The position numbers and the translations under genes are program-made. 64,000 bases of DNA from Pedobacter riviphilus (GTDB taxonomy: Bacteria > Bacteroidota > Bacteroidia > Sphingobacteriales > Sphingobacteriaceae): contig NZ_CP061171.1 of NCBI RefSeq assembly GCF_014692875.1, forward strand, positions 620,001 to 684,000, in the 5' to 3' direction. Positions 1 to 64,000 of this stretch are shown here, in pieces. The notes under the pieces were generated by a model that saw only the letters and a list, made by a program, of their open reading frames with translations, ran no database searches and was not told the DNA's origin. How positions within the stretch are numbered: the first letter of the stretch is position 1; each line of letters begins with the position of its first letter.

Positions 1-1
1 T

Positions 2-82
2 AAACTTAAAGGAATCTTCATTATTAACGATTCTGGCGATGATAGGAGTGAGTTTTTTCTTTTAAATGCAAAACAGTTATGA
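2..82 (+). CDS. C-terminal end of a DUF3299-like secreted protein (partial, cut by window edge)
   Basis: The first bases read in one open frame for 26 codons to a TGA at 80-82. The peptide (core IFIINDSGDD, ending in NAKQL) closely matches the C-terminus of the next protein (core KFVINDSGDS), so this is the tail of a third tandem paralogue. Its stop overlaps the next start in an ATGA arrangement, which implies translational coupling. Only the tail is present; the function follows from the full-length neighbours. Confidence 0.75.
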   Translation, partial: KLKGIFIINDSGDDRSEFFLLNAKQL

Positions 83-516
83 TCAAAGAATATATAACAG
101 TTTTATTGATACTGATCTCTTTTTCTGCCGTTGCGCAGGTAAATGTACATACTGATATGCGCACGCCAACCTGGAACCTGATTGGCCTGAAGTACGACAA
201 ACAGGTTAAACCGCTGGTATGGCAGGCGGTTTTTCCACCGGCATTAAAAGCTATCAATAACAAAGTGATCGAACTGCCCGGTTTTATTATTCCAACCAAA
301 GTAGGCAATAGTTTTACCGAGTTTATGTTTTCAATTGTACCGGTTGCCTCCTGTCCGTATTGTGGTACAGGCGATATTCCCTCAATGATTGAAGTTAAAA
401 CACTGAAACCGGTTACCTGGACAGAAGAACCGATTACTCTTAAAGGAAAGTTTGTAATCAACGATTCAGGCGATAGCCGGTCTACCTTTTTTCTTTTAGA
501 TGCTGTAAAACGATGA
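79..516 (+). CDS. DUF3299-like secreted protein, paralogue 2
   Basis: A 145-residue protein starting with a signal peptide (hydrophobic core LLILISFSAVA, cleavage after VAQ). The body has TPTWNLIGL near residue 30, the strand pattern ELPGFIIPTKVG near 70, and a CPYCG motif near 95 followed by IPSMIEV. The order (conserved Trp, a 'G-hydrophobic-IP' strand, a Cys site, then a short OB-like end) resembles the DUF3299 family; this assignment is by eye and moderate. A periplasmic, possibly metal- or redox-related role is plausible from the CxxC but unproven. It is coupled by 4-base overlaps to the genes on both sides. The ATG at 79 is supported by the overlap and the signal peptide. Confidence 0.6.
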   Translation: MIKEYITVLLILISFSAVAQVNVHTDMRTPTWNLIGLKYDKQVKPLVWQAVFPPALKAINNKVIELPGFIIPTKVGNSFTEFMFSIVPVASCPYCGTGDIPSMIEVKTLKPVTWTEEPITLKGKFVINDSGDSRSTFFLLDAVKR

Positions 517-965
517 GACATTTATTACATGCTGTTTTTATTCTATTTTCGGTGTGTACAGCCACTGCACAAACGCAAAAGCATAACCCAAAAGATCAGT
601 TACGGTCTTTAAACTGGGATGTAATTGGCTCGGTGAAGTTTGAACTAACCGAAAAGAACGAGCTTTTGCCTCTTTTTACAGAATCGATCAAACGTTTTGA
701 AAATAGAACATTTGATTTAACAGGTTACCTGATCCCGATAAAAAGCGGACAAAAGCAACAAAAATTCTTATTGGCCACACTACCGATCAACCAGTGTTAT
801 TTTTGTGGACAGAACGGTGTTCCAGTGATGATCATGATCGAAATGGAAAGCGCTACCGTTTACAGCGAAAAACCGATCCACGTGGAAGGGATTTTAAAAC
901 TGGAACAGAAAGATGCGAGTTATGCTCCACCAATTAGCCTCAAAAATGCCAAACTCATTAATTAA
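513..965 (+). CDS. DUF3299-like secreted protein, paralogue 3
   Basis: A 150-residue protein with signal peptide (HAVFILFSVCTATAQ), overlapping the preceding stop by ATGA. It keeps the family layout: RSLNWDVIGSVKF near residue 32, LTGYLIPIKSG near 70, and CYFCG near 92 followed by VPVMIMIE. The tail has diverged from the other two copies (the INDSGD segment is replaced by a Lys/Asp-rich segment), so it is the most distant of the three. All three keep W, the IP strand and, where visible, CxxCG. The gene for a Fur-type metalloregulator follows 20 bases later, which hints at metal-linked expression, but no operator was recognised. Confidence 0.6.
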   Translation: MRHLLHAVFILFSVCTATAQTQKHNPKDQLRSLNWDVIGSVKFELTEKNELLPLFTESIKRFENRTFDLTGYLIPIKSGQKQQKFLLATLPINQCYFCGQNGVPVMIMIEMESATVYSEKPIHVEGILKLEQKDASYAPPISLKNAKLIN

Positions 966-970
966 TTGCT

Positions 971-978
971 TATTTTTG
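971..978 (+). promoter_or_regulatory. -7 promoter element for the Fur-family gene
   Basis: TATTTTTG fits the Bacteroidota -7 consensus TAnnTTTG and lies 7 bases before the ATG at 986. A transcript from it would be nearly leaderless. No clear -33 TTG is seen, so this is a moderate call. Confidence 0.4.
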
Positions 979-985
979 TATTGTT

Positions 986-1423
986 ATGGAAAATAATACC
1001 GCGCGTTTCGAAAAACTTTTGGTTAAGAATGGACTAAAAAGAACTGCCCCACGTTTGCAGGTGCTGGAGATTTTGAGTGGAAGAGATTCTGCAACCTCGC
1101 AGCCTTATTTGGAGCAGGTGATGGGGAAGGATGCAGATCGTGTTACTTTGTACCGTGTTTTGCAGGCTTTTGAAGAAAAAGGGATTATCCACAAGGTTTT
1201 AGATCAACAGGGCACAGCCAACTATGCCATCTGCTCTGATGGTTGCAGTGCGCACGAGCACCATGATGAGCATGTGCATTTTAACTGTGATAACTGCCAT
1301 AAAATTTACTGTTTAGATACCGTTAAAATTCCGGCGCTAAAAGTTCCGGCAGGTTTTAAGGTAGAACATCTTAATCTGATTGCTACCGGTATATGTGCCA
1401 GTTGCTCAGATAAGATAAATTAA
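986..1423 (+). CDS. Fur-family metal-dependent transcriptional regulator
   Basis: A 145-residue protein with the usual Fur length and order: winged-helix DNA-binding part at residues 8-85 (LKRTAPRLQVLEIL, then DRVTLYRVLQAFEEKGII), then the dimerisation/metal domain beginning with the His-rich stretch HEHHDEHVHF. Two CxxC pairs (C101/C104 and C137/C140) form the structural zinc site found in most Fur and Zur proteins. Whether it senses iron, zinc or peroxide cannot be told from sequence alone; the short linker and His-rich site allow Zur. It may be co-transcribed with the DUF3299-like genes or use its own promoter. Its stop directly abuts the stop of the convergent acyl-activating gene. Confidence 0.88.
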   Translation: MENNTARFEKLLVKNGLKRTAPRLQVLEILSGRDSATSQPYLEQVMGKDADRVTLYRVLQAFEEKGIIHKVLDQQGTANYAICSDGCSAHEHHDEHVHFNCDNCHKIYCLDTVKIPALKVPAGFKVEHLNLIATGICASCSDKIN

Positions 1424-2407
1424 TTACTGCACTAAAAGATTACAGCCTCTTATATCGGCATTGTCAAACCGGCCGAGTACTTCAAAACGCTGATCGGGAT
1501 TGATCCTGCCCAGATCTTGTGTAGCAATAAACGAGCAGGAATTGATATTGGCCAAATCGATTACGTTAATGCCGCCAGTTCTGCCATTTTCGATTAAACT
1601 TAAAGGATCATTGGTATCTCGTATTAAAACCTGCATCCAGTTAGGGCAGTTAAAAATACCTTCACCTAAAGAATAGGCCTGAGAAAGTAGTTCCGTCATT
1701 CCGTATTCACTATGGATCGCTTTTACGCCAAACCCTTTGGTTAACTGTTCATGTAGCTCCTCGCGCACCATTTCTTTACGTTTTCCTTTCATTCCTCCGG
1801 TTTCCATTACAATCAGGCCAGGAAAATCGATATCGTATTGTTCTATAAAATCGAGCAGGGCATAAGTGACGCCTATTAAAACGGTTTTCTGATTTTTCGA
1901 TTGGAGTTCGAGAAGGGTCTGTAGCAGCTCATCGTGGTTATATAAAAAATATCCGCTTTGCGGATGTTTGCTCTTTTCAATCAGATCGTTTACCATGTAA
2001 ATTAATGATGATCCTGAGCGCTGTTGATAGGAGGGCAATAACGCTAAAAAACAATAATCGGTAACATCACCATAAAATTCGGTGAAAGCCTGCAGGTAAC
2101 TCTGCTCATAAAGTTTTGCATCAGTTACATGATGGCTGCTCTGTATCATGCCCGTAGTGCCAGAACTGCTAAAAGTAACCTCAATAGGGGCGGTACTGCT
2201 TAAAACCGAGTGGCTTTTAAAAAAGCTGATCGGCAGAAAAGGGATCTGCGCAATTTCGCTCACCTCATCAGCATCAACACCTAAGTGAAAAATATATTCG
2301 CGGTAAACATTGCAGTTTCGGGCCTGTAATTTAAAAATATTTAAAGCAATTGAGTTAAACTCATCTGCGTTTTTTATAGAAAATATATCCTCAGCTGTTA
2401 AATTCAC
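1424..2407 (-). CDS. LuxE-like acyl-protein synthetase / acyl-activating enzyme
   Basis: About 327 residues. The adenylate-forming signature SSSGTTG lies near residue 80, and HSEYGMTEL near 235 resembles the conserved Gly-Met-Thr-Glu motif of AMP-binding enzymes. Size and lack of a large C-terminal domain fit the LuxE/acyl-protein synthetase family, which activates a fatty acid as acyl-AMP and passes it on. The acceptor here is unknown. A TTG at 2422 would add five residues, but it lies over a good -7 promoter element, so the GTG at 2407 is preferred; the transcript would then be almost leaderless. It is the last gene of a minus-strand run with a membrane protein and a penicillin-acylase-type hydrolase. 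Confidence 0.72.
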   Translation of the reverse strand: MNLTAEDIFSIKNADEFNSIALNIFKLQARNCNVYREYIFHLGVDADEVSEIAQIPFLPISFFKSHSVLSSTAPIEVTFSSSGTTGMIQSSHHVTDAKLYEQSYLQAFTEFYGDVTDYCFLALLPSYQQRSGSSLIYMVNDLIEKSKHPQSGYFLYNHDELLQTLLELQSKNQKTVLIGVTYALLDFIEQYDIDFPGLIVMETGGMKGKRKEMVREELHEQLTKGFGVKAIHSEYGMTELLSQAYSLGEGIFNCPNWMQVLIRDTNDPLSLIENGRTGGINVIDLANINSCSFIATQDLGRINPDQRFEVLGRFDNADIRGCNLLVQ

Positions 2408-2411
2408 GCTG

Positions 2412-2419
2412 CAAAAGTA
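2412..2419 (-). promoter_or_regulatory. -7 promoter element before the LuxE-like gene
   Basis: Read on the minus strand, TACTTTTG matches TAnnTTTG exactly and sits five bases before the preferred GTG start. It suggests that the gene can be transcribed separately from the two upstream genes, and argues against the TTG start at 2422. Confidence 0.45.
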
Positions 2420-2426
2420 CAAAGCA

Positions 2427-2786
2427 TTATGCTATTTTCTCGTCAGTTTTTTTAGCCAGCATAGCCATGCGGAACTGATAACCGCAATAACCGCTAATTC
2501 CAGCCACCAAACCGCTTAAAATACCTGTAACCAATAGCAGTGCCCACCACAGTTTTATACCTGTCATTACCGCTACACGGCCCGCGAGTATATTGTCATT
2601 AGGTAAGCTTTTAAATAAGGCATAGCCTATCCAAAGTAAGAAAATAGCAAGAAAAGATTGCCAGAAGGCTATTCTTCCTGTTTTGCCAATAATTCCACAG
2701 GTGGCAAAAGAAATTACAATGATCATCCACCAAGGGGCAATCATTTGCAGAAGGAAACAGATTATTAATATAACAATGAAAACCAT
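2427..2786 (-). CDS. Small integral membrane protein, unknown function
   Basis: A 119-residue protein with about four hydrophobic segments: residues 1-30 (two short stretches broken by PWW), 40-58 (SFLAIFLLWIGYALF) and 78-100 (LWWALLLVTGILSGLVAGISG). The C-terminus is charged (KKTDEK). I do not recognise a family. It starts 6 bases after the acylase gene ends and precedes the LuxE-like gene, so it is probably in the same operon and sits in the inner membrane. Confidence 0.7.
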   Translation of the reverse strand: MVFIVILIICFLLQMIAPWWMIIVISFATCGIIGKTGRIAFWQSFLAIFLLWIGYALFKSLPNDNILAGRVAVMTGIKLWWALLLVTGILSGLVAGISGYCGYQFRMAMLAKKTDEKIA

Positions 2787-2792
2787 TTTAGC

Positions 2793-5222
2793 CTATTTAG
2801 AAATTTTTAAACGAGAAATAACTGTGCCCGATTTATCATCGGGGCTTTGCATATAAAACAGATCGTACAATTTGCCATTTGCCCAGGTATCGATCATATT
2901 ATCATAAAATTTACTTCCAGGATTGCCCGATTGGCCGCCTGGATAAACACCATGTCCCTTTGGCGTTTTACCCAGTTCTATCACCATCCGCCATGAGGGG
3001 CCATTGGCTTCGCTCAAAGCATTAATCGTTGTTTTCGCACCACCAATCTGTAAAATCTTTGAACCGAATCCTGGTATTTTGGCCAGATGTGGTACATTGG
3101 TCTGTTTTACATTTGCCCAGTCCCAATCTTTGTTAATCGGGCCAAAGCGTCTTTCCAAACTATCGCAGCTATATTTAAAAGCTTCGTTAACCAGATCAGA
3201 TAAGGTCTCTTTTTTGCTGGTATTGATGTTATCATACCAGGTTGCATTGGGTTCTTTCAGGATCATTTCCACCGTGCGGTCTCTCGAAGGGTAACGCATC
3301 GGGATGCCTTTCACCTCAAATTCATCCGCCCAGATATCATACGATAAACGTTTGGTCCATATTTCGAATACGCTGGCTGCAATTTCATGCGCATCATAGC
3401 GCTTGTTCCATTTGTTCAGGTAAGCCAATGCTTCTTTTTGCGTTGCATTTAACTGCTCATTGTTCAATAATGGTAATAATGCAGGTACCAGGTTTTGCGC
3501 CATAATGCTGTAATTGTCGGTCTGCATCAGGCGGATGCTATCTAAAGTTGCTTTGCTCATCGCCGATAAACGGTCGTTTATCCTTTTGCCCCGCTCGTAA
3601 GGTGCAAATTCCCAGTTAATGTAGTATGGATAAGTAGTATCGGTAGAAGACTGGTTGGCTGAACTCACAAAACCGCGGGGTGGATTTTTAACCGTTGGAT
3701 TCTGTGCATTTGGGATCCATCCCTGCCAATCGTATGCTGGGTCGGTACCATCCAGTATAAATTTGCCCTGATCTTTCCATTTTAATGGGAATTTTCCATT
3801 TGGCGTAATGGCGATATCATTATCTACACTGGCGAAAACAAAGTTCTGTGCGGGTGCAGTGTAAAAAGTTAAAGCCTTGCGGTAGTCGTTATAATTTTTA
3901 CCCCGGTTCAGGTAATAAAAAGTCATGAGTTCGTTCGATTCATCATGCGCGATCCATCTTAAGGCATCACCAACAGGTACATTGTCGGCTCTACCATATT
4001 TTGGTTTCTGGAAATATACCACTGGGCCATGGTGAGTGTAGTAAACCGTATCTATTTCATCTTTCCCTCCTCGTATTTTAATTGTTTCCAGCCTTTTGGT
4101 TGTGGCTTTCCATTTATTGTTGTACCAATATTCATTGTGGGTAGAATCCTTAAACTTAATCTGATAAAAATCGAGTACATCGGCAGCAACATTGGTTACA
4201 CCCCATGCTATTTTCTGATTAAAGCCAATAATTACGCCAGGAGCTCCAGGTAAAGAAACACCGTAGGTGTTTACACCAGGTGCATGCAGTTGAATCTGGT
4301 ACCAGATTGATGGAAGCGTTAAATCTAAATGCGGATCGTTTGCTAAGATCGGGTATCCCGATGCTGTTTTGGCGCCAGATAATGCCCAGTTATTACTGCC
4401 AATACCTTCTACTTTTTCTGTTGTTTTAACATCGCCGGTTTGCGCCTGAGTGAAGCTTTCTGGTGTTTTAGGTATTGCTAAGGGAGAAAAGTTCCATTTT
4501 GTACCAACAGGGATGATCGGGTCTTCGCGAAAGGGGTAATCTGGGAAAAGATTTTTCGTCACCTCTGGCCCGAATTTTTTCAGGATGTTGGTCATGTAAA
4601 ATTCATCAGAACCCATGGCCAGCACTGCCGACATCTGTTTTAAGAGCAAAGCACATTTTACAGGTGTCCAGTCTTCGGGCTTAAAATCGAGTATTTTATA
4701 TTCTAACGGATAATTGGCTTTAGAAAGTGTTTTAATATAGGCATTAATCCCTTCGGTATAGGCTAAGATCATTTCTTTTGCTTTGGGATCTGCCATCATA
4801 CCCTTTAAAGAGTTTTCTGCACCATAAACCATGCCCATCCGGCGCTGGTAACGGTCTACCTCAATGGCTTTGTCGCCCACAACTTCACTAATTCTTCCGG
4901 CTGCAAAACGGGTCTGGAAATCCATTTGCCAAAGGCGGTGCATGGCGGTTACATAACCTTGTGCCAGATACAGATCGTGATCATTCTGTGCGAAAATATG
5001 TGGGATCATGCGGTCGTCAAAAACGATTTCGATTTTATCTATTGCTCCTTTAATCTTCGCTTTATGGTTAAACATAAAATGATTGTTTTCTGCATTTTGC
5101 CAGAAACCCATAAAAGGATTTAGGAATTTTAACAGTGGAGGTGTATTACCTAATTTAGTGTTAAATAAAAAAGCTAATGCGATCGGAATGATGATGCAGA
5201 ACAGGGCTTTAATTTTATTCAT
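2793..5222 (-). CDS. Penicillin acylase family (Ntn-hydrolase) protein
   Basis: An 809-residue protein with an N-terminal membrane/signal segment (LFCIIIPIALAFLF). The family hallmark GSNNW is at residues 275-279: Ser276 is the expected N-terminal nucleophile released by autocatalytic cleavage into alpha and beta chains. Other family features are IPHIFAQNDHDLYLAQGY near 73-90 and ILANDPHL about 15 residues after the nucleophile. Members hydrolyse amide bonds in penicillins, aculeacin or acyl-homoserine lactones in the periplasm; the substrate here is not known. Full family length with no break. It heads the run with the small membrane protein and the LuxE-like gene, pairing an acyl-amide hydrolase with an acyl-activating enzyme. 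Confidence 0.88.
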   Translation of the reverse strand: MNKIKALFCIIIPIALAFLFNTKLGNTPPLLKFLNPFMGFWQNAENNHFMFNHKAKIKGAIDKIEIVFDDRMIPHIFAQNDHDLYLAQGYVTAMHRLWQMDFQTRFAAGRISEVVGDKAIEVDRYQRRMGMVYGAENSLKGMMADPKAKEMILAYTEGINAYIKTLSKANYPLEYKILDFKPEDWTPVKCALLLKQMSAVLAMGSDEFYMTNILKKFGPEVTKNLFPDYPFREDPIIPVGTKWNFSPLAIPKTPESFTQAQTGDVKTTEKVEGIGSNNWALSGAKTASGYPILANDPHLDLTLPSIWYQIQLHAPGVNTYGVSLPGAPGVIIGFNQKIAWGVTNVAADVLDFYQIKFKDSTHNEYWYNNKWKATTKRLETIKIRGGKDEIDTVYYTHHGPVVYFQKPKYGRADNVPVGDALRWIAHDESNELMTFYYLNRGKNYNDYRKALTFYTAPAQNFVFASVDNDIAITPNGKFPLKWKDQGKFILDGTDPAYDWQGWIPNAQNPTVKNPPRGFVSSANQSSTDTTYPYYINWEFAPYERGKRINDRLSAMSKATLDSIRLMQTDNYSIMAQNLVPALLPLLNNEQLNATQKEALAYLNKWNKRYDAHEIAASVFEIWTKRLSYDIWADEFEVKGIPMRYPSRDRTVEMILKEPNATWYDNINTSKKETLSDLVNEAFKYSCDSLERRFGPINKDWDWANVKQTNVPHLAKIPGFGSKILQIGGAKTTINALSEANGPSWRMVIELGKTPKGHGVYPGGQSGNPGSKFYDNMIDTWANGKLYDLFYMQSPDDKSGTVISRLKISK

Positions 5223-5419
5223 AATGGTTAGCTAACAAGTCTTTTGCTAAGATAGGGCAAAATGACGGTTTATGTTTAATGCAAAATACAACAAACTGTA
5301 AATCAATCAAAATTATAATTTGGAATTGAAATTATTATGCTGACATAATTTGTTTAATTCAAAAAAAGAATTTAAGTTTATATAACTAATAATACAAACA
5401 ACCAAATTAACAATCGTTT

Positions 5420-8343
5420 ATGAGCAGAATTTTTACACAGATCTTCTATGTGTTATTATTTGTGTACGCAGGCAATATCGCGGCACAGGCACAGAGTATT
5501 ACGGTAAGCGGTACCGTAAAGGATAAGCAATCGAAAGAAGGGCTAGCAGGCGTTAGTTTAACTATCAAAGGGCAATCTGGCGGTACAGCCTCCACAAGCA
5601 ACGGTAGTTTTACTTTTACCACAACAGCAAAAGTTCCCTTCACTTTAGTCGCATCTTATGTAGGTTATGGTACAATAGAGCAGCAGGTTACCGGAAGCAC
5701 TTCAGGCATTAACCTGGAACTCGAAACCGCGGTTGTATTGGGCGGTGATGTAGTTGTTTCGGCATCGCGTACCCCGAGCGCATATTAGAATCACCGGTTT
5801 CTATTGAGCGGATGAGTGCTGCTACCATCAGGGAAATCGCTGCGCCATCGTTTTACGATGCTTTGAACAATATGAAAGGTGTAGAAAGCAGTATGCAGAG
5901 TTTAACTTTCAAATCGATTAATACACGTGGTTTCAATTCAAATGGTAATACCCGTTTTAACCAATATATAGATGGAATGGATAACCAGGCGCCGGGACTG
6001 AATTTCTCGGTAGGTAATATCGTAGGTATTACTGAGCTCGATGTAGACAATGTAGAGCTTTTACCAGGTGCTTCATCTGCACTTTACGGTGCGGGTGGTA
6101 TTAATGGTACCTTGTTAATGACTTCTAAAGATCCATTTAAATATCCGGGCGCTAGCTTTCAATATAAAACAGGGGTAAACCATGTTAATGATGATAATAG
6201 CACGGTACAGCCTTTCAATCAATTGGATGTGCGTATGGCAAAATCGTGGAATAATAAGTTTGGCGTAAAGGCTGCATTTTCATTTCTTCAGGCCAAAGAT
6301 TGGTACGGAAATAACTATTCGAACTTCGATAGGGTAGCAAGAACTGCAAAATCTGGTGATAGAAACAGCGATCCAAATTACGACGGGATAAATAGCTACG
6401 GTGACGAAGTGAGCCAGAATATGCGGAACGTAGCTTTAAGTGTTCAAAATGCAACCATTGCAGGAATAAATGCAGGTTCAGGTGGTGCAATACCAAACAT
6501 TAAAACACTAATGGATGGTGCTTTTGGTGCTGCCATTCCAAATGCAGCACAACAGGCAGGATTTTTAGCTGGCTTGCCATCAGCACTGCGTGGCCCGGTA
6601 CAAAATTATTTTCCCTTTTACGTGGGTTTGAAAGCAGGTTTAATCCCTGATCAGAATGTTTCCAGAACGGGTTATAACGAAGAAAACCTGGTTGATTATG
6701 ATACCAAATCGTTAAAAGTTTCGGGAGCATTATATTATAACATCAGTAGCACGGTACAGGTAGTTGGTCAGGCAAATTGGGGTACTGGAACTTCAGTTTA
6801 TACCGGTTCTGACCGTTATTCTTTGCGTAACTTTAACATTGGCCAGTATAAATTAGAGGTAAAAGGCGAAGACTTTTTTCTGAAAGCCTATACTACTCAA
6901 GAACGTTCTGGTGATTCTTATATTTCTTCTATTTTGGGTAGTTATGTTAATGAGATATCTAAACCATCAACAACCTGGTTCCCGCAGTATATAGGTAACT
7001 ATGTTGGTGCAAGAGCAGCAGGACAAAATGATGCCGCAGCACATGCATTTGCAAGAGGAATTGCCAATCAAGGTCGTTTTGAGCCAGGCAGCCCGCAGTT
7101 TGAAGCTGCAAAAGATAAAGTAATGAATACTACAATCAGTGCAACAAGCATTAATGCGCTCGATCCTTCAAAAAGTGTTTATGGTGCAAAATTCGATGAT
7201 AAGTCAAATCTATATCACTACGAAGGCATGTACAACTTTACCAATCTTTTCGATAAAGTGGTAGAGTTTCAGGTTGGTGCATCATACCGTTTATATGATT
7301 TAAACTCGGCAGGCACCATTTTTAATGACTTGACAAATTCTATCGATATTAAAGAATACGGTGCATTTGCGCAGATCGGTAAAAAACTTTTTAACGATAA
7401 GGTTAAATTTACTTTTGCCGGCCGTTATGATAAAAGTCAGAATTTTGAAGGCCGGTTTACACCAAGGGTAACCGGGGTGTTCACAGTTGCCAAAAACAAC
7501 AACATCAGGGTTTCTTACCAAACAGGTTACCGTAACCCAACCACACAAAATCAATACATCGACCTTTCGGTAGGTGGAGGTTCTCAAAGATTGATTGGTG
7601 GCTTACCAGAAATTATGTTTTCTAAATACCATCTTGATAGTAATAAGCCGTTTACTGATGTAAGTTACCGCGCATTTTTAGCCTCGGCAGCTGCAACAGG
7701 TACACCTAATCCGGCATTATTGCAACAATATACTTTTGATGCAAGAGGTGTTCGACCAGAGAGTGTTCAGTCTTATGAGTTAGGTTATAAAGGATTAGTT
7801 CTTCCAAATTTATTGGTTGATGCTTATGGATATTATAACATTTATAAAGATTTTATTACTGCAGTAGACGTTTATCAGAATGTTAGCGGAAGCTTTGTGA
7901 AATTCGGCGTTCCGGTTAATGCAGAAGGTAAAGTAACTTCTTATGGTGCAGCTTTAGGTTTAGATTATTTAGTGGGTAAATATACCATCAGCGGCAACGT
8001 TTCCTATAATAAAATAGGCGATTTACCAGTTAATTACATTAACGATTTCAATACCCCAAAAATCCGTTACAACCTGGGTTTTGGTAATAAAGAAATTATT
8101 AAAAACTTTGGTTTTAATTTGGCATATCGTTGGCAAGATCAATTCTACTGGAATTCTTCTTTTGCCTCAGGTCAGGTGCCTGCGTATAGCTCTCTAGACG
8201 CACAGGTGAGCTTAAGGATTCCTTCGGTTCAATCAATCATTAAACTTGGTGGTTCGAATGTTTTGAATAAATATTATTTCACTTCCTATGGTAATCCATC
8301 GGCAGGCGCTATCTATTACGTAGCCATTAGTTTTAATCCATAA
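5420..8343 (+). CDS. TonB-dependent receptor with carboxypeptidase-like N-terminal domain (single-base frameshift)
   Basis: The first 117 codons give a signal peptide, a carboxypeptidase-regulatory-like beta-sandwich (VSGTVKDKQSKEGLAGVSL, residues 28-100) and VVVSASRTP, the start of the plug. The frame then stops at 5788. The next frame continues the same protein at once (ERILESPVSIERMSAATI) to 8343, with plug (SALYGAGGINGTLLM) and beta-barrel, ending in a typical strand (AIYYVAISFNP). One extra C in the CCCC run at 5772-5775 restores a 974-residue protein. It would sit in the outer membrane and import a TonB-driven substrate that cannot be named here; no SusD partner is next to it. The break may be a sequence error or a recent mutation. 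Confidence 0.85.
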
Positions 8344-8364
8344 CCAGTTAATTGAGTTTTAAGG

Positions 8365-8397
8365 GCCTTCTATGCTAAAAGTATAGAGGGCTTTTTT
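8365..8397 (+). terminator. Rho-independent terminator of the TonB receptor gene
   Basis: A hairpin with a 12-base-pair stem (GCCTTCTAT pairing with ATAGAGGGC, plus three inner pairs including one G-T) and an AAA loop is followed by six T. It lies 21 bases after the receptor stop. Confidence 0.85.
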
Positions 8398-8493
8398 GTG
8401 CACTGGATATTAGGTCGTTTTTTTACGATATTATGGGTAAATAGCTTAATTTAATGTTGATACAGACTAAAAATAAAATGGAAACAAATAGCT

Positions 8494-8512
8494 TAGTGTA
8501 AAAATCACACTA
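8494..8512. promoter_or_regulatory. Operator A of the TAGTGT...ACACTA palindrome family
   Basis: TAGTGTAAAAATCACACTA has perfect 6-base arms (TAGTGT/ACACTA) around an A-rich centre and differs in only two central bases from the copy at 23292. It lies 119 bases before the GH31 start. The other copies lie next to pfkA/NUDIX regulator, a BadF-type kinase and a candidate sRNA, so it is probably the binding site of a sugar-metabolism regulator, most likely the NUDIX protein at 26641. Confidence 0.65.
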
Positions 8513-8630
8513 TTTAAATAATCTTTTCATAAAAAAGCTACATCCCTTTTGTAAAATATTTGTATTATAGTACTTTCTTAAGCACATCCCGGTTTAAGAA
8601 CCATGAATTTAAAATTTTGAATAAATAAGG

Positions 8631-11093
8631 ATGGAAGCGCAAAACGACAAACCTAACGAGACAAGTGATCTGGTCGAAAAAGAGCAAGAAATACAGCATT
8701 TAAACAATCCAGTTGATATATCGGTAAAGCCAATTGTTAAACAATACCTTGGTGCAGTTAAAAAAGTAAAAAAGGAGGGCAACCGTTTTTATTTTTCTGA
8801 TGGCGATGCAAGAGTAGAAGTTCGGGTGGTAAGCGATGATATTATTCGCGTTCGCCTGGCTCCTCATGGTGTTTTCTTGGATGATTTTTCTTATGCAGTA
8901 CCTGAGGTAGATCAAAAAGTTTCTGTTTTTAAAATGCAGGAACACGACGATCATTTCACGATCTCTACCCATGCAGTAACCTGTAAAATAGAAAAAGCAA
9001 ACTTCCATATTTCTTTTTCTGATAATATCACTAATGTAGTAATGGTTGATGAAGCCAATTCTATGCACTGGGAAGAAAATGTAGATTTTGGTGGTTATTA
9101 TATCTACGCAACCAAAAAATGCCACCCAGAAGAAAATTTCTTCGGTTTGGGCGATAAATCTGGCAATTTTAACCTGCGAGGCAGGCGGTTCGAAAACTGG
9201 AACACCGATGCCTACTCTTTCGGTTGGAACCAGGACCCACTTTACCGTACTATACCTTTTTATATCGGTTTGCACAATCAGGCTGCTTACGGTATTTTTT
9301 TCGATAATACCTTTAAATCGTATTTCGATTTCGGTTCTGAAGATGTAAATAAAACCAGTTTCTGGGCCGATGGGGGAGAACTGCAATACTATTATATCCA
9401 TGGGCCACACATTATGGATGTGGTTAAACGTTACGCATCTTTAACCGGAACGCACCCAATGCCTCCAAAATGGACTTTGGGCTATCAACAATGCCGCTGG
9501 AGTTATTATCCTGAAACAAAAGTTAAAGAAATAGCCAAGCAGTTCAGAGAGCGTAAAATCCCTTGCGATGCCATTTATCTGGACATCGATTACATGGATG
9601 GCTACCGCTGTTTTACCTGGAATAAAAAGTACTTTCCTGACCCGCGGAGAATGATTAAAGAACTTTCTGATGATGGCTTTAAAACCGTGGTCATGATTGA
9701 TCCGGGAATTAAGGTAGATGACGATTACTGGGTTTTTAAAGAAGGTAAAGAGAAAAGATTTTTCTGTCGCCGTAGCGACGATTATTATATGGAAGGACAT
9801 GTTTGGCCAGGCCGTTGTCAGTTTCCCGATTTTACCAATCCAAAAGTACGGAGCTGGTGGGGTAATTTATACAAAGAATTGGTTGATATGGGGGTTGCAG
9901 GTTTCTGGAACGATATGAACGAACCAGCCGTGTTCGGTTCGGGCACTTTCCCTAACGATGTTCGTCATAATTATGATGGTTACCGTGGCTCACACCGTAA
10001 GGCGCATAATGTTTATGGCATGCAGATGGTGCGTTCTACATACGAAGGACTGAAAAAACTAATGCGAAATAAACGTCCATTTACCATTACAAGAGCTGGT
10101 TATTCGGGCATGCAGCGTTATGCAAGTGTTTGGACCGGTGATAACATTGCAACCTGGGAGCATTTAAAGATTGGAAATATCCAATGCCAGCGTTTATCGG
10201 TTTCTGGTGTGCCTTTCTGTGGAACAGATATCGGCGGGTTTAGCGGTGAGCCGGACGGCGAATTGTTTACCCGTTGGATCCAGCTAGGTACATTTTCTCC
10301 TTTTATGCGAGCACACTCTGCCGGCGATACAGCTGAACGAGAACCTTGGAGCTTTGGCCAATTTTTTGAAGATATTAACCGTAAGTTTATCGAATTAAGG
10401 TATCGCTTAATGCCATATCTGTATTCGGTTTTCTGGGAGCATCATCGTTATGGTTTCCCTATTTTAAGGCCACTGGTGATGCTTGAGCAAGAAAATATCA
10501 GCAATAGTTTTCGTCAGGATGAATTTTGCTACGGTGATAAACTATTGATCTGCCCAGTTTTGGAACAGGGTGCAATCTCTAGAAAAGTTTATCTTCCGAA
10601 AGGGACCTGGTATAATTTCTGGACCAACGAAATTCTCAACGGCGGTAACGAATACACAGTTGATGCCAAGATAGACAGTATGCCGATGTTTGTAAGGGCA
10701 GGTAGTGTTTTGCCAGAATACCCGGTAATGCAGTATGTTGATGAAAAATCGATTACTGAAGTGATATTGAATATCTATCATAGCGATTACGAGGTAAATT
10801 CATACATGTACGAAGATCATGGCGATACATTTGCCTACGAACAGGATATTTATCTGGAAAAGAAATTTACTGTAAAAGGCGATAACCAGGCCATTAAAGT
10901 GAATCAGCGCAACGAAGGATTGTACACGCCTAATTACGAATTTTATGTTTGTAATGTTATCGGCGTAAAATTCCAAGTGAAAAAGATCATTATCGATAAT
11001 AAAGAGGTGAAAGATTTTTATACCGACGATCAGAATATCCTGCATTTTAAATGCAATAAGAACTTTTTAGAAATACAGATCTTAAGTCTGTAA
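8631..11093 (+). CDS. GH31 family alpha-glucosidase
   Basis: An 820-residue protein with GH31 order: N-terminal beta-sandwich (residues about 30-270), catalytic barrel (about 280-610) and C-terminal beta domains. The nucleophile motif is WNDMNEP with Asp428; Asp566 in RAHSAGDTAE is the expected acid/base. No signal peptide is seen (it begins MEAQNDKPNETSD), so it likely works in the cytoplasm on maltodextrins or glycogen fragments, releasing glucose. The branching enzyme gene follows in the same direction, which supports a glycogen/maltodextrin role. The TAGTGT palindrome upstream suggests shared control with glycolytic genes. Exact linkage specificity is not visible. Confidence 0.9.
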   Translation: MEAQNDKPNETSDLVEKEQEIQHLNNPVDISVKPIVKQYLGAVKKVKKEGNRFYFSDGDARVEVRVVSDDIIRVRLAPHGVFLDDFSYAVPEVDQKVSVFKMQEHDDHFTISTHAVTCKIEKANFHISFSDNITNVVMVDEANSMHWEENVDFGGYYIYATKKCHPEENFFGLGDKSGNFNLRGRRFENWNTDAYSFGWNQDPLYRTIPFYIGLHNQAAYGIFFDNTFKSYFDFGSEDVNKTSFWADGGELQYYYIHGPHIMDVVKRYASLTGTHPMPPKWTLGYQQCRWSYYPETKVKEIAKQFRERKIPCDAIYLDIDYMDGYRCFTWNKKYFPDPRRMIKELSDDGFKTVVMIDPGIKVDDDYWVFKEGKEKRFFCRRSDDYYMEGHVWPGRCQFPDFTNPKVRSWWGNLYKELVDMGVAGFWNDMNEPAVFGSGTFPNDVRHNYDGYRGSHRKAHNVYGMQMVRSTYEGLKKLMRNKRPFTITRAGYSGMQRYASVWTGDNIATWEHLKIGNIQCQRLSVSGVPFCGTDIGGFSGEPDGELFTRWIQLGTFSPFMRAHSAGDTAEREPWSFGQFFEDINRKFIELRYRLMPYLYSVFWEHHRYGFPILRPLVMLEQENISNSFRQDEFCYGDKLLICPVLEQGAISRKVYLPKGTWYNFWTNEILNGGNEYTVDAKIDSMPMFVRAGSVLPEYPVMQYVDEKSITEVILNIYHSDYEVNSYMYEDHGDTFAYEQDIYLEKKFTVKGDNQAIKVNQRNEGLYTPNYEFYVCNVIGVKFQVKKIIIDNKEVKDFYTDDQNILHFKCNKNFLEIQILSL

Positions 11094-11098
11094 CATTG

Positions 11099-11128
11099 AG
11101 CCCCAAATGCTGTTTAGTATTTGGGGCT
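11099..11128 (+). terminator. Strong stem-loop between GH31 and glgB (terminator or attenuator)
   Basis: A 13-base-pair stem (AGCCCCAAATGCT pairing with AGTATTTGGGGCT, one G-T pair) with loop GTTT starts 5 bases after the GH31 stop. It is followed by TCATTC, a poor T tract, so it may only partly terminate, or protect the 3' end and set the GH31:glgB ratio. Confidence 0.6.
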
Positions 11129-11152
11129 TCATTCAATCTAACCAAAATACCT

Positions 11153-13117
11153 ATGCCAGCAGCAAAAAAAGTTCCAGTAAAAAAAGTATCCCAACCAAAA
11201 ACTGACCAGCAGAAATCCGTTTGGATCCACAGTTTATTTACCGATTACGATATCGATCTTTTTCTTGTCGGAAAGCATTTTAGGCTTTACGAGAAAATGG
11301 GCTCACACTTAATTACGGTTGATGGAACCGCCGGAACTTATTTTTCGGTTTGGGCCCCAAATGCCATTCGTGTTAGTGTAGTGGGTAATTTTAACGATTG
11401 GAACAATAGTTCGCACCCGCTGAACGTACGCTGGGATAAATCGGGTATTTGGGAAGGTTTTATCCCCGGTATCGCGAAAGGCGAAGTTTATAAATATTTT
11501 GTTAAGGGTTTTGATGAATCTGAGCATCTAAAGGGCGATCCTTACGCCAGAAGATGGGAACATCCGCCACAAACTGCTTGTATTGTTTGGGATACCGATT
11601 ATACCTGGAAAGATAAAGCCTGGCTTAAAAAAAGAGCAAAAATAAATGCTTTGGATCAACCCATCTCAGTATATGAAATACATCTGGGTTCCTGGGAGCG
11701 CGATCCGGATAATCCAGAACGTGTTTTAACCTGTAGGGAAGTAGCCGGCAGGTTAGTGCCATATGTAAAGGAAATGGGTTTTACGCATGTAGAGCTGATG
11801 CCTGTAATGGAGTTTCCGTATTTCCCGAGCTGGGGTTATCAGATTACAGGTTATTTTGGGGCCAGTTCGCGCTATGGTTCTCCACAGGATTTGATGTACC
11901 TGATTAATGAGCTCCATAAAGCAGATATCGCTGTAATATTGGATTGGGTTCCTTCTCATTTTCCTGGTGATAGGCATGGTTTATATGAGTTTGATGGAAC
12001 GCATCTGTACGAACATGCCGATATGCGTAAAGGCTTTCACCCCGACTGGAAATCATATATATTTAATTATGATAGAAATGAGGTGCGTTCTTTCCTTATC
12101 AGCAATGCTTTATTCTGGTTGGATCAATATCATGCCGACGGATTGAGGGTAGATGCCGTGGCATCGATGTTATATTTCAATTTCTCCAGAGAAGGTAAAG
12201 ATGCTGCAACAAACGAATATGGCGGGAGTGAAAACCTTGGGGCCATACAGTTTTTACAGGACCTTAATGTAGCTGTTTATGGAAATTTTGAAGGCGTACA
12301 AACCATTGCAGAAGAAAGCAGCACTTATCCTGGGGTAACTCACCCAGTTCATGCTGGAGGCTTAGGGTTTGGGATGAAATGGATGATGGGCTGGATGAAC
12401 GATACTTTAAAGTATTTTAAGGTAGATACATTGGGTAGAAAGCATCACCATAACCAATTGAGTTTTAGCATGACTTATGCTTTTACCGAAAATTTTATGC
12501 TTCCTTTTTCGCATGATGAGGTAGTGCATGGTAAATCGCCAATGTTGTATAAGATGCCGGGCGATGACTGGCAGAAATTTGCTAACCTAAGGGCTTTGTA
12601 CGGTTATATGTTTACCCACCCGGGAGCAAAACTGCTTTTTATGGGGAATGAGTTTGGCCAAACCAACGAGTGGAACTTTACCCAATCGCTGGATTGGCAC
12701 TTATTACAATACCCCCCGCACAAAGGCATGCAAGAAACAGTTAAAGCCTTAAATTTCCTGTACCGCAAAGAACCAGCGTTGTTTCATTTCAATTTCAGCT
12801 ATGAAGGTTTTCAATGGATTGATGCAGATAATGCTAACGAATCTGTATTTGTGTATATGCGCAAGGGACCAAAGGCAAAAGATACTTTGGTTATTGCGAT
12901 AAACTTAACACCTGTGGTTAGGGAGAATTATAGAATAGGAGTACCTTTTAAAACCAAATGGACAGAAATTTTTAATACCGATGATATTGTTTATTATGGA
13001 GGCGGTATTAATAACAGAGGGAATATTGTTCCTGACCTGGAAAATTATAACGGACAGGAATATTCAATAATTGTTGATTTGCCACCTTTGGCTGTGGTGA
13101 TTTTTAAGAGCAAGTAA
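11153..13117 (+). CDS. glgB: 1,4-alpha-glucan (glycogen) branching enzyme
   Basis: A 654-residue protein that makes alpha-1,6 branches in glycogen. It has an N-terminal CBM48-like domain (GTYFSVWAPNAIRVSVVGNFNDW) and a GH13 barrel: ASSRYGSPQDLMYLI, LRVDAVASML with nucleophile Asp334, AEESSTYPGVT with Glu387, and FSHDEVVHGK for the third acidic residue. The C-terminal all-beta domain is present. An in-frame TTG at 11096 would place the start within the intergenic stem-loop; the ATG at 11153 (MPAAKKVPVKK) is therefore chosen. It follows the GH31 gene and is probably read from the same promoter through the stem-loop. Confidence 0.95.
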   Translation: MPAAKKVPVKKVSQPKTDQQKSVWIHSLFTDYDIDLFLVGKHFRLYEKMGSHLITVDGTAGTYFSVWAPNAIRVSVVGNFNDWNNSSHPLNVRWDKSGIWEGFIPGIAKGEVYKYFVKGFDESEHLKGDPYARRWEHPPQTACIVWDTDYTWKDKAWLKKRAKINALDQPISVYEIHLGSWERDPDNPERVLTCREVAGRLVPYVKEMGFTHVELMPVMEFPYFPSWGYQITGYFGASSRYGSPQDLMYLINELHKADIAVILDWVPSHFPGDRHGLYEFDGTHLYEHADMRKGFHPDWKSYIFNYDRNEVRSFLISNALFWLDQYHADGLRVDAVASMLYFNFSREGKDAATNEYGGSENLGAIQFLQDLNVAVYGNFEGVQTIAEESSTYPGVTHPVHAGGLGFGMKWMMGWMNDTLKYFKVDTLGRKHHHNQLSFSMTYAFTENFMLPFSHDEVVHGKSPMLYKMPGDDWQKFANLRALYGYMFTHPGAKLLFMGNEFGQTNEWNFTQSLDWHLLQYPPHKGMQETVKALNFLYRKEPALFHFNFSYEGFQWIDADNANESVFVYMRKGPKAKDTLVIAINLTPVVRENYRIGVPFKTKWTEIFNTDDIVYYGGGINNRGNIVPDLENYNGQEYSIIVDLPPLAVVIFKSK

Positions 13118-13140
13118 AATATATTGGTTCCTATACTACT

Positions 13141-13276
13141 CCAAAACTATATATAAAATCATAGTTTTGGCGTGATATATATATTTATACTGCGCCAAAA
13201 CTACATATAAAAACATACTTTTGGTGTAATATGTGTTTTTATATTACGACAAAACTAAATTTTTAGTTACATTTGT
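13141..13276 (+). repeat. 54-bp tandem repeat with palindromic core (about 2.5 copies)
   Basis: Units begin at 13141, 13195 and 13249, exactly 54 bases apart. Unit 1 holds a perfect 10-base inverted repeat (CCAAAACTAT / ATAGTTTTGG around ATATAAAATC). Unit 2 is a degenerate copy (CCAAAACTAC...ATACTTTTGG), and unit 3 has kept ACAAAACT with an inner AACTAAATTTTTAGTT palindrome. The 24-base spacers also resemble each other. The array ends over a TACATTTG -7-like element at 13268, directly before the ATPase remnant, so it could be an operator array for that gene. Confidence 0.75.
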
Positions 13277-13295
13277 TGTTGTAGATAAAGTATTT

Positions 13296-13742
13296 ATGGA
13301 ACATGTTGTAGGGCGAACTGAAGAAAATTGTTGCTAAACAAGATAGAGAAATCTGGTGAAAGTGAACTGATTGCTGTATATGGACGTAGACGGGTGGGAA
13401 AGACTTACTTAATCAGAAACGGATTTACTAAAGAAATTGCATTTGAATTTTCTGGTATCCATCATGGAACATTAAACCAGCAGTTAGAAAATTTTAGTCT
13501 GGCACTTACAAAAGTAACAAGCAGTTTCCCTTTAGCCAAACCAGAAAGTTGGATAGCTGCCTTTGAAATGCTGGTTCAATATCTCATCCCCTTGATAAAA
13601 AGGGAAAGAACAGTTATTTTTATTGACGAATTTCCCTGGATTGTTCCTGACTATGATTACAACTTACGGAGTTGCAAATAGTGACCATTATCCAGGTTTG
13701 GTACAAAAAGAGATTACGATGGATGTGCTGTTTGATCATTAA
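13296..13742 (+). pseudogene. Remnant of an AAA-family ATPase gene (P-loop, DUF234/DUF4143-type), doubly disrupted
   Basis: ATG at 13296 opens with MEHVVGRTEE and then shifts frame: one extra A in the AAAA run at 13324-13327 would join it to LLNKIEKSGESELI. That frame carries a Walker A site (GRRRVGKTY) and Walker B (VIFIDEFPW), then stops at 13681. From 13653 another frame reads MITTYGVANSDHYPGLVQ and ends MDVLFDH, which matches the C-terminal end of this ATPase family. The central and most C-terminal parts, some hundreds of residues in complete members, are missing. The large internal deletion makes this a true remnant, not just a sequence error. Confidence 0.8.
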
Positions 13743-13772
13743 CCAGGTTGATCAGCCAATTTAAAAATTTAA

Positions 13773-13836
13773 ATAAGAAAAGCCTCCCATTGCTGGAAGG
13801 CTTTCTTAAACTCTGGAGTGGAAGCTTCCAGAGAGG
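13773..13836 (-). ncRNA. Candidate small structured RNA (minus strand)
   Basis: Downstream of a strong minus-strand promoter (see 13840-13870), the RNA would form a hairpin from CTCTGG/CCAGAG (13811-13833) and then a terminator-like hairpin (AAGAAAGCCTTCC pairing with GGGAGGCTTTTCTT, two bulges, 13773-13806) followed by T-rich sequence. No start codon with a credible reading frame follows. About 65 nucleotides. It could instead be a leftover leader of a lost gene. Confidence 0.4.
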
Positions 13837-13839
13837 GTG

Positions 13840-13870
13840 CAAAGATACAATAACCATTGTTTCTTGCAAG
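13840..13870 (-). promoter_or_regulatory. Full Bacteroidota-type promoter (minus strand)
   Basis: On the minus strand, TTG (13869-13867) is followed after exactly 19 bases by TATCTTTG (13847-13840), the -33/-7 spacing and sequence expected for the primary sigma factor of Bacteroidota. This is the best promoter match in the window. The only thing it can transcribe is the hairpin region at 13773-13836. Confidence 0.6.
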
Positions 13871-14124
13871 TATTTTTTTGCTAAATATTTATTGTATTCC
13901 AGTTGCCGTCGATTGTTCTTATCGATGGGCATTTCAATTGCTTCTTCAGGTAATAATCATGTGTGCCATGCCAAAGACGCGGTTGGTTTAGGTTAATCGT
14001 CCAGATAAATGCTTTAATCTTTGAGTTTACTTCGTTTGTTGATAAATATCAATAAAACAGGCTTTTAGGGGTTGTGAGAAGGGTAATGAATGAAGTGAAC
14101 GAATAATCTGCCTCTGTACCTCCG
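13871..14124. other. Intergenic stretch with possible minus-strand coding debris
   Basis: No intact gene. On the minus strand a start-less open frame ending near 13880 reads TINLNQPRLWHGTHDYY and KCPSIRTIDGNWN, and another frame reads MPIDKNNRRQLEYNKYLAKK. Both look more protein-like than random, but neither is recognised and they overlap. They may be debris of a lost gene. Confidence 0.3.
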
Positions 14125-14132
14125 TACTTTTG
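14125..14132 (+). promoter_or_regulatory. -7 promoter element of the secretion cargo cluster
   Basis: TACTTTTG matches TAnnTTTG and lies 50 bases before the first gene of the 14.2-19.1 kb cluster. No TTG at the right distance upstream, so moderate. Confidence 0.4.
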
Positions 14133-14181
14133 CATCAACGAGCAAACGAACTGATTTATTTTCTCCCTTTACTTTAAGCAA

Positions 14182-16407
14182 TTGAAAAGACGCTCTTGTC
14201 TATCTTTCTTGGTGCTTGTGCTTTTTCTTATGCCCACGTATTTGCGTGCGCAGGTTGTAGCACAGTGTGAAAATACAAAGCGTACTTACGCAGATTTTCA
14301 AGGATCAATCCAATACGGATTTAAGGTGTTGGGCGGGTCGTTAATTATGGGTACTATTTCAGATGCAGGAAACGCTGTTAATGGACAGGTTAAAGATGCA
14401 TCAACATTAGGTGTTGGACTTGGCCTGGCGGGATTGGCATCTTCCACTCAATTCTTACAATTTAGCGTTGCAGGTGGTTCACCCAGATCAATTCCGGCCA
14501 ATACTCCTGTTACCATTAAAATTTCACTCCCCACCGAAGTCTTGAGCGTTCTAAGCGGCGTAGAAATAGGGACATTTACAGGTTTACATACTGTTGCTGC
14601 TGATTGGCCCTTATTGGGATTGCTAGGTCCAGGTCATGATGCGGGATATGAGGCAACTACTGTTCCGATTTATAACTCTACCAATATAGCTGGTGTAATT
14701 AGCGGTTCGGGAGAGGTTGAGATTACACTCACGCCTAACCAGATATATAACGGGATTTATGTTAAGCTTGCCGGCAATTTACTATCGGTAGCTTTATCTA
14801 CAAAGCTGTTTCATGCCTACATTATGGAAACGACTACTGATAAGATTGATTGTGATGAAGTAATTGATGTTTTATCGGGGGTACAGCCTACTGTTATTGG
14901 TGGGGTGTTAAATGCAACCGGAAAGGTAACTGATCCTTTCAATTCAATAGATAGCGATAAAAATAGCTATGCACTGATGGATGTTGGGATCTCGGTATTA
15001 AACAAAATATACCTTACGGCAATATTTAATAAGCCTTCTCAGCCGAAAGATTCTGTGAGCATTATAATAGGTAAGCCAGGGGGCGGATTACTTAATCTGA
15101 GTTTACTTACTGGGTTTATCATTCAGCCTTATTTAAATGGGGTTAAAGCGGGGGATGCCTTTGATAATACAGGAACTTTCCTAAATCTTCAGCTTTTTCC
15201 CGGTTCAACAGATAAATATGTACTGACCTTTCCAATTACCGAGGTTTACGACCGTTTAGAAATCACTACCGGAGGATTAGCAGGTGTGCTGGGTTCACTT
15301 CAGATTTACGATATTAAAAGAAAATTGGCTAAACCACGCACATTGATCGATCCTGTGGCTGAGGATGCCAGGGCCATCTGCCAGGGAGAAACCACTACCT
15401 TTTCCGTTAACAATCCACAGGCTTGTACAGAATATAAATGGTACGATGCTGAAACAGGAGGCAATTTGTTGTATACCGGAGAAAATTATACTCCTCCATC
15501 CTCGCTACTTGCCGGAGATTATAGTTACTATGTGCAAGGTAGCAGAACCTACTGCGTAACAGGGGTTTCTGAAAGACTCCGTGTGAAACTGAAAGTTCAT
15601 CCACTGCCACCACTCGATGTTTCGGGTACAACAATCTGCAGTGGAGCAACAGCAGCATTATCTGTTAATAACTCCGATATCGCCCAATATACCTACAATT
15701 GGTACACCACTGCCAATGGAATTACACCGGTTAACACAGGGGCAACCTACACAACACCTACTCTTAATGCAAACACAACTTATTATGTAGAAGCCATTAA
15801 TATATTAACAGGCTGTAAGAATGCGGGAGGCCGCAAAGCAGTGTTGGTAAATGTTAAACCTCTTGCTGTTGTAAATCCGATTATTGGCGTAAATACCATC
15901 TGTGCTGGAACAACCACAACTTTAACCAATGATAACCCTTTGGGTGTTTGGAGCAGTAGTGATGCAGCCATTGCAACAATAGATGCTACAGGTAAAGTTA
16001 CTGCAGTGGCTGCCGGTAATACGGTAATTAGTTATACAGTGGCTGATGACGCTACTTATTGTGGTAAAAAAGTAGATTTTCCTTTAACTGTAAATCAACA
16101 GCCCAATTTAACATTAGGACCAGATGCGGGTATTTGTGAAGGGTTGACCACAACCAGAATTACTTACACCAATCCTGTTTTTAACCCAATAACCTATAGT
16201 ATTTCCTGGGCAGGGAATTTATTGCCTGCTGTTCTAAATCAGGCCTTACCTGCAAATGAAATTACCATTACTATACCCTCAACTACTCCTGTTGCAGTGT
16301 ACCAAGGAGTTTTAACCATTAAAAACGCAAATGGTTGCGAGCGTAATATCCCTTTCAATTTTAGGGTAAAGCTCGTACCGCATAAACCAACAGTATCTAT
16401 TAACTAA
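14182..16407 (+). CDS. Large secreted Ig-like repeat protein (type IX cluster)
   Basis: A 741-residue protein with signal peptide (SFLVLVLFLMPTYLRAQ). Residues about 25-390 form an unrecognised beta-rich domain. Then come two Ig-like repeats, each with a Cys pair and a WY motif (ICQGETTTFSV...YKWYDAETGG; TICSGATAALSV...YNWYTTANG), and a Big_2-like repeat (VWSSSDAAIATIDATGKVTA). It ends without a recognisable type IX sorting domain, unlike the CHU_C-ending protein two genes on. Probably a cell-surface or secreted adhesin-like protein. The start used is TTG; no ATG lies before the signal peptide. The four genes to 19122 run in one direction with gaps of 38, 24 and 22 bases. Confidence 0.75.
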   Translation: MKRRSCLSFLVLVLFLMPTYLRAQVVAQCENTKRTYADFQGSIQYGFKVLGGSLIMGTISDAGNAVNGQVKDASTLGVGLGLAGLASSTQFLQFSVAGGSPRSIPANTPVTIKISLPTEVLSVLSGVEIGTFTGLHTVAADWPLLGLLGPGHDAGYEATTVPIYNSTNIAGVISGSGEVEITLTPNQIYNGIYVKLAGNLLSVALSTKLFHAYIMETTTDKIDCDEVIDVLSGVQPTVIGGVLNATGKVTDPFNSIDSDKNSYALMDVGISVLNKIYLTAIFNKPSQPKDSVSIIIGKPGGGLLNLSLLTGFIIQPYLNGVKAGDAFDNTGTFLNLQLFPGSTDKYVLTFPITEVYDRLEITTGGLAGVLGSLQIYDIKRKLAKPRTLIDPVAEDARAICQGETTTFSVNNPQACTEYKWYDAETGGNLLYTGENYTPPSSLLAGDYSYYVQGSRTYCVTGVSERLRVKLKVHPLPPLDVSGTTICSGATAALSVNNSDIAQYTYNWYTTANGITPVNTGATYTTPTLNANTTYYVEAINILTGCKNAGGRKAVLVNVKPLAVVNPIIGVNTICAGTTTTLTNDNPLGVWSSSDAAIATIDATGKVTAVAAGNTVISYTVADDATYCGKKVDFPLTVNQQPNLTLGPDAGICEGLTTTRITYTNPVFNPITYSISWAGNLLPAVLNQALPANEITITIPSTTPVAVYQGVLTIKNANGCERNIPFNFRVKLVPHKPTVSIN

Positions 16408-16445
16408 AAAGAAAATAAATTATTCATCCCTAACAAATTAACATT

Positions 16446-17165
16446 ATGAAAAAAAAATCTACAAAACGCAATCTAAGAATCTTTGTATTCTTTATGTTCC
16501 TATTGCCGCTGGGTGCCTTTGCACAAACGCCAAATGTATACCTATGCGGAACAGGTACAGTAAAATTGAATCCAACTTTCACCGGTTATACACCTGTTAA
16601 TGGCGATAAAATTGTATGGACCGTTGATGGAACTGCGCAGGCTCCAGTTGTATTCGATGGAACAAATGCATTTTATCAGGTTCCTACAGGATTAGCAGTG
16701 GGAAACCATACTTACTCTGTTCAGGTTCAGCCAGCGGATGCGAATCTCTGTCCTAGTGATGCCTCTGATAATACCGTTGTAGAAAAATTACCTACGCCTA
16801 TTATCGCTGTTGCAGCTCCAGGAAGTGTTTATTGTACCGATCAAACAGCGACCACGGTAATTACGGCGAGTAAGGATGCTTCAATAACATTACCAACTGG
16901 TGTAACCATGACTTATGTTTGGTCTGCAACTCTCGGTGGCACTGGAGTAGCGGATATTACAACTTTAGGGACAGCATCTACTTCTGGAGATACTTTTACG
17001 CTTAAAGCAGGTGTAGCTCCAGGTGCATATGTTTTCACTGCTATTGGAAGTTATGCTACAGGTGGTGTTCAGATTGTGCCTGCAACAACTTGTACTGCAA
17101 CTGCCGGCAAAGCAATCACCGTTACAGTTAAACCGGGTAAAGCAACTATCTCCGTTGCACCATAA
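16446..17165 (+). CDS. Secreted Ig-like protein, unknown function (type IX cluster)
   Basis: A 239-residue protein with a signal peptide (LRIFVFFMFLLPLGAFAQ). It has two PKD/Ig-like repeats (NVYLCGTGTVKLNPTFTGY near 30; GSVYCTDQTATTVITASKD near 120), rich in Thr, Val and Ala, ending TVKPGKATISVAP. No C-terminal sorting domain is visible. It lies between a larger Ig-repeat protein and a CHU_C-ending protein, so it may be a partner in a surface complex. I do not recognise the exact family. Confidence 0.7.
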   Translation: MKKKSTKRNLRIFVFFMFLLPLGAFAQTPNVYLCGTGTVKLNPTFTGYTPVNGDKIVWTVDGTAQAPVVFDGTNAFYQVPTGLAVGNHTYSVQVQPADANLCPSDASDNTVVEKLPTPIIAVAAPGSVYCTDQTATTVITASKDASITLPTGVTMTYVWSATLGGTGVADITTLGTASTSGDTFTLKAGVAPGAYVFTAIGSYATGGVQIVPATTCTATAGKAITVTVKPGKATISVAP

Positions 17166-17189
17166 ACTTTATTGTAAAGTTTAACCAAC

Positions 17190-18128
17190 ATGATGTTTAA
17201 CAGGTTAGGGATAATTGTGTTCAGTGTGCTGCTGCTTTCTGCAGCGGCATGCTTTGCGCAATCTAACAATCCGAATACGCTTAACCTTAAACCAGGCGTT
17301 ACCGTTAAACTTAGGGCCAATGGTACAGGTGCTACGTCTTATCAATGGTTCAGAAATGGTGAGCCCATTGCTGGTGCTACTGCACAAGATTATGTAGTTA
17401 ATTCAGCCGGAAAATATACTGTCATTACTTTTAGTCTGGGTGGCTGTAGCTCAGACCTCTCCGAGGAGATGGAAGTAGTGATGGAGTCGGTTATATCAGC
17501 AGATGTTTCTATTGTTAAAAGGTCGGAAAGTAGACCGGTAATGAACACGGAGGTATTCAAATACAATTTATTGGTGCGCAATAACGGGCTGGGCATGGCT
17601 ACCAACCTGCAGGTAAAAGACGATCTTCCAGAAAATCTAACCTTTGTAAGTGTTGATCCTACTGTTGTTGGTACGGCAAGTTACAACGAACAAACCAAAA
17701 CAGTTTCCTGGGCTATACCATCACTTGCTAATGGCAGTTTCGTTGAACTAATCATTAATGTAAGGTCAATGAAACCTGGTAATGTTGTAAATAGTGCGAC
17801 TGTTAAGATTGATGAGATAGATCCCGATCCATCAAACAACATTTCTGTAGATACCAAGGAAATCACAGGGCTTAAAATTCCAAATGTGTTTACGCCAAAT
17901 GGCGATGGAAAAAATGAAACATTTTTTATCGATCGATTAGACCTTTATAGCGAAAATCAGCTTACCATTATTAATCGCTGGGGAAGTACGGTTTATGAAA
18001 AGAAAGGCTATTTAAACGATTGGACAGCGAACGGTTTGGTAGACGGAACTTATTTCTATGTAATTAAGGTGAAAACTGCCAGCGCTCAATGGCAGGAATT
18101 TAAAGGCTATGTAACCGTAATGAGATAA
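17190..18128 (+). CDS. Type IX secretion cargo with DUF11 and CHU_C (type B) C-terminal sorting domain
   Basis: A 312-residue protein. Signal peptide (LGIIVFSVLLLSAAACFAQ), Ig-like domain (about 30-100, with YQWFRNGEPIAGA), DUF11 repeat (about 105-215; DVSIVKRSESRPV, LVRNNGLGMATNLQV, DDLPENL) and the gliding-motility-associated C-terminal domain (about 228-312; IPNVFTPNGDGKNETF, INRWGSTVYE, DGTYFYVIKV). The last domain is a type B signal for export by the type IX system and surface attachment. PorP/SprF-like proteins, such as the one encoded next, are known partners for such cargo. Confidence 0.88.
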   Translation: MMFNRLGIIVFSVLLLSAAACFAQSNNPNTLNLKPGVTVKLRANGTGATSYQWFRNGEPIAGATAQDYVVNSAGKYTVITFSLGGCSSDLSEEMEVVMESVISADVSIVKRSESRPVMNTEVFKYNLLVRNNGLGMATNLQVKDDLPENLTFVSVDPTVVGTASYNEQTKTVSWAIPSLANGSFVELIINVRSMKPGNVVNSATVKIDEIDPDPSNNISVDTKEITGLKIPNVFTPNGDGKNETFFIDRLDLYSENQLTIINRWGSTVYEKKGYLNDWTANGLVDGTYFYVIKVKTASAQWQEFKGYVTVMR

Positions 18129-18150
18129 ATGAAAGTTAAAATGTGACGAT

Positions 18151-19122
18151 ATGAAAAAGATAGTTTTAACGACATTATTTAATTTTTTCTGCCTCTGTTT
18201 GTTTGCCCAGCAGAATGCCCAGTTTGGGCAATATATGTTCAATGGTTTATATATCAATCCTGCTTATGCGGGCTACAAGGAAGAACTCTATATGCAGGCT
18301 TTTGTCAGGGCCCAATGGACAGGTATTCAGGGGGCTCCCCAAACGCTTTCCATATCAGTAGATGAGGCGGTTAAAGAAGAAAGTTTAGGTTTGGGTTTAT
18401 TGGTATCTAAAGATAAAATTGGCGCCCAGAACTCGTTAAACCTATCAGGGAATTTTGCTTACCGCATTAAACTAGACCGTACCGAAACCAATATACTTGC
18501 CTTTGGCGTTGGTATAGGAGTGATGCAGATGGGGCTTAACGGAAATCTGCTAGATCCAAATGAAAGTGGCGATAATAAGATTCCGACAGGTTATGAAAGC
18601 CGGATTGTACATGATATTAGGGCTGGTGTACATTATTCGAATGAGAAATTCTTTATCGGTTTCTCTGCCAATAACCTGCTTACACAGTATCTTCCTGTTT
18701 TTAGGGATAATAATCTCCTCAGTATTACTTCCAAGCCACATTTTTATTTAACAGCTGGCATGATATTTCCAATCGACAATGATTTTATGTTCAAGCCTAC
18801 TTTTTTGATTAAAGACGATTTGAACGGGCCAACCTCATTAGATCTGAATGCTTTTTTAATGATCAAAGAGAAACTTTGGCTAGGTGCTGCATATAGAACC
18901 TCTATAAAACTTTACCCTAAGTCGGCATTACAAGGCGATTTAAGGGCAAGAAGTGCCATCGGACTGGTTGCGGAGTTCTTTATTCGCGAAAATCTTCGGA
19001 TTGGTTATGGTTACGACTACAGTTTAAATAAATTGGGTAACTATGATTATGGCTCACACGAAATATCTATCGGTTATTACTTGCAGACCGCAAAAAGTCG
19101 GAGGCCAAAGTGCTATTTTTAA
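18151..19122 (+). CDS. PorP/SprF family type IX secretion membrane protein
   Basis: A 323-residue outer-membrane beta-barrel protein with signal peptide (TLFNFFCLCLFAQ). The family start is clear: AQFGQYMFNGLYINPAYAGY, then RAQWTGIQGAPQTLSISVD. The rest is alternating beta strands ending EISIGYYL and a short basic tail. In Flavobacteria, SprF is needed for secretion of the adhesin SprB, encoded next to it; by analogy this protein would serve the CHU_C cargo just upstream. It is the last gene of the cluster; no good terminator is seen after it. Confidence 0.9.
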   Translation: MKKIVLTTLFNFFCLCLFAQQNAQFGQYMFNGLYINPAYAGYKEELYMQAFVRAQWTGIQGAPQTLSISVDEAVKEESLGLGLLVSKDKIGAQNSLNLSGNFAYRIKLDRTETNILAFGVGIGVMQMGLNGNLLDPNESGDNKIPTGYESRIVHDIRAGVHYSNEKFFIGFSANNLLTQYLPVFRDNNLLSITSKPHFYLTAGMIFPIDNDFMFKPTFLIKDDLNGPTSLDLNAFLMIKEKLWLGAAYRTSIKLYPKSALQGDLRARSAIGLVAEFFIRENLRIGYGYDYSLNKLGNYDYGSHEISIGYYLQTAKSRRPKCYF

Positions 19123-19434
19123 CAACAATCCTATCCTTATTCTTTTCTTGATTATAATATTTGGTACTGTTAACTGTTGATCTATAGTTTTGTTGATACA
19201 GATAGATGAATAAAATGAATATTTTAAACCTCTTGAATTACCTTGTGCAGGTCTTTAGTTGTTATGCTCCAACAACAAATTAAAGAGAATTATGATCAAT
19301 TATACCACGTTAGGTTAGGAAAATCACTTTATAACAGCTTTATAACCGCAAAATTGTCTTAGTAATCTACTTTATTTTTATATTTCAATAGAATTTGCTA
19401 TTATTAAGGGTCTAAAGTCTATCCCTATTTGTGT
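19123..19434. other. Intergenic region, no convincing gene
   Basis: AT-rich. It holds a 32-codon frame (19264-19362, starting MLQQQIKENYDQLYHVRLGK) with no support beyond being open. No strong hairpin or repeat was found. Confidence 0.4.
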
Positions 19435-20046
19435 ATGCTCGAATCTCACAAGGCATTTTTGATAAACGCTGTGTTAAATTATTTCAGCAGTTTATGCCCA
19501 ATAACACCTGGGTTTATCCAGGAAATAGAAAAAAATGTAGAACCGCTTCTGGTTAAAAAGAATAAATACATTTTATCGCCTATGGACAATAATGATTATG
19601 TTTTTTTTGTTGTATCGGGCTTGGTAAGAGGTTTTATTAAAGATGGTAATAAAGAGATTACCACCTGGATCAGTTTAGGGGAGGAATTTATTGGAGCCAT
19701 TCAACATCCAGACGCAGATATTCAGCCATCTATTGAATATCTGCAGGCATTGGAAAATTCGGAATTGGTTGCGATTCCGCACTTATTGATTGATAAACTT
19801 TACGCCAATTACCAGGAAACGAATGTTATTGGCCGCAAGATTTTAGCACTCCAGTATCACGCCGCCTCAGAGCGATCCATAATCGCACGGATCCCTTCGG
19901 CAGAAAGGCGTTATGAAAAATTCTTGGAACTAAACTCTTTAGATATATCCAGAGTACCTTTAAGGTGCATAGCCAGTTATTTAGGTATGCGTTTAGAAAC
20001 ACTTAGCCGCATACGCAGTAAGCTGGTAAAAGAGCCGATGTGGTGA
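19435..20046 (+). CDS. Crp/Fnr-type transcriptional regulator
   Basis: About 203 residues with an N-terminal cyclic-nucleotide-binding-like beta barrel (KKNKYILSPMDNNDYVFFVVSGLVRGF, then EITTWISLGEEFIG) and a C-terminal helix-turn-helix (RCIASYLGMRLETLSRIRSKL) as in Crp-family proteins of Bacteroidota. The consensus for cAMP binding is not kept, so the effector is unknown. A TTG two codons upstream (19429) is possible; the ATG at 19435 is preferred. It stands alone and no target site is evident. Confidence 0.82.
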   Translation: MLESHKAFLINAVLNYFSSLCPITPGFIQEIEKNVEPLLVKKNKYILSPMDNNDYVFFVVSGLVRGFIKDGNKEITTWISLGEEFIGAIQHPDADIQPSIEYLQALENSELVAIPHLLIDKLYANYQETNVIGRKILALQYHAASERSIIARIPSAERRYEKFLELNSLDISRVPLRCIASYLGMRLETLSRIRSKLVKEPMW

Positions 20047-20593
20047 AATGAAAAAACTCAGTTGGTTCTGTGCTTATAACAGCTTATCGATTCATGTGAA
20101 AGAATGCGCATTTGAAAAACTATGTTTACATAACGTTATACACTTTTTACATATGCTGTACAATATTAAATTTCGCATACCGAACACTGCTTTTATGTTT
20201 AAATTTGGGTAAGTAAGAATTAAATCAACGGGACGATTTAGATTACGTTTATAAGCCGATCTGCTAAGGGAGGCTTATTTTGTTTCTGCTCTATCGTCAA
20301 ACTACCCTACTATCAAATGGATTTTGTTAAAGTTTTTATAAAATGTTCTTGATGGTATATGCAGAAATCATCCCCAATTTTTACGAAAATAAAGTACAGC
20401 ATAAGTAGAAAAGGACTGACAATAGAATTACTTTATGTATGGGCAGCTGCACTAAATGCTTCTTTTCTTTATGGTGATAAACAATAAAAACAAAATAGGT
20501 TGGAGGAGGAGTGATGGTGGAAGTTGTGGTGGAGACTAAGTGTTTTTAATTTGTTAATATTCAAATCTTCATCAAATCTTAATCTTTCTGTAG
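20047..20593. other. Intergenic region with a terminator-like hairpin and doubtful small frames
   Basis: Apart from the hairpin at 20251-20283, it holds a 42-codon frame at 20359-20487 (starts MQKSSPIFTKIKYS, contains LTIELLYVWAAALNASF). It could be a real small protein but has no known relatives or ribosome site, so it is not called. Confidence 0.35.
20251..20283 (+). terminator. Hairpin terminator in the gap after the Crp-type gene
   Basis: ATAAGCC (20251-20257) pairs with GGCTTAT (20272-20278) and is followed by a T run. It is 200 bases past the Crp-type stop, so it may end that message or a separate small transcript. Confidence 0.5.
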
Positions 20594-20605
20594 TAATATT
20601 GCACA

Positions 20606-20692
20606 TATAAGGGGTGAGAGCCTTATATCAACTTCATAGTTGAGAGCGTTAATTTAGATAGAGGGTGTGGCCAATGGCTACACCCTTTTTTT
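20606..20692 (+). ncRNA. Candidate small RNA with three hairpins and a strong terminator
   Basis: A -7-like element TAATATTG (20594-20601) is followed by hairpin TATAAGG/CCTTATA, hairpin CAACT/AGTTG, and a terminator: AGGGTGTGGCC pairing with GGCTACACCCT (11 base pairs, one G-T; 20662-20685) followed by seven T. No protein-coding frame explains it. The T tract is on the plus strand only, so it is not simply the terminator of the convergent nucleotidase gene. About 85 nucleotides. Confidence 0.5.
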
Positions 20693-20705
20693 ATGCTATT
20701 TTTCA

Positions 20706-21257
20706 TTAAGCTAACATGAGGTTTGTCTCTTCCAGTTGTTTCAATAAAGCTGGTACCTCATTCCAGTGGTTGATCCGCTGATGATGGTCTTTCGCTACAT
20801 TGTGGAATGCGGTAAACATTAAAGGTTTGCCTTTGCAGAAATCGAGGTTTTTGCTATGATCATCAATTAAATAGTCGGTATCAATAATGCTTTTATCGCC
20901 GCAAAAGATAATGTTTTTCCAACTGATGAAAGGGAAATGCTCTGCCAGCCATTCGTGTTTTTCGAAAAGGGATAAAGGAAATTCCATGGCTGCCGAAACA
21001 ATATAGATTTCATAATCTTCCATGAGTTTTTTTACGGCTTCAACAGCACCTTCCATAACCGGCAGGTTCCTGAAAAAGCCTGTTCTGTTGCAGATCTTCA
21101 TGACCATTGCCCTATCCGGAAAAAGTTCTTCTTCCGATTTGCCTTTTATATCGTTGCGCGTAAGCGAAATACCTGTTTCAATCTGATAGGTATGTAATAT
21201 ATGATCTTCGATGTCGGCCAGTACGCCGTCCATATCTATGCCAATGGTTTTTTTCAT
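20706..21257 (-). CDS. 5'(3')-deoxyribonucleotidase-type HAD phosphatase
   Basis: A 183-residue protein with HAD motif I DMDGVLAD (Asp8 nucleophile, Asp10), motif II Ser88 in IVSAA, Lys122, and motif IV IDDHSKN (Asp132/Asp133). Size and motifs fit the NT5C-type cytosolic 5'-nucleotidase family that dephosphorylates deoxyribonucleoside monophosphates. It is divergent from a DeoR-family gene; three palindromic sites lie in the 96 bases between them. I infer that the DeoR protein controls it, which fits a nucleotide or sugar-phosphate salvage role. Confidence 0.82.
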   Translation of the reverse strand: MKKTIGIDMDGVLADIEDHILHTYQIETGISLTRNDIKGKSEEELFPDRAMVMKICNRTGFFRNLPVMEGAVEAVKKLMEDYEIYIVSAAMEFPLSLFEKHEWLAEHFPFISWKNIIFCGDKSIIDTDYLIDDHSKNLDFCKGKPLMFTAFHNVAKDHHQRINHWNEVPALLKQLEETNLMLA

Positions 21258-21260
21258 TAT

Positions 21261-21276
21261 TTGCTATATTTTGCAA
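21261..21276. promoter_or_regulatory. DeoR operator site 1 (degenerate)
   Basis: TTGCTATATTTTGCAA keeps both half-sites (TTGC...GCAA) of the 16-bp palindrome seen at 21292. It lies at the expected transcription start of the nucleotidase gene, just downstream of its -7 element. Confidence 0.6.
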
Positions 21277-21284
21277 CAAAAATA
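21277..21284 (-). promoter_or_regulatory. -7 element of the nucleotidase gene
   Basis: On the minus strand TATTTTTG matches TAnnTTTG, 20 bases before the ATG. It lies between operator sites 1 and 2. Confidence 0.5.
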
Positions 21285-21291
21285 TTTAATA

Positions 21292-21307
21292 TTGCAATAT
21301 ATTGCAA
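21292..21307. promoter_or_regulatory. DeoR operator site 2 (perfect palindrome)
   Basis: TTGCAATATATTGCAA is a perfect 16-bp palindrome in the middle of the divergent promoter region, 31 bases from site 1 and 42 from site 3, close to three and four DNA turns. Confidence 0.75.
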
Positions 21308-21328
21308 ATTTTATTCTTTTAAAATTTT

Positions 21329-21336
21329 TATATTTG
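21329..21336 (+). promoter_or_regulatory. -7 element of the deoR-type gene
   Basis: TATATTTG matches TAnnTTTG and overlaps operator site 3, 17 bases before the ATG at 21354. Confidence 0.5.
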
Positions 21337-21349
21337 CAATATATTGCAG
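21334..21349. promoter_or_regulatory. DeoR operator site 3
   Basis: TTGCAATATATTGCAG differs from site 2 only in the last base. It overlaps the -7 element and start region of the deoR-type gene, so binding should block its own transcription. Confidence 0.75.
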
Positions 21350-21353
21350 TAAT

Positions 21354-22103
21354 ATGGTAAAGGAAGAGCGCCTACAGATTATTATTAATACCCTTGATAA
21401 AGACAGTAAAGTAAGGCTTGATGCCTTAAGCGCTTTGTTGAATGTATCAGAAGATACCGTGCGCCGCGACATTAAAGAGCTTGATTCGCAAGGGTTGCTC
21501 CGTGCCGTTCGTGGTGGTGCAATTTCCCGTTCTCCTATACCCCAACACTATAGAGATAGGGAAAAATACAATCAGCAACATAAGCAAGCCATTGCCAATA
21601 AAGCCTTGCAGTTTTTAAAAGATGGTCAGGTGGTTTTTTTTGACGGCGGTACTTCGGTAGTGGCGCTCGCTACGATTTTGCCTACAGATTTAAAGATTAC
21701 CATCATTACCAATAGCTTTCCGGTAGCCAATATCTTGGAAGATCACCCTAGTGCTGAGGTAATATTTGCGGGAGGAAGATTGCAAAAAACTGCATTTACT
21801 ACTATAGGACAAGAAACTATCGATACATTTAAGAAGGTAAGGGCCGATATCTGTATGCTTGGTATCTGTAGTTTGCATCATAGTATGGGCATTACTTCCA
21901 TTATTTATGAAGATGCTCAGTTGAATAATATTATGATTAGCCAGGCGCAGAAAACTATTGCACTATCCGCACTCGAAAAAATAAATACTGTAGAGCCTTA
22001 CTATGTTTGCCCGGTTAATGATGTAGATGTGATTATCACCGAAACAGATCCCGATAATGCCATCCTTGTGCCTTATAAAAATTTGGGGATTAAGGTGATT
22101 TAA
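21354..22103 (+). CDS. DeoR/GlpR-family transcriptional regulator
   Basis: A 249-residue protein with a DeoR-type N-terminal helix-turn-helix (residues 4-57: RLQIIINTL, LSALLNVSEDTVRRDIKEL, GLLRAVRGGA) and the DeoRC sugar-phosphate-sensing domain (FFDGGTSVVALATIL, ITNSFPVANIL, GQETIDTF, and KTIALSALEK near the end). The frame is open upstream into an AT-rich stretch, but the ATG at 21354 (MVKEERLQ) begins at the usual family start, while the longer form would run across the operators. It probably represses itself and the divergent nucleotidase. Confidence 0.92.
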   Translation: MVKEERLQIIINTLDKDSKVRLDALSALLNVSEDTVRRDIKELDSQGLLRAVRGGAISRSPIPQHYRDREKYNQQHKQAIANKALQFLKDGQVVFFDGGTSVVALATILPTDLKITIITNSFPVANILEDHPSAEVIFAGGRLQKTAFTTIGQETIDTFKKVRADICMLGICSLHHSMGITSIIYEDAQLNNIMISQAQKTIALSALEKINTVEPYYVCPVNDVDVIITETDPDNAILVPYKNLGIKVI

Positions 22104-22197
22104 ATACTGGTATATTTTTAACTCGGGAGCTGGCTATTTTATTCTTAGGGAAAGAAATAGTTAATTATCCTTAGCTTAATCGTGATGTTGAGTGACT

Positions 22198-22602
22198 TTA
22201 GGGTGCAGCGTACAAACTAAGGTTCTTTTTGCGTAAAAAGTGAAAACTTAATCCGCCTAAGCACAAAATTAAGAGCGAAAGAGAATTGTCTAGAGCGCAA
22301 TCCAGGATGGTGAATGTTTGTATGGTTCCTCCTGTAGGATTACCACTTCCTGGAGGGCAATTACCACCAGGATTAAGTCCATTCATACAAATAGTGCAGG
22401 GCGTTCCGGCAGTAGAACTCGAGTAACACTCTCCCGACAGATCTACGGAAGGTGATCCATCAAACAAAATTCCGTTGTTGGTTTGGGTGTAAACCTGTTG
22501 TCCGAGCGGCACAACGCAGCCTGTAATAGTGGCTTGCGCCATTAATTTTTGCACTGGGCAACATAATATGCAAATACAAAATAATAATGCTGCATTCTTC
22601 AT
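22198..22602 (-). CDS. Secreted Cys-rich protein with C-terminal membrane anchor, unknown function
   Basis: A 134-residue protein. Signal peptide (LLFCICILCCPVQKLMAQ), then a Gly/Pro/Cys-rich middle (TGCVVPLGQQVYT near 27, GECYSSST, TPCTICMNG, NPGGNCPPGSG), then DCALDNSLSL followed by a hydrophobic stretch (LLILCLGGLSFHFL) and a basic tail (RKKN). The tail (short motif, membrane helix, basic end) resembles sorting or anchoring tails, but I cannot match it to a known sortase or exosortase signal. No family is recognised. It stands alone with a 1.1-kb gap upstream. Confidence 0.6.
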   Translation of the reverse strand: MKNAALLFCICILCCPVQKLMAQATITGCVVPLGQQVYTQTNNGILFDGSPSVDLSGECYSSSTAGTPCTICMNGLNPGGNCPPGSGNPTGGTIQTFTILDCALDNSLSLLILCLGGLSFHFLRKKNLSLYAAP

Positions 22603-23111
22603 TTTGACAAAAATAAACTAAAATGCAGTATAAATACTACGTAATTTTTCTGTTTTTGATAATTGTCAATGTGAAAATTTGTTCAATTTTATCAGCTAAT
22701 CTTGTTCATTTATAATGTGTTGCGGTATAATAGTGGTTTTTGAATAGCCTTTTTTTTGTTAATAGGTAAGCTGAAAATTTTTAGGAATGAATTTGATTCT
22801 TCTAATTGTCACTTTCATTGAGTTCTAGTGGGGACTTACCATCCATGTTGTGTAAAATGCCATCTTTATGAATAAGCTGGTTTTTGGAGAGAGCCTAGCG
22901 GTAATTGATAACAGTGCCCCGTTTAGTGGATTTATGATAAATATTGGGTGGATATGAAGGTTTACGGTTAATTCTTTCGAAATTTTATTGTTGATCTATT
23001 TCATCTCTGTTTATGTAAAAATCGATGTTGAAAGTATAATATTGGTTTGAGGATATGTTTTTTCAGTAAGCAATGGTAATAAATGCGGTAAAAAAAAAGC
23101 CTGTATAAAAG
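22603..23111. other. Gene-poor AT-rich region
   Basis: No open frame of note, no repeat. The stretch around 22835-22940 is slightly richer in GC but holds no recognised structure. Confidence 0.5.
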
Positions 23112-23266
23112 AAAAGAGACAATCTATCCAGACTTGTCTCTTTTTTCTAACCAAATATAAACCTGTTATGAGCCAGGCTTTGTCTTTAATCTTCTATCTA
23201 AACCAGGGTTTTTCAAGAAAATGATTTATCTTTTTTTATCGTGATAAACATCGTTCCGTTTATTAC
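23112..23266 (-). ncRNA. Candidate small RNA under the sugar-regulon operator
   Basis: On the minus strand: operator palindrome (23310-23292), 13 bases, -7 element TATATTTG (23278-23271), about 150 nucleotides without a credible protein, then a terminator (AAAAGAGACAA pairing with TTGTCTCTTTT, 11 perfect pairs, 23144-23112, followed by CTTTTATAC). Inside is a short CCTG/CAGG hairpin. The longest frame from an ATG has only 12 codons (MFITIKKDKSFS). The unit has all parts of an independently transcribed, sugar-regulated sRNA. The next minus-strand gene starts 500 bases beyond the terminator. Confidence 0.55.
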
Positions 23267-23270
23267 TCTA

Positions 23271-23278
23271 CAAATATA
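23271..23278 (-). promoter_or_regulatory. -7 promoter element of the candidate sRNA
   Basis: TATATTTG (minus strand) matches TAnnTTTG. The -33 position falls within the 19-bp palindrome, so a protein bound there would compete with RNA polymerase. Confidence 0.5.
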
Positions 23279-23291
23279 GTAAAAAATTTGA

Positions 23292-23310
23292 TAGTGTAAA
23301 AAATACACTA
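23292..23310. promoter_or_regulatory. Operator B of the TAGTGT...ACACTA palindrome family (consensus copy)
   Basis: TAGTGTAAAAAATACACTA; 6-base arms are perfect and extend to near-complete symmetry. It is the best copy of the four in the window and overlaps the -33 region of the candidate sRNA promoter. Confidence 0.75.
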
Positions 23311-23624
23311 AGAAAATTTTAAGTATTTTTTTTGTCATTTTTTATTTCCTGTTCTTTTTCTATAAGCTTTTAGGATTTAAAATGATCGTACTGCAAAGAT
23401 AAGGTAAAAATTTGTTAAGTAATTGTTAAATATTGTCAATTTATAGCACGATTTAGTCAAACGTTTGTTTAATCCCTTGCTTAAAATGATTTCTATCATA
23501 TTTTTAGGTGTTTTTTGTTGTTTTTACGATTGTAAAGTTGATTTTTGTATGAAAAATTAATCAAAAAATATTTTTCGTGTCAATTTTGAAATAAAATTTA
23601 TATGTGAAAATTGTGTTTAAAACA
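23311..23624. other. AT-rich intergenic region
   Basis: No gene. One minus-strand TATCTTTG element (23399-23392) lies upstream of operator B, and a 41-codon frame (start MTKKILKIFLVYF) runs across operator B. I consider that frame chance. Confidence 0.4.
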
Positions 23625-23658
23625 AAAAGGCAACATTAATTGAATAATGTTGCCTTTT
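23625..23658 (-). terminator. Terminator of the gap gene
   Basis: A perfect 14-base-pair hairpin (AAAAGGCAACATTA / TAATGTTGCCTTTT, loop ATTGAA) 34 bases past the gap stop, with T-rich sequence following on the minus strand. Confidence 0.85.
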
Positions 23659-23692
23659 ATATGATTTGAAAATTGCTTAATGCATTTTTTTA

Positions 23693-25542
<1,850 letters not shown>

Positions 25543-25543
25543 A

Positions 25544-26530
25544 TTATATTGAAAGTACCTCTGTCATTTCCATTAAATCGGGCTCGAGTTTAAAAGAATG
25601 AGCAGTTAAAGCCTCTCTTATGCTGGTTAATTTTATTTCGTTTCCTTTTAAACCTACCATTTGCTCCGTTTCGCCTGCAATTAACGCATTTACTGCGGCA
25701 AAACCTAAACGACTGCCCAAAATTCTGTCGAAACTGCTTGGACTACCGCCACGTTGAAGGTGGCCAAGTATGGTTACTTTGGTATCGTAATGATCAAAAG
25801 TTTCTTTTACTTTTTTAGCAATATCGTAAGCACCGCCCTGTTTATGGCCTTCGGCCACGATAACAATACTCGATGATTTTTTTGTTGCTGCGCCTAAGGC
25901 CAGTTTGTTAATTAATTCGTTAACGCTGGTTTCCCTTTCAGGTAATAAAACAGCTTCAGCACCGCTGGCTATCGAACTTCTTAGGGCAATACAACCAGAA
26001 TCGCGCCCCATTACCTCTATGAAGAATAAACGGTCGTGTGCATCGGCAGTATCCCTGATTTTATCAATCGCTTCGATTACAGTATTAATAGCTGTATCGT
26101 AACCTAAAGTAAAGTCAGATCCAACTAAATCGTTATCAATAGTACCCGGTATACCAATTACCTTAACACCAAAAGTTTCTGAGAAACGTTTCGCCCCGGT
26201 AAATGTCCCGTCACCTCCAATTACGACCAGTCCGTCAATATCATTTTTCTTTAAGTTATTGTAGGCAATCTGTTGACCTTCGTCTGTTTTAAACTCTAAA
26301 CAGCGCGCAGTTTTTAATATGGTACCGCCCAAGTGTAAAATGTTACTTACAGAACGGGCGTCCATTGGTTTTATGTTGTCGGTAATTAAACCTTGGTAGC
26401 CTTGCATTACCCCAAACATATTAATGCCATGGTAAATTCCGGTACGAACAACAGCTCTGATTGCAGCATTCATTCCAGGGGCATCGCCTCCAGAAGTAAG
26501 TACAGCTATATTTTTTATATTTGGCTTCAT
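25544..26530 (-). CDS. pfkA: ATP-dependent 6-phosphofructokinase
   Basis: A 328-residue protein with the bacterial PfkA motifs: GGDAPGMNAAIRAVVR (14-29), IGGDGTFTGA (104-113), GTIDND with catalytic Asp132, and FIEVMGRDSG. It phosphorylates fructose 6-phosphate in glycolysis. Gly108 in GGDG is the residue pattern of ATP-using enzymes. It is first in the operon with the BadF-type protein and gap; the minus-strand -7-like TATATTCG (26548-26541) and a TAGTGT-type operator lie directly upstream, shared with the divergent NUDIX regulator. Confidence 0.97.
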   Translation of the reverse strand: MKPNIKNIAVLTSGGDAPGMNAAIRAVVRTGIYHGINMFGVMQGYQGLITDNIKPMDARSVSNILHLGGTILKTARCLEFKTDEGQQIAYNNLKKNDIDGLVVIGGDGTFTGAKRFSETFGVKVIGIPGTIDNDLVGSDFTLGYDTAINTVIEAIDKIRDTADAHDRLFFIEVMGRDSGCIALRSSIASGAEAVLLPERETSVNELINKLALGAATKKSSSIVIVAEGHKQGGAYDIAKKVKETFDHYDTKVTILGHLQRGGSPSSFDRILGSRLGFAAVNALIAGETEQMVGLKGNEIKLTSIREALTAHSFKLEPDLMEMTEVLSI

Positions 26531-26540
26531 CTTTATAACA

Positions 26541-26548
26541 CGAATATA
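26541..26548 (-). promoter_or_regulatory. -7-like element of the pfkA operon
   Basis: TATATTCG on the minus strand is one base off TAnnTTTG, 10 bases before the pfkA ATG. It directly abuts the operator at 26549. Confidence 0.4.
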
Positions 26549-26567
26549 GTGTGTATTTTTTACACTA
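26549..26567. promoter_or_regulatory. Operator C between pfkA and the NUDIX regulator
   Basis: GTGTGTATTTTTTACACTA matches the reverse complement of the consensus at 17 of 19 positions. It covers the -33 area of the pfkA operon promoter and lies 74 bases before the regulator start, where it can serve both directions. Confidence 0.7.
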
Positions 26568-26640
26568 AGTAATTTATTTTATTTTTTTACTTAATATTGA
26601 AAGTCATACCTTTATCTGCTTAAAATAACTAAATTTTACT

Positions 26641-27330
26641 TTGGAACAAATTTTACCTCATTTAGATTCTGTATTCTCGATAGATTGCGTTTTGTTTGGA
26701 TTTGATGGTAAGGAATTAAAAATCCTGCTCATTGAAAGGAATGAAGAACCATTTAAAGATTGGTGGGCATTGCCCGGTAATATTGTTGGCCCTGATGAAA
26801 GTTTAGATCAATCGGCCTCCCGCATTTTGTACGAACTTACTGGCTTGCGTGGCATTTATATGGAGCAGTATTATGCCTTTGGCGATCCGAACAGGCACCC
26901 GCAAGGTAGGGTAATTACTTTGGCTTATTACGCTTTGATCCGTTTAGGGGGAGATAAGGAACTGCGTCCGATTAGTACTTATGCCAAAAGGGCAAATTGG
27001 CTGCCGATTACTGACCTGCCTAAACTGGCATTCGATCACCAGAAAATTTACGATAAAGGACTAGAAAAAATAAAACGCCGGATTAAACACCAGCCAATTG
27101 CTTTCGAACTTTTGCCGGAGAAATTTACCTTAACGCAATTGCAGCATGTTTATGAACTGGTTCTGGGTAAAAAACTCGATAAACGGAACTTTAGGAAAAA
27201 GATTGTGAGTTTTGGTGTACTGAAAGAGCTAGATGAAAAACAAAAAGGAGTTTCCTATCGTGCGGCTACTTTGTACCGCTTCGATAAGCGTAAATACGCG
27301 AAACTTTTTGGTAAGGAGATCTCTTTTTAG
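26641..27330 (+). CDS. NUDIX-domain transcriptional regulator (NrtR/AraR type)
   Basis: A 229-residue protein. Residues 1-145 are a NUDIX domain (SIDCVLFGFDGKELKILLIER, WWALPGNIVGPDESL); the NUDIX box is degraded: R61-I-L-Y-E65-L where hydrolases have REUXEE, so it should bind rather than cleave ligand. Residues 150-229 form a winged helix (FTLTQLQHVYELVLGKKLDKRNFRKKI) as in NrtR and the Bacteroides arabinose regulator AraR. It starts with TTG at 26641; no better start is seen. Divergent from pfkA-kinase-gap, with operator C between. I infer it binds the TAGTGT-ACACTA sites and responds to a sugar or glycolytic metabolite. Confidence 0.85.
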   Translation: MEQILPHLDSVFSIDCVLFGFDGKELKILLIERNEEPFKDWWALPGNIVGPDESLDQSASRILYELTGLRGIYMEQYYAFGDPNRHPQGRVITLAYYALIRLGGDKELRPISTYAKRANWLPITDLPKLAFDHQKIYDKGLEKIKRRIKHQPIAFELLPEKFTLTQLQHVYELVLGKKLDKRNFRKKIVSFGVLKELDEKQKGVSYRAATLYRFDKRKYAKLFGKEISF

Positions 27331-27371
27331 ATATGAGACAAGAGTAGGAAACATAAGTTTAATATAAATGC

Positions 27372-27408
27372 AAAAATCCCCGATTTGAATTTCAAATCGG
27401 GGATTTTT
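27372..27408. terminator. Bidirectional terminator between the NUDIX regulator and the second kinase
   Basis: A near-perfect palindrome: AAAAATCCCCGATTTGAA against TTCAAATCGGGGATTTTT, with A and T tracts on each side. It serves both convergent genes. Confidence 0.88.
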
Positions 27409-27423
27409 ATATGGTTGTAATCC

Positions 27424-27472
27424 GACTCAGGACTCCAGACTCAGGACTCCAGACTTAGGACTGAAGACTAGG
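27424..27472 (+). repeat. 14-bp tandem repeat (about 3.5 copies)
   Basis: Units GACTCAGGACTCCA, GACTCAGGACTCCA, GACTTAGGACTGAA and GACTAGG. The last unit supplies the TAG stop codon (minus strand, 27468-27470) of the kinase gene. A related run, GAGCCCTAAGTCGTGAGCC, lies at 29578. Confidence 0.7.
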
Positions 27473-28328
27473 CTTTAGGCGCTAACTCCAAGTGGTAATG
27501 TACCAGATCATCTATAGGTGAGCGGATAATTTTACCTACGCCCATTTCGTAACGGTCGGCTACAATACTTAAAATATCACGGAAACTATAACCTACTGAA
27601 CCCACACAGTTTAATTTGTGGTCTTTGTAGTTAGGATAGTGGATGACCAAAGCTTCGAAAAATGCAGTAAAAGCATAATCAATGGTAGCAAAAGCATAAT
27701 CCTCATAGTTATCTTTAAAATCGTATAAGAATTTACTAAAGCTTGCGCAGAAACGGTTTGGCAGTGGCTTATTATAAATGTTATCGAAAATATCTTCGTT
27801 GGTTAAAGCGTAGTTATCGTAAAAAGCTTCACGTAATCCTTTCGGCATGTAACCTTTCATGTAATCGCTTAAAATACGTTTACCGATGTACGAGCCGCTA
27901 CCTTCATCACCCAAGAAATAACCCAACGAATCGATGTTCATGGTAATTTCAGATCCATCATAAAGGCATGAATTTGTACCTGTACCTAAAATAGCAGCAA
28001 ATCCTGGCTCGTTTCCAAGGAGTGCTCTAGATGAAGCAAGTAAATCGTGGCCTACAAAAATGGTTGCATTGGTAAAGATCAGTTGCATGGCATCGGCCAC
28101 AATCTTAACATTTGCAGGTGTAGAACAGCCGGCACCGTAGTAATAAACTGCTGTTAATTTCTCTCTTTCCAAGTGGTCTGGAAGAGTCTCATTCAAAGAC
28201 TTTACAATGTACTCTCCCTTCGAAAAATATGGATTGTAACCTTCGGTGTTAAAGTAAATTTTTCTGCCGGCCTCGTTAATCAAACACCAATTTGTTTTGG
28301 TAGATCCGCCGTCTGCAATTACTATCAT
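27468..28328 (-). CDS. BadF/BadG-type sugar kinase (N-acetylglucosamine kinase-like)
   Basis: About 286 residues of the actin-like kinase fold with all motifs intact: phosphate 1 ADGGSTKTNW (Asp6), GHDLLASSRA with the catalytic Asp, phosphate 2 ILGTGTNSC, and LGDEGSGSYIGK. Relatives are annotated as N-acetylglucosamine or glucosamine kinases; the sugar is not certain here. A GTG at 28352 would add eight residues; the ATG at 28328 begins just before the first strand and is preferred. Upstream is operator D (28432-28450). It is the intact paralogue of the degenerate protein at 24700, so the two may act in one sugar-sensing or sugar-entry step. Confidence 0.85.
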   Translation of the reverse strand: MIVIADGGSTKTNWCLINEAGRKIYFNTEGYNPYFSKGEYIVKSLNETLPDHLEREKLTAVYYYGAGCSTPANVKIVADAMQLIFTNATIFVGHDLLASSRALLGNEPGFAAILGTGTNSCLYDGSEITMNIDSLGYFLGDEGSGSYIGKRILSDYMKGYMPKGLREAFYDNYALTNEDIFDNIYNKPLPNRFCASFSKFLYDFKDNYEDYAFATIDYAFTAFFEALVIHYPNYKDHKLNCVGSVGYSFRDILSIVADRYEMGVGKIIRSPIDDLVHYHLELAPKA

Positions 28329-28431
28329 TTTATTTATTTTTGGTTTTAGCACGATAAAAGTATAAAAAGTCTTATATTTTGTATCCTTTTTTTTAATAAT
28401 TTTTTAACAATTTGTTGTTGTCGAAAATTAA

Positions 28432-28450
28432 GTGTGTAAAAAATACACTA
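28432..28450. promoter_or_regulatory. Operator D upstream of the BadF-type kinase
   Basis: GTGTGTAAAAAATACACTA matches the consensus at 17 of 19 positions. It is 104 bases before the kinase start on the minus strand and 99 bases before the threonine aldolase on the plus strand, so it could act on either. Confidence 0.65.
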
Positions 28451-28548
28451 TATAGGGCGTTTAATCGCCGAAAAACCTTAAAATTATACCAGAAAGGGCA
28501 TTGGTCTTTTTTTTTAACATCAATAATATTTTATAACAAAATAGCGAA

Positions 28549-29574
28549 ATGAACAGCAGATTTTTAGATTTCAGGAGTGATACAGTAACCAAGCCAACTG
28601 CTGGAATGTTGGATGCCATGATGAATGCAAAAGTGGGTGATGACGTTTTTGGTGAAGACGAAACGGTGCATGCATTGGAGACAAAATTGGCTTCGACTTT
28701 TAACATGGAGGCTGGATTATTTTGTCCATCTGGAACGATGACCAACCAGATTGCGATTAAGTGTTTTACCCAGCCGATGGATGAGGTGATCTGCGATCAG
28801 ACTGCTCATGTGTACCGTTACGAAATCGGTGGCATTGCCTTTCACTCGGGCGCATCGGTAAGGTTGTTGTATGGCGAACGCGGAATTTTAACGCCAGAGC
28901 TGATTGAACCCGAAATCAATGAAGATAATATTCACTACCCCAACTCCAGTTTGGTTGTTTTAGAAAATACAGTAAATAAAGGTGGCGGAAGCTGTTATAC
29001 TTTGTCGCAGATTGCCCCGATCCATCACCTCTGCAATATAAAAGGATTGAAACTGCATTTAGACGGTGCGCGTATTTTTAATGCGCTTGTGGCCACAGGC
29101 GATCAGGCAGGTGAGTACGGCAAATACTTTGACGGCATTTCGGTTTGCCTGTCTAAAGGACTTGGTGCGCCAGTTGGCTCTGTGCTATTGGGCAACAAAC
29201 AAATGATCCATAAAGCCCGAAAAATTAGAAAAGCTTTTGGTGGAGGCATGCGCCAGGCAGGATTTCTGGCTGCTGCTGGTATTTATGCACTCGATCATCA
29301 CGTAACACGCTTAAAAGACGATCATGCCCATGCGCAGGCTTTGGCAAATGCATTGGCCAGCGCAAAATACGTAAAATCGGTAATGCCGGTTGAAACCAAT
29401 ATTGTTATTTTCGAAGTTGAAAAGGGATCAGCAGAGAAGGTTGTGCACCAATTGAAAGAAAAAGGACTCCATTGCAATACCACCAGTGCAAGTACGATCC
29501 GTTTGGTAACACATCTGGATCTTAGTGCTGAAATGATCGATCAGGCAATCGAAATAATATTACATTTGTCTTAG
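28549..29574 (+). CDS. ltaE: Low-specificity L-threonine aldolase
   Basis: A 341-residue PLP-dependent enzyme that splits threonine or allo-threonine into glycine and acetaldehyde. Family features: FRSDTVTKPT at the start, VGDDVFGEDETV, FCPSGTMTNQIA, LHLDGARIFNA and the PLP-binding Lys in SVCLSKGLGAPVGS. Full length. It is divergent from the BadF-type kinase, with operator D between; control by that site is possible but not shown. Followed by the biotin carboxylase gene after 39 bases. Confidence 0.93.
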   Translation: MNSRFLDFRSDTVTKPTAGMLDAMMNAKVGDDVFGEDETVHALETKLASTFNMEAGLFCPSGTMTNQIAIKCFTQPMDEVICDQTAHVYRYEIGGIAFHSGASVRLLYGERGILTPELIEPEINEDNIHYPNSSLVVLENTVNKGGGSCYTLSQIAPIHHLCNIKGLKLHLDGARIFNALVATGDQAGEYGKYFDGISVCLSKGLGAPVGSVLLGNKQMIHKARKIRKAFGGGMRQAGFLAAAGIYALDHHVTRLKDDHAHAQALANALASAKYVKSVMPVETNIVIFEVEKGSAEKVVHQLKEKGLHCNTTSASTIRLVTHLDLSAEMIDQAIEIILHLS

Positions 29575-29613
29575 GCTGAGCCCTAAGTCGTGAGCCTTTA
29601 GTTCTGAGTCAAT

Positions 29614-31148
29614 ATGTCTAATGAAATTCTAACCAAAATGCCCAATAACTCCAAACCCATAATCCCAATCTCCAAACTTTTAATCGCTAACCGTGGCGAA
29701 ATCGCTTTACGTATTATGCGCTCGGCAAAGGAAATGGGCATTAAAACGGTTGCTGTTTTTTCTGAAGCCGACCGTAATGCTTTGCATGTTCGTTATGCTG
29801 ATGAGGCGGTTTGTATTGGCCCAGCGCCTTCTAACCAGAGTTATCTGGTTGGTGAGAAAATTATCGATGCCTGTAAATTAACAGGTGCTCAGGCGATCCA
29901 TCCCGGTTATGGTTTTTTATCTGAGAATGCTGGTTTTGCGCAGAAAGTTGCTGATGCAGGATTGATTTTGGTTGGCCCTTCACCAGAAGCGATGGAAACG
30001 ATGGGTAATAAACTATCGGCAAAGGCAGCGGCTTTAAAATACAATATCCCGATGGTGCCGGGAACGGAAGAAGCCATTCAGGATGTAGGCGAGGCAAAAC
30101 AGCGTGCCATCGAAGTTGGTTTCCCCATATTAATCAAAGCTGCTGCAGGTGGCGGGGTAAGGGGATGCGTATTGTAGAGCGGGCCGAAGATTTTGAAGAA
30201 CAGATGCAGCTTGCCGTAAGTGAGGCTACCTCAGCCTTTGGCGATGGGGCTGTTTTTATCGAACGTTATGTTACCTCGCCAAGGCACATCGAAATACAGG
30301 TTTTGGGCGATAGTTATGGCAATATTGTGCATCTTTTTGAACGTGAATGCTCTGTACAACGCCGTCACCAGAAGGTGGTAGAAGAGGCACCATCAGCTGT
30401 TTTAACTGAAGAAATCAGGCAGCAAATGGGGAAATGTGCCGTAGATGTAGCCCGTTCGGTAAATTATACCGGAGCCGGTACAGTAGAGTTTATTTTAGAT
30501 GAGCAGCTCAATTTCTTTTTTCTCGAAATGAATACACGCTTACAGGTAGAGCATCCGGTAACCGAGCTGATTACAGGCATAGATCTGGTAAAAGAACAGC
30601 TAAAAATAGCCTCAGGCGAAAGACTTAGTTTTAACCAGGAGGATTTAAAAATCAATGGACATGCGATAGAACTTCGCGTTTATGCTGAAGATCCGGCCAA
30701 TAATTTCCTGCCTGATATTGGCACTTTGCAGACTTACAGCACACCCAAAGGCAATGGGGTAAGGGTTGATGATGGCTTTGAGCAAGGTATGGAAATCCCG
30801 ATTTATTATGATCCGATGATCGCGAAACTGATCACTTATGGTAAAGATAGGGAAGAAGCTATTGAGCGAATGGTGAGGGCTATTGAAGAATATGATATTA
30901 CGGGGATAGAAACTACTTTGGGTTTTGGTAAATTTGTCATGCAGCATGAGGCTTTTAAAACAGGTAAATTCGATACGCATTTTGTAGGTAAATACTTTAA
31001 GCCCGAAAGTTTAAAGGTACAGGATGAAACGGAAGCCTTAATTGCCGCGGTAATTGCTGCAAAACTGTTTGATAAGAAGGAGGTGAAGTTGGGTGGTGCG
31101 GCAGTTAAGAATAGTTCCGATTGGAGAAAAAATAGATTAAAATATTAG
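29614..31148 (+). CDS. Biotin carboxylase subunit of an acyl-CoA carboxylase (single-base frameshift)
   Basis: The first part has the biotin-carboxylase start KLLIANRGEIALRIMRSAKE and IHPGYGFLSENA. The frame breaks in the ATP-grasp glycine loop: AAGGG is followed by VRGCVL and a stop at 30177, while the next frame continues KGMRIVERAEDF. One more G in the GGGG run at 30154-30157 restores AAAGGGGKGMR and a 511-residue protein with RHQKVVEEAPS, FLEMNTRLQVEHPVTE and the C-terminal carboxylase domain. It carboxylates biotin using ATP and bicarbonate. No biotin carrier or transferase gene follows, so acetyl- versus propionyl-CoA use is unclear. A sequence error is likely, since the loop is otherwise intact. 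Confidence 0.88.
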
Positions 31149-31165
31149 AGAATAGATTTAGTGCG

Positions 31166-31276
31166 ATCGTCATTCCCTCCAAAGGAGTTCCTTTGGAACA
31201 ACTTGATTAGGAATCGTAATGCCTCGGTAATATTTGCATGGGGAATTAAGATTGCCGCCTGCGCGGGAATGACGAT
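31166..31276. repeat. Interspersed palindromic element, family 1 copy 1
   Basis: Perfect 12-base ends in inverse orientation: ATCGTCATTCCC at 31166-31177 and GGGAATGACGAT at 31265-31276. Inside is a TCCAAAGG/CCTTTGGA hairpin and GCCTGCGC near the right end. The same ends and GCCTGCGC occur at 34767-34844. Confidence 0.75.
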
Positions 31277-31306
31277 TTGTTGCAAAACTAAAATGATAAA
31301 CACAAA

Positions 31307-31891
31307 ATGTTCACAGGAATTATAGAAACACTTGGCGAAGTTACTGCCATTAAAAACGACCATACCAATATCCACTTTACCATCTCTTCTGCAATTAGCC
31401 ATGAGCTGAAAATCGACCAGAGTGTAGCCCATAATGGCGTATGCTTGACTGTGGTGGCACTGAATGATGGAACACATACCGTTACAGCTATAGATGAAAC
31501 GCTAAATAAAACCAATCTTGGTGGTTTAAAAGTAGGCAGTAAAGTTAACCTCGAGCGCTGCATGCAAATGAATGCCCGTTTAGATGGACACATTGTACAG
31601 GGCCATGTAGACCAGACCGCTGTTTGTGTGAAACGTGAAGCTCTGGATGGTAGCTGGGAGTACCGCTTTAAATATGATGCTTCTGCTGGAAATGTAACCG
31701 TAGAAAAAGGTTCTGCCTGTGTAAATGGCATTAGTCTAACTGTAGTAAATTCTGAGCCCGATGAGTTTTCGGTGTTTATCATCCCTTATACTTTCGAACA
31801 TACCAATTTACAGGAAGTTGAAGTTGGCGATACGGTAAATTTAGAATTCGATATTATTGGCAAATATGTTGCCCGATTAATGAACCGATAA
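31307..31891 (+). CDS. ribE: Riboflavin synthase alpha chain
   Basis: A 194-residue protein with the tandem lumazine-binding repeats of riboflavin synthase. It starts with MFTGIIETLG, has the first-repeat SVAHNGVCLTVV and the second-repeat SACVNGISLTVV, and MNARLDGHIVQGHVDQ at the repeat boundary. It converts two molecules of 6,7-dimethyl-8-ribityllumazine to riboflavin. Full length. It stands alone from other rib genes; an interspersed repeat lies just before it. Confidence 0.95.
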   Translation: MFTGIIETLGEVTAIKNDHTNIHFTISSAISHELKIDQSVAHNGVCLTVVALNDGTHTVTAIDETLNKTNLGGLKVGSKVNLERCMQMNARLDGHIVQGHVDQTAVCVKREALDGSWEYRFKYDASAGNVTVEKGSACVNGISLTVVNSEPDEFSVFIIPYTFEHTNLQEVEVGDTVNLEFDIIGKYVARLMNR

Positions 31892-32059
31892 ACTCTATTT
31901 TTGCTGCCCGTCTGTTGTTTTTCGTGTTTAATAAGTGGTGTTTTATTAAATTATTGCCGTTGTGCTAACGCTTAATTTTTCATAACAGTACAGGATGGTT
32001 GGTTAAATAATATTTCTGATTATCGTGTAGTTAAGATTAAAAAATTAACGCTAACCAAT

Positions 32060-34708
32060 ATGAACAGAAATTTCCGTACCTCAGGCACAATAACTAGCCT
32101 TGCCTTATTGCTTTTATTTACAACGAATGTTTTAGCACAGAAAATCTCAGTAAAAGATTTAACCGTTGAGCATCTAGTAAATCCTTTTAGTGTTGATAAT
32201 CCTAAGCCTAGGTTTAGCTGGAAAATGATTTCGGATATAAAAAATACCAAACAGCGTAACTACGAAATCAGACTGGGTACAACAGCAAATATTGATAAAG
32301 TTTTATGGAAAAGGGCGATAAACAATGATCAATCGGTATTGATTGCGTACGATGGTCCAGGGCTATCCTCAAAAACTAGATATTACTGGCAGGTTAGGGT
32401 AAAAGACAACCATGGAAATGCATCTGTATGGTCGCCGGTTCAGTTTTTTCAAACAGGTTTAAAACCTGAGGATTGGACTGCAAAGTGGATTGCGGTAAAT
32501 GGAAAAGATACTTCTTTAGCCAGCCCTTTGTTCAGAAAAGAATTTAACCTGAAGAAAGAAATAAAATCTGCAATGGTTTACATTACGGCCAAAGGTTTGT
32601 ATGAGGCGAATATTAATGGCGGGCGTGTTGGTAATGCTTATTTTGCACCAGGGTGGACAAGTTATAAAGATCATATTCAGTATCAGGTTTACGATGTTAA
32701 GCAGTCACTAAAGAAAGGGGCCAATGTAATTGGCGTTTCACTGGGCGATGGCTGGTACAAGGGACGTATCGGATTTAGTAATCAAAAACAATTTTATGGC
32801 GATACCAGGGCTTTATTGCTGCAATTGGAAGTGGAATATACCGATGGAACTAAAGAAACCATTATAAGCGATAACAGCTGGAAAACAGGTTACGGGCCAA
32901 TACTTGCTTCTAACATTTATGATGGAGAAACCTACGATGCCAGGTTAGAACTAGCTGGCTGGAACAATATTGGCTTTAAAGAAAACACTAGCTGGAAATC
33001 TGCACAGGAACTGGCCAGGGGACAGGAAAAACTGGTTGGAATGAGCGGACCGCAGGTAACCAAACACGAAACATTTAAAGCCTTAAAAATATTTAAAACC
33101 CCGAAAGGTGAAACCGTTGTCGATTTTGGGCAGAATTTAGTGGGGTGGGTAATGTTAAAAGCCAAGGGGCCAGCGGGTACCAAAATTAGCATCAGCCATG
33201 CTGAGGTATTAACCAAGGAAGGGAATTTTTATACCACTAATCTCCGCTCGGCCAAACAACAGAACAATTATATTTTAAAAGGTGAAACTGAACAGGTTTT
33301 CGAACCACATTTTTCTTTTCAGGGATTTAGGTATGTAAAAATAGATGGTTACCCTGGTGAACTGAAGTTGGAAAACCTTACCGCAGTAGCTGTTTATTCG
33401 GACATGAAAACCAGCGGAAAATTCACGACTTCAAATCCTTTGCTAAATCAACTGCAGCATAACATTTCATGGGGACAGAAAGGAAATTTTGTTGATGTGC
33501 CAACAGATTGTCCGCAAAGAGACGAGCGTTTGGGCTGGACGGGCGATGCTCAGGCATTTGCTACAACAGCTGCATATAACATGGATGTATCAGGCTTTTT
33601 TACCAAATGGCTGAAAGATGTTTCTGCAGATCAGCTTCCTAACGGTAGTGTTCCTTTTGTGATACCAAATGTACTGAGCCAAAATGATGCGGGTTCTGCT
33701 GGCTGGGCTGATGTGGCCACCATTATTCCCTGGGATATGTATGTATCGTACGGAGATAAAGGCATATTAGAAACGCAGTACAGTAGCATGAAAAAGTGGG
33801 TCGATTATATTTCATCAGTAGCAAAAAATAACCTTTGGAATACGGGGTTCCACTTTGGCGATTGGTTGTTTTACAGACCTAATGATGATAACGATGGTCG
33901 TGCCGCAGTGACGGATAAGTATATGATTGCCCAAACATTTTATGCACATTCAACCCAGTTGCTGGTAAATGCCGCAAAGGTATTGGGCAAAACGGACGAT
34001 GTAACCAAATATACCGCACTATTGGAGCAGATTAAAGCCGCTTACATCAAAGAAAATATGACGCCAAACGGTAAATTGATTTCTAACACCCAAACAGCAT
34101 ATGTATTGGCCTTACAGTTTGATATGCTGCCTGAAAACTTACGTGCGCAGGCTGCACAAAGATTGGTAGACAATGTAAAAGATTACGGAAACCACCTGAC
34201 GACAGGCTTTTTGGGTACACCATACCTTTGTCATGTATTGAGCCGTTTTGGGCACGAAGATGTAGCTTATGATCTATTGTTGCAAGAAAGTTATCCTTCA
34301 TGGTTGTATCCTGTTAAAATGGGGGCAACTACCATTTGGGAGCGCTGGGATGGCATTAAACAGGATGGCTCTTTTCAAACGGCTGATATGAATTCTTTTA
34401 ACCACTATGCTTATGGCGCCATTGGCGATTGGATGTATAAAAATATTGCCGGCATTAATCCCCTGCCAGTGCAACCAGGTTACAAAACCATTTTAATTGC
34501 ACCCAGACCAGGAGGGAAATTAACCAATGCTTCGGCAGAACTGGAAACGGTGTATGGCACGGTTAAATCATCATGGACGATTATGGATGGTGTTTTTAAA
34601 CTTGATGTAACCGTTCCGGCCAATGCTACAGCAACCGTAATTTTGCCAAAAACTGATAAAAAGGAGGAAATAGGATCAGGTAGCTATCATTTTGAATACA
34701 AATATTAA
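32060..34708 (+). CDS. GH78 alpha-L-rhamnosidase
   Basis: An 882-residue secreted protein with signal peptide (LALLLLFTTNVLAQ). Domain order follows GH78: N-terminal beta-sandwich (KDLTVEHLVNPFSVDNPKPRF), two further beta domains, an (alpha/alpha)6 barrel and a C-terminal beta domain. The barrel has DCPQRDERLGWTGDA, which contains the conserved acidic residues, WLFYRPNDD, and TIWERWDG. It removes terminal L-rhamnose from plant glycosides or pectin, in the periplasm or outside. No polysaccharide utilisation locus surrounds it. Confidence 0.93.
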   Translation: MNRNFRTSGTITSLALLLLFTTNVLAQKISVKDLTVEHLVNPFSVDNPKPRFSWKMISDIKNTKQRNYEIRLGTTANIDKVLWKRAINNDQSVLIAYDGPGLSSKTRYYWQVRVKDNHGNASVWSPVQFFQTGLKPEDWTAKWIAVNGKDTSLASPLFRKEFNLKKEIKSAMVYITAKGLYEANINGGRVGNAYFAPGWTSYKDHIQYQVYDVKQSLKKGANVIGVSLGDGWYKGRIGFSNQKQFYGDTRALLLQLEVEYTDGTKETIISDNSWKTGYGPILASNIYDGETYDARLELAGWNNIGFKENTSWKSAQELARGQEKLVGMSGPQVTKHETFKALKIFKTPKGETVVDFGQNLVGWVMLKAKGPAGTKISISHAEVLTKEGNFYTTNLRSAKQQNNYILKGETEQVFEPHFSFQGFRYVKIDGYPGELKLENLTAVAVYSDMKTSGKFTTSNPLLNQLQHNISWGQKGNFVDVPTDCPQRDERLGWTGDAQAFATTAAYNMDVSGFFTKWLKDVSADQLPNGSVPFVIPNVLSQNDAGSAGWADVATIIPWDMYVSYGDKGILETQYSSMKKWVDYISSVAKNNLWNTGFHFGDWLFYRPNDDNDGRAAVTDKYMIAQTFYAHSTQLLVNAAKVLGKTDDVTKYTALLEQIKAAYIKENMTPNGKLISNTQTAYVLALQFDMLPENLRAQAAQRLVDNVKDYGNHLTTGFLGTPYLCHVLSRFGHEDVAYDLLLQESYPSWLYPVKMGATTIWERWDGIKQDGSFQTADMNSFNHYAYGAIGDWMYKNIAGINPLPVQPGYKTILIAPRPGGKLTNASAELETVYGTVKSSWTIMDGVFKLDVTVPANATATVILPKTDKKEEIGSGSYHFEYKY

Positions 34709-34766
34709 TCGCTTAATATTGCAGCATTGTAAAAAAGGACCCTATTAATAGTATTTCTTCTGCGAA

Positions 34767-34844
34767 AAATCGTCATTCTCAACTTGGTTGGGAATCTTAA
34801 GGCAATTAGTTTTAGGATTCCCGCCTGCGCAAGAATGACGATTT
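34767..34844. repeat. Interspersed palindromic element, family 1 copy 2
   Basis: Perfect 13-base inverse ends, AAATCGTCATTCT (34767-34779) and AGAATGACGATTT (34832-34844), and CCGCCTGCGC near the right end as in the copy at 31166. It is shorter (78 bases against 111). Confidence 0.75.
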
Positions 34845-34888
34845 GGTTGAATTATGGTACGGTTTTTACACAATGCTAAAAAAAATAA

Positions 34889-35350
34889 ATGTACAGTAAA
34901 GAAGAAGCAGCCCGCTTGCGCCAACAGTTTTGGATCAGTTTTGGGCAATACATGAAACCTGTCCCTTCAGCAAGCGGTTCAACCGTAAACTGGACGAACT
35001 ACAAAACTGGCGTGAAGAACATCTTCTTTAAAATGGATGTTGATGCTAAAAATGCCTTTATTAGCATTCAACTGTCGCATCCCGATCCCGATATCAGGCA
35101 CCTCATTTTCGAACAGTTCGAAGAATTTAAGCTTTTATTTGCCAATACGGTAAATGAAGAATGGGACTGGATAAAAGATACAACTGATGATTTCGGTAAA
35201 ACGGTATCACAGATTTCAAGCAGCATTACTGGCGTGAGCATTTTTAACCAACAGCACTGGCCAACCTTAATCTCCTTTTTTAAACCCAGAATAATTGCCC
35301 TGGATGAATTTTGGGACAATGTAAAACCTGTTTTTGAAGATCTGGTTTAA
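34889..35350 (+). CDS. DUF4268 domain protein
   Basis: A 153-residue protein with the DUF4268 features: EEAARLRQQFWISFGQYM at the start, YKTGVKNIFFKMDVD, and IFNQQHWPTLISFFKPR near the end. This domain is also found next to restriction/nuclease-type domains in other proteins, but alone its function is unknown. No signal peptide. Its stop overlaps the stop of the convergent TPR gene by four bases. Confidence 0.8.
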   Translation: MYSKEEAARLRQQFWISFGQYMKPVPSASGSTVNWTNYKTGVKNIFFKMDVDAKNAFISIQLSHPDPDIRHLIFEQFEEFKLLFANTVNEEWDWIKDTTDDFGKTVSQISSSITGVSIFNQQHWPTLISFFKPRIIALDEFWDNVKPVFEDLV

Positions 35351-36501
35351 TCGGCCAGGTTTAGCTGTGCAATCCTATCCTTTGAAAATTTAATTTCCTC
35401 TTTATCATCCGTTAAGCTCGGTTTGCTTTTTAAATAAAGGTTATAATATTTGAGTGCATTTTTCTCCTGCTTTAAACGGGTATCATAAAATATGGCCAAG
35501 CGGTAATATAAAGTTGCTGTTGCTTTAAATTGTAAACCTTTTTTATAGGCTGCGCTTGCCAATGCCAGTTGATTATTTTCTTCATAAACCAGTCCCAATA
35601 AAGAATAATAACTGGACGTATTGGGCGAAATGGCCTCATCGATGGTTTTCCTGGTGTAAATAGCCGCCTGTGGATAATTTTTTAAAGCTCGGTAACTGAG
35701 CGAGGTGTAATATAAGGTAGTTTCATTCCCCATCGCTACTACCTCCAGTTGTTTAAAAAGATCGATTGCTTTCTGATATTTTTTGGTATAATAATAAGCT
35801 TTTGCAACATCTTTTACCACCCCTGCATCGGCAGCATCTTTTAACAGTTTCTCTCCTGATGCAATCACTTCGCTGTACCTTTTAAGCTGATTGGCTATCG
35901 GAAGTTTCGCTCTTTGCAGCACGAGGTTATCACTATCTCCCTTAATGGCAATGTCGAGTACATGATAAGCTTTTTCGTATTGCTGATAAGCCGCATGCAC
36001 CTCAGCGAGATCAGCAGCAACATCTCCCTCCAACGGATTGATCTGATTAGCCTTTAAGAGGTAGATGAGTTTAAGGGAATCATTCTTTGGAGAACTGTAC
36101 AAATTGGCCAGCAGTTTGTACACATTAAAGTTATTGCTATCTATTTTTGCAATTTCGCTGTAGTACAATTTGGCTTTTTCGGTATTACCTCTTTTGGTGT
36201 TAATACTGCCCAGGCTGAAAAGAATTGGCAGGCTCTGCGGCTGCAGTGTATAGGCCTTGCCATAAAATTTTTCTGCTTCTACATTATTGCCTGCCATTAA
36301 AAAACAATAGCCAATTTGGCTGAGGGTTTTAAAATCATTCACTTCTTCTCCGTAAATGCCTTTAAGGTATTGAGCAGCATCGGCATAACGTTGGGTCTGA
36401 TAGAAATCGAAAAGTTTCTCCTTATCAACAGCAGTTGCATTTTGTGCATATCCTGTTAAACTTAAACCAAATAAAATCAATAGTGTAAGAAGCCTTTTCA
36501 T
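35347..36501 (-). CDS. Secreted tetratricopeptide-repeat protein
   Basis: A 384-residue protein with signal peptide (LTLLILFGLSLTGYAQ) and about nine TPR units covering the rest (for example AEKFYGKAYTLQPQSLPILF, AKLYYSEIAKIDSNNFNVYK, AIDLFKQLEVVAMGNETTLY, ALKYYNLYLKSKPSL). Such proteins are periplasmic scaffolds; no enzymatic motif is present. Related Bacteroidota proteins are often near outer-membrane or gliding genes, but here no partner is clear. Confidence 0.85.
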   Translation of the reverse strand: MKRLLTLLILFGLSLTGYAQNATAVDKEKLFDFYQTQRYADAAQYLKGIYGEEVNDFKTLSQIGYCFLMAGNNVEAEKFYGKAYTLQPQSLPILFSLGSINTKRGNTEKAKLYYSEIAKIDSNNFNVYKLLANLYSSPKNDSLKLIYLLKANQINPLEGDVAADLAEVHAAYQQYEKAYHVLDIAIKGDSDNLVLQRAKLPIANQLKRYSEVIASGEKLLKDAADAGVVKDVAKAYYYTKKYQKAIDLFKQLEVVAMGNETTLYYTSLSYRALKNYPQAAIYTRKTIDEAISPNTSSYYSLLGLVYEENNQLALASAAYKKGLQFKATATLYYRLAIFYDTRLKQEKNALKYYNLYLKSKPSLTDDKEEIKFSKDRIAQLNLAD

Positions 36502-36633
36502 AACATATAATTTTAAACTAATTTATTAGTTGTTTTTGGTAATTCCAAATCTGTTCGTTAAAAGATTAACGAAATAAAACAAAACCAGCGCTAAGGGGTT
36601 TATAAGGAATAGTTTAACTAAAAATAAGAACCT

Positions 36634-36930
36634 ATGAACACTTTAAAGAAGTTTGAATTAATGGAAAAGATCGTGCGTGAATTGGAAGATTTACAAAACT
36701 CTCAGCAGGCACTTATTCAAAAAATTGGTAAAATCGAAGTTGATAATATCGAATTGGGCGATAACCGCCTGGAAAAAGATTTACCGGATGTTCATCAAAA
36801 TTTAGCTGATAACTTAGATACTATTTCGGGAATTTTAGATTACTTTGCAGGTAAAACACAAAACTTTGGTGATAAAAACAATGTTGATGCTTTAAAAGAA
36901 CAAGAAGCCATTAACAATGCCACCAGCTAA
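36634..36930 (+). CDS. Small coiled-coil protein, unknown function
   Basis: A 98-residue acidic protein. Residues 5-40 (KFELMEKIVRELEDLQNSQQ, then ALIQKIGKIE) form a likely coiled coil; the rest is polar. No signal peptide or known domain. It is 12 bases before an outer-membrane beta-barrel gene in the same direction, so probably in one transcript. Confidence 0.7.
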   Translation: MNTLKKFELMEKIVRELEDLQNSQQALIQKIGKIEVDNIELGDNRLEKDLPDVHQNLADNLDTISGILDYFAGKTQNFGDKNNVDALKEQEAINNATS

Positions 36931-36942
36931 ATTTAATCGCGT

Positions 36943-37533
36943 ATGAAATTTTTATCTTTAACTGTTACCTTTTTGCTTGTTGGCCTATTTGCCAGCGCAC
37001 AGGTACTGCCATCTTTCCAGCTGGGCATTAAAGCTGGTGCAAATTTTTCGAAATTTGATAGTGAAAACACTTTTAACAGTAACAACCGAGCTGGTTTTTA
37101 CGGTGGCCTTTGGGCTAGGGTAGGTGCCGCAGGCGTTTACTTCCAACCTGAACTTTATGTATCAGGAAAAAAAGCAGATTTGGTAAGTGAGTCAACGGGA
37201 GAAGTAAATAAAGTGCGCTTTACAAGTTTAGATGTGCCATTATTGGTAGGTACTAAGTTTGGCGCCGCTGGTATTGGACTCCGTTTAAACACCGGACCAA
37301 TGTTTTCGTTAATATTAGATGAAAATCAAAGTTTTAGTCAGGCTGCAGGTAGCGTTTTCAGGGCCGATTTTAAAAATCAGGCTTTGGCATGGCAATTTGG
37401 AGCAGGTTTAGACCTTAAAAAACTAAGCTTCGATGCACGTTACGAACTTGGTTTATCAAAAATCAATAAATCAGGTTATCCTGGCACTAAGTTAAACTTA
37501 TTTACAGTTGGCTTAGGTTATAGGATTTTATAG
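36943..37533 (+). CDS. PorT-like outer-membrane beta-barrel protein
   Basis: A 196-residue protein with signal peptide (SLTVTFLLVGLFASAQ) and eight or so predicted strands. It opens with LGIKAGANFSKFD, typical of the small PorT/OMP_b-brl_2 barrels, and ends LFTVGLGYRIL with an aromatic/hydrophobic last residue pattern. Function unknown; many such proteins are found in Bacteroidota. Same direction as the coiled-coil gene. Confidence 0.82.
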   Translation: MKFLSLTVTFLLVGLFASAQVLPSFQLGIKAGANFSKFDSENTFNSNNRAGFYGGLWARVGAAGVYFQPELYVSGKKADLVSESTGEVNKVRFTSLDVPLLVGTKFGAAGIGLRLNTGPMFSLILDENQSFSQAAGSVFRADFKNQALAWQFGAGLDLKKLSFDARYELGLSKINKSGYPGTKLNLFTVGLGYRIL

Positions 37534-37548
37534 TAGCCCCTTGCGAAT

Positions 37549-37620
37549 CGTCACCCTGAATTTATTTCAGGGTCTTTTCTTTTTTAGCTTGATAGATACT
37601 GAAACAAGTTCAGCATGACG
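37549..37620. repeat. Interspersed inverted-repeat element, family 2
   Basis: CGTCACCCTGAA at the left and TTCAGCATGACG at the right in inverse orientation, with an inner ACCCTGAA/TTCAGGGT hairpin followed by CTTTTCTTTT that can end the upstream transcript. Confidence 0.6.
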
Positions 37621-37639
37621 TATTAGTTAAGTGCCTCCA

Positions 37640-37689
37640 ATTAATAAAAAAGGGAGATAAAATTAATTTTATCTCCCTTTTTTATTAAT
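37640..37689. terminator. Perfect 50-bp palindrome, bidirectional terminator
   Basis: Both arms are 25 bases and exactly complementary around AATT|AATT; the core is AAAAAAGGGAGATAAAATT and its complement. It includes the stop codon of the minus-strand YihY gene (37685-37687), so the end of that gene is within the terminator. Confidence 0.85.
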
Positions 37690-38611
37690 CCTCTTTTTCC
37701 AGGTCAACTTCTGTTAACTCGTAGGCGAACGATCCGTTTTTTGGTATAATCGGTGTAGCTCTGCCAACACTCAGTGCTTTAATAAAAGATGCGCCGAAGT
37801 AAAATATCAACGAAGAGTAGAATACAAAAAGCATAATTACAATAATCGATCCTGCTGATCCATAGATGTTGCTGATGTTGCTCAGTGGTAATAAAATTCT
37901 TAAAATATACTTTCCTGCAGTAAAAAGGCACCCGGTTAAAAGGCCTCCAGAAATTGCTGCCCGCCAGGTAGGGCGCCCATTTGTTAAGTACCTGAAGAGT
38001 ATGGTGAACCATGTAGTTACAATTACAACAAATACCAATTGATTAATCACTGAAGTTAAAATTAAGCCGAAAGATGGTGATCCTGATTTCAGATAGGCAC
38101 CAATATAGGCCTGCACGCTATCGGCCAGCAAGCCTATAAAAAATAATATGCCAGCAAACAAGATAATCGTAACGGATATAGCTCTTGATTTAAGGGTATT
38201 AACAATCCCTTTTTTATCTTTTTGGCCTATATTCCAGATCTGCTCTAAAGAGTTTTTGATTACATTGAATAGTGTAGTGGCCACAAAAAGGAAAAATATA
38301 AAACTGAACAAAGTAACATACCAGGCCTGATTAATGCCCCGGATGTTTCTTAATGTAGTTCTGATCTGTATAATACTATCATTGTCGAGAATATTAGCCA
38401 AACGTTCGAATAGGTGTGTAGCCAATAACCTTCTATCGGTAAACATGCCGAAAAGCCTGATGAGTATAATTAATATTGGAGGTAAGGCAAAATTGGTGAA
38501 AAAAGCAGTAGCACCGGCCAGGCGTAAGGGATCATTCTGCTGAAATAAAATAAATGCTTTTCTTATGGTTGAGAAAAAAAACTTCAGATCTTCTGTTATG
38601 GATGGCATCAC
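37685..38611 (-). CDS. YihY/UPF0761-type inner-membrane protein
   Basis: A 308-residue protein with six hydrophobic segments (for example ATAFFTNFALPPILIILIRLF, WYVTLFSFIFFLFVATTLF, AISVTIILFAGILFFIGLLA, LVFVVIVTTWFTILFRYL, IIVIMLFVFYSSLIFYFGASF). Family features are GATAFF and the GSAGSIIVIMLFVFYSS region near the end. Earlier thought to be ribonuclease BN; now seen as a membrane protein of unclear transport function. Its stop codon lies in the terminator palindrome. Confidence 0.85.
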   Translation of the reverse strand: MMPSITEDLKFFFSTIRKAFILFQQNDPLRLAGATAFFTNFALPPILIILIRLFGMFTDRRLLATHLFERLANILDNDSIIQIRTTLRNIRGINQAWYVTLFSFIFFLFVATTLFNVIKNSLEQIWNIGQKDKKGIVNTLKSRAISVTIILFAGILFFIGLLADSVQAYIGAYLKSGSPSFGLILTSVINQLVFVVIVTTWFTILFRYLTNGRPTWRAAISGGLLTGCLFTAGKYILRILLPLSNISNIYGSAGSIIVIMLFVFYSSLIFYFGASFIKALSVGRATPIIPKNGSFAYELTEVDLEKED

Positions 38612-38683
38612 TCCTGCGTTAAACTCAAAGGGCCGAAAATAGTAAAAATACTTTATTCAGCCTTTTTTATGCATGTAAAGATT

Positions 38684-39082
38684 CTAGTTTGTTTTGGTGA
38701 AAACCAGCAAGGTTTTATCGCCATTTAACAGATATAGCTTATTATCGGTTATTTTAGCGCTATTAACCTGGTTAAGAGCATGTAAGTATGCACGTTCTGC
38801 TGCATCAGTTTCCTGACAGAACATTTTAGTGCCAAAAACATTTTTAACAGTAATTTTATTATCAGCAATTTCTCCCTTGCCACCATAGTTATTACAGAAC
38901 GATTTTCCGCTAATTTTCAAACTATCAGCAAAATTTAGGGTTGCTTTTGCCGAACTTGGTAGCGTTAAACCAGGCAATTCGCTCAACTCCCATTTGGTAT
39001 TGTTAAAGCTTGCAGGATCTAATTTTTCTTTACAAGAACTCAATAATAAGATCAGCATTCCGCAGAAGATAAGGTGTTTCAT
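38684..39082 (-). CDS. META/HslJ-type domain lipoprotein
   Basis: About 132 residues. A lipoprotein signal (HLIFCGMLILLLSSC) is followed by the META domain (NNTKWELSELPG, GKSFCNNYGGKGEI, MFCQETDAAERAYLHAL, LYLLNGDKTLLVF). The ATG at 39082 begins the lipoprotein signal; an in-frame ATG at 39118 would add 12 basic residues and is less likely. Such proteins are periplasmic or outer-membrane lipoproteins linked to stress or antibiotic tolerance in other bacteria; role unknown here. Confidence 0.82.
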   Translation of the reverse strand: MKHLIFCGMLILLLSSCKEKLDPASFNNTKWELSELPGLTLPSSAKATLNFADSLKISGKSFCNNYGGKGEIADNKITVKNVFGTKMFCQETDAAERAYLHALNQVNSAKITDNKLYLLNGDKTLLVFTKTN

Positions 39083-39158
39083 AAGGTAAGGTTTAAATGA
39101 TTTCCTTTTTAGCATCAAAAACTAAACCATAAAAAGATAAAATTGCCTTTTGGTTAAG

Positions 39159-39682
39159 CTAAATTGATTTTTTAATCTTCATCCAATGGTGTTTTATGCC
39201 ATTGTAATCAAAAATAGAGGTCCGTTTTAAACCTACTTTTTCCAAAACATGTATAGATCCCAGGTTATTGATATCTGCAATACCCATAATTTCATTCAAC
39301 TTCAGTTCATTAAAGCCATAGTCTCTCGCCGCCACTGCCGTTTCTGTAGCATAACCTTTCCCCAGAAACGTTTGCTGAACCGATAACCCAGGTCGTAATA
39401 ATTAACGTGGTTGTTGGTAACTTCTTTAATCAATTTTAAGCCCGACCAACCTACAAAATTACCTGTTGCTTTTTCGATAACGGCCCATCTCCCAATACCA
39501 TTTTCTATATATTGTTTTCTGATAAACTCGATTTCTGCAATACTTTGCTCGATTGATTTTACAGGCTTATTGCCAAGATAAAGATGCACCTCGGGGTCAC
39601 TATCCATTTCAAACATACCCTCAGCATCGGTTGGTATTAGTTCACGTAAAATTAAGCGTTCGGTTTTGGCAAAAATCATCAT
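39159..39682 (-). CDS. GNAT-family acetyltransferase (single-base frameshift)
   Basis: The first frame reads MMIFAKTERLILRELIPTDA and DPEVHLYLG, typical of ribosomal-protein-alanine N-acetyltransferase-like GNATs, to RFSKRFWGK, then shifts and stops at 39302. The next frame continues GYATETAVAARDYGFNEL, then IMGIADINNLGSIHVLEKVGL and stops at 39159. One more G at the GGGG run (39360-39363, CCCC on the plus strand) gives FWGKGYATE and a 174-residue protein. The break falls at the acetyl-CoA loop. The start overlaps the stop of the cupin gene (ATGA). Substrate unknown. Confidence 0.85.
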
Positions 39683-40026
39683 AAGCTTGATTTTAAAAAA
39701 TGGCCATCAATGATTAAAAGTTTTACACTTTCTTCAGATACTGACCGGTGCGAACTTAAATCGTCAGAAACCACATAAGTCATCCCTGTGCTCAGCGCGA
39801 ATGTTGTTCCATCTTCCATTTCACTTGTAAAGCTACCTTCCAAACAATGTACAATGTGGCCTTTTTTGCACCAATGATCGGCAAGATAACCCGCAGAGTA
39901 GGTTACAGTCCTGATTCTTAAGCCATCCAGGTTTAAGGTTTGCCAGGTTGCTGTGCCTGTTTCACCAGGGTATTCTACTTTTTCTATCTGGCTCCAATCT
40001 ATATTGGTAAAGGGGATGGTATACAT
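39679..40026 (-). CDS. Small cupin-fold protein (DHCW-type)
   Basis: A 115-residue cytoplasmic protein with a single cupin-like beta barrel: WSQIEKVEYPGETGTATWQ, ADHWCKKGHIVHCLEGSF and SDDLSSHRS. The DHWCKKGH stretch resembles the DHCW-motif cupins known from Bacteroidota and Proteobacteria. It overlaps the start of the GNAT gene by four bases and so is in the same operon. No enzyme activity is known for the family. Confidence 0.75.
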   Translation of the reverse strand: MYTIPFTNIDWSQIEKVEYPGETGTATWQTLNLDGLRIRTVTYSAGYLADHWCKKGHIVHCLEGSFTSEMEDGTTFALSTGMTYVVSDDLSSHRSVSEESVKLLIIDGHFLKSSL

Positions 40027-40080
40027 AGTTATTTTTTAATGGCTTAAAATTAATAAGACGAGATCAGATTAGCAGGTATC

Positions 40081-40623
40081 TTAAATGGTTTTTACATTTA
40101 ATGGAGTGCCCTCTTTTCTTTTCAGAATAAGTGCTGCTACCAATGAGATCAATATGCCTACAGGTAGTATTTCCATATAGGTAAATAGAACTACCATGAT
40201 CGGATTTTTGTACATTTCCTGACTAGAGGCCAGTTCTTTTGTTTTTGTTGCCAGCTCAGCTGCCGATGCGCCACCTGCTTTGGCTTCCCTTAATACCTGG
40301 GCAACATATTTATCCATAAAATCAGGCATAAATACATAATAATCAACCAACCAGACAATAACATATATGGTAGAGGCCACCAAGCTGATCAATGCGCCGA
40401 TTTTAAAAGCTTTGCCGAAAGTGATTAATCCATCGTTATACTTATCGCGGTAGTTTTTTATGCCGACAAAAATAAAGGAAAATGCCAATACCATTGAGGC
40501 ATAGCCGATAAGCATGCTGTGCTCAAGGTTCGGGTCGCTATAACATCTTGCCATAGAGAGCACCATCAAAGTTGATACAATTAAGCCGGCGATTAATCCA
40601 AATACGATTACGTTCTTTTTCAT
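40081..40623 (-). CDS. DUF4199 membrane protein
   Basis: A 180-residue protein with four membrane segments (VFGLIAGLIVSTLMVLSM, IGYASMVLAFSFIFVGI, IGALISLVASTIYVIVWLV and ILPVGILISLVAALIL). The KNYRDKYNDGLITFGKAFKIG loop between segments 2 and 3 is characteristic of DUF4199. Unknown function. A membrane LuxR-type HTH protein gene lies 117 bases upstream in the same direction; such regulators are often next to DUF4199 genes, which suggests a functional pair. Confidence 0.85.
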   Translation of the reverse strand: MKKNVIVFGLIAGLIVSTLMVLSMARCYSDPNLEHSMLIGYASMVLAFSFIFVGIKNYRDKYNDGLITFGKAFKIGALISLVASTIYVIVWLVDYYVFMPDFMDKYVAQVLREAKAGGASAAELATKTKELASSQEMYKNPIMVVLFTYMEILPVGILISLVAALILKRKEGTPLNVKTI

Positions 40624-40740
40624 CTGTTTATAATTTTAAGAGGTTTACACCACAAAATTGCTTCGATTATTTTTTCTAACCCTCATACTTTAGGGTGATT
40701 TTTCAGATTGGTAGCTTTTTAATACTAATGTGTTAGTCCA

Positions 40741-41214
40741 CTAAGGGATAATATTGAGCCTTTTTGCCGTTTCTATGGCCTGCGTTCTCCGTTTGACTTC
40801 CAGTTTTTCGAAAAGCCTGGCGTTGTGTGTTTTTATGGTGTTTAAAGAAACAAATAATTTTAATGCAATTTCCTGGTTGCTTAAACCTGCAGACATGAGC
40901 TGCAAAACCTCCAGCTCTCTTTTGCTGATGTTGAGTTTGGCCAGTTCTTTTTCGTTGAGGATAAATGTTTCAGGCTTGCCGGTAAAAACTTCTTTTTCGA
41001 TCAGTATGGTTTTGGGCCTGGTTAATTTAAGCACGAGCCAAATGCCTAAAGCTGTAAAAATAATGGCTATCGAACCAGCATAAATTTCGAAGGCATGGTT
41101 GATGATAATGAAACGAAGTTCAAGCCACTTCAGCAAAAACAGTAGTGCAGCCAGGAAAACTCCATATAAGATTACGCTTTTATTTTTAGCGAGAAAACTC
41201 GGTGTGTTAGCCAT
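40741..41214 (-). CDS. Membrane-anchored LuxR-type HTH regulator
   Basis: A 157-residue protein. Two membrane helices come first (SVILYGVFLAALLFLLKWLE; IYAGSIAIIFTALGIWLVL), then a linker and a LuxR/GerE helix-turn-helix (LNISKRELEVLQLMSAGLS, NQEIALKLFVSLNTIKTHNA, RLFEKLEVKRRTQAI). There is no receiver domain, so the signal must come from the membrane part or a partner, possibly the DUF4199 protein encoded downstream. A 13-base inverted repeat begins right next to its start. Confidence 0.85.
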   Translation of the reverse strand: MANTPSFLAKNKSVILYGVFLAALLFLLKWLELRFIIINHAFEIYAGSIAIIFTALGIWLVLKLTRPKTILIEKEVFTGKPETFILNEKELAKLNISKRELEVLQLMSAGLSNQEIALKLFVSLNTIKTHNARLFEKLEVKRRTQAIETAKRLNIIP

Positions 41215-41218
41215 TGGT

Positions 41219-41349
41219 TATCTGTTAATCAAAAATAAGGAATTTAGTCGGAAGTAGTCAAATTCTGCCACCCAAACACAGAAAGTAAGGCATTTGAGTC
41301 TGATAGAGAGGCAAATGCCAGGGGCTTTGGTCTTTATGATTAACAGATA
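41219..41349. repeat. Long-range inverted repeat upstream of the LuxR-type gene
   Basis: TATCTGTTAATCA (41219-41231) and TGATTAACAGATA (41337-41349) are exact 13-base inverse copies 105 bases apart. Between them is a hairpin GGCATTTG (41289-41296) / CAAATGCC (41312-41319). It may be a small non-autonomous element or a pair of operator half-sites for the adjacent regulator. Confidence 0.6.
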
Positions 41350-41472
41350 GTGGAATGCCAGTATAAACACGATCTGTTGTGCTTTTTAAACAGATGCGGT
41401 AATTTTCTGGTGACTTTGATAAAATAAGCGCAATAAAGATTATAAATTAGCAAAAAATAAATAGCTATACCT

Positions 41473-42261
41473 ATGAAAATTACGCTTTATGCACTCTTAC
41501 TTTCCGTTGTTTTATTTGGCTGCGGTAAATCAGAAAAAGCCTGCAAGGCAAAACCATTTACGGCCAGTGAAGATTTTAATGTTTTCCCGAAATCAAAGAA
41601 AAATATACTTACTATCGTAAAAACAGATTCTGGTGCAGTGGCAGCAGCCGATCGCTTTGCCATTCAGTATAAGGATACCACTATTATTATTGATGATGCA
41701 CCAAATGCTGCTGCACAGAAATTTATTGTTGCATCATTCATCAATACCCAAAAAACTGCCGTGTTGGTTCAGGTGTCGAACGAAACGGGTAAAATGGCTC
41801 CATTTTATATCATTTCTGTTAATGATGGAAAAACTGAAGTGGTGAGCTTAAACAAACCATCAAAAGGTGCTGAAGATAAAAAATATACAAACGGGTTGGA
41901 AGAATTAACACGTAGCAATATTTTGGTTAATAATGATTTCTTCATCACGACTATAAATTCAAGGGTTTATCCGGTGAAGAGACAAAACCCTGATGAACGT
42001 ATCCAGGGGAAATTTTTTATGTACTCTAGTGATAAAACCACACTAGCCTTTTTAACCGCCAATTCTTTGTACCAGGTAAATACGGCAACTGGCGAAACTT
42101 TTAACCTGCCATTGCCAGCATCACTTATTAACCAGCCTGAAACATTAGTAGGTAATATCCAAAGAGATTATACCTGGGTAGCAAATGCTAATGGCACTTC
42201 TTTCTTAAAGAAAAATGCTGATGATGACCGTATTGTAGATATTAAAGAGTTTAAACATTAA
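41473..42261 (+). CDS. Lipoprotein, unknown function
   Basis: A 262-residue protein with a lipoprotein signal (LYALLLSVVLFGC, Cys17). After KSEKACKAKPFTAS the body is beta-rich with repeats such as RFAIQYKDTTIIID and FMYSSDKTTLAFLTANSLYQV, which might be propeller-like blades, but no family is recognised. It is a single gene. Confidence 0.7.
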   Translation: MKITLYALLLSVVLFGCGKSEKACKAKPFTASEDFNVFPKSKKNILTIVKTDSGAVAAADRFAIQYKDTTIIIDDAPNAAAQKFIVASFINTQKTAVLVQVSNETGKMAPFYIISVNDGKTEVVSLNKPSKGAEDKKYTNGLEELTRSNILVNNDFFITTINSRVYPVKRQNPDERIQGKFFMYSSDKTTLAFLTANSLYQVNTATGETFNLPLPASLINQPETLVGNIQRDYTWVANANGTSFLKKNADDDRIVDIKEFKH

Positions 42262-42266
42262 GATTT

Positions 42267-42363
42267 TTGCGAGGAGGAACGACGAAGCAATCTTTTATAC
42301 TAGTGATCCTTGTCATAAAGATTGCTTCGTTGGCTGAAAAAGCCTTCTCGCAATGACGATATC
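42267..42363. repeat. Interspersed inverted-repeat element, family 3 copy 1
   Basis: TTGCGAGGAGGAACGACGAA with GCAATCTT at the left pairs with AAGATTGCTTCGTTGG and CCTTCTCGCAA at the right, ending CAATGACGATATCT. The end CAATGACGATATCT is also found in the copy at 52224. Confidence 0.7.
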
Positions 42364-42378
42364 TAATCCCCATTTAAA

Positions 42379-42987
42379 CTAAACCACCATTGTCCTAAAG
42401 GTGAGATTTATTCTTGGCTTACTTACTTTTTTGGTTGGTGGAAGGCGATGTAACCAATTGGTTTGTGTTTCATCTTTCATTACCAATAAACTTCCATTTT
42501 CTAAAAATAAGGTTACGGTTTCTTTAGTTTTTTTGTGTTTAAAAAGAAATCTTCGCTCTGCGCCAAAACTTAATGATGCAATGGCAGAATCTTTAGCTAA
42601 GGCCTTCTCGTCGTCGCTATGGTAAGCCATTCCCTCATCACCGTTATGGTACAGGTTAAGTAAGCAGGAATTAAAGGTGGTACCCGTTTGCTCCTCTGAT
42701 ATTTTTTTTAACTCCAGTAATTCCTTTGTCCATGGTAAAGCCATTTTTGATTTATTGGAGTAGGTATAAGAATAGGCTTCATCTCCATACCAGGCTACTT
42801 TTCTTTTGGTGATAATGTGTTTGCCCATAATAAAAGCTTCGTCGTTCTTCCATTCAATAGTATTCATCAGTGCATCGAAGTAATGATCGGCTTCTGGTAT
42901 AGAAAATAATTTGCCATAATAATTTACTGTTCCACCATATGGAAGCAGATTTTGGTTACTATCTATTGTTGTGTTGAATAAATCCAT
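42379..42987 (-). CDS. alkB: AlkB-type 2OG-Fe(II) dioxygenase, DNA alkylation repair
   Basis: About 202 residues. AlkB motifs: LLPYGGTVNYYG, KRKVAWYGDEAYSYTYS, FNSCLLNLYHNGDEGMAYHSDDE (with His/Asp of the iron site), SLSFGAERRFLFKHK, the second iron His in NWLHRLPPTKK and the 2OG-binding RINLTFR. It oxidatively removes methyl groups from damaged bases. A longer frame exists, but the ATG at 42987 (MDLFNTTID) begins where AlkB homologues do, and overlaps the end of the Ada-type metal-binding gene by 25 bases. Last in the ada operon. Confidence 0.92.
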   Translation of the reverse strand: MDLFNTTIDSNQNLLPYGGTVNYYGKLFSIPEADHYFDALMNTIEWKNDEAFIMGKHIITKRKVAWYGDEAYSYTYSNKSKMALPWTKELLELKKISEEQTGTTFNSCLLNLYHNGDEGMAYHSDDEKALAKDSAIASLSFGAERRFLFKHKKTKETVTLFLENGSLLVMKDETQTNWLHRLPPTKKVSKPRINLTFRTMVV

Positions 42988-43211
42988 TGTTGATATGCCT
43001 TTCTTAAACAATGCCCACACGGACGGTAGCCATGTTGAAGTGCTTCTTCTACAGAACGAAAAAATATGCGGTTTCCTTTCTTCATCCGCTTTCCCGATCT
43101 GCATTTAAGTAGTCCGTAAATCTTCAATCTGGCATTTCCACCGAAGCAGATGTCTTTGTTTTTGAAATGTTTTTTTAATTCTTCCATTGAAATATCTGCA
43201 TGTTTGATCAT
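42963..43211 (-). CDS. Ada-type metal-binding domain as a separate small protein
   Basis: An 82-residue protein matching the N-terminal zinc domain of Ada: ICFGGNARLKIYGLLKCRSGKRMKKGNR and GYRPCGHCLRKAYQQW (split here for length). In E. coli Ada four Cys bind zinc and one accepts methyl from phosphotriesters; here the CGHC pair and one KCRSG Cys are clear, while the partner of the first pair is Gly, with CFGG upstream as a possible substitute. It lies between ada and alkB, overlapping alkB, so it likely serves alkylation response. Confidence 0.8.
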   Translation of the reverse strand: MIKHADISMEELKKHFKNKDICFGGNARLKIYGLLKCRSGKRMKKGNRIFFRSVEEALQHGYRPCGHCLRKAYQQWIYSTQQ

Positions 43212-43217
43212 ACAGGT

Positions 43218-44057
43218 TTAAATATTGGTTTTTGCTGCTTCCCAACCAATCATGGCTGTTTTTCGGTTCACTCCCCAGTGGTAACCGCCCAAAGCACCGC
43301 TTGATTGTATTACCCTGTGGCAAGGAATGAGAAAAGCCACCGGATTATCGCCAATCGCCGTGCCCACCGCTCTTGATGCATTAGGGTTGTGCAATTGTTT
43401 GGCAATGTTGCCATAAGTGGCCAATTTACCCATAGGGATTTTTAACAAGGCTTCCCAAACTTTTAACTGAAAGTCTGTCCCCTTTAAATGCAGTTTAATC
43501 TGGTGTAATTTGCTCCAATCGTGACTGAAAATATATAAAGCATTTTGTTGTTCTTTATCCAATATCTGTTGATACTGAGCTGCAGGGAATTGCCGTTGCA
43601 GATTTGCCAAAGCAATATTTTCGTCGTCGTAAAAAGCGATATGACAGATTCCTTTTGGGGTGCTGGCTACCATAATATTTCCGAACGGACTTTCTGCAAA
43701 ACTATAATTGATATAAAGATTTTCGCCACCGTTTTTGTATTCGCCAGGTGTCATGCCTTCAATGTTTATAAAAAGATCGTGCAGTCTGCTGGTTCCCGAT
43801 AAGCCAGTTTCTAATGCAGTATCGAATAAACTCTGGTTTTCTTTCAGCATTTCTTTGGCATAACCAATGCTAATATATTGCAGAAAACGTTTAGGAGTTG
43901 TACCTGCCCATTCGCTAAATAATCTTTGGAAATGAAAGGGACTTAAATTTACTTTCTCTGCAATTTCTTCTAAACCTGGCTGTGTTTTAAAATTCGCCTT
44001 GATGTAGCTAATGGCTTCGGCTATGCGATTGAAATTGATCTCTTCTTGTACTTTCAT
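43218..44057 (-). CDS. ada: Ada-like protein: AraC-type HTH fused to O6-methylguanine-DNA methyltransferase
   Basis: A 279-residue protein. Residues 10-105 are an AraC-type double HTH (LEEIAEKVNLSPFHFQRLF, RLHDLFINIEGMTPGEYKNG); residues 110-275 are the methyltransferase with the acceptor-Cys motif PCHRVI preceded by GDNPVAFLI and RAVGTAIG. It repairs O6-methylguanine by suicide transfer and probably regulates the operon. The N-terminal zinc domain of E. coli Ada is not in this protein but is encoded by the next gene, so the three-part Ada is split here. Confidence 0.92.
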   Translation of the reverse strand: MKVQEEINFNRIAEAISYIKANFKTQPGLEEIAEKVNLSPFHFQRLFSEWAGTTPKRFLQYISIGYAKEMLKENQSLFDTALETGLSGTSRLHDLFINIEGMTPGEYKNGGENLYINYSFAESPFGNIMVASTPKGICHIAFYDDENIALANLQRQFPAAQYQQILDKEQQNALYIFSHDWSKLHQIKLHLKGTDFQLKVWEALLKIPMGKLATYGNIAKQLHNPNASRAVGTAIGDNPVAFLIPCHRVIQSSGALGGYHWGVNRKTAMIGWEAAKTNI

Positions 44058-44157
44058 GGTCTTGAATAATTTATATTCAAAAGTAGTTTGGAAAGAAACG
44101 ACAAACTACCCGAAACTTGCTAAGTTTAACAGGATTTTAAAATCCTGTTTATTTAAT

Positions 44158-44685
44158 TCAGTTGTCAATTAATTTCCTTGCTTGTGCAAGATCGGTATTT
44201 CCATTGATGTCTATATGAAGAAAATAAGGTGCTTGCCACTGTTGGGTTTTCTCTGCCTGTTTATTTGTTACTGTATCCCAGAGCGGATAAACCCTAATAC
44301 CTCTTTTGCCTTCTATTCCTTTTGCTGTAATAATTTTATGTTGTGCCAATATGGCTTTTGGAAAAATGAACTGACCAGATCTGTGGGCACTATTAACAGA
44401 TATAATTAACAGATCAAATTCATCCTGATCAGTAAACGGAGTAGTAATTCCTGCTTCATTCCGTTTCCATATGGTTACAAATTGCCCCGTCTTGGTTGGG
44501 GTGATTTTAGAAAGGCGGTGTTTGATTTTTACGCTATTTAGCTCAAAAGTACAGGCCGCATATTCCTGACTTTCATTTTCAATTTGTAGGTTATTTATTT
44601 GATAATTAAGCGGGCCGTAAACTAAATTGGATGCGGTTAGTAATATTGATGATATTCGATTTATAAGAGTTTCTTCTAGAGGCAT
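44158..44685 (-). CDS. MepB-family protein
   Basis: A 175-residue protein with the MepB signature: a SNLVYGPLNYQ start, TPTKTGQFVTIWKR, PFTDQDEFDLLIISV, GQFIFPKAIL, KGIEGKRGIRVYPLWD and KTQQWQ. MepB was named from the mepRAB efflux locus of Staphylococcus, but its function is unknown; the many conserved charged residues suggest an enzyme or nucleic-acid-binding protein. No partner gene is obvious here. Confidence 0.85.
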   Translation of the reverse strand: MPLEETLINRISSILLTASNLVYGPLNYQINNLQIENESQEYAACTFELNSVKIKHRLSKITPTKTGQFVTIWKRNEAGITTPFTDQDEFDLLIISVNSAHRSGQFIFPKAILAQHKIITAKGIEGKRGIRVYPLWDTVTNKQAEKTQQWQAPYFLHIDINGNTDLAQARKLIDN

Positions 44686-44728
44686 ATTGGGCTTGCAAAT
44701 TGAGATGGAAATCTATTTGTAATTAAGC

Positions 44729-45067
44729 TTATTGCTCTTCAATGATCGACTGTCCTTTCGATTTATCTCCTGATGTCCACTGCCAGGTTTCATGAAGTCT
44801 AATTTTGCCATTGGCTAATTGCTCTGGTTTTGAATTGCAGATTCCGGTCATGAGCTCGCCTTGTTTGTTTATCTGGTGATAGCGCATTTCGATGTTCCCG
44901 TTTTCATCAACTAAGCCAATTAAATGGCCAGACATAATTTTTCCACCCTCATATTCTGCGGTTAGGATATTTCCTGTTTGTTTATATCTAAAAATGGTTT
45001 CATTTGATGTTTCACCATTTTCTGTATTATTTACGGGTTTAAAAAGCTTGTTGTTATAGTTTATCAT
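44729..45067 (-). CDS. Small conserved beta-barrel-like protein (often mis-named N-acetylglutamate synthase)
   Basis: A 112-residue protein of alternating beta strands (FRYKQTGNILTAEYEGGKI, GHLIGLVDENGNIEMRYHQ, LMTGICNS, GKIRLHETWQWTSGD). It resembles a widespread family of small cytoplasmic proteins in which the label N-acetylglutamate synthase has no visible support. No motif of catalysis is evident. Confidence 0.7.
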   Translation of the reverse strand: MINYNNKLFKPVNNTENGETSNETIFRYKQTGNILTAEYEGGKIMSGHLIGLVDENGNIEMRYHQINKQGELMTGICNSKPEQLANGKIRLHETWQWTSGDKSKGQSIIEEQ

Positions 45068-45169
45068 ATTTGATAAAACTAATCATCTCCTCTTGAATTA
45101 AAAAATCACCCGATTAGCTTCCGCAAATTTTAGATGTTTAATCGAGCAAACCAAAGCATTGTAACTAAG

Positions 45170-45529
45170 CTAACCCAAACTTTCTTCTCTTTTTACCAGC
45201 AGGTAACGCTCTTCATTTAAAAGTAAGTAACCATACTCATAGCAGAAAATGTATGTGTTTCCATTCTGGGTTTCGTAACTATAGGTGTGGTATTCAAAAT
45301 TAAAGCCTGCCGAAACCAGCTTTTTACTGGTAATCTTTGTTTTACCATTTGGATTAAGCGCAGCAAGGATAGCGCGATTCTTTTTGAGTATGTTATTTAC
45401 CTTTTTAATCACGAGATTATCATCAATCTTCAAACGATTGTTGTAATTGCTGCGACAAGAATCATCGCAGTATTTTTTATCGGCCCTTCCTTTGATCGGG
45501 GTTCCGCAATCTAAACATAAACGTTCCAT
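45170..45529 (-). CDS. Small zinc-ribbon protein, unknown function
   Basis: A 119-residue protein with an N-terminal zinc ribbon (CLDCGTPIKGRADKKYCDDSC: split CLDCG and YCDDSC), a basic middle (KKVNNILKKNRAI) and a C-terminal part with aromatic strands (GFNFEYHTYSYETQNGN, YIFCYEYGYLLL). The ribbon plus basic helix suggests nucleic-acid binding. It is conserved-looking, divergent from ssb across a 236-base gap with three phased direct repeats. Confidence 0.72.
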   Translation of the reverse strand: MERLCLDCGTPIKGRADKKYCDDSCRSNYNNRLKIDDNLVIKKVNNILKKNRAILAALNPNGKTKITSKKLVSAGFNFEYHTYSYETQNGNTYIFCYEYGYLLLNEERYLLVKREESLG

Positions 45530-45634
45530 AATAATTTCTTTTTTTATTATGGGATGATGCCCGAATTTATAAAATAAAATGGTGGAATAAAAAATAAAAC
45601 ATCATATTAAAGCTTTAAGGGCATGCTATCCGTG

Positions 45635-45664
45635 TATAAACGTTTATAAACGGCTATAAATGTT
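45635..45664 (+). promoter_or_regulatory. Three 10-bp phased direct repeats upstream of ssb
   Basis: TATAAACGTT, TATAAACGGC and TATAAATGTT follow each other without gaps, so each copy faces the same side of the helix. A fourth partial copy (TACAATCC) follows. They lie 102 bases before the ssb ATG in the gap to the divergent zinc-ribbon gene. Could be an iteron-like or operator array. Confidence 0.55.
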
Positions 45665-45765
45665 TACAATCCGACTAATTTTTGATGCCGTTTACAATTT
45701 TGTCCTGTCGGTTATCGAGGTGATAATTGTTCGTTAAACATTTAGAAACTTAAAATTTAAAGATC

Positions 45766-46113
45766 ATGGAAAGTGCAGTTAACAAAGTAGTATTGAGCGG
45801 ATTTGCAGGAGCAGATGCAGAAATTAAAAATTTTGGAAGTCAAAAATTAGCAAAGGTTAACCTGGCTATAAACGAAAACTATAGAAATTCATCAGGTGAG
45901 GAAGTAAAAAGAGTCCAGTGGTTTAATTTAAGTTTCTGGAATGCAAAAGCCGAGCTTGCCGAGGCTCAGGTTAAAAAGGGTACAAGCTTAACCGTTGAAG
46001 GTAGGTTACAGACCAATAGTTACGACGGCGCAGACGGGAAAAAGCGCTATGCAATCGAAATAGTTGTTAGCAATATAATTATCAAGGAAAGAGAAAAGAA
46101 AGAGGCCTTTTAG
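45766..46113 (+). CDS. ssb: Short single-stranded DNA-binding protein
   Basis: A 115-residue OB-fold SSB: NKVVLSGFAGADAEIKNFGS, AKVNLAINENYRNSSGEEV, VQWFNLSFWNAKAELAEAQV, KGTSLTVEGRLQTNSYDG, and YAIEIVVSNIIIKERE. It ends soon after the OB fold (KKEAF); the long flexible region and acidic tip DDDIPF of main housekeeping SSBs are absent, though the last Phe remains. It is probably a secondary SSB for stress or uptake rather than the main one. Confidence 0.9.
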   Translation: MESAVNKVVLSGFAGADAEIKNFGSQKLAKVNLAINENYRNSSGEEVKRVQWFNLSFWNAKAELAEAQVKKGTSLTVEGRLQTNSYDGADGKKRYAIEIVVSNIIIKEREKKEAF

Positions 46114-46168
46114 CTTATAGGGTAATCGCATCATATAGATGGTCAATTTATATGATGCGATTTAAAGA

Positions 46169-48247
46169 TTATAGTTTAATGGAGAGGCCTGTGTAAAAAT
46201 TAATTCCTGGTGCCGGGTTAAAATACCTTCCATTTGCGACGTTTAAGTCGTTGCCTAAACTATATTTCACGTTAAGTAGGTTGTTTGCCCCTACAAATAG
46301 ATCTAAATGGGTTTTATTGATTCTTAAATTTCTGATGCCTAATTTACTTTCAACCAAGTGATACCTTTTCGCAAAAACGGTATTGATATCGTTTAAAGGG
46401 ATTGAAGAAGTATAATTGTGTTGTATAAATAGATAAAATGTTTTCGGAAAGTTAAATTCTAAACTATTGACTAAAATACTTTCCGGAACTCCAGTAAGTT
46501 TGTTACCGCTGAAAGTACTAGTGCCGTTCGCGAAATTTTCAAATCTAAAATGGCTAAAAGTATAATTACTTCTCCATTGTAAACCTGTTAAAAAAGACTC
46601 ATTATTTTTGATCATCCAAAAGGCAGCTTCCAGTTCAATTCCCAGCTGTTTGGTTCCCCCGGCATTGATAAAATACTCGGCGTCGTTTTGATTTAACCTT
46701 CTAACAATAGCATCCTTCAAATGGTAACTGAATAGGTTTCCATTGGCGTAAAAACGATTGTTTTTGGTTTTATAACGCATGCCTAATTCGTAATTCCAGC
46801 CAAGTTCAGCCTGTAGGCCATTATTGATATTGTTATCCGACGATCTTACTTCTGCAATGGTTGGGGGCGAATAACCTTTACTAACTGAAGCCCTGGCCGA
46901 AAAATCAGAAGTGATGAGATAAGATACTGCTGCCTTTGGCATAAACTGGCCATCGAATTTTCTTTGTTTTGAGGCCATAACCACTGGGAAAAAACTCTCA
47001 TAATTGTATCTGTAGAAATTTAAACTCGAAGCAAGTTCGATCAGAAATTTACTGTTGATGTCGAAGTTTAATCTGAAGTAAGCAAAATCCTGACCAGCTT
47101 TTAGGCGGTCTGAAGCCTGCATTGTGGTCGCTTCACCACCATTATTATTAAAATTTTTAATCTGACTTTTGGTGGCAGAATGCTCTAATCCAATTTGAGC
47201 ATTAAATTTAAAATCTTCTTTTGCCTGGGCGTATTCTAAGAATGTTCTTAATCCAAGTGTACTTTCGTAGCGCTTTTCGTAATTGGTAATAAAGGGGTTC
47301 TTGAAATCGGTATAAGAGGTGAATAAAGCAATTACGTGTTTCAACCGCAGGCTGATCTGATAGGAATTCGATATCCCCCCGAAAATGGTTTTATTGTAAA
47401 TGGCGGCTTGTTGTGAAATGGCACCAGGTAATGTTGATGTTGCCGGACGGGCCAGTTTAGGGTTTTGATCTGATTGGGCAGCCGTTAACCCTCCTGGCGT
47501 TTCGTACTTTAAATCGCTATAAAAGGCAAAAGCCTTTAAACTGCCAGCACTGCTATAATTCCATTGCTGCAAAGTTTGAAAATATTTTCTATCCATTGCA
47601 CTGTTTTGTCGGTACTCATCACTTCTCTGATATCCTTCGCTAAAACTAAAGCTGTACTTTTTATATTGCTGTTTAATCGATGCCGTTTGATGGAAGAGAC
47701 CATAGGAACCGCCAGTAGCGGAAACATTAATTTCATTGCGGTTTATAGCGGGAGCGTTGATTAAAAGAGCACCTCCCGTATTTGCGCCAAAAATACTGGC
47801 TTCAGGACCCTTATAAATTTCCATCGTACCTACCGCAGAAACATCTAAAGCATTTAGGTAGGTATTTCCACCAGCATCCGTTAAGGGGAAATCGTCGAGG
47901 TAAATTTTAATATTCCGAATGCCAAAGGGAGACCGGAGCAAACTGCCACGGAGTGATAGGCGATAACTACCAGGCGAACGTTCTTCCATGCGTACACCAG
48001 GAACAGTATTTAGCATGCTCACTAATGAGCTGTTGGGCTGGTTTTTTATTAAACTACTATCTACCAGGTTAACAGCCGATACTGATCTTAGCAAGGTTTG
48101 ATGGTTATAATAACCTTTTACAGTAACTTCTTCGAGTCTCTTAGTCGAATCGGGTTTTATTGTTTGTGCTAAACCAGTAAAAGAAAGTAATGTTAAGAGT
48201 AGAGTAAGGTTCGGTTTCAATAGGATGATAATTGATGGTTTAACCAC
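46169..48247 (-). CDS. TonB-dependent receptor (siderophore/metal type)
   Basis: A 692-residue outer-membrane receptor. Signal peptide (LTLLLTLLSFTGLAQ), TonB-box-like EEVTVKGYY, plug domain (LVSMLNTVPGVRMEERSPGSYRLSLRG, IYLDDFPLTDAGGN, EIYKGPEASIFGANTGGALLI: each a short stretch within residues 60-165) and a 22-strand barrel to the C-terminus ending FYTGLSIKL. No carboxypeptidase-like domain, unlike the receptor at 5420. Size and plug resemble siderophore or metal-complex receptors (FecA/FepA-like), but the ligand is not clear and no partner genes are adjacent. Confidence 0.9.
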   Translation of the reverse strand: MVKPSIIILLKPNLTLLLTLLSFTGLAQTIKPDSTKRLEEVTVKGYYNHQTLLRSVSAVNLVDSSLIKNQPNSSLVSMLNTVPGVRMEERSPGSYRLSLRGSLLRSPFGIRNIKIYLDDFPLTDAGGNTYLNALDVSAVGTMEIYKGPEASIFGANTGGALLINAPAINRNEINVSATGGSYGLFHQTASIKQQYKKYSFSFSEGYQRSDEYRQNSAMDRKYFQTLQQWNYSSAGSLKAFAFYSDLKYETPGGLTAAQSDQNPKLARPATSTLPGAISQQAAIYNKTIFGGISNSYQISLRLKHVIALFTSYTDFKNPFITNYEKRYESTLGLRTFLEYAQAKEDFKFNAQIGLEHSATKSQIKNFNNNGGEATTMQASDRLKAGQDFAYFRLNFDINSKFLIELASSLNFYRYNYESFFPVVMASKQRKFDGQFMPKAAVSYLITSDFSARASVSKGYSPPTIAEVRSSDNNINNGLQAELGWNYELGMRYKTKNNRFYANGNLFSYHLKDAIVRRLNQNDAEYFINAGGTKQLGIELEAAFWMIKNNESFLTGLQWRSNYTFSHFRFENFANGTSTFSGNKLTGVPESILVNSLEFNFPKTFYLFIQHNYTSSIPLNDINTVFAKRYHLVESKLGIRNLRINKTHLDLFVGANNLLNVKYSLGNDLNVANGRYFNPAPGINFYTGLSIKL

Positions 48248-48853
48248 TGATTGGCAGATAAATTTAGCGCATATTCTGGTAAAGCGCGGTTATTTTACAA
48301 ACTATTATTGTATCGTCTCTTACTTTTTACGTTATGAAAGTGGTTGATAGGCAAAAGTAACAGCGGATATGCGTATGGCTGCAAAAAGTTTTTATTTTCT
48401 AGCCAGCTCGGTTGATAAAGAAAATTAGTTTTAAAAGATAAAATTAAAAGCGGAGAGAAATTTTTAGTGCGGCATAATTGCCATAGGATTAAAATAATAA
48501 AAGGAAAGTACCCTAGAGCACCTTCCTTGAGAGCGCATGTTATTTTCCCTGGCTCAATGCTATGATGATAACAGGGAAGTATTTTTATATAATTCCTTTA
48601 AAATTGAATTCTTGATTGATCTACAAAAATCCGGTCATCAAAAGATGGCGTGCTTCTGAGATTGTAAGAGTGGAGTAAAGGAATTTGATCATAATTTTTC
48701 CAGTATTAATTTGAAAACGATTAGTTAAAAACTAAGTTACGGCATTACACCTAATTTTTTAGTTAAATTTTGTTAAATCGTTTCGCAGCTCAAATCCGGG
48801 TTGTTTCGAACCTGTATTTAACATTGCTAAAAGAAACTGTTAAGTACACACAG
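48248..48853. other. Intergenic region with two hairpins
   Basis: No gene. It holds a hairpin AAGGAA/TTCCTT near 48500-48528 and TTCCCTG (48544-48550)/CAGGGAA (48571-48577), followed by GTATTTTT. They could be terminators of unknown transcripts. Confidence 0.4.
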
Positions 48854-49480
48854 TTAGTTAACTTTAATATTTTCAAAAGTAATCACTATGCCGTCCCCAT
48901 AACTTCTGGGATAAAACATTACAAATTCAATTGGTTTGATGACTTTTCTTTTTGCTGCTTTGAGTAATCTTTTATTCTTTATAGCTCGCAGGTAGGGTTG
49001 TCCAATGTTTGTGTATTCATCAAAGTCTTCATTCTTTTTATTTTTCTCCCACAGATTGCGTAACTCCAATATATTGTCATAATAACCAAATTTCAAGCTC
49101 GCCCCATAATTATATTGTTTCTTCTTAATAATACCTGTTTCGATACTAATACTATCCCACTCAAGAACGAATTTAGCAGAGTCTGGAAGCTTTGAAAACA
49201 GAAATCTATTCTTGTCGATCTTTTCTGGATAAGATTTGTTCATGCCATCAAGTATGTAAAATTTTATCTCATTTGGTATTTGAACTTCTTTTTGATTATT
49301 TTCAAGCGTAACTGAAAAATAAGGAGGTTGACTATTGAAAACTTTTTCAAGACTGTCTATTAATTTTCTATTATAATTAATTTCGTTTATGAAACCAGTT
49401 ATAGACAGGGAATCTACTTGTTGTGCATAGCTACTGAGGTAAGAAAAAAAAATAATAAGAATGAATAGATTTTTTTTCAT
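48854..49480 (-). CDS. Secreted protein, unknown function
   Basis: A 208-residue protein with signal peptide (LFILIIFFSYLSSYAQ). The body is rich in Lys, Asn, Ile and Tyr, with FINEINYNRKLIDSLEKVF near 30 and VEWDS-like and YGASLKFGYYDN segments. The C-terminal FVMFYPRSYGDGIVITFENIKVN looks beta-stranded. No family recognised. It is the first of a run of AT-rich minus-strand accessory genes. Confidence 0.62.
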   Translation of the reverse strand: MKKNLFILIIFFSYLSSYAQQVDSLSITGFINEINYNRKLIDSLEKVFNSQPPYFSVTLENNQKEVQIPNEIKFYILDGMNKSYPEKIDKNRFLFSKLPDSAKFVLEWDSISIETGIIKKKQYNYGASLKFGYYDNILELRNLWEKNKKNEDFDEYTNIGQPYLRAIKNKRLLKAAKRKVIKPIEFVMFYPRSYGDGIVITFENIKVN

Positions 49481-49804
49481 TTCTTAAGTTTAGGATTATA
49501 TTTTTATGATGTCAATTCTCTTTTCAATACATAAGCTGTATGATTACAAAAAATCAGGTATGTGGTTCGCTAGGTGTGTGCCTAGTATGGCACTTAATGT
49601 TCCGAGGATTTGCGTTCCGGTAGGAAATTGAAGCATAGTGCCTATATTACTAGAGTTCAATTGAAAAACTATTGTTTAATTTTGCACTTCAGCCTGGCTT
49701 TGCCAAACCTGTATTGGTTCGCTGTTTTCTCATTTTTCGTATAATTATATAATCTATACATAATTATACTCGTCAGTAAAAATAAAATATTTTTAAACGG
49801 TATT
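49481..49804. other. Intergenic region of the accessory stretch
   Basis: Contains TAATTTTG at 49677, a good TAnnTTTG match on the plus strand, followed by GCCTGGCTTTGCCAAACCTG (a GGCTTTGCC hairpin). No gene follows. The GC-richer junction text looks foreign to its AT-rich surroundings. Confidence 0.35.
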
Positions 49805-49919
49805 TTACTCATTGGCTACATGAGTAACAGCCAGTACAGCTCCAAAAGGGTCTTCCAGCATAGCATACATGTAATTGCCGTTATTGTCAAAGGTTTCTTT
49901 GATTACCTTGTATGTTCTA
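49805..49919 (-). pseudogene. C-terminal remnant of a VOC (glyoxalase-type) protein gene
   Basis: Directly after the dinB stop, one frame reads RTYKVIKETFDNNGNYMYAM, then LEDPFGAVLAVTHVANE and a TAA. The pattern 'M-EDPFGAVLAV' is the usual end of VOC-family proteins, with the metal-ligand-containing last strand. There is no start codon and no N-terminal part, so it is a fragment of about 37 codons. Confidence 0.6.
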
Positions 49920-49921
49920 TT

Positions 49922-50416
49922 TTATTGGCTGATTACATTCCAAAAATTATAATCCATCATAGGTGCTTTTGTAACACCTATATTATGCCCAATGCTTACA
50001 ATTTGTCCACGATGGTAGGTTGTATGAATTATTAAATGTTGCAAGTATTCGTACTTTGGAAAATTTGATGAAAACCATTCCGATTCTATTAAATAGGTCT
50101 CACTCATAGCTTCGTTGTTCTCCTTTACATATGTTGCCAAAATTTTAGCTTCACTTACTAAATTTGCCATTTCAGTTTTAAGATTCACTTCATTAGCAAT
50201 GTAATCAAAAGTAGGTGTTGTCGTTTCACGAATCATTGATGACCAATACAATTGGGTGTCGCTAATATGTTTAAGTGTTTTTGCTATGCTATTAAAACTG
50301 GATGGACATTCTTTTTGCAATAATTCTTCGGGGTAATTTTGTAGCCAGGCTACTAACTGTTCTGTTACCCAAACATTATAATCAACGCTGTTTGTAATTG
50401 TTGTTTTTAAACTCAT
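49922..50416 (-). CDS. DinB-family protein
   Basis: A 164-residue four-helix protein of the DinB/YfiT superfamily: YNVWVTEQLVAWLQNYP, IAKTLKHISDTQLYWSSMI (metal His), and EYLQHLIIHTTYHRGQIVSIGHNIG with the two further metal-site His of the family. Members include thiol-dependent metal enzymes; the substrate here is unknown. A VOC remnant follows immediately, and AT-rich accessory genes flank it. Confidence 0.88.
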   Translation of the reverse strand: MSLKTTITNSVDYNVWVTEQLVAWLQNYPEELLQKECPSSFNSIAKTLKHISDTQLYWSSMIRETTTPTFDYIANEVNLKTEMANLVSEAKILATYVKENNEAMSETYLIESEWFSSNFPKYEYLQHLIIHTTYHRGQIVSIGHNIGVTKAPMMDYNFWNVISQ

Positions 50417-50456
50417 TATATTTATTTTTAATAGGATTTCTTCCTGTCAACTTCGG

Positions 50457-50651
50457 TTAGGATAAATTTATTAAAAAACTGGAAAGATTTATGCGAATCT
50501 CAGCCTTGTTCACGAAGTTTTCAAAGAGGTGATGGATTGAACCGTAACCGTCCTGCCAAACAACTGAAAGCGGTTTAGTGAATTTTAAATCGCTGCCTCT
50601 ACCCAAACCAATTTCAATAAGTCCTTTCCCGTTTGTCAATTCAAAGTTCAT
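50457..50651 (-). CDS. Small hypothetical protein or gene fragment
   Basis: A 64-residue frame from an ATG: MNFELTNGKGLIEIGLGRG, then SDLKFTKPLSVVWQDGYGSI, then a helix-like HHLFENFVNKAEIRINLSS. It reads like real protein, but the family is not recognised and it may be the start of a larger lost gene. Upstream is a GC-richer junction (GACGGACAATCCACGAAT) unlike its surroundings. Confidence 0.4.
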   Translation of the reverse strand: MNFELTNGKGLIEIGLGRGSDLKFTKPLSVVWQDGYGSIHHLFENFVNKAEIRINLSSFLINLS

Positions 50652-50697
50652 TGCTACTGCTTTTTTATTCGTGGATTGTCCGTCACGCTTGCTGCTG

Positions 50698-51300
50698 TTA
50701 GCAGAGGTTGTTTTTTATCGCAAACTCCCTACCTATGCAATTTTCCGCAAAATAATTCTCTATTTTAATCGCTGAATTTATATCAATATTAAAATTGTCA
50801 AATCTCGTTGTTTTTGCTGTATTATCAACAAGGATTATTTTGTTTGTCATTATTTCCAATGATTTTATGTCTTTAACATTTATTTTGCCTTTAAATCCAG
50901 TAATTGATAAAAAATTTTCTTGAAGTTCAATTTTGCCCTTAGGTAAATCAAGTAGTCCATTAATAAAAAGTAACAACCCTACAATTAGCAAAATAAGCTC
51001 TAAATTAAATATCTCTGGCTTCCATAACCAAAGTATGATAGCTAACGAAAAAAGAATAAATCCTAAAATTATTGATGTCATTTTCGAATAATCATCATTA
51101 ATCGTAGGAATTAGAATATATTGAGCTTTACCTTTTCTGTACTGAATTTTCGAATAAATATTCCACGTCCAATATGCTGTCCAGAGACCTAAAAATATAT
51201 AAGAAAGAATTGGATAGTCAATAATAGAAAAACTCAGGTACAATAGTCCAAAAGTGATTACGTCAATAATAGTTCTTAAGTCATCTTTAAGCTCTCTCAT
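50698..51300 (-). CDS. Membrane protein with PH-like C-terminal part
   Basis: A 200-residue protein with four membrane helices in two pairs (ITFGLLYLSFSIIDYPILSY, IFLGLWTAYWTWNIY; SIILGFILFSLAIILWLW, LILLIVGLLLFINGLL) and a C-terminal domain (KIELQENFLSITGFKGKINVK, SLEIMTNKIILVDNTAK) that looks like the bPH/YdbS-type domains of small membrane proteins. Unknown function. AT-rich, in the accessory stretch. Confidence 0.65.
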   Translation of the reverse strand: MRELKDDLRTIIDVITFGLLYLSFSIIDYPILSYIFLGLWTAYWTWNIYSKIQYRKGKAQYILIPTINDDYSKMTSIILGFILFSLAIILWLWKPEIFNLELILLIVGLLLFINGLLDLPKGKIELQENFLSITGFKGKINVKDIKSLEIMTNKIILVDNTAKTTRFDNFNIDINSAIKIENYFAENCIGREFAIKNNLC

Positions 51301-51534
51301 AACAATATCTGTTAACTAATGAATAGCCGAAACAATTACAATTCGGTCTACTTTCGTTTATTTTTTTAATTGTTTTATTAACAATGGTTTATTAAGATAT
51401 CCAAAGCTCGGCTTCCAGTAATTTCTATTTCGCAAAACATTAAATATTGGCAAATGCTAAATCAGTTTTTAAGTAGGTACTTTATTTAAAAATATATTTT
51501 TTGATCGGTATTGGAAAATTTTACTTATCGTAGC

Positions 51535-52107
51535 TTATTTAACCAGATTTTCCTGTAATTTTTTCTCGATGTCTTTAGCATTTAATATCAGCGCAGAGAA
51601 CTGAGGATCTGATTTTATCAGTAAGAATTTTCCGTTAGGAAGGATAATTGCGGAGGTTCCACAAGAAGTAACTTCTTTAAATAGTAATTTTCTAAGAAAG
51701 CCCGAATCGGTTTCTATTTCTAAACCTTTTGATTTAATTGGACTGAAACTTTTTCCCTCCTCACGATATTGGTAAATGGCAACTTTCGGCCTGGCCTCGG
51801 CTTTTTCGAGAATGTTTTTTTGAAAGGCCCATCTTACATTGTTCAAGAATTCTGCGTTCTGATAGCTCAGGTCTTTCCAACAGTCGTCTTTATTGAAATC
51901 ATATTTGATGATAATGGTGTCTTTTATAGCAAGCCTTTCGTTCTGCTTTAAAAAAAGATGCAGGGAATCTACTTGCGACTCGGTTAATGTCCCCGCCTGA
52001 TAACGTTTGTTTTCATCCACATATAATTTGGGAGAACAGGCATATATAAAGATGGAAAGAAAGAGAAAGAAAGATAATTGAAGTTTGGCTTTAGGGTTAC
52101 TTTTCAT
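51535..52107 (-). CDS. Lipoprotein, unknown function
   Basis: A 190-residue protein with lipoprotein signal (SFFLFLSIFIYAC, Cys24) followed by SPKLYVDENKRY. The body has YDFNKDDCWKDLSYQN and a second Cys region (KEVTSCGTSAIILPNGKF) that ends in a beta hairpin. No family recognised. It ends the accessory stretch. Confidence 0.65.
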   Translation of the reverse strand: MKSNPKAKLQLSFFLFLSIFIYACSPKLYVDENKRYQAGTLTESQVDSLHLFLKQNERLAIKDTIIIKYDFNKDDCWKDLSYQNAEFLNNVRWAFQKNILEKAEARPKVAIYQYREEGKSFSPIKSKGLEIETDSGFLRKLLFKEVTSCGTSAIILPNGKFLLIKSDPQFSALILNAKDIEKKLQENLVK

Positions 52108-52223
52108 TTGTGTGAGCGTTAATGTCGAATTTCCCGATCAATTTAGATTTACTGACCCAGAAAGTTCTTGAAAATAAATTTATAACTAAAATTTTATTAG
52201 ACAATATTTTTGAATAGAAATTT

Positions 52224-52266
52224 CGTCATTGCTGAGAAGGCTTTTCAGCCGACGAAGCAATGACGA
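52224..52266. repeat. Interspersed inverted-repeat element, family 3 copy 2
   Basis: CGTCATTGCT (52224-52233) and AGCAATGACG (52257-52266) are perfect inverse ends around GAGAAGGCTTTTCAGC. The right end and following GATATCT match the copy at 42267. Confidence 0.7.
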
Positions 52267-52302
52267 TATCTTAAAGCCAATCAGTTGCAATGGAGCTGCC
52301 AC

Positions 52303-53655
52303 TCAACCATTTAAAACCTTAGCTTTTTCCGCATCAAACTCTTCCTGCGATAAGATTCCGGCATCGAGTAACTCTTTTAAATCTAATAATGCCTGTTTTT
52401 TCGCAGCCATATCATTTTTCGGAGTTTCAGCAGTATTTTTTGTTGATAGGGTACTTGTTTCTTGTGCATTTTGCTTAGCTGGAAGGCCATATTTCAACAA
52501 GAGTTCTGTAATTTCATTAAAACCCTTAATATTCGAATAATCTATTGCTTTCTGTTCCTTTACATTTACAATGGTAGGGTCGGCCGATTTTTCGAGTAAA
52601 AATTTTACCGCATCTTTTTTACCATTAGCAGCCGAGTAATGTAAAGCAGTGTTCCCGCTTTCATCCTGAATATTAATATTTGCACCTTTTTCGATTAATA
52701 GCTTTAACATACTTAAATGGCCACTTTTGGCTGCTACATGCAGCATGCTTTCGCCTCCGTAGTTGTAATTGTTATCGAAAGAGAAGCTGGCCGAAATGGA
52801 AATGTTATTGGCAGTTTCTACCCATTCTAAGTACGAATACATGGAATCGTCGTTACCCGAAAGCGGTTTAGCATAGTTTACATCTATACCATTGGTTAAA
52901 AATAAATCAACAATTTCTTTCTGGTTATTGGCACAGGCATACCAGATAGGCGACAGGCCATCTTTTGATGAAACGAATACATCTGCGCCCTTTTCCACCA
53001 ATACTTTGGTGAGCATCCTGTTGGCATCATAACAAGCAATTAGTAAGGCCGATTCTCCGGCATGATTAATATGGTTAATATTTCCACCTTTTTCGAGAAT
53101 AAGCTCAACCATTGGCGTGTTTTTAGATTTAACCGCAAAAATTAAGGGTGAATCGCCATGTTTATTAGTGGTGTTGATATTGGCGCCAAATTCCAATAAT
53201 TTTTGAACAATTTCTTTGTTCCTCCAGCTTGCAGCAATAAGCAAAGGCGTTTCTGCCTCGTTATTTTCGCCGTCAACTTCAAGACCTTGATCGAGTAGTT
53301 TTTCTAAAACTTCAATCTGTCCGCTTTGTGCAGTTAGGTGTAATAAGCTGTTGCCTTTAAAATCCTTAATGTCAACTCTTGCACCTTTATCTAAAAGAAA
53401 TAGTGCGGTTTGTTTCTGTTTTTGTAAGCAGGCAAAATAAAAAGGTGTTTCGCCGGCATGATCTTCGTAATCTAAAGCTGCCCCACGATCTATTAAAATC
53501 TGTACAAGGTCTAAATATCCACGATGGGCGGCATAATGGAGGGCTGTTCTGCCTTTTTCATCTGTATAACCTACCTCTACCTCTTGGTTGGCCAATAAAA
53601 GTTCGGCTATTTTGCGCTTGCCGCTTTCGCAGGCAATAATAAATGACATTGACAT
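52303..53655 (-). CDS. Ankyrin-repeat protein with C-terminal SHOCT-like segment
   Basis: A 450-residue protein with about eleven ankyrin repeats (for example KGRTALHYAAHRGYLDLVQIL, AGETPFYFACLQKQKQTALFL, HGDSPLIFAVKSKNTPMVELI, SGNTALHYSAANGKKDAVKFL: each a separate repeat), a longer insertion near residue 260-285 (SGNDDSMYSYLEWVETA), and a final KQALLDLKELLDAGILSQEEF, which is the SHOCT motif for oligomerisation. No signal peptide: cytoplasmic. Three bases separate it from a second ankyrin gene upstream, so they are one operon and probably work together. Confidence 0.9.
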   Translation of the reverse strand: MSMSFIIACESGKRKIAELLLANQEVEVGYTDEKGRTALHYAAHRGYLDLVQILIDRGAALDYEDHAGETPFYFACLQKQKQTALFLLDKGARVDIKDFKGNSLLHLTAQSGQIEVLEKLLDQGLEVDGENNEAETPLLIAASWRNKEIVQKLLEFGANINTTNKHGDSPLIFAVKSKNTPMVELILEKGGNINHINHAGESALLIACYDANRMLTKVLVEKGADVFVSSKDGLSPIWYACANNQKEIVDLFLTNGIDVNYAKPLSGNDDSMYSYLEWVETANNISISASFSFDNNYNYGGESMLHVAAKSGHLSMLKLLIEKGANINIQDESGNTALHYSAANGKKDAVKFLLEKSADPTIVNVKEQKAIDYSNIKGFNEITELLLKYGLPAKQNAQETSTLSTKNTAETPKNDMAAKKQALLDLKELLDAGILSQEEFDAEKAKVLNG

Positions 53656-53658
53656 ATT

Positions 53659-54861
53659 TTAAGATTGTTTCATGAGCAGTTCTACAGTTTTTATTTTCAG
53701 GTTATCATCAGATGCAAGCATCAGTGCGGTTTGATCCTGATCGTTTGTGACAGCAATATCTGCTCCATTTTCAATCAAAAGTTTTACTTTACGATAAGTT
53801 TCTTTCGCTTTTTCTGCTTCATAATTTACATTGTAAGCGCAAACCTTATGGAGTAAGGTATTCCCTTTGTCGTCAGTTCTGTTTATATCTACCTGTCCGG
53901 TTTCCAAAACCGCCTGTAAAATATCAGCCTGTTTTTCAGCGATTATATCTAACGGGGTTTTATCTGCACTGTACCAGGTGCTGGCCTGATATAGATCGGC
54001 ACCATCTTCAATCAGTTTTTTAAGAAAATTTATCCCACTTTCACTGTTCGACATCATTCGCACATATTCAAATAATAATGTTTCGCCGTTTTTATTAACC
54101 TGGTCAAAAGCTGGTGAGGCGAAATTGCGCAGCGTATCGTATATGTTTTCGCTCTGCAAATGCGCCACTGCATAAAAGAATGCTGAATTTCCATCGCGGT
54201 CGGTATGATTGGGATCGGCGCCATTTTCGAGCAGATGGGCAATTAAATTTTTCTTATTAAATTTTATTGCGGTAATTAATGGGCTTTCTTGCACCACATT
54301 GCCTTCATTAATATCAATACCTTCGTTAAGGAGAATATCGATATATCCTTTAAGCAGATCGGTAGTCTGTTCATCGTTTAGGTTATACCTTCGGAAACTG
54401 CTTTTCACTACCTGATGGATGTAGTTTTCCTCTGCATTGTTTTTGAAGGTGGTGGTGCAACCTGCATCGATACATGCTTTAATCAGCGCTAAACTCACCC
54501 CGTTTTCGAAGAAATAACTTAATAGTGTTTTGGTGTTAACCTCGTCATTTAAGTTGTCGAAATGAGTAATAAATTCATTGAAAAATGCAATATCTTCATC
54601 GTCATTACCAAGGCTGCGGACAATAGCCTGAAAAATGCTTTTGTCAAAACTGTCGAATTCATAAATGTCGGTTTCGATGGTTTTGTCCTTTAGCATCATA
54701 ATCAGGATTTCGTATTGTTTCTCTCTCACCAGATGATCAAAAATCGATGACTTATGATGTTCCTGAATGCTTTTAGAAAGTTTTTCGCCGTTATGCATCA
54801 TGCTTTTAGCCTCTTCGAATTTGCGGGCATTTAACTGTTGATCTAAGGTAGGTTCGGTCAT
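53659..54861 (-). CDS. Ankyrin-repeat protein, first of a pair
   Basis: A 400-residue cytoplasmic protein. The N-terminal 130 residues are helical with no clear consensus (LNARKFEEAKSMMHNGEKL, VREKQYEILIMMLKDK). The second half has about six ankyrin repeats (QESPLITAIKFNKKNLIAHLL, DGNSAFFYAVAHLQSENIY, KGNTLLHKVCAYNVNYEAEK, DQTALMLASDDNLKIKTVEL: separate repeats). It differs from its neighbour in lacking SHOCT. Function unknown; ankyrin pairs of this sort are often protein-interaction scaffolds. Confidence 0.85.
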   Translation of the reverse strand: MTEPTLDQQLNARKFEEAKSMMHNGEKLSKSIQEHHKSSIFDHLVREKQYEILIMMLKDKTIETDIYEFDSFDKSIFQAIVRSLGNDDEDIAFFNEFITHFDNLNDEVNTKTLLSYFFENGVSLALIKACIDAGCTTTFKNNAEENYIHQVVKSSFRRYNLNDEQTTDLLKGYIDILLNEGIDINEGNVVQESPLITAIKFNKKNLIAHLLENGADPNHTDRDGNSAFFYAVAHLQSENIYDTLRNFASPAFDQVNKNGETLLFEYVRMMSNSESGINFLKKLIEDGADLYQASTWYSADKTPLDIIAEKQADILQAVLETGQVDINRTDDKGNTLLHKVCAYNVNYEAEKAKETYRKVKLLIENGADIAVTNDQDQTALMLASDDNLKIKTVELLMKQS

Positions 54862-57669
<2,808 letters not shown>

Positions 57670-57699
57670 GCGAAATTGAATTGTCAACTTTAAATATTA

Positions 57700-57732
57700 G
57701 CGTCCTGATGTAGAAATCAGGGCGCTTTTTTT
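57700..57732 (+). terminator. Terminator of icd
   Basis: GCGTCCTGAT pairs with ATCAGGGCGC (10 base pairs, one G-T) and is followed by seven T, 30 bases after the icd stop. Confidence 0.88.
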
Positions 57733-57823
57733 GTGATGTAGGTTTGTTGATTTAATAGCCTTTTGTTAGAAAGTTGAATAAATTTGGAAAGCAGATGCAG
57801 CGGCTTTTGGGTTGCAGCAGTCG

Positions 57824-57876
57824 CGCTCCAGCTTCTGCACCCGATGAAGAATCGGTAGCATCTCGCTTTGATCGGG
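57824..57876. repeat. Interspersed element, family 4, inverse orientation
   Basis: CGCTCCAGCTTCTGCACCCG, then ATGAAGAATCGG and GCATCTCGCTTTGATCGGG; it is the reverse-complement version of the element at 55152 (CCCGATCAAAGCGAGATGC reading minus). Together they bracket icd. Confidence 0.6.
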
Positions 57877-57995
57877 TTTGGGTGGATTGACCAGAGGTAC
57901 TATTTTAAATCCTTAACTCCTCAGCCTGTGTCCTCACAGACAGAAATGAATTATATCTTGTTACAACAATTCATATTAAATTTAACTGATAGTTC

Positions 57996-58138
57996 GCGGA
58001 GGATCATGAACTTCCTCTTTCCTGCGTGAGGGATAGCAAGGTAAAGCCCACAGCCCTTCCGATATAAAATCGGGATTCATCGGCCGAGGATTTGTTGTAT
58101 ATAGCCTGATCCTTGCACGGCTTGGAGCACGCCCAGAT
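57996..58138. repeat. Interspersed element, family 5 (GC-rich, about 140 bp)
   Basis: A GC-rich block in AT-rich surroundings: CCTGCGTGAGGGATAGCAAGG, then CCCACAGCCCTTCCGAT, AAATCGGGATTCATCGGCCG (hairpin CCGAT/ATCGG), and GCACGGCTTGGAGCACGCCC. The pattern of small hairpins around a CCGAT/ATCGG core resembles REP-like intergenic elements of this group. No coding frame. Confidence 0.5.
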
Positions 58139-58203
58139 AATTTTACTATTGTTAAGTATGAAACAAACCTTATTCATATCAATTTGTTATATTCATATAA
58201 ATT

Positions 58204-58210
58204 AAAGGAG
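58204..58210 (+). promoter_or_regulatory. Strong Shine-Dalgarno site
   Basis: AAAGGAG, ten bases before ATG 58220; it decides the start of the acidic protein and is the best ribosome binding site noticed in the window. Confidence 0.65.
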
Positions 58211-58219
58211 ATCTATACC

Positions 58220-58624
58220 ATGGCAATTAACGAGAATAAAGGATCGCAAGATAAAATACATAGTACCACAGAAAATAGCGAAATCAATAAAGAGAATTTA
58301 GCTTATGACGAAAATAAACAAAGTTATGAGCTAGATGTAAGAAGTACCGATAGCGATTACGATCATCCGATGGGTTACGAAACGGTTGCTGCAGGTGCGA
58401 AAGATGATGATTCTACATATGATGAAGCAAATCCGTATGTTGGCGATGAATATGCCCGTAATGAAGAAATTGCCGAAGATAACTTAGAAGAGCTGGGTAT
58501 GCATGTAGACAATGGTGAAAGTGTTAAACTTAGTCCAGAGGATGAAATTCTTGCCCGTACACCAGAAGATAACCGCGACGACTTAGACGAAGAAGGTTAT
58601 CCGATCAATGATACACAATCCTAG
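58220..58624 (+). CDS. Small, very acidic, probably disordered protein
   Basis: About 134 residues, rich in Glu, Asp, Asn and Tyr, with no hydrophobic core (NENKGSQDKIHSTTENSE, YELDVRSTDSDYDHPMG, YVGDEYARNEEIAEDNLEEL). Likely cytoplasmic and unfolded alone, as in small stress-related proteins. The start is set by a strong ribosome binding site, AAAGGAG at 58204-58210, ten bases before the ATG at 58220; such sites are rare in this group, implying high translation. An upstream in-frame ATG at 58184 would add 12 residues and lacks this site. Confidence 0.72.
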   Translation: MAINENKGSQDKIHSTTENSEINKENLAYDENKQSYELDVRSTDSDYDHPMGYETVAAGAKDDDSTYDEANPYVGDEYARNEEIAEDNLEELGMHVDNGESVKLSPEDEILARTPEDNRDDLDEEGYPINDTQS

Positions 58625-58703
58625 TTAGCCGTATCCGACTTGTAGTTGGCAGCCATCGGTTCCCCAGTAATTTAAAAACTATCAACTGGAAACTGTCAAC
58701 TGA

Positions 58704-60526
58704 CTAAGGGTTAATGTCTAAATTAAATCTCCGCCGCAGTTCATCCAGTTTTGGATTTTTGTTTACCAGGTAATCGTACTTTTCGCGGTTGCCATAGAGC
58801 CTGTTTTCTATTTTACGTTCTACAAGCTTATACGTAACCTCAACACCAAAGTTTCTAAGCTCGTTCCGCAAGAAATTTAAAAGCTCAACAGACTCTTGTT
58901 GTACGAGATGTTCTTGCGTTTTGCTCTCTACCGAAATTTCGATTAGCTCGGGATTTAAAAGCGTAGGAGCGAAATTATTTAAGATGGTAAAAAGATTGAT
59001 TTTATCTGCAGCCTTCATTTTCTGGGTAAAGGCATTCCATACTTCCAGTAAGCGGTCGTAACTAAATGCTTCACGTGCATCGCCGGTAACTTTCTTTGGC
59101 CCCTCATCATCATCTCCTTGGGCTATGCGTTCCAAATCGTTTAATGAAGGGATGAGTGTACTTATAGCATTTGCTTTCGGAATATTAATACTGATAGAAG
59201 TTGTGGATGGCTGCGGGCCAACCCTAGGTATATCCTTAGGCTTTTCTTCTGGGGAATATTGGGTAAAACAGGGGCACTAAGGGCAGGTGCTGGTACAGAA
59301 ATAGTCTTTTCGCTTTCAGGTTTCAGCTTTGGACTTTCAGCTTGCTCAGCTACGACATTAGTTTTTTTTTTATCCTGATCTACGTCAGTTGCTGTATTAT
59401 TAGGATTTAAAGGCTGTTGTGCTAAGTTGACGACCGACCGGATGTGGCACATTTTAATCAGCGCCAGTTCTACCTGTAAACGTTGGTTTTTAGAGTTCTT
59501 ATAATTTAGATCGCAGGTATTGGCCAGATTTAATGCTGTTAATAAAAACGATAATTCTGTTTGCCTGCACTGATCAAGATATTTTTGTTTAATATTTTCG
59601 CTAACTTCTAACAGTTTAATGGTCGATGCATCTTTACCTACCAATAAATTACGGAAGTGAGTGGCCAGGCCGTTAATAAAGTTATTGCCATCAAAACCGT
59701 TATTTAAAATTTCGTCAAACAGGAGCAGGGTTTGGCTAACTTCTGCTGCGGTTAAATAAGAGGTAAGTTTGAAAAAATAATCGTAATCTAAAATGTTCAG
59801 GTTGTCGATTACAGCCTTATACGTAATGTTCTTATTTGCATAACTGGCAATCTGATCGAACATCGAAAGCGCATCACGCAATCCGCCATCTGCTTTTTGA
59901 GCAATAATGTGTAAACCATCGCTTTCGAAAGCAATATTTTCGCGTTGGGCAATGGTTGATAGGTGATTGGCAATATCTTCTACCTGGATGCGGTTGAAAT
60001 CAAAAATCTGGCAACGTGATAAAATAGTTGGCAGTATTTTATGTTTTTCGGTAGTGGCCAAAATAAATATAGCATAAGAAGGCGGTTCTTCCAACGTTTT
60101 CAAAAAGGCATTAAATGCACTTTGTGATAACATGTGAACCTCATCAATGATATAGATTTTATATTTTCCGGCTTGTGGAGGTATTCTAACCTGCTCAATT
60201 AAACTACGGATATCATCAACAGAGTTGTTCGATGCCGCATCCAATTCGTGTACATTAAAAGAATGTCCGTTCTGGAAAGAAAGGCAGTTGTCGCATTGTC
60301 CACAGGCTTCCATATCGGCTGTAGGGTTGGTACAGTTAATGGTTTTTGCAAGGATACGCGCACAGGTTGTTTTACCCACTCCGCGCGGCCCGCAAAATAA
60401 AAATGCCTGGGCAAGCTGATTGTTTTTAATGGCGTTTTTTAACGTACCGGTAATATGCTGCTGGCCAACTACGGTTTCGAAGGTGGCTGGGCGGTATTTA
60501 CGGGCAGAAACGATAAAATTTTCCAT
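58704..60526 (-). CDS. dnaX: DNA polymerase III gamma/tau subunit (single-base frameshift)
   Basis: The first part (from 60526) has the clamp-loader motifs: ARKYRPATFETVVGQQHI, P-loop GPRGVGKTTCARIL, a four-Cys zinc site (CTNP...CGQCDNC), Walker B IDEVHMLSQSAFNAF, SRC box SRCQIFDF and sensor GGLRDALSMFDQ. The frame then shifts near the Pro/Lys linker and stops at 59162; the next frame continues PKDIPRVGPQPSTT to the tau-like C-terminal part and the stop at 58704. One extra A at the AAAA run (TTTT at 59242-59245) restores a 607-residue protein. The ATG at 60526 is preferred to a GTG at 60532. As dnaX is essential, the break is probably a sequence error; recoding is the other option. Confidence 0.92.
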
Positions 60527-60662
60527 CGGCACGAAAATAGGAAAAATTTAAGTGTTGTAAGATTGAAAAGTTGGAATGTGGAAAAGTTGAAATACTGAAA
60601 TCATTTATAAAAGATTGCGTAACATTTACCAATAAAATTAATCTAATCGTAAAACTTTATAA

Positions 60663-61409
60663 ATGAGGATATTAATTTTTATTAACGCGATATTGCTGTC
60701 TTTTGCAGGCACTTCGATGGCACAGGTTGATACTATAAATGCGCAAAACCATAAACTGGTGATGAGCAATCTGAAAGAGGGAAAAAACAGCTACCTGGTT
60801 TACATGACCGATTCTCTTGAAACGAAACGGACTGTTGGAGATATATGGGAAAGAACAACCGTGTTTAAAACAAGAGATAAAAATGATGTTGTAGAATTTG
60901 GCTGGAAATGGCTTCACAACGATTCCCTTTTCGCTACAATAACAAATATCTGCGACCGAAAAACGATGTCTCCAATTTATCATTATGCCAGTTATAAACG
61001 AAGAGGCGTTTTTGCTTATGATTACAAAAATGGCTTGATGCAGCCATCTGATACCGTGAAAAATAATGATGCAATCAAAAAAGGACCGGTTAAATTGGAT
61101 ATCCCGATCATTTCATGGGAGCAGGATTTAGAAACCTACCCATTATTACCAATAAAAAAAGTTGGCCAGCAATTCGATATTTCCTTTTTCGATCCCAACG
61201 AAAAATTAGCTTCCTACCATCGTTATGAAGTAGTTGGTAGAGAAGATTTAAAGTTGAATGCAGATATTTCGGTTAAGTGTTGGCTGCTTAAAATTAATTA
61301 CAGCAAAGATAGTTATGCCATTTTCTGGCTAACCGAGAAATCAAAAGAGGTAATTAAAATGAAAGAATATTATAAAGGTAACTATCGTATAAAAGTTAAG
61401 CAATATTGA
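60663..61409 (+). CDS. Secreted protein resembling DUF3108
   Basis: A 248-residue protein with signal peptide (LIFINAILLSFAGTSMAQ). The beta-rich body ends in a segment, YHRYEVVGREDLKLNADISVK then CWLLKINYSKDSYAIFWLTEKS and EVIKMKEYY, that resembles the DUF3108 pattern (an extended beta sheet ending in 'V..M.Y'). Family assignment is moderate. Periplasmic; role unknown. Convergent with the peptidase-like gene. Confidence 0.6.
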   Translation: MRILIFINAILLSFAGTSMAQVDTINAQNHKLVMSNLKEGKNSYLVYMTDSLETKRTVGDIWERTTVFKTRDKNDVVEFGWKWLHNDSLFATITNICDRKTMSPIYHYASYKRRGVFAYDYKNGLMQPSDTVKNNDAIKKGPVKLDIPIISWEQDLETYPLLPIKKVGQQFDISFFDPNEKLASYHRYEVVGREDLKLNADISVKCWLLKINYSKDSYAIFWLTEKSKEVIKMKEYYKGNYRIKVKQY

Positions 61410-61414
61410 TAATA

Positions 61415-62179
61415 TCAATGGTGCAGGTTATAAAACTGTTTATAACTTGCTTCAAATGTATCAAAGCTGCCGTAAGTAAGTGTTATGGCTTTTTCAGTAT
61501 CATAGCCCTGTGCAGTTAACTTGATGATGTTTTTTAATGCTTTGGTACTTTTGTTTTTAACGAAATAATAGATCATGCTATAGGCCGTATTATAGTTGTC
61601 GTCAATACCATGGCCGTAAAAAGTGCCATCGTAGATCCTGAAAAAAGTCTTTAACCTGTCGGTATCCTTAAAAGCTAAACCTGCTTTTATACTTTTAATC
61701 CGGTTGCTTTGTGGGTAGGCGTATAAATTTCCATCACTGTCGAAATCTAAGGTTTCGAAAAACTCAGCAAGGCCCTCATTTAGCCATTTTGGAGCCTTCT
61801 GATAATTAAACTGGAAAATGCTGTGACTGGCCTCGTGCAAGGCCACGGGAATAAAATCGCCACTCTTCATAATAAAAGCCTGGTTTATTGCCGAGATGTA
61901 GAATCCGGTTGATGATGGTGCATTATACTTGTTTTTTTCTATGCGGTAATCTTTTGATTTTCCATAAAGGTTGATTTTAACAGGAACAGTAATGTTATTA
62001 CTGGTTTCGAAAATTTCGTTGCAGAACATGCGCTCATAAGCAATTAGTTTTTCTATTTTCTTTTGCTCATTGTCGTTTATTTTGCTATTAACCAGATTGA
62101 TCTCTACATATTGGGCGTAGAGTGAAAAACTGATCAGATTGGTAAATACTAAAAATGTTAATATCAGAGGCTTGTTCAT
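61415..62179 (-). CDS. Secreted zinc-metallopeptidase-like protein (DUF1570/peptidase-MA type)
   Basis: A 254-residue protein with signal peptide (LILTFLVFTNLISFSLYAQ). The gluzincin motif is present as ALHEASHSIFQF (HExxH; catalytic Glu) followed by WLNEGLAEFFE, whose first Glu is the expected third zinc ligand. This HExxH...NEGxAE arrangement is typical of DUF1570 and related MA-clan peptidases. Periplasmic or secreted. It is upstream-adjacent to an AraC-type regulator gene on the same strand (24-base gap). Confidence 0.82.
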   Translation of the reverse strand: MNKPLILTFLVFTNLISFSLYAQYVEINLVNSKINDNEQKKIEKLIAYERMFCNEIFETSNNITVPVKINLYGKSKDYRIEKNKYNAPSSTGFYISAINQAFIMKSGDFIPVALHEASHSIFQFNYQKAPKWLNEGLAEFFETLDFDSDGNLYAYPQSNRIKSIKAGLAFKDTDRLKTFFRIYDGTFYGHGIDDNYNTAYSMIYYFVKNKSTKALKNIIKLTAQGYDTEKAITLTYGSFDTFEASYKQFYNLHH

Positions 62180-62203
62180 ATTTTAAAAACTTATTCTAAT
62201 ATA

Positions 62204-63067
62204 TTATTTAATCACTGATTTTAACTCATGTCTGTATTCTGAAGCACTTTTACCAGTAAACTCCTTAAATAATTTATTAAAGTGGCTGAAATTGTTAAAC
62301 CCGCTTTCGTAAGAAATATTGGCAATGCTGGTGGGTTTTTCGGCCAAGAGCTTTGAAGCATGTACTACCCGGTATTCGTTTACAAAATGTGTAAAGGTTT
62401 TTTTGGTAATCTTTTTAAAATAACGGCAAAATGAAGGAACAGTCATGCTCGACATTTCTGCAATGTGCTGTAAACTGATTTGCTCCTGGAAATGATCTTT
62501 TACGTAGTTAAAAATCATATTAATACGGTCGTTATCCTGCACCTGCATTTCCATCGAAAAACCATCGGCGTTTAAGATGTTGTAATCTTTAGCATATTCG
62601 AGTTCCTTTAATACGCTAAGTAAGGTTAAAAGCCTTTCAAAAGGTGGCTGATCGTCCATCATTTCTATTCTATCGCCAACTACCCGCATGGTTTCGCTAC
62701 CGAAGGCAATTCCAGCTTTCGATTTATCGAACAGTTCTTGTATTCCTTTGATCTCCTGCAGACCTAAAAAAGTGCTGCCCAAAAAATCGGGTTTCATCTG
62801 GATAACGGTTTCGTTTTTGTTTCCGGTATTGGTATCGGTAAAGCCACAATGGGGAAGATTGCTGCCAATTAGAATCAGATCGCCTTCGGTGTAATAAGAA
62901 ACGTGACTTCCAATTTGCCTTTTCCCCGAACCGCCATTAACAAACACCATTTCAATTTCAGGATGGTAATGCCAAAGATGTGCCATGTTGTTTGCATTTT
63001 CTACATACTTAGAATAATAGAACGAACTTCCAAAAGAAGGTTCAACAACCTCGAAACTTGGTTTCAT
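62204..63067 (-). CDS. AraC-family transcriptional regulator
   Basis: A 287-residue protein. The N-terminal cupin-like sensor has LWHYHPEIEMVFVNGGSGKR and GDLILIGSNLPHCGF; the C-terminal double HTH (residues 185-285) has LQHIAEMSSMTVPSFCRYFK, KTFTHFVNEYRVVHASKLL and ISYESGFNNFSHFNKLFKEF. This layout is that of sugar- or surface-responsive AraC regulators in Bacteroidota. It is read in the same direction as the metallopeptidase-like gene and may control it. The ATG is the one that begins the conserved cupin (MKPSFEVVEPSFGSS). Confidence 0.92.
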   Translation of the reverse strand: MKPSFEVVEPSFGSSFYYSKYVENANNMAHLWHYHPEIEMVFVNGGSGKRQIGSHVSYYTEGDLILIGSNLPHCGFTDTNTGNKNETVIQMKPDFLGSTFLGLQEIKGIQELFDKSKAGIAFGSETMRVVGDRIEMMDDQPPFERLLTLLSVLKELEYAKDYNILNADGFSMEMQVQDNDRINMIFNYVKDHFQEQISLQHIAEMSSMTVPSFCRYFKKITKKTFTHFVNEYRVVHASKLLAEKPTSIANISYESGFNNFSHFNKLFKEFTGKSASEYRHELKSVIK

Positions 63068-63249
63068 ACATGCTAAATTATTTCACCAAAATACATAAAA
63101 AATATGCTTTATTATAGCTTTTTGTCAAATGAAGGTATTGTTGGGGTAATATAGCATAGAAAGTGGAAAATATGCAACTCACTATATCCAAATTAGCTCC
63201 TTACCTTAGTATCATCATATAATGATTAACTCTTATAAAATAATTGGTT

Positions 63250-63843
63250 ATGAAAAAGTTCTTAAAAATCGGTTTAATAGCAGCCTTGTTTTTTACTGCT
63301 ACGGGTGTTCACGCTAACGATGATAATTTTACGCCAAACGTAAAAAGTGAAAAAAATAAATTTATTCGTTTTTCTATAGGTAAAGCAGAAGACGTTAATT
63401 TATCTTTTGTTGGTTCGGATCAGGAAGTATTGTTTGAAGAAAACATTCATGCTTCAGTTGCCTCTAGCAAAGTTTATGATTTAAATGCACTTCCTGATGG
63501 AAATTATGTGCTTAAAATAGAGTCTGATTTAAAACTGGCTAAATATACCGTTACCATTAAAAATGGCAAGGCTTTGGTTTCTGAGCCGAAAATCACTAAC
63601 GTATTTAAACCAGTTTATACGCTAAAAGATGAGGTTGTTACACTTAATCTCGAAAATTTAGATAAAAGCCCAATCGAAGTGAAAGTTTACAACGAATACA
63701 ATGATGAGGTTTATTACGAGGTTTTTAAAGATAGGACACAGTTGACTAAAAAATTCAATATCAGCAAAACAGATTCGAAAGAATTGACCTTCATGGTTAA
63801 ATTTAAAGATGAGTCTTATGTTAAAACGATACAAACTTATTAA
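63250..63843 (+). CDS. Secreted protein, unknown function
   Basis: About 197 residues with signal peptide (LKIGLIAALFFTATGVHA). Two beta-rich halves: FIRFSIGKAEDVNLSFVGSD, LYDLNALPDGNYVLKIE-like 'YDLNALPDGNYVLKI', and VVTLNLENLDKSPIEVKVYN. The 'LPDGNYVLKI' feature is common to small Bacteroidota beta-sandwich proteins (DUF3244-like), but the family is not certain. The ATG at 63250 starts the signal peptide; a TTG six bases earlier is less likely. A strong terminator follows. Confidence 0.68.
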   Translation: MKKFLKIGLIAALFFTATGVHANDDNFTPNVKSEKNKFIRFSIGKAEDVNLSFVGSDQEVLFEENIHASVASSKVYDLNALPDGNYVLKIESDLKLAKYTVTIKNGKALVSEPKITNVFKPVYTLKDEVVTLNLENLDKSPIEVKVYNEYNDEVYYEVFKDRTQLTKKFNISKTDSKELTFMVKFKDESYVKTIQTY

Positions 63844-63863
63844 TAACAACAGCTAATTGATAT

Positions 63864-63897
63864 AGGGGATTATCTAGACAGGTAATTCCCTTTTTTT
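63864..63897 (+). terminator. Terminator after the last secreted-protein gene
   Basis: AGGGGATTATCT pairs with AGGTAATTCCCT (12 base pairs, two G-T; loop AGAC) followed by seven T. Confidence 0.88.
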
Positions 63898-64000
63898 GTA
63901 TAATTTGGAAGAGGTAAGATGGATGAACTAATACCAAGGCCCCTGCCATCTGTTTTCTAATTTCCATCATCCATTCAATCTTACCATATTCTATTATTAT

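Follow-up and report, generated by a model that had tools for sequence, protein, structure and literature searches.

An NrtR-family, AraR-like protein as the probable switch of central carbon metabolism in Pedobacter and its relatives

Which protein reads the 19-bp palindrome that recurs among glycolysis, glycogen and sugar-kinase genes of Pedobacter riviphilus, and what would it do there? We addressed this question in a 64,000-nucleotide stretch (the window; NZ_CP061171.1, positions 620,001 to 684,000) and in related genomes. The initial annotation had reported four intergenic copies and proposed that a nearby Nudix-type protein binds them to coordinate upper glycolysis with glycogen and maltodextrin use. 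The four copies are real and above chance, as the 19-mer with up to three mismatches occurs four times in the 64-kb window, each time between listed genes (Table 1), compared with a mean of 0.03 and a maximum of 1 in 100 dinucleotide shuffles of the window. The same search of the whole 5.83-Mb genome returned 21 places (17 beyond the window) versus 5 for the reversed control pattern; 4 of the 21 lie within reading frames, which counts against the regulatory switch proposed below. With a matrix trained solely on the pfkA-nrtR operators of relatives, no sites were found in 60 kb of own-genome background, and in 656 kb scanned in relatives 1 of 96 sites fell outside the expected regions, so the sites are not randomly spread. 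The palindrome reads GTGTA-N5-TACAC, with flanks TAGTGT/ACACTA.

Table 1. Features of the window discussed in the text
Feature	Position	Strand	Basis or remark
Operator before GH31-glgB, lineage-specific	8494..8512	+	19-mer match; site in 3/25 orthologous loci
GH31 alpha-glucosidase family	8631..11093	+	Pfam domain scan
glgB, glycogen branching enzyme	11096..13117	+	PRK12313 1.7e-272, over cut-off
Small RNA gene, 5' end estimated	23105..23266	-	variable 5' part, invariant core ACAGGTTTATATTTGGTTAG, covarying terminator
-7 box TATATTTG of small RNA promoter	23271..23278	-	13 bp after operator; aligned with 12 relatives
Operator of small RNA gene	23292..23310	-	19-mer match
gap, glyceraldehyde-3-phosphate dehydrogenase	23693..24691	-	Pfam Gp_dh_C 9e-70
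Sugar kinase A, relative of GlcNAc/MurNAc kinases	24700..25542	-	PDB 8oqw ATPase 1e-40, 8ow9 putative MurNAc kinase 3e-40
pfkA, ATP 6-phosphofructokinase	25544..26530	-	TIGR02482 8.5e-126, over cut-off
Probable -7 box TATATTCG of pfkA, abutting operator	26541..26548	-	one letter off TAnnTTTG
Operator of pfkA-kinase-gap operon	26549..26567	-	site in 52/52 relatives with pfkA
NrtR/AraR-family regulator, degenerate Nudix domain and winged helix	26641..27330	+	start codon TTG
Sugar kinase B, relative of GlcNAc kinases	27468..28352	-	PDB 1zbs hypothetical protein 3e-64, 8oqk N-acetylglucosamine kinase 1e-57
Operator upstream of sugar kinase B, divergent from 28549 gene	28432..28450	-	19-mer match

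The protein encoded at 26641 matches the Pfam families NrtR_WHD (9e-29), AraR_C (8e-16) and NUDIX (2e-12), with PF00293 at 13-138 followed by PF21906 at 154-214, both over cut-off, and a match at E≤1e-20 was present in all 151 genomes of the order searched. Its homology to BtAraR (BT0354), the NrtR-family L-arabinose regulator of Bacteroides, is clear (E 3e-54 against structure 5bs6). According to the available part of PMC4666351, BtAraR contacts DNA through Lys179, Arg180, Asn181, Lys184, Lys204 and Arg205 and sugar through Arg34, Arg86 and His131. The two proteins have in common the domain order, a degenerate Nudix box, the recognition helix DKRNFRK and the Arg/Arg/His sugar contacts, and the crystallised BtAraR operator has the same GTGT-N7-ACAC spacing. 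The helix contacts are identical and Arg205 is kept; wing Lys204 differs, being Tyr here. Among 20 aligned sequences, the sugar contacts R85 and H133 are invariant and R33 is present in at least 90%. As the annotation had stated, the Nudix signature (GX5EX7REUXEEXGU) has lost its catalytic Glu pattern: RILYELTG replaces REUXEEXG, and the first and third Glu are missing. Because the recognition helix and operator spacing are the same as in BtAraR, the 26641 protein is the best candidate binder of the palindrome, in line with the role first assigned to it. The Nudix plus winged-helix architecture and palindromic operators that adjoin target genes are also features of NrtR regulators of NAD metabolism such as SoNrtR, as far as the available part of PMC4666351 describes them; in the present case an operator borders both the regulator gene and target operons. 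Unlike BtAraR, the regulator has its predicted sites at central glycolysis and gluconeogenesis genes, some of them probable activator sites, and its gene is not linked to arabinose genes: among 60 fetched relatives, pfkA lies beside it in 52, and 5 of the 8 without this neighbor have kinase A and gap there. The pocket has changed as well (RDPGER to RHPQGR, Phe36 to Glu, GGF to GNI).

The operator at 26549 does lie between the pfkA-kinase-gap genes and the regulator gene, as described earlier, but it goes with pfkA and not with nrtR. It was found beside pfkA in all 52 relatives whose fetched stretch contains that gene, a count that is partly circular, with 8 of the 52 sites outside the training set. 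Of the outcomes that the initial annotation named as refuting, random spread and absence beside pfkA did not occur. The distance of the operator to the pfkA start is 17-38 bp in 50 of the 52 relatives and 113 and 137 bp in the remaining two, but its distance to nrtR rises to >500 bp; the site therefore belongs to pfkA. Autoregulation of nrtR, suggested by the known habit of NrtR-type regulators, was thus rejected as a general feature and as the reason for the site. Among the relatives listed, TATATTCG abuts the pfkA operator in 11 of 14. Kinase A, the middle gene, gave no match in Pfam and NCBIfam searches.

The target list turned out to be broader than glycolysis next to glycogen. The matrix found sites at 29 of 31 pyk (pyruvate kinase) loci and 16 of 31 fbaA (class II aldolase) loci, compared with 20 of 5800 shuffled 400-bp controls; the 15 fbaA loci without a site count against the switch. 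Kinase B has a site within 400 bp in 25 of 44 relatives, and the copy at 28432, correctly placed before this kinase, is more precisely between the divergent kinase B and a threonine-aldolase-like gene. A genome scan in one other genus gave 9 distinct places, including pfkA, fbaA, pyk, galT and kinase B (the last by eye), and a scan in a second gave 11, including kinase A-gap, pyk, kinase B, galK, glgX, a dicarboxylate symporter and fbp. The sites reach fbaA, pyk and pckA (PEP carboxykinase), and probably also fbp, serC, which was seen in the own genome alone, and galK and galT, each in a single relative. Of the original scope, the glycogen half is local: the site is present at 3 of 25 GH31-glgB loci, a count from which 5 further loci at <50% identity were excluded, and at glgX in one distant relative. 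Glycogen control as the main theme was rejected as a general feature. A starch-type susC locus in the same genome has a strong site.

Promoter geometry bears on the signs of control. At pyk, 14 of the 29 sites share 2 bp with an exact -7 box. Because the site touches the -7 box at pfkA and at half of the pyk loci, we read these as repressed. Against this reading, an exact -7 box touching the site is absent in 15 of the 29 pyk loci and is present in just 1 of the 16 fbaA loci with a site. The pfkA -7 box is itself off consensus, which we likewise count against the switch. At pckA, a variant site was found in 21 of 27 loci; its half-site ACAAT was defined after the loci were seen, and the trained matrix passes 10 of 27. 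An exact -7 box follows at 46-48 bp in 14 of the 21 and at 36-37 bp in 3, and the 4 loci without one again count against the switch. In eleven 47-bp stretches between site and box, mean identity is 43%. Since the spacing is kept in 17 of 21 loci although the DNA has diverged, pckA is read as activated. The two pckA spacing classes differ by one helical turn.

We therefore weighed the possibility that the protein is a pure repressor of all targets, pckA and fbp included, with the fixed pckA spacing having another cause. BtAraR (released by L-arabinose) and the NAD-type NrtR proteins are described as repressors in the available part of PMC4666351, and in Pedobacter and Mucilaginibacter the fbp site adjoins the start codon, in Pedobacter downstream of likely promoters, a position that also counts against the switch. 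However, a pckA site that ends ∼48 bp ahead of the -7 box stays clear of the core promoter, and the retained 46-48 or 36-37 bp is what activation from one helix face would require. We consider pure repression unlikely. The fbp gene was not adopted as a plain target, as the site abuts the start codon and many of 80 loci lack a site of 12 or more (in this survey, loci beyond L380 were listed solely if they had a site). In Sphingobacterium, the site-to-box spacing is 36-37 bp in 5 of 10 fbp loci examined; in the second other genus, the matrix match near fbp falls within the gene before it, and another, weaker site precedes fbp itself (L242). The outer half TACACTAAG of the Pedobacter/Mucilaginibacter fbp site may be partly a leader element.

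If the protein were instead a classical NrtR that senses ADP-ribose or NAD and tunes glycolysis to the NAD pool, this would agree with its best NCBIfam match, an ADP-ribose-responsive repressor model (151.6 bits, below the 400-bit cut-off), with the use of NAD by gap and with one weak site between nuoA- and nuoB-like frames (place L166, gene calls by eye). However, of four ADP-ribose contacts of SoNrtR checked from the available part of PMC4666351, Arg41 alone is kept (Gln88, Glu35 and Leu66 stand in the places of Arg98, Asn43 and Lys76), the three BtAraR sugar contacts are retained, the predicted targets differ from those of NAD-metabolism NrtR proteins, and no NAD-synthesis gene was recognized at the 21 genome places in the part of the flanks scanned. 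This reading is improbable. Three paralogues in the genome could share the sites, which counts against the switch, and one of them, L024, has a near-identical helix (DRRNFRK), and its gene is accompanied by GTGT-N7-ACAC-like sites, of which one scores 16.2 with the matrix; but its sites are flanked TT/AA rather than TAGTGT/ACACTA, its neighbor is ribose-phosphate pyrophosphokinase-like and in the relatives fetched the gene next to the sites is that of the 26641 protein, so that ownership by L024 or an unlinked protein, with other targets for the neighboring NrtR, is very unlikely.

Regulators with the proposed logic are known elsewhere: Cra/FruR of Escherichia coli and HexR of Proteobacteria repress glycolysis, activate gluconeogenesis and are released by a sugar phosphate, and Cra, HexR and CggR of Bacillus belong to the LacI, RpiR and SorC families. 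The Pfam scan of the 26641 protein found no LacI domain; the logic is alike and the protein family another, so the relation is one of analogy, not membership. Cra and CggR are treated in PMC12965863, as its available part indicates. The site geometry at glycolytic and gluconeogenic promoters appears to fit Cra-like logic, and we consider it likely that the 26641 protein is a sugar-sensing, AraR-like transcription factor of the NrtR family that acts on GTGTA-N5-TACAC as a Cra/HexR-like central-carbon switch, repressing glycolysis and activating pckA. It would probably switch the cell between sugar burning and sugar making. The sequences show the sites with their conservation and spacing, as well as the conserved recognition helix; from these we infer binding, the signs of control and the effector. 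The effector-free dimer would sit on the operator and block the glycolytic promoters of pfkA-kinase-gap and pyk, and probably those of fbaA and kinase B, at which the site falls on the RNA polymerase footprint, and would activate pckA (in some Sphingobacterium also fbp) from a position near -69 or -58. The signal that enters the disabled Nudix pocket and releases the regulator would be a glycolytic intermediate, probably phosphorylated. A literature search, with subscription papers mostly outside its coverage, gave no transcription factor of central glycolysis in Bacteroidota among the matches listed. If the switch is true, one small protein would explain central glycolysis control for a large family of polysaccharide degraders, the NrtR/Nudix fold would have been recruited as a flux sensor, and the case would be one of clean convergence with Cra, HexR and CggR.

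The remaining copy of the palindrome, said to precede a candidate small RNA, indeed precedes a small RNA gene with a covarying terminator. This RNA is multi-copy and conserved in the genus Pedobacter. Covariance model R2, of which the window sequence is part, matches 23105-23198 at E 5e-22. At E≤0.1 it matches in 128 of 151 genomes: strongly in all 63 of the own genus (weakest best E 5e-13) and weakly in 65 of other genera (best E 3e-4), which were left uncounted. Of 58 relatives with gap, 12 have a site of 12 or more no further than 1500 bp downstream of that gene. Rfam returned 3 matches over 25 kb at E≤1, each scoring far under its gathering threshold; the small RNA was not among them.

The 17-nt core is predicted to pair with start regions of some SusC-like receptor genes. 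Among 66 complementary places examined (≤3 mismatches), two of which are other copies of the RNA, those ≤25 nt from a start number 14 sense versus 1 antisense; one place is a duplicate entry (L286/L459), three are located slightly within the gene, and A-rich leaders account for part of the matches. In 79 background leaders, the core was seen 2 times versus 0.2 for shuffled cores at ≤1 mismatch, 5 versus 2.8 at ≤2 and 15 versus 16.6 at ≤3, and the whole-genome count (67 versus 52 for the reversed control) shows a modest excess. We tentatively suggest, as a possibility we rather doubt, that a Nudix-fold protein holds the whole Cra/HexR role in Sphingobacteriaceae as a flux sensor of a phosphorylated intermediate, repressing glycolysis and activating gluconeogenesis from fixed helical positions, and in Pedobacter also drives this multi-copy small RNA, which would have arisen from the 3' end of the gap operon and would shut off SusC-type receptors at high sugar flux. 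If true, carbon catabolite control would here have been invented independently and in two layers. The FopS small RNAs of Bacteroides thetaiotaomicron are, in the available part of PMC11697453, likewise a multi-copy family whose conserved stretch matches SusC-like start regions; the Pedobacter RNA differs from that description in carrying its core in the 3' part, ahead of the terminator, and in having one copy linked to a glycolysis operon and its operator.

We mapped the GTGTA-N5-TACAC palindrome in the window and across the P. riviphilus genome. The four copies of this 19-mer reported in the initial annotation (8494, 23292, 26549 and 28432) were borne out, with four matches at ≤3 mismatches in the 64 kb; the chance expectation was 0.03, and none of 100 shuffles contained more than one match. 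The genome-wide search that had been proposed as a check located the 19-mer in 21 places (5.83 Mb, one contig) versus 5 for the reversed pattern. With a sequence-only model, R1, we obtained 25 matches at E ≤ 10, corresponding to 21 distinct places after strand pairs were merged. Eleven of these places are at named sugar or serC genes, the small RNA or the window's own targets (the AraJ-like MFS transporter lies outside the 21), four fall inside reading frames (loci L161, L163, L164 and L165), and the rest have flanking frames with no evident sugar link. Genes at the further sites, listed in the table with the additional small RNA copies, were named from flanking frames and family scans. Another site in the genome (score 24.2) precedes susC in a LacI-susC-susD-GH13-HAD-GH65 locus that looks like a locus for starch or maltose use. 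The serC site also adjoins a divergent gene that is Lrp/AsnC-like by eye, and a weak operator-like place (L166, genome position 5428797) lies between frames resembling nuoA and nuoB by eye.

Genes at further sites and additional copies of the small RNA
Feature	Location	Site
Class II fructose-bisphosphate aldolase	own genome	two tandem sites
Pyruvate kinase	own genome	present
ATP-type PEP carboxykinase	own genome	present
Class 1 fructose-bisphosphatase	own genome	present
Phosphoserine transaminase, serC	L491, 2405-2423	pckA-type operator variant (ACAATA half), ~195 bp upstream of serC
AraJ-like MFS transporter	L002, 1501-1519	operator-like, 8 bp upstream, just past TACCTTTG box
Small RNA, copy two	own genome, 1000646-1000738 (+)	without operator
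Small RNA, copy three	own genome, 348803-348891 (+)	without operator

The site, its conservation and its spacing are solid computational results. The regulator query was matched at E ≤ 1e-20 in all 151 genomes searched in the order, which span 12 genera, with best matches 52-100% identical. pfkA adjoins nrtR in 52 of the 60 neighbourhoods fetched, mostly in the arrangement gap-kinase A-pfkA. We searched within 400 bp of genes with a matrix trained on 32 distinct pfkA-nrtR sites from relatives only (threshold 12). As the initial annotation predicted, a site was found beside pfkA in 52/52 loci, a result that is partly circular, although eight sites with four arm mismatches, outside the training set, also pass. 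Where the pfkA-nrtR distance is larger, the site keeps to pfkA, 17-38 bp from its start in 50/52. Among five loci with kinase A-gap and no pfkA, four carry the site upstream of kinase A (L095, L106, L108 and L109) and the fifth, L107, has a weaker site only; no site was found in three other neighbourhoods (L076, L086 and L102). Matrix sites were also detected at pyk (29/31 loci) and fbaA (16/31), both counts including the own genome, at pckA (10/27, including the own genome and three second copies), and, with the same 400-bp limit, at kinase B (25/44). Of 5800 shuffled 400-bp upstream regions, 20 gave a site. The 656 kb of DNA scanned in relatives held 96 sites, one of them outside the expected regions, and 60 kb of background from the own genome contained none, so the sites are not spread at random. 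The proposed link to GH31-glgB held in part: the site is real in the window but is kept in only 3 of 25 orthologous loci, which shows GH31-glgB to be a non-conserved target.

Two complete genomes of other genera were scanned with R1 at E ≤ 3. The first (G039) has 9 distinct places, including pfkA, fbaA, pyk, galT and, by eye, kinase B; the second (G147) has 11, including pyk, kinase A-gap, kinase B, galK, glgX, a dicarboxylate symporter and fbp. No clear link was found for the other places in these two genomes. In the class beyond the own family, a regulator homologue at E ≤ 1e-20 is present in 107 of 285 genomes (117/295 minus 10 of the own family); among 20 such loci examined within 1.5 kb, 2 have a site scoring ≥12, L428 beside pfkA and L444 beside a kinase.

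The position of the sites relative to the promoter bears on the direction of control. In flavobacteria, the -7 box is TAnnTTTG at -12 to -5 (available text of PMC9723704). The operator overlaps an exact -7 box by 2 bp at pyk in 14/29 loci, 12 of them from the own genus. In 11 of the 14 relatives inspected, the pfkA operator lies immediately against TATATTCG; the remaining three have TATATTAG, an overlap of 2 bp and a gap of 9 bp, respectively. Since these sites touch the stretch needed by polymerase, repression is the natural reading, and the regulator likely represses pfkA and pyk. At pckA, an asymmetric site, TAGTGTA-N6-ACAATA, is present in 21/27 loci, a pattern picked after the loci were seen. 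An exact -7 box lies 46-48 bp downstream in 14 of these 21 and at 36-37 bp in 3, all from genus g2; 4 have no exact -7 box. The pckA stretches of exactly 47 bp (n = 11) have a mean identity of 43% (minimum, 21%). The pckA-type variant also occurs at 36-37 bp in 5 of 10 Sphingobacterium fbp loci examined. Sites of this type are centred near -69 or -58. Spacing that is constant apart from a difference of a single helical turn suggests activation from one face of the helix, and activation of pckA by the regulator is probable.

The site at 23292 lies 13 bp upstream of the -7 box of the small RNA, on the minus strand. In the RNA, a variable 5′ portion is followed by the invariant core ACAGGTTTATATTTGGTTAG and a terminator stem. 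Across 18 sequences, compensatory double changes occur in 10 of 11 pairs of this stem, for which 16 pairs are predicted in total. Strong matches exist in 63/63 genomes of the genus; each genome has between one and five matches at E ≤ 0.1, some of them weak, and the own genome has three. Among relatives' loci, the core was found in 17/60 and the operator upstream of the small RNA in 12/58. In five loci (L066, L068, L069, L070 and L072) the core sits directly at the gap 3′ end, without operator, so the small RNA gene appears to have arisen there. The core is complementary, at 1-3 mismatches over 17 nt, to the leaders of four SusC-like TonB receptors, in which it resembles FopS of Bacteroides (available text of PMC11697453), and to those of an MFS transporter, a glycosyltransferase, topoisomerase IB and others. 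In L281, a membrane H+-pyrophosphatase leader is complementary to 16/17 nt of the core, 12 nt upstream of the gene at 1530. The sign of regulation and the targets of the small RNA are inferred.

The neighbouring NrtR protein is very likely the binder of the sites. Its best match among solved structures is BtAraR, the L-arabinose regulator of Bacteroides (E 3e-54), in which Lys179, Arg180, Asn181 and Lys184 read GTGT half-sites 7 bp apart (available text of PMC4666351). The regulator shares the DKRNFRK helix of BtAraR, as do all but one of 16 aligned orthologues; the exception, L444, has DKRNFRR. A paralogue with a DRRNFRK helix carries TTGTGT-N7-ACACAA-type sites, and the 3-kb loci of paralogues whose helix reads DTRNFSRK or DNRNFIRK contain no GTGT-N7-ACAC site of this kind. 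Of the three glutamates in the REUXEE motif, the Nudix box retains one. The residues that hold L-arabinose in BtAraR are retained, but RDPGER has become RHPQGR, such that His and Gly replace two acidic residues beside the ligand arginine. We take this change as a hint, not proof, of a phosphorylated sugar, and a phosphosugar effector is plausible. Kinases A and B resemble GlcNAc and MurNAc kinases. We place the regulator in the NrtR family as a new variant; it would work like Cra or HexR but belongs to neither family.

A perfect hairpin, CCCCGATTTGAATTTCAAATCGGGG, lies 3′ of nrtR (window 27372-27408) and is likely a terminator. Two paralogous loci were also noted. The DRRNFRK paralogue in L024 (own genome, near 912553) has palindromes at 1030, 1742 and 1795 around its own gene, which adjoins a ribose-phosphate pyrophosphokinase-like gene; it is a candidate NAD-type NrtR. 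The paralogue in L025 (2130-2300; own genome, near 1577217) is divergent from galT, has a different palindrome, AATTGTC-N5-GACAATT, and is a candidate galactose regulator of the same family.
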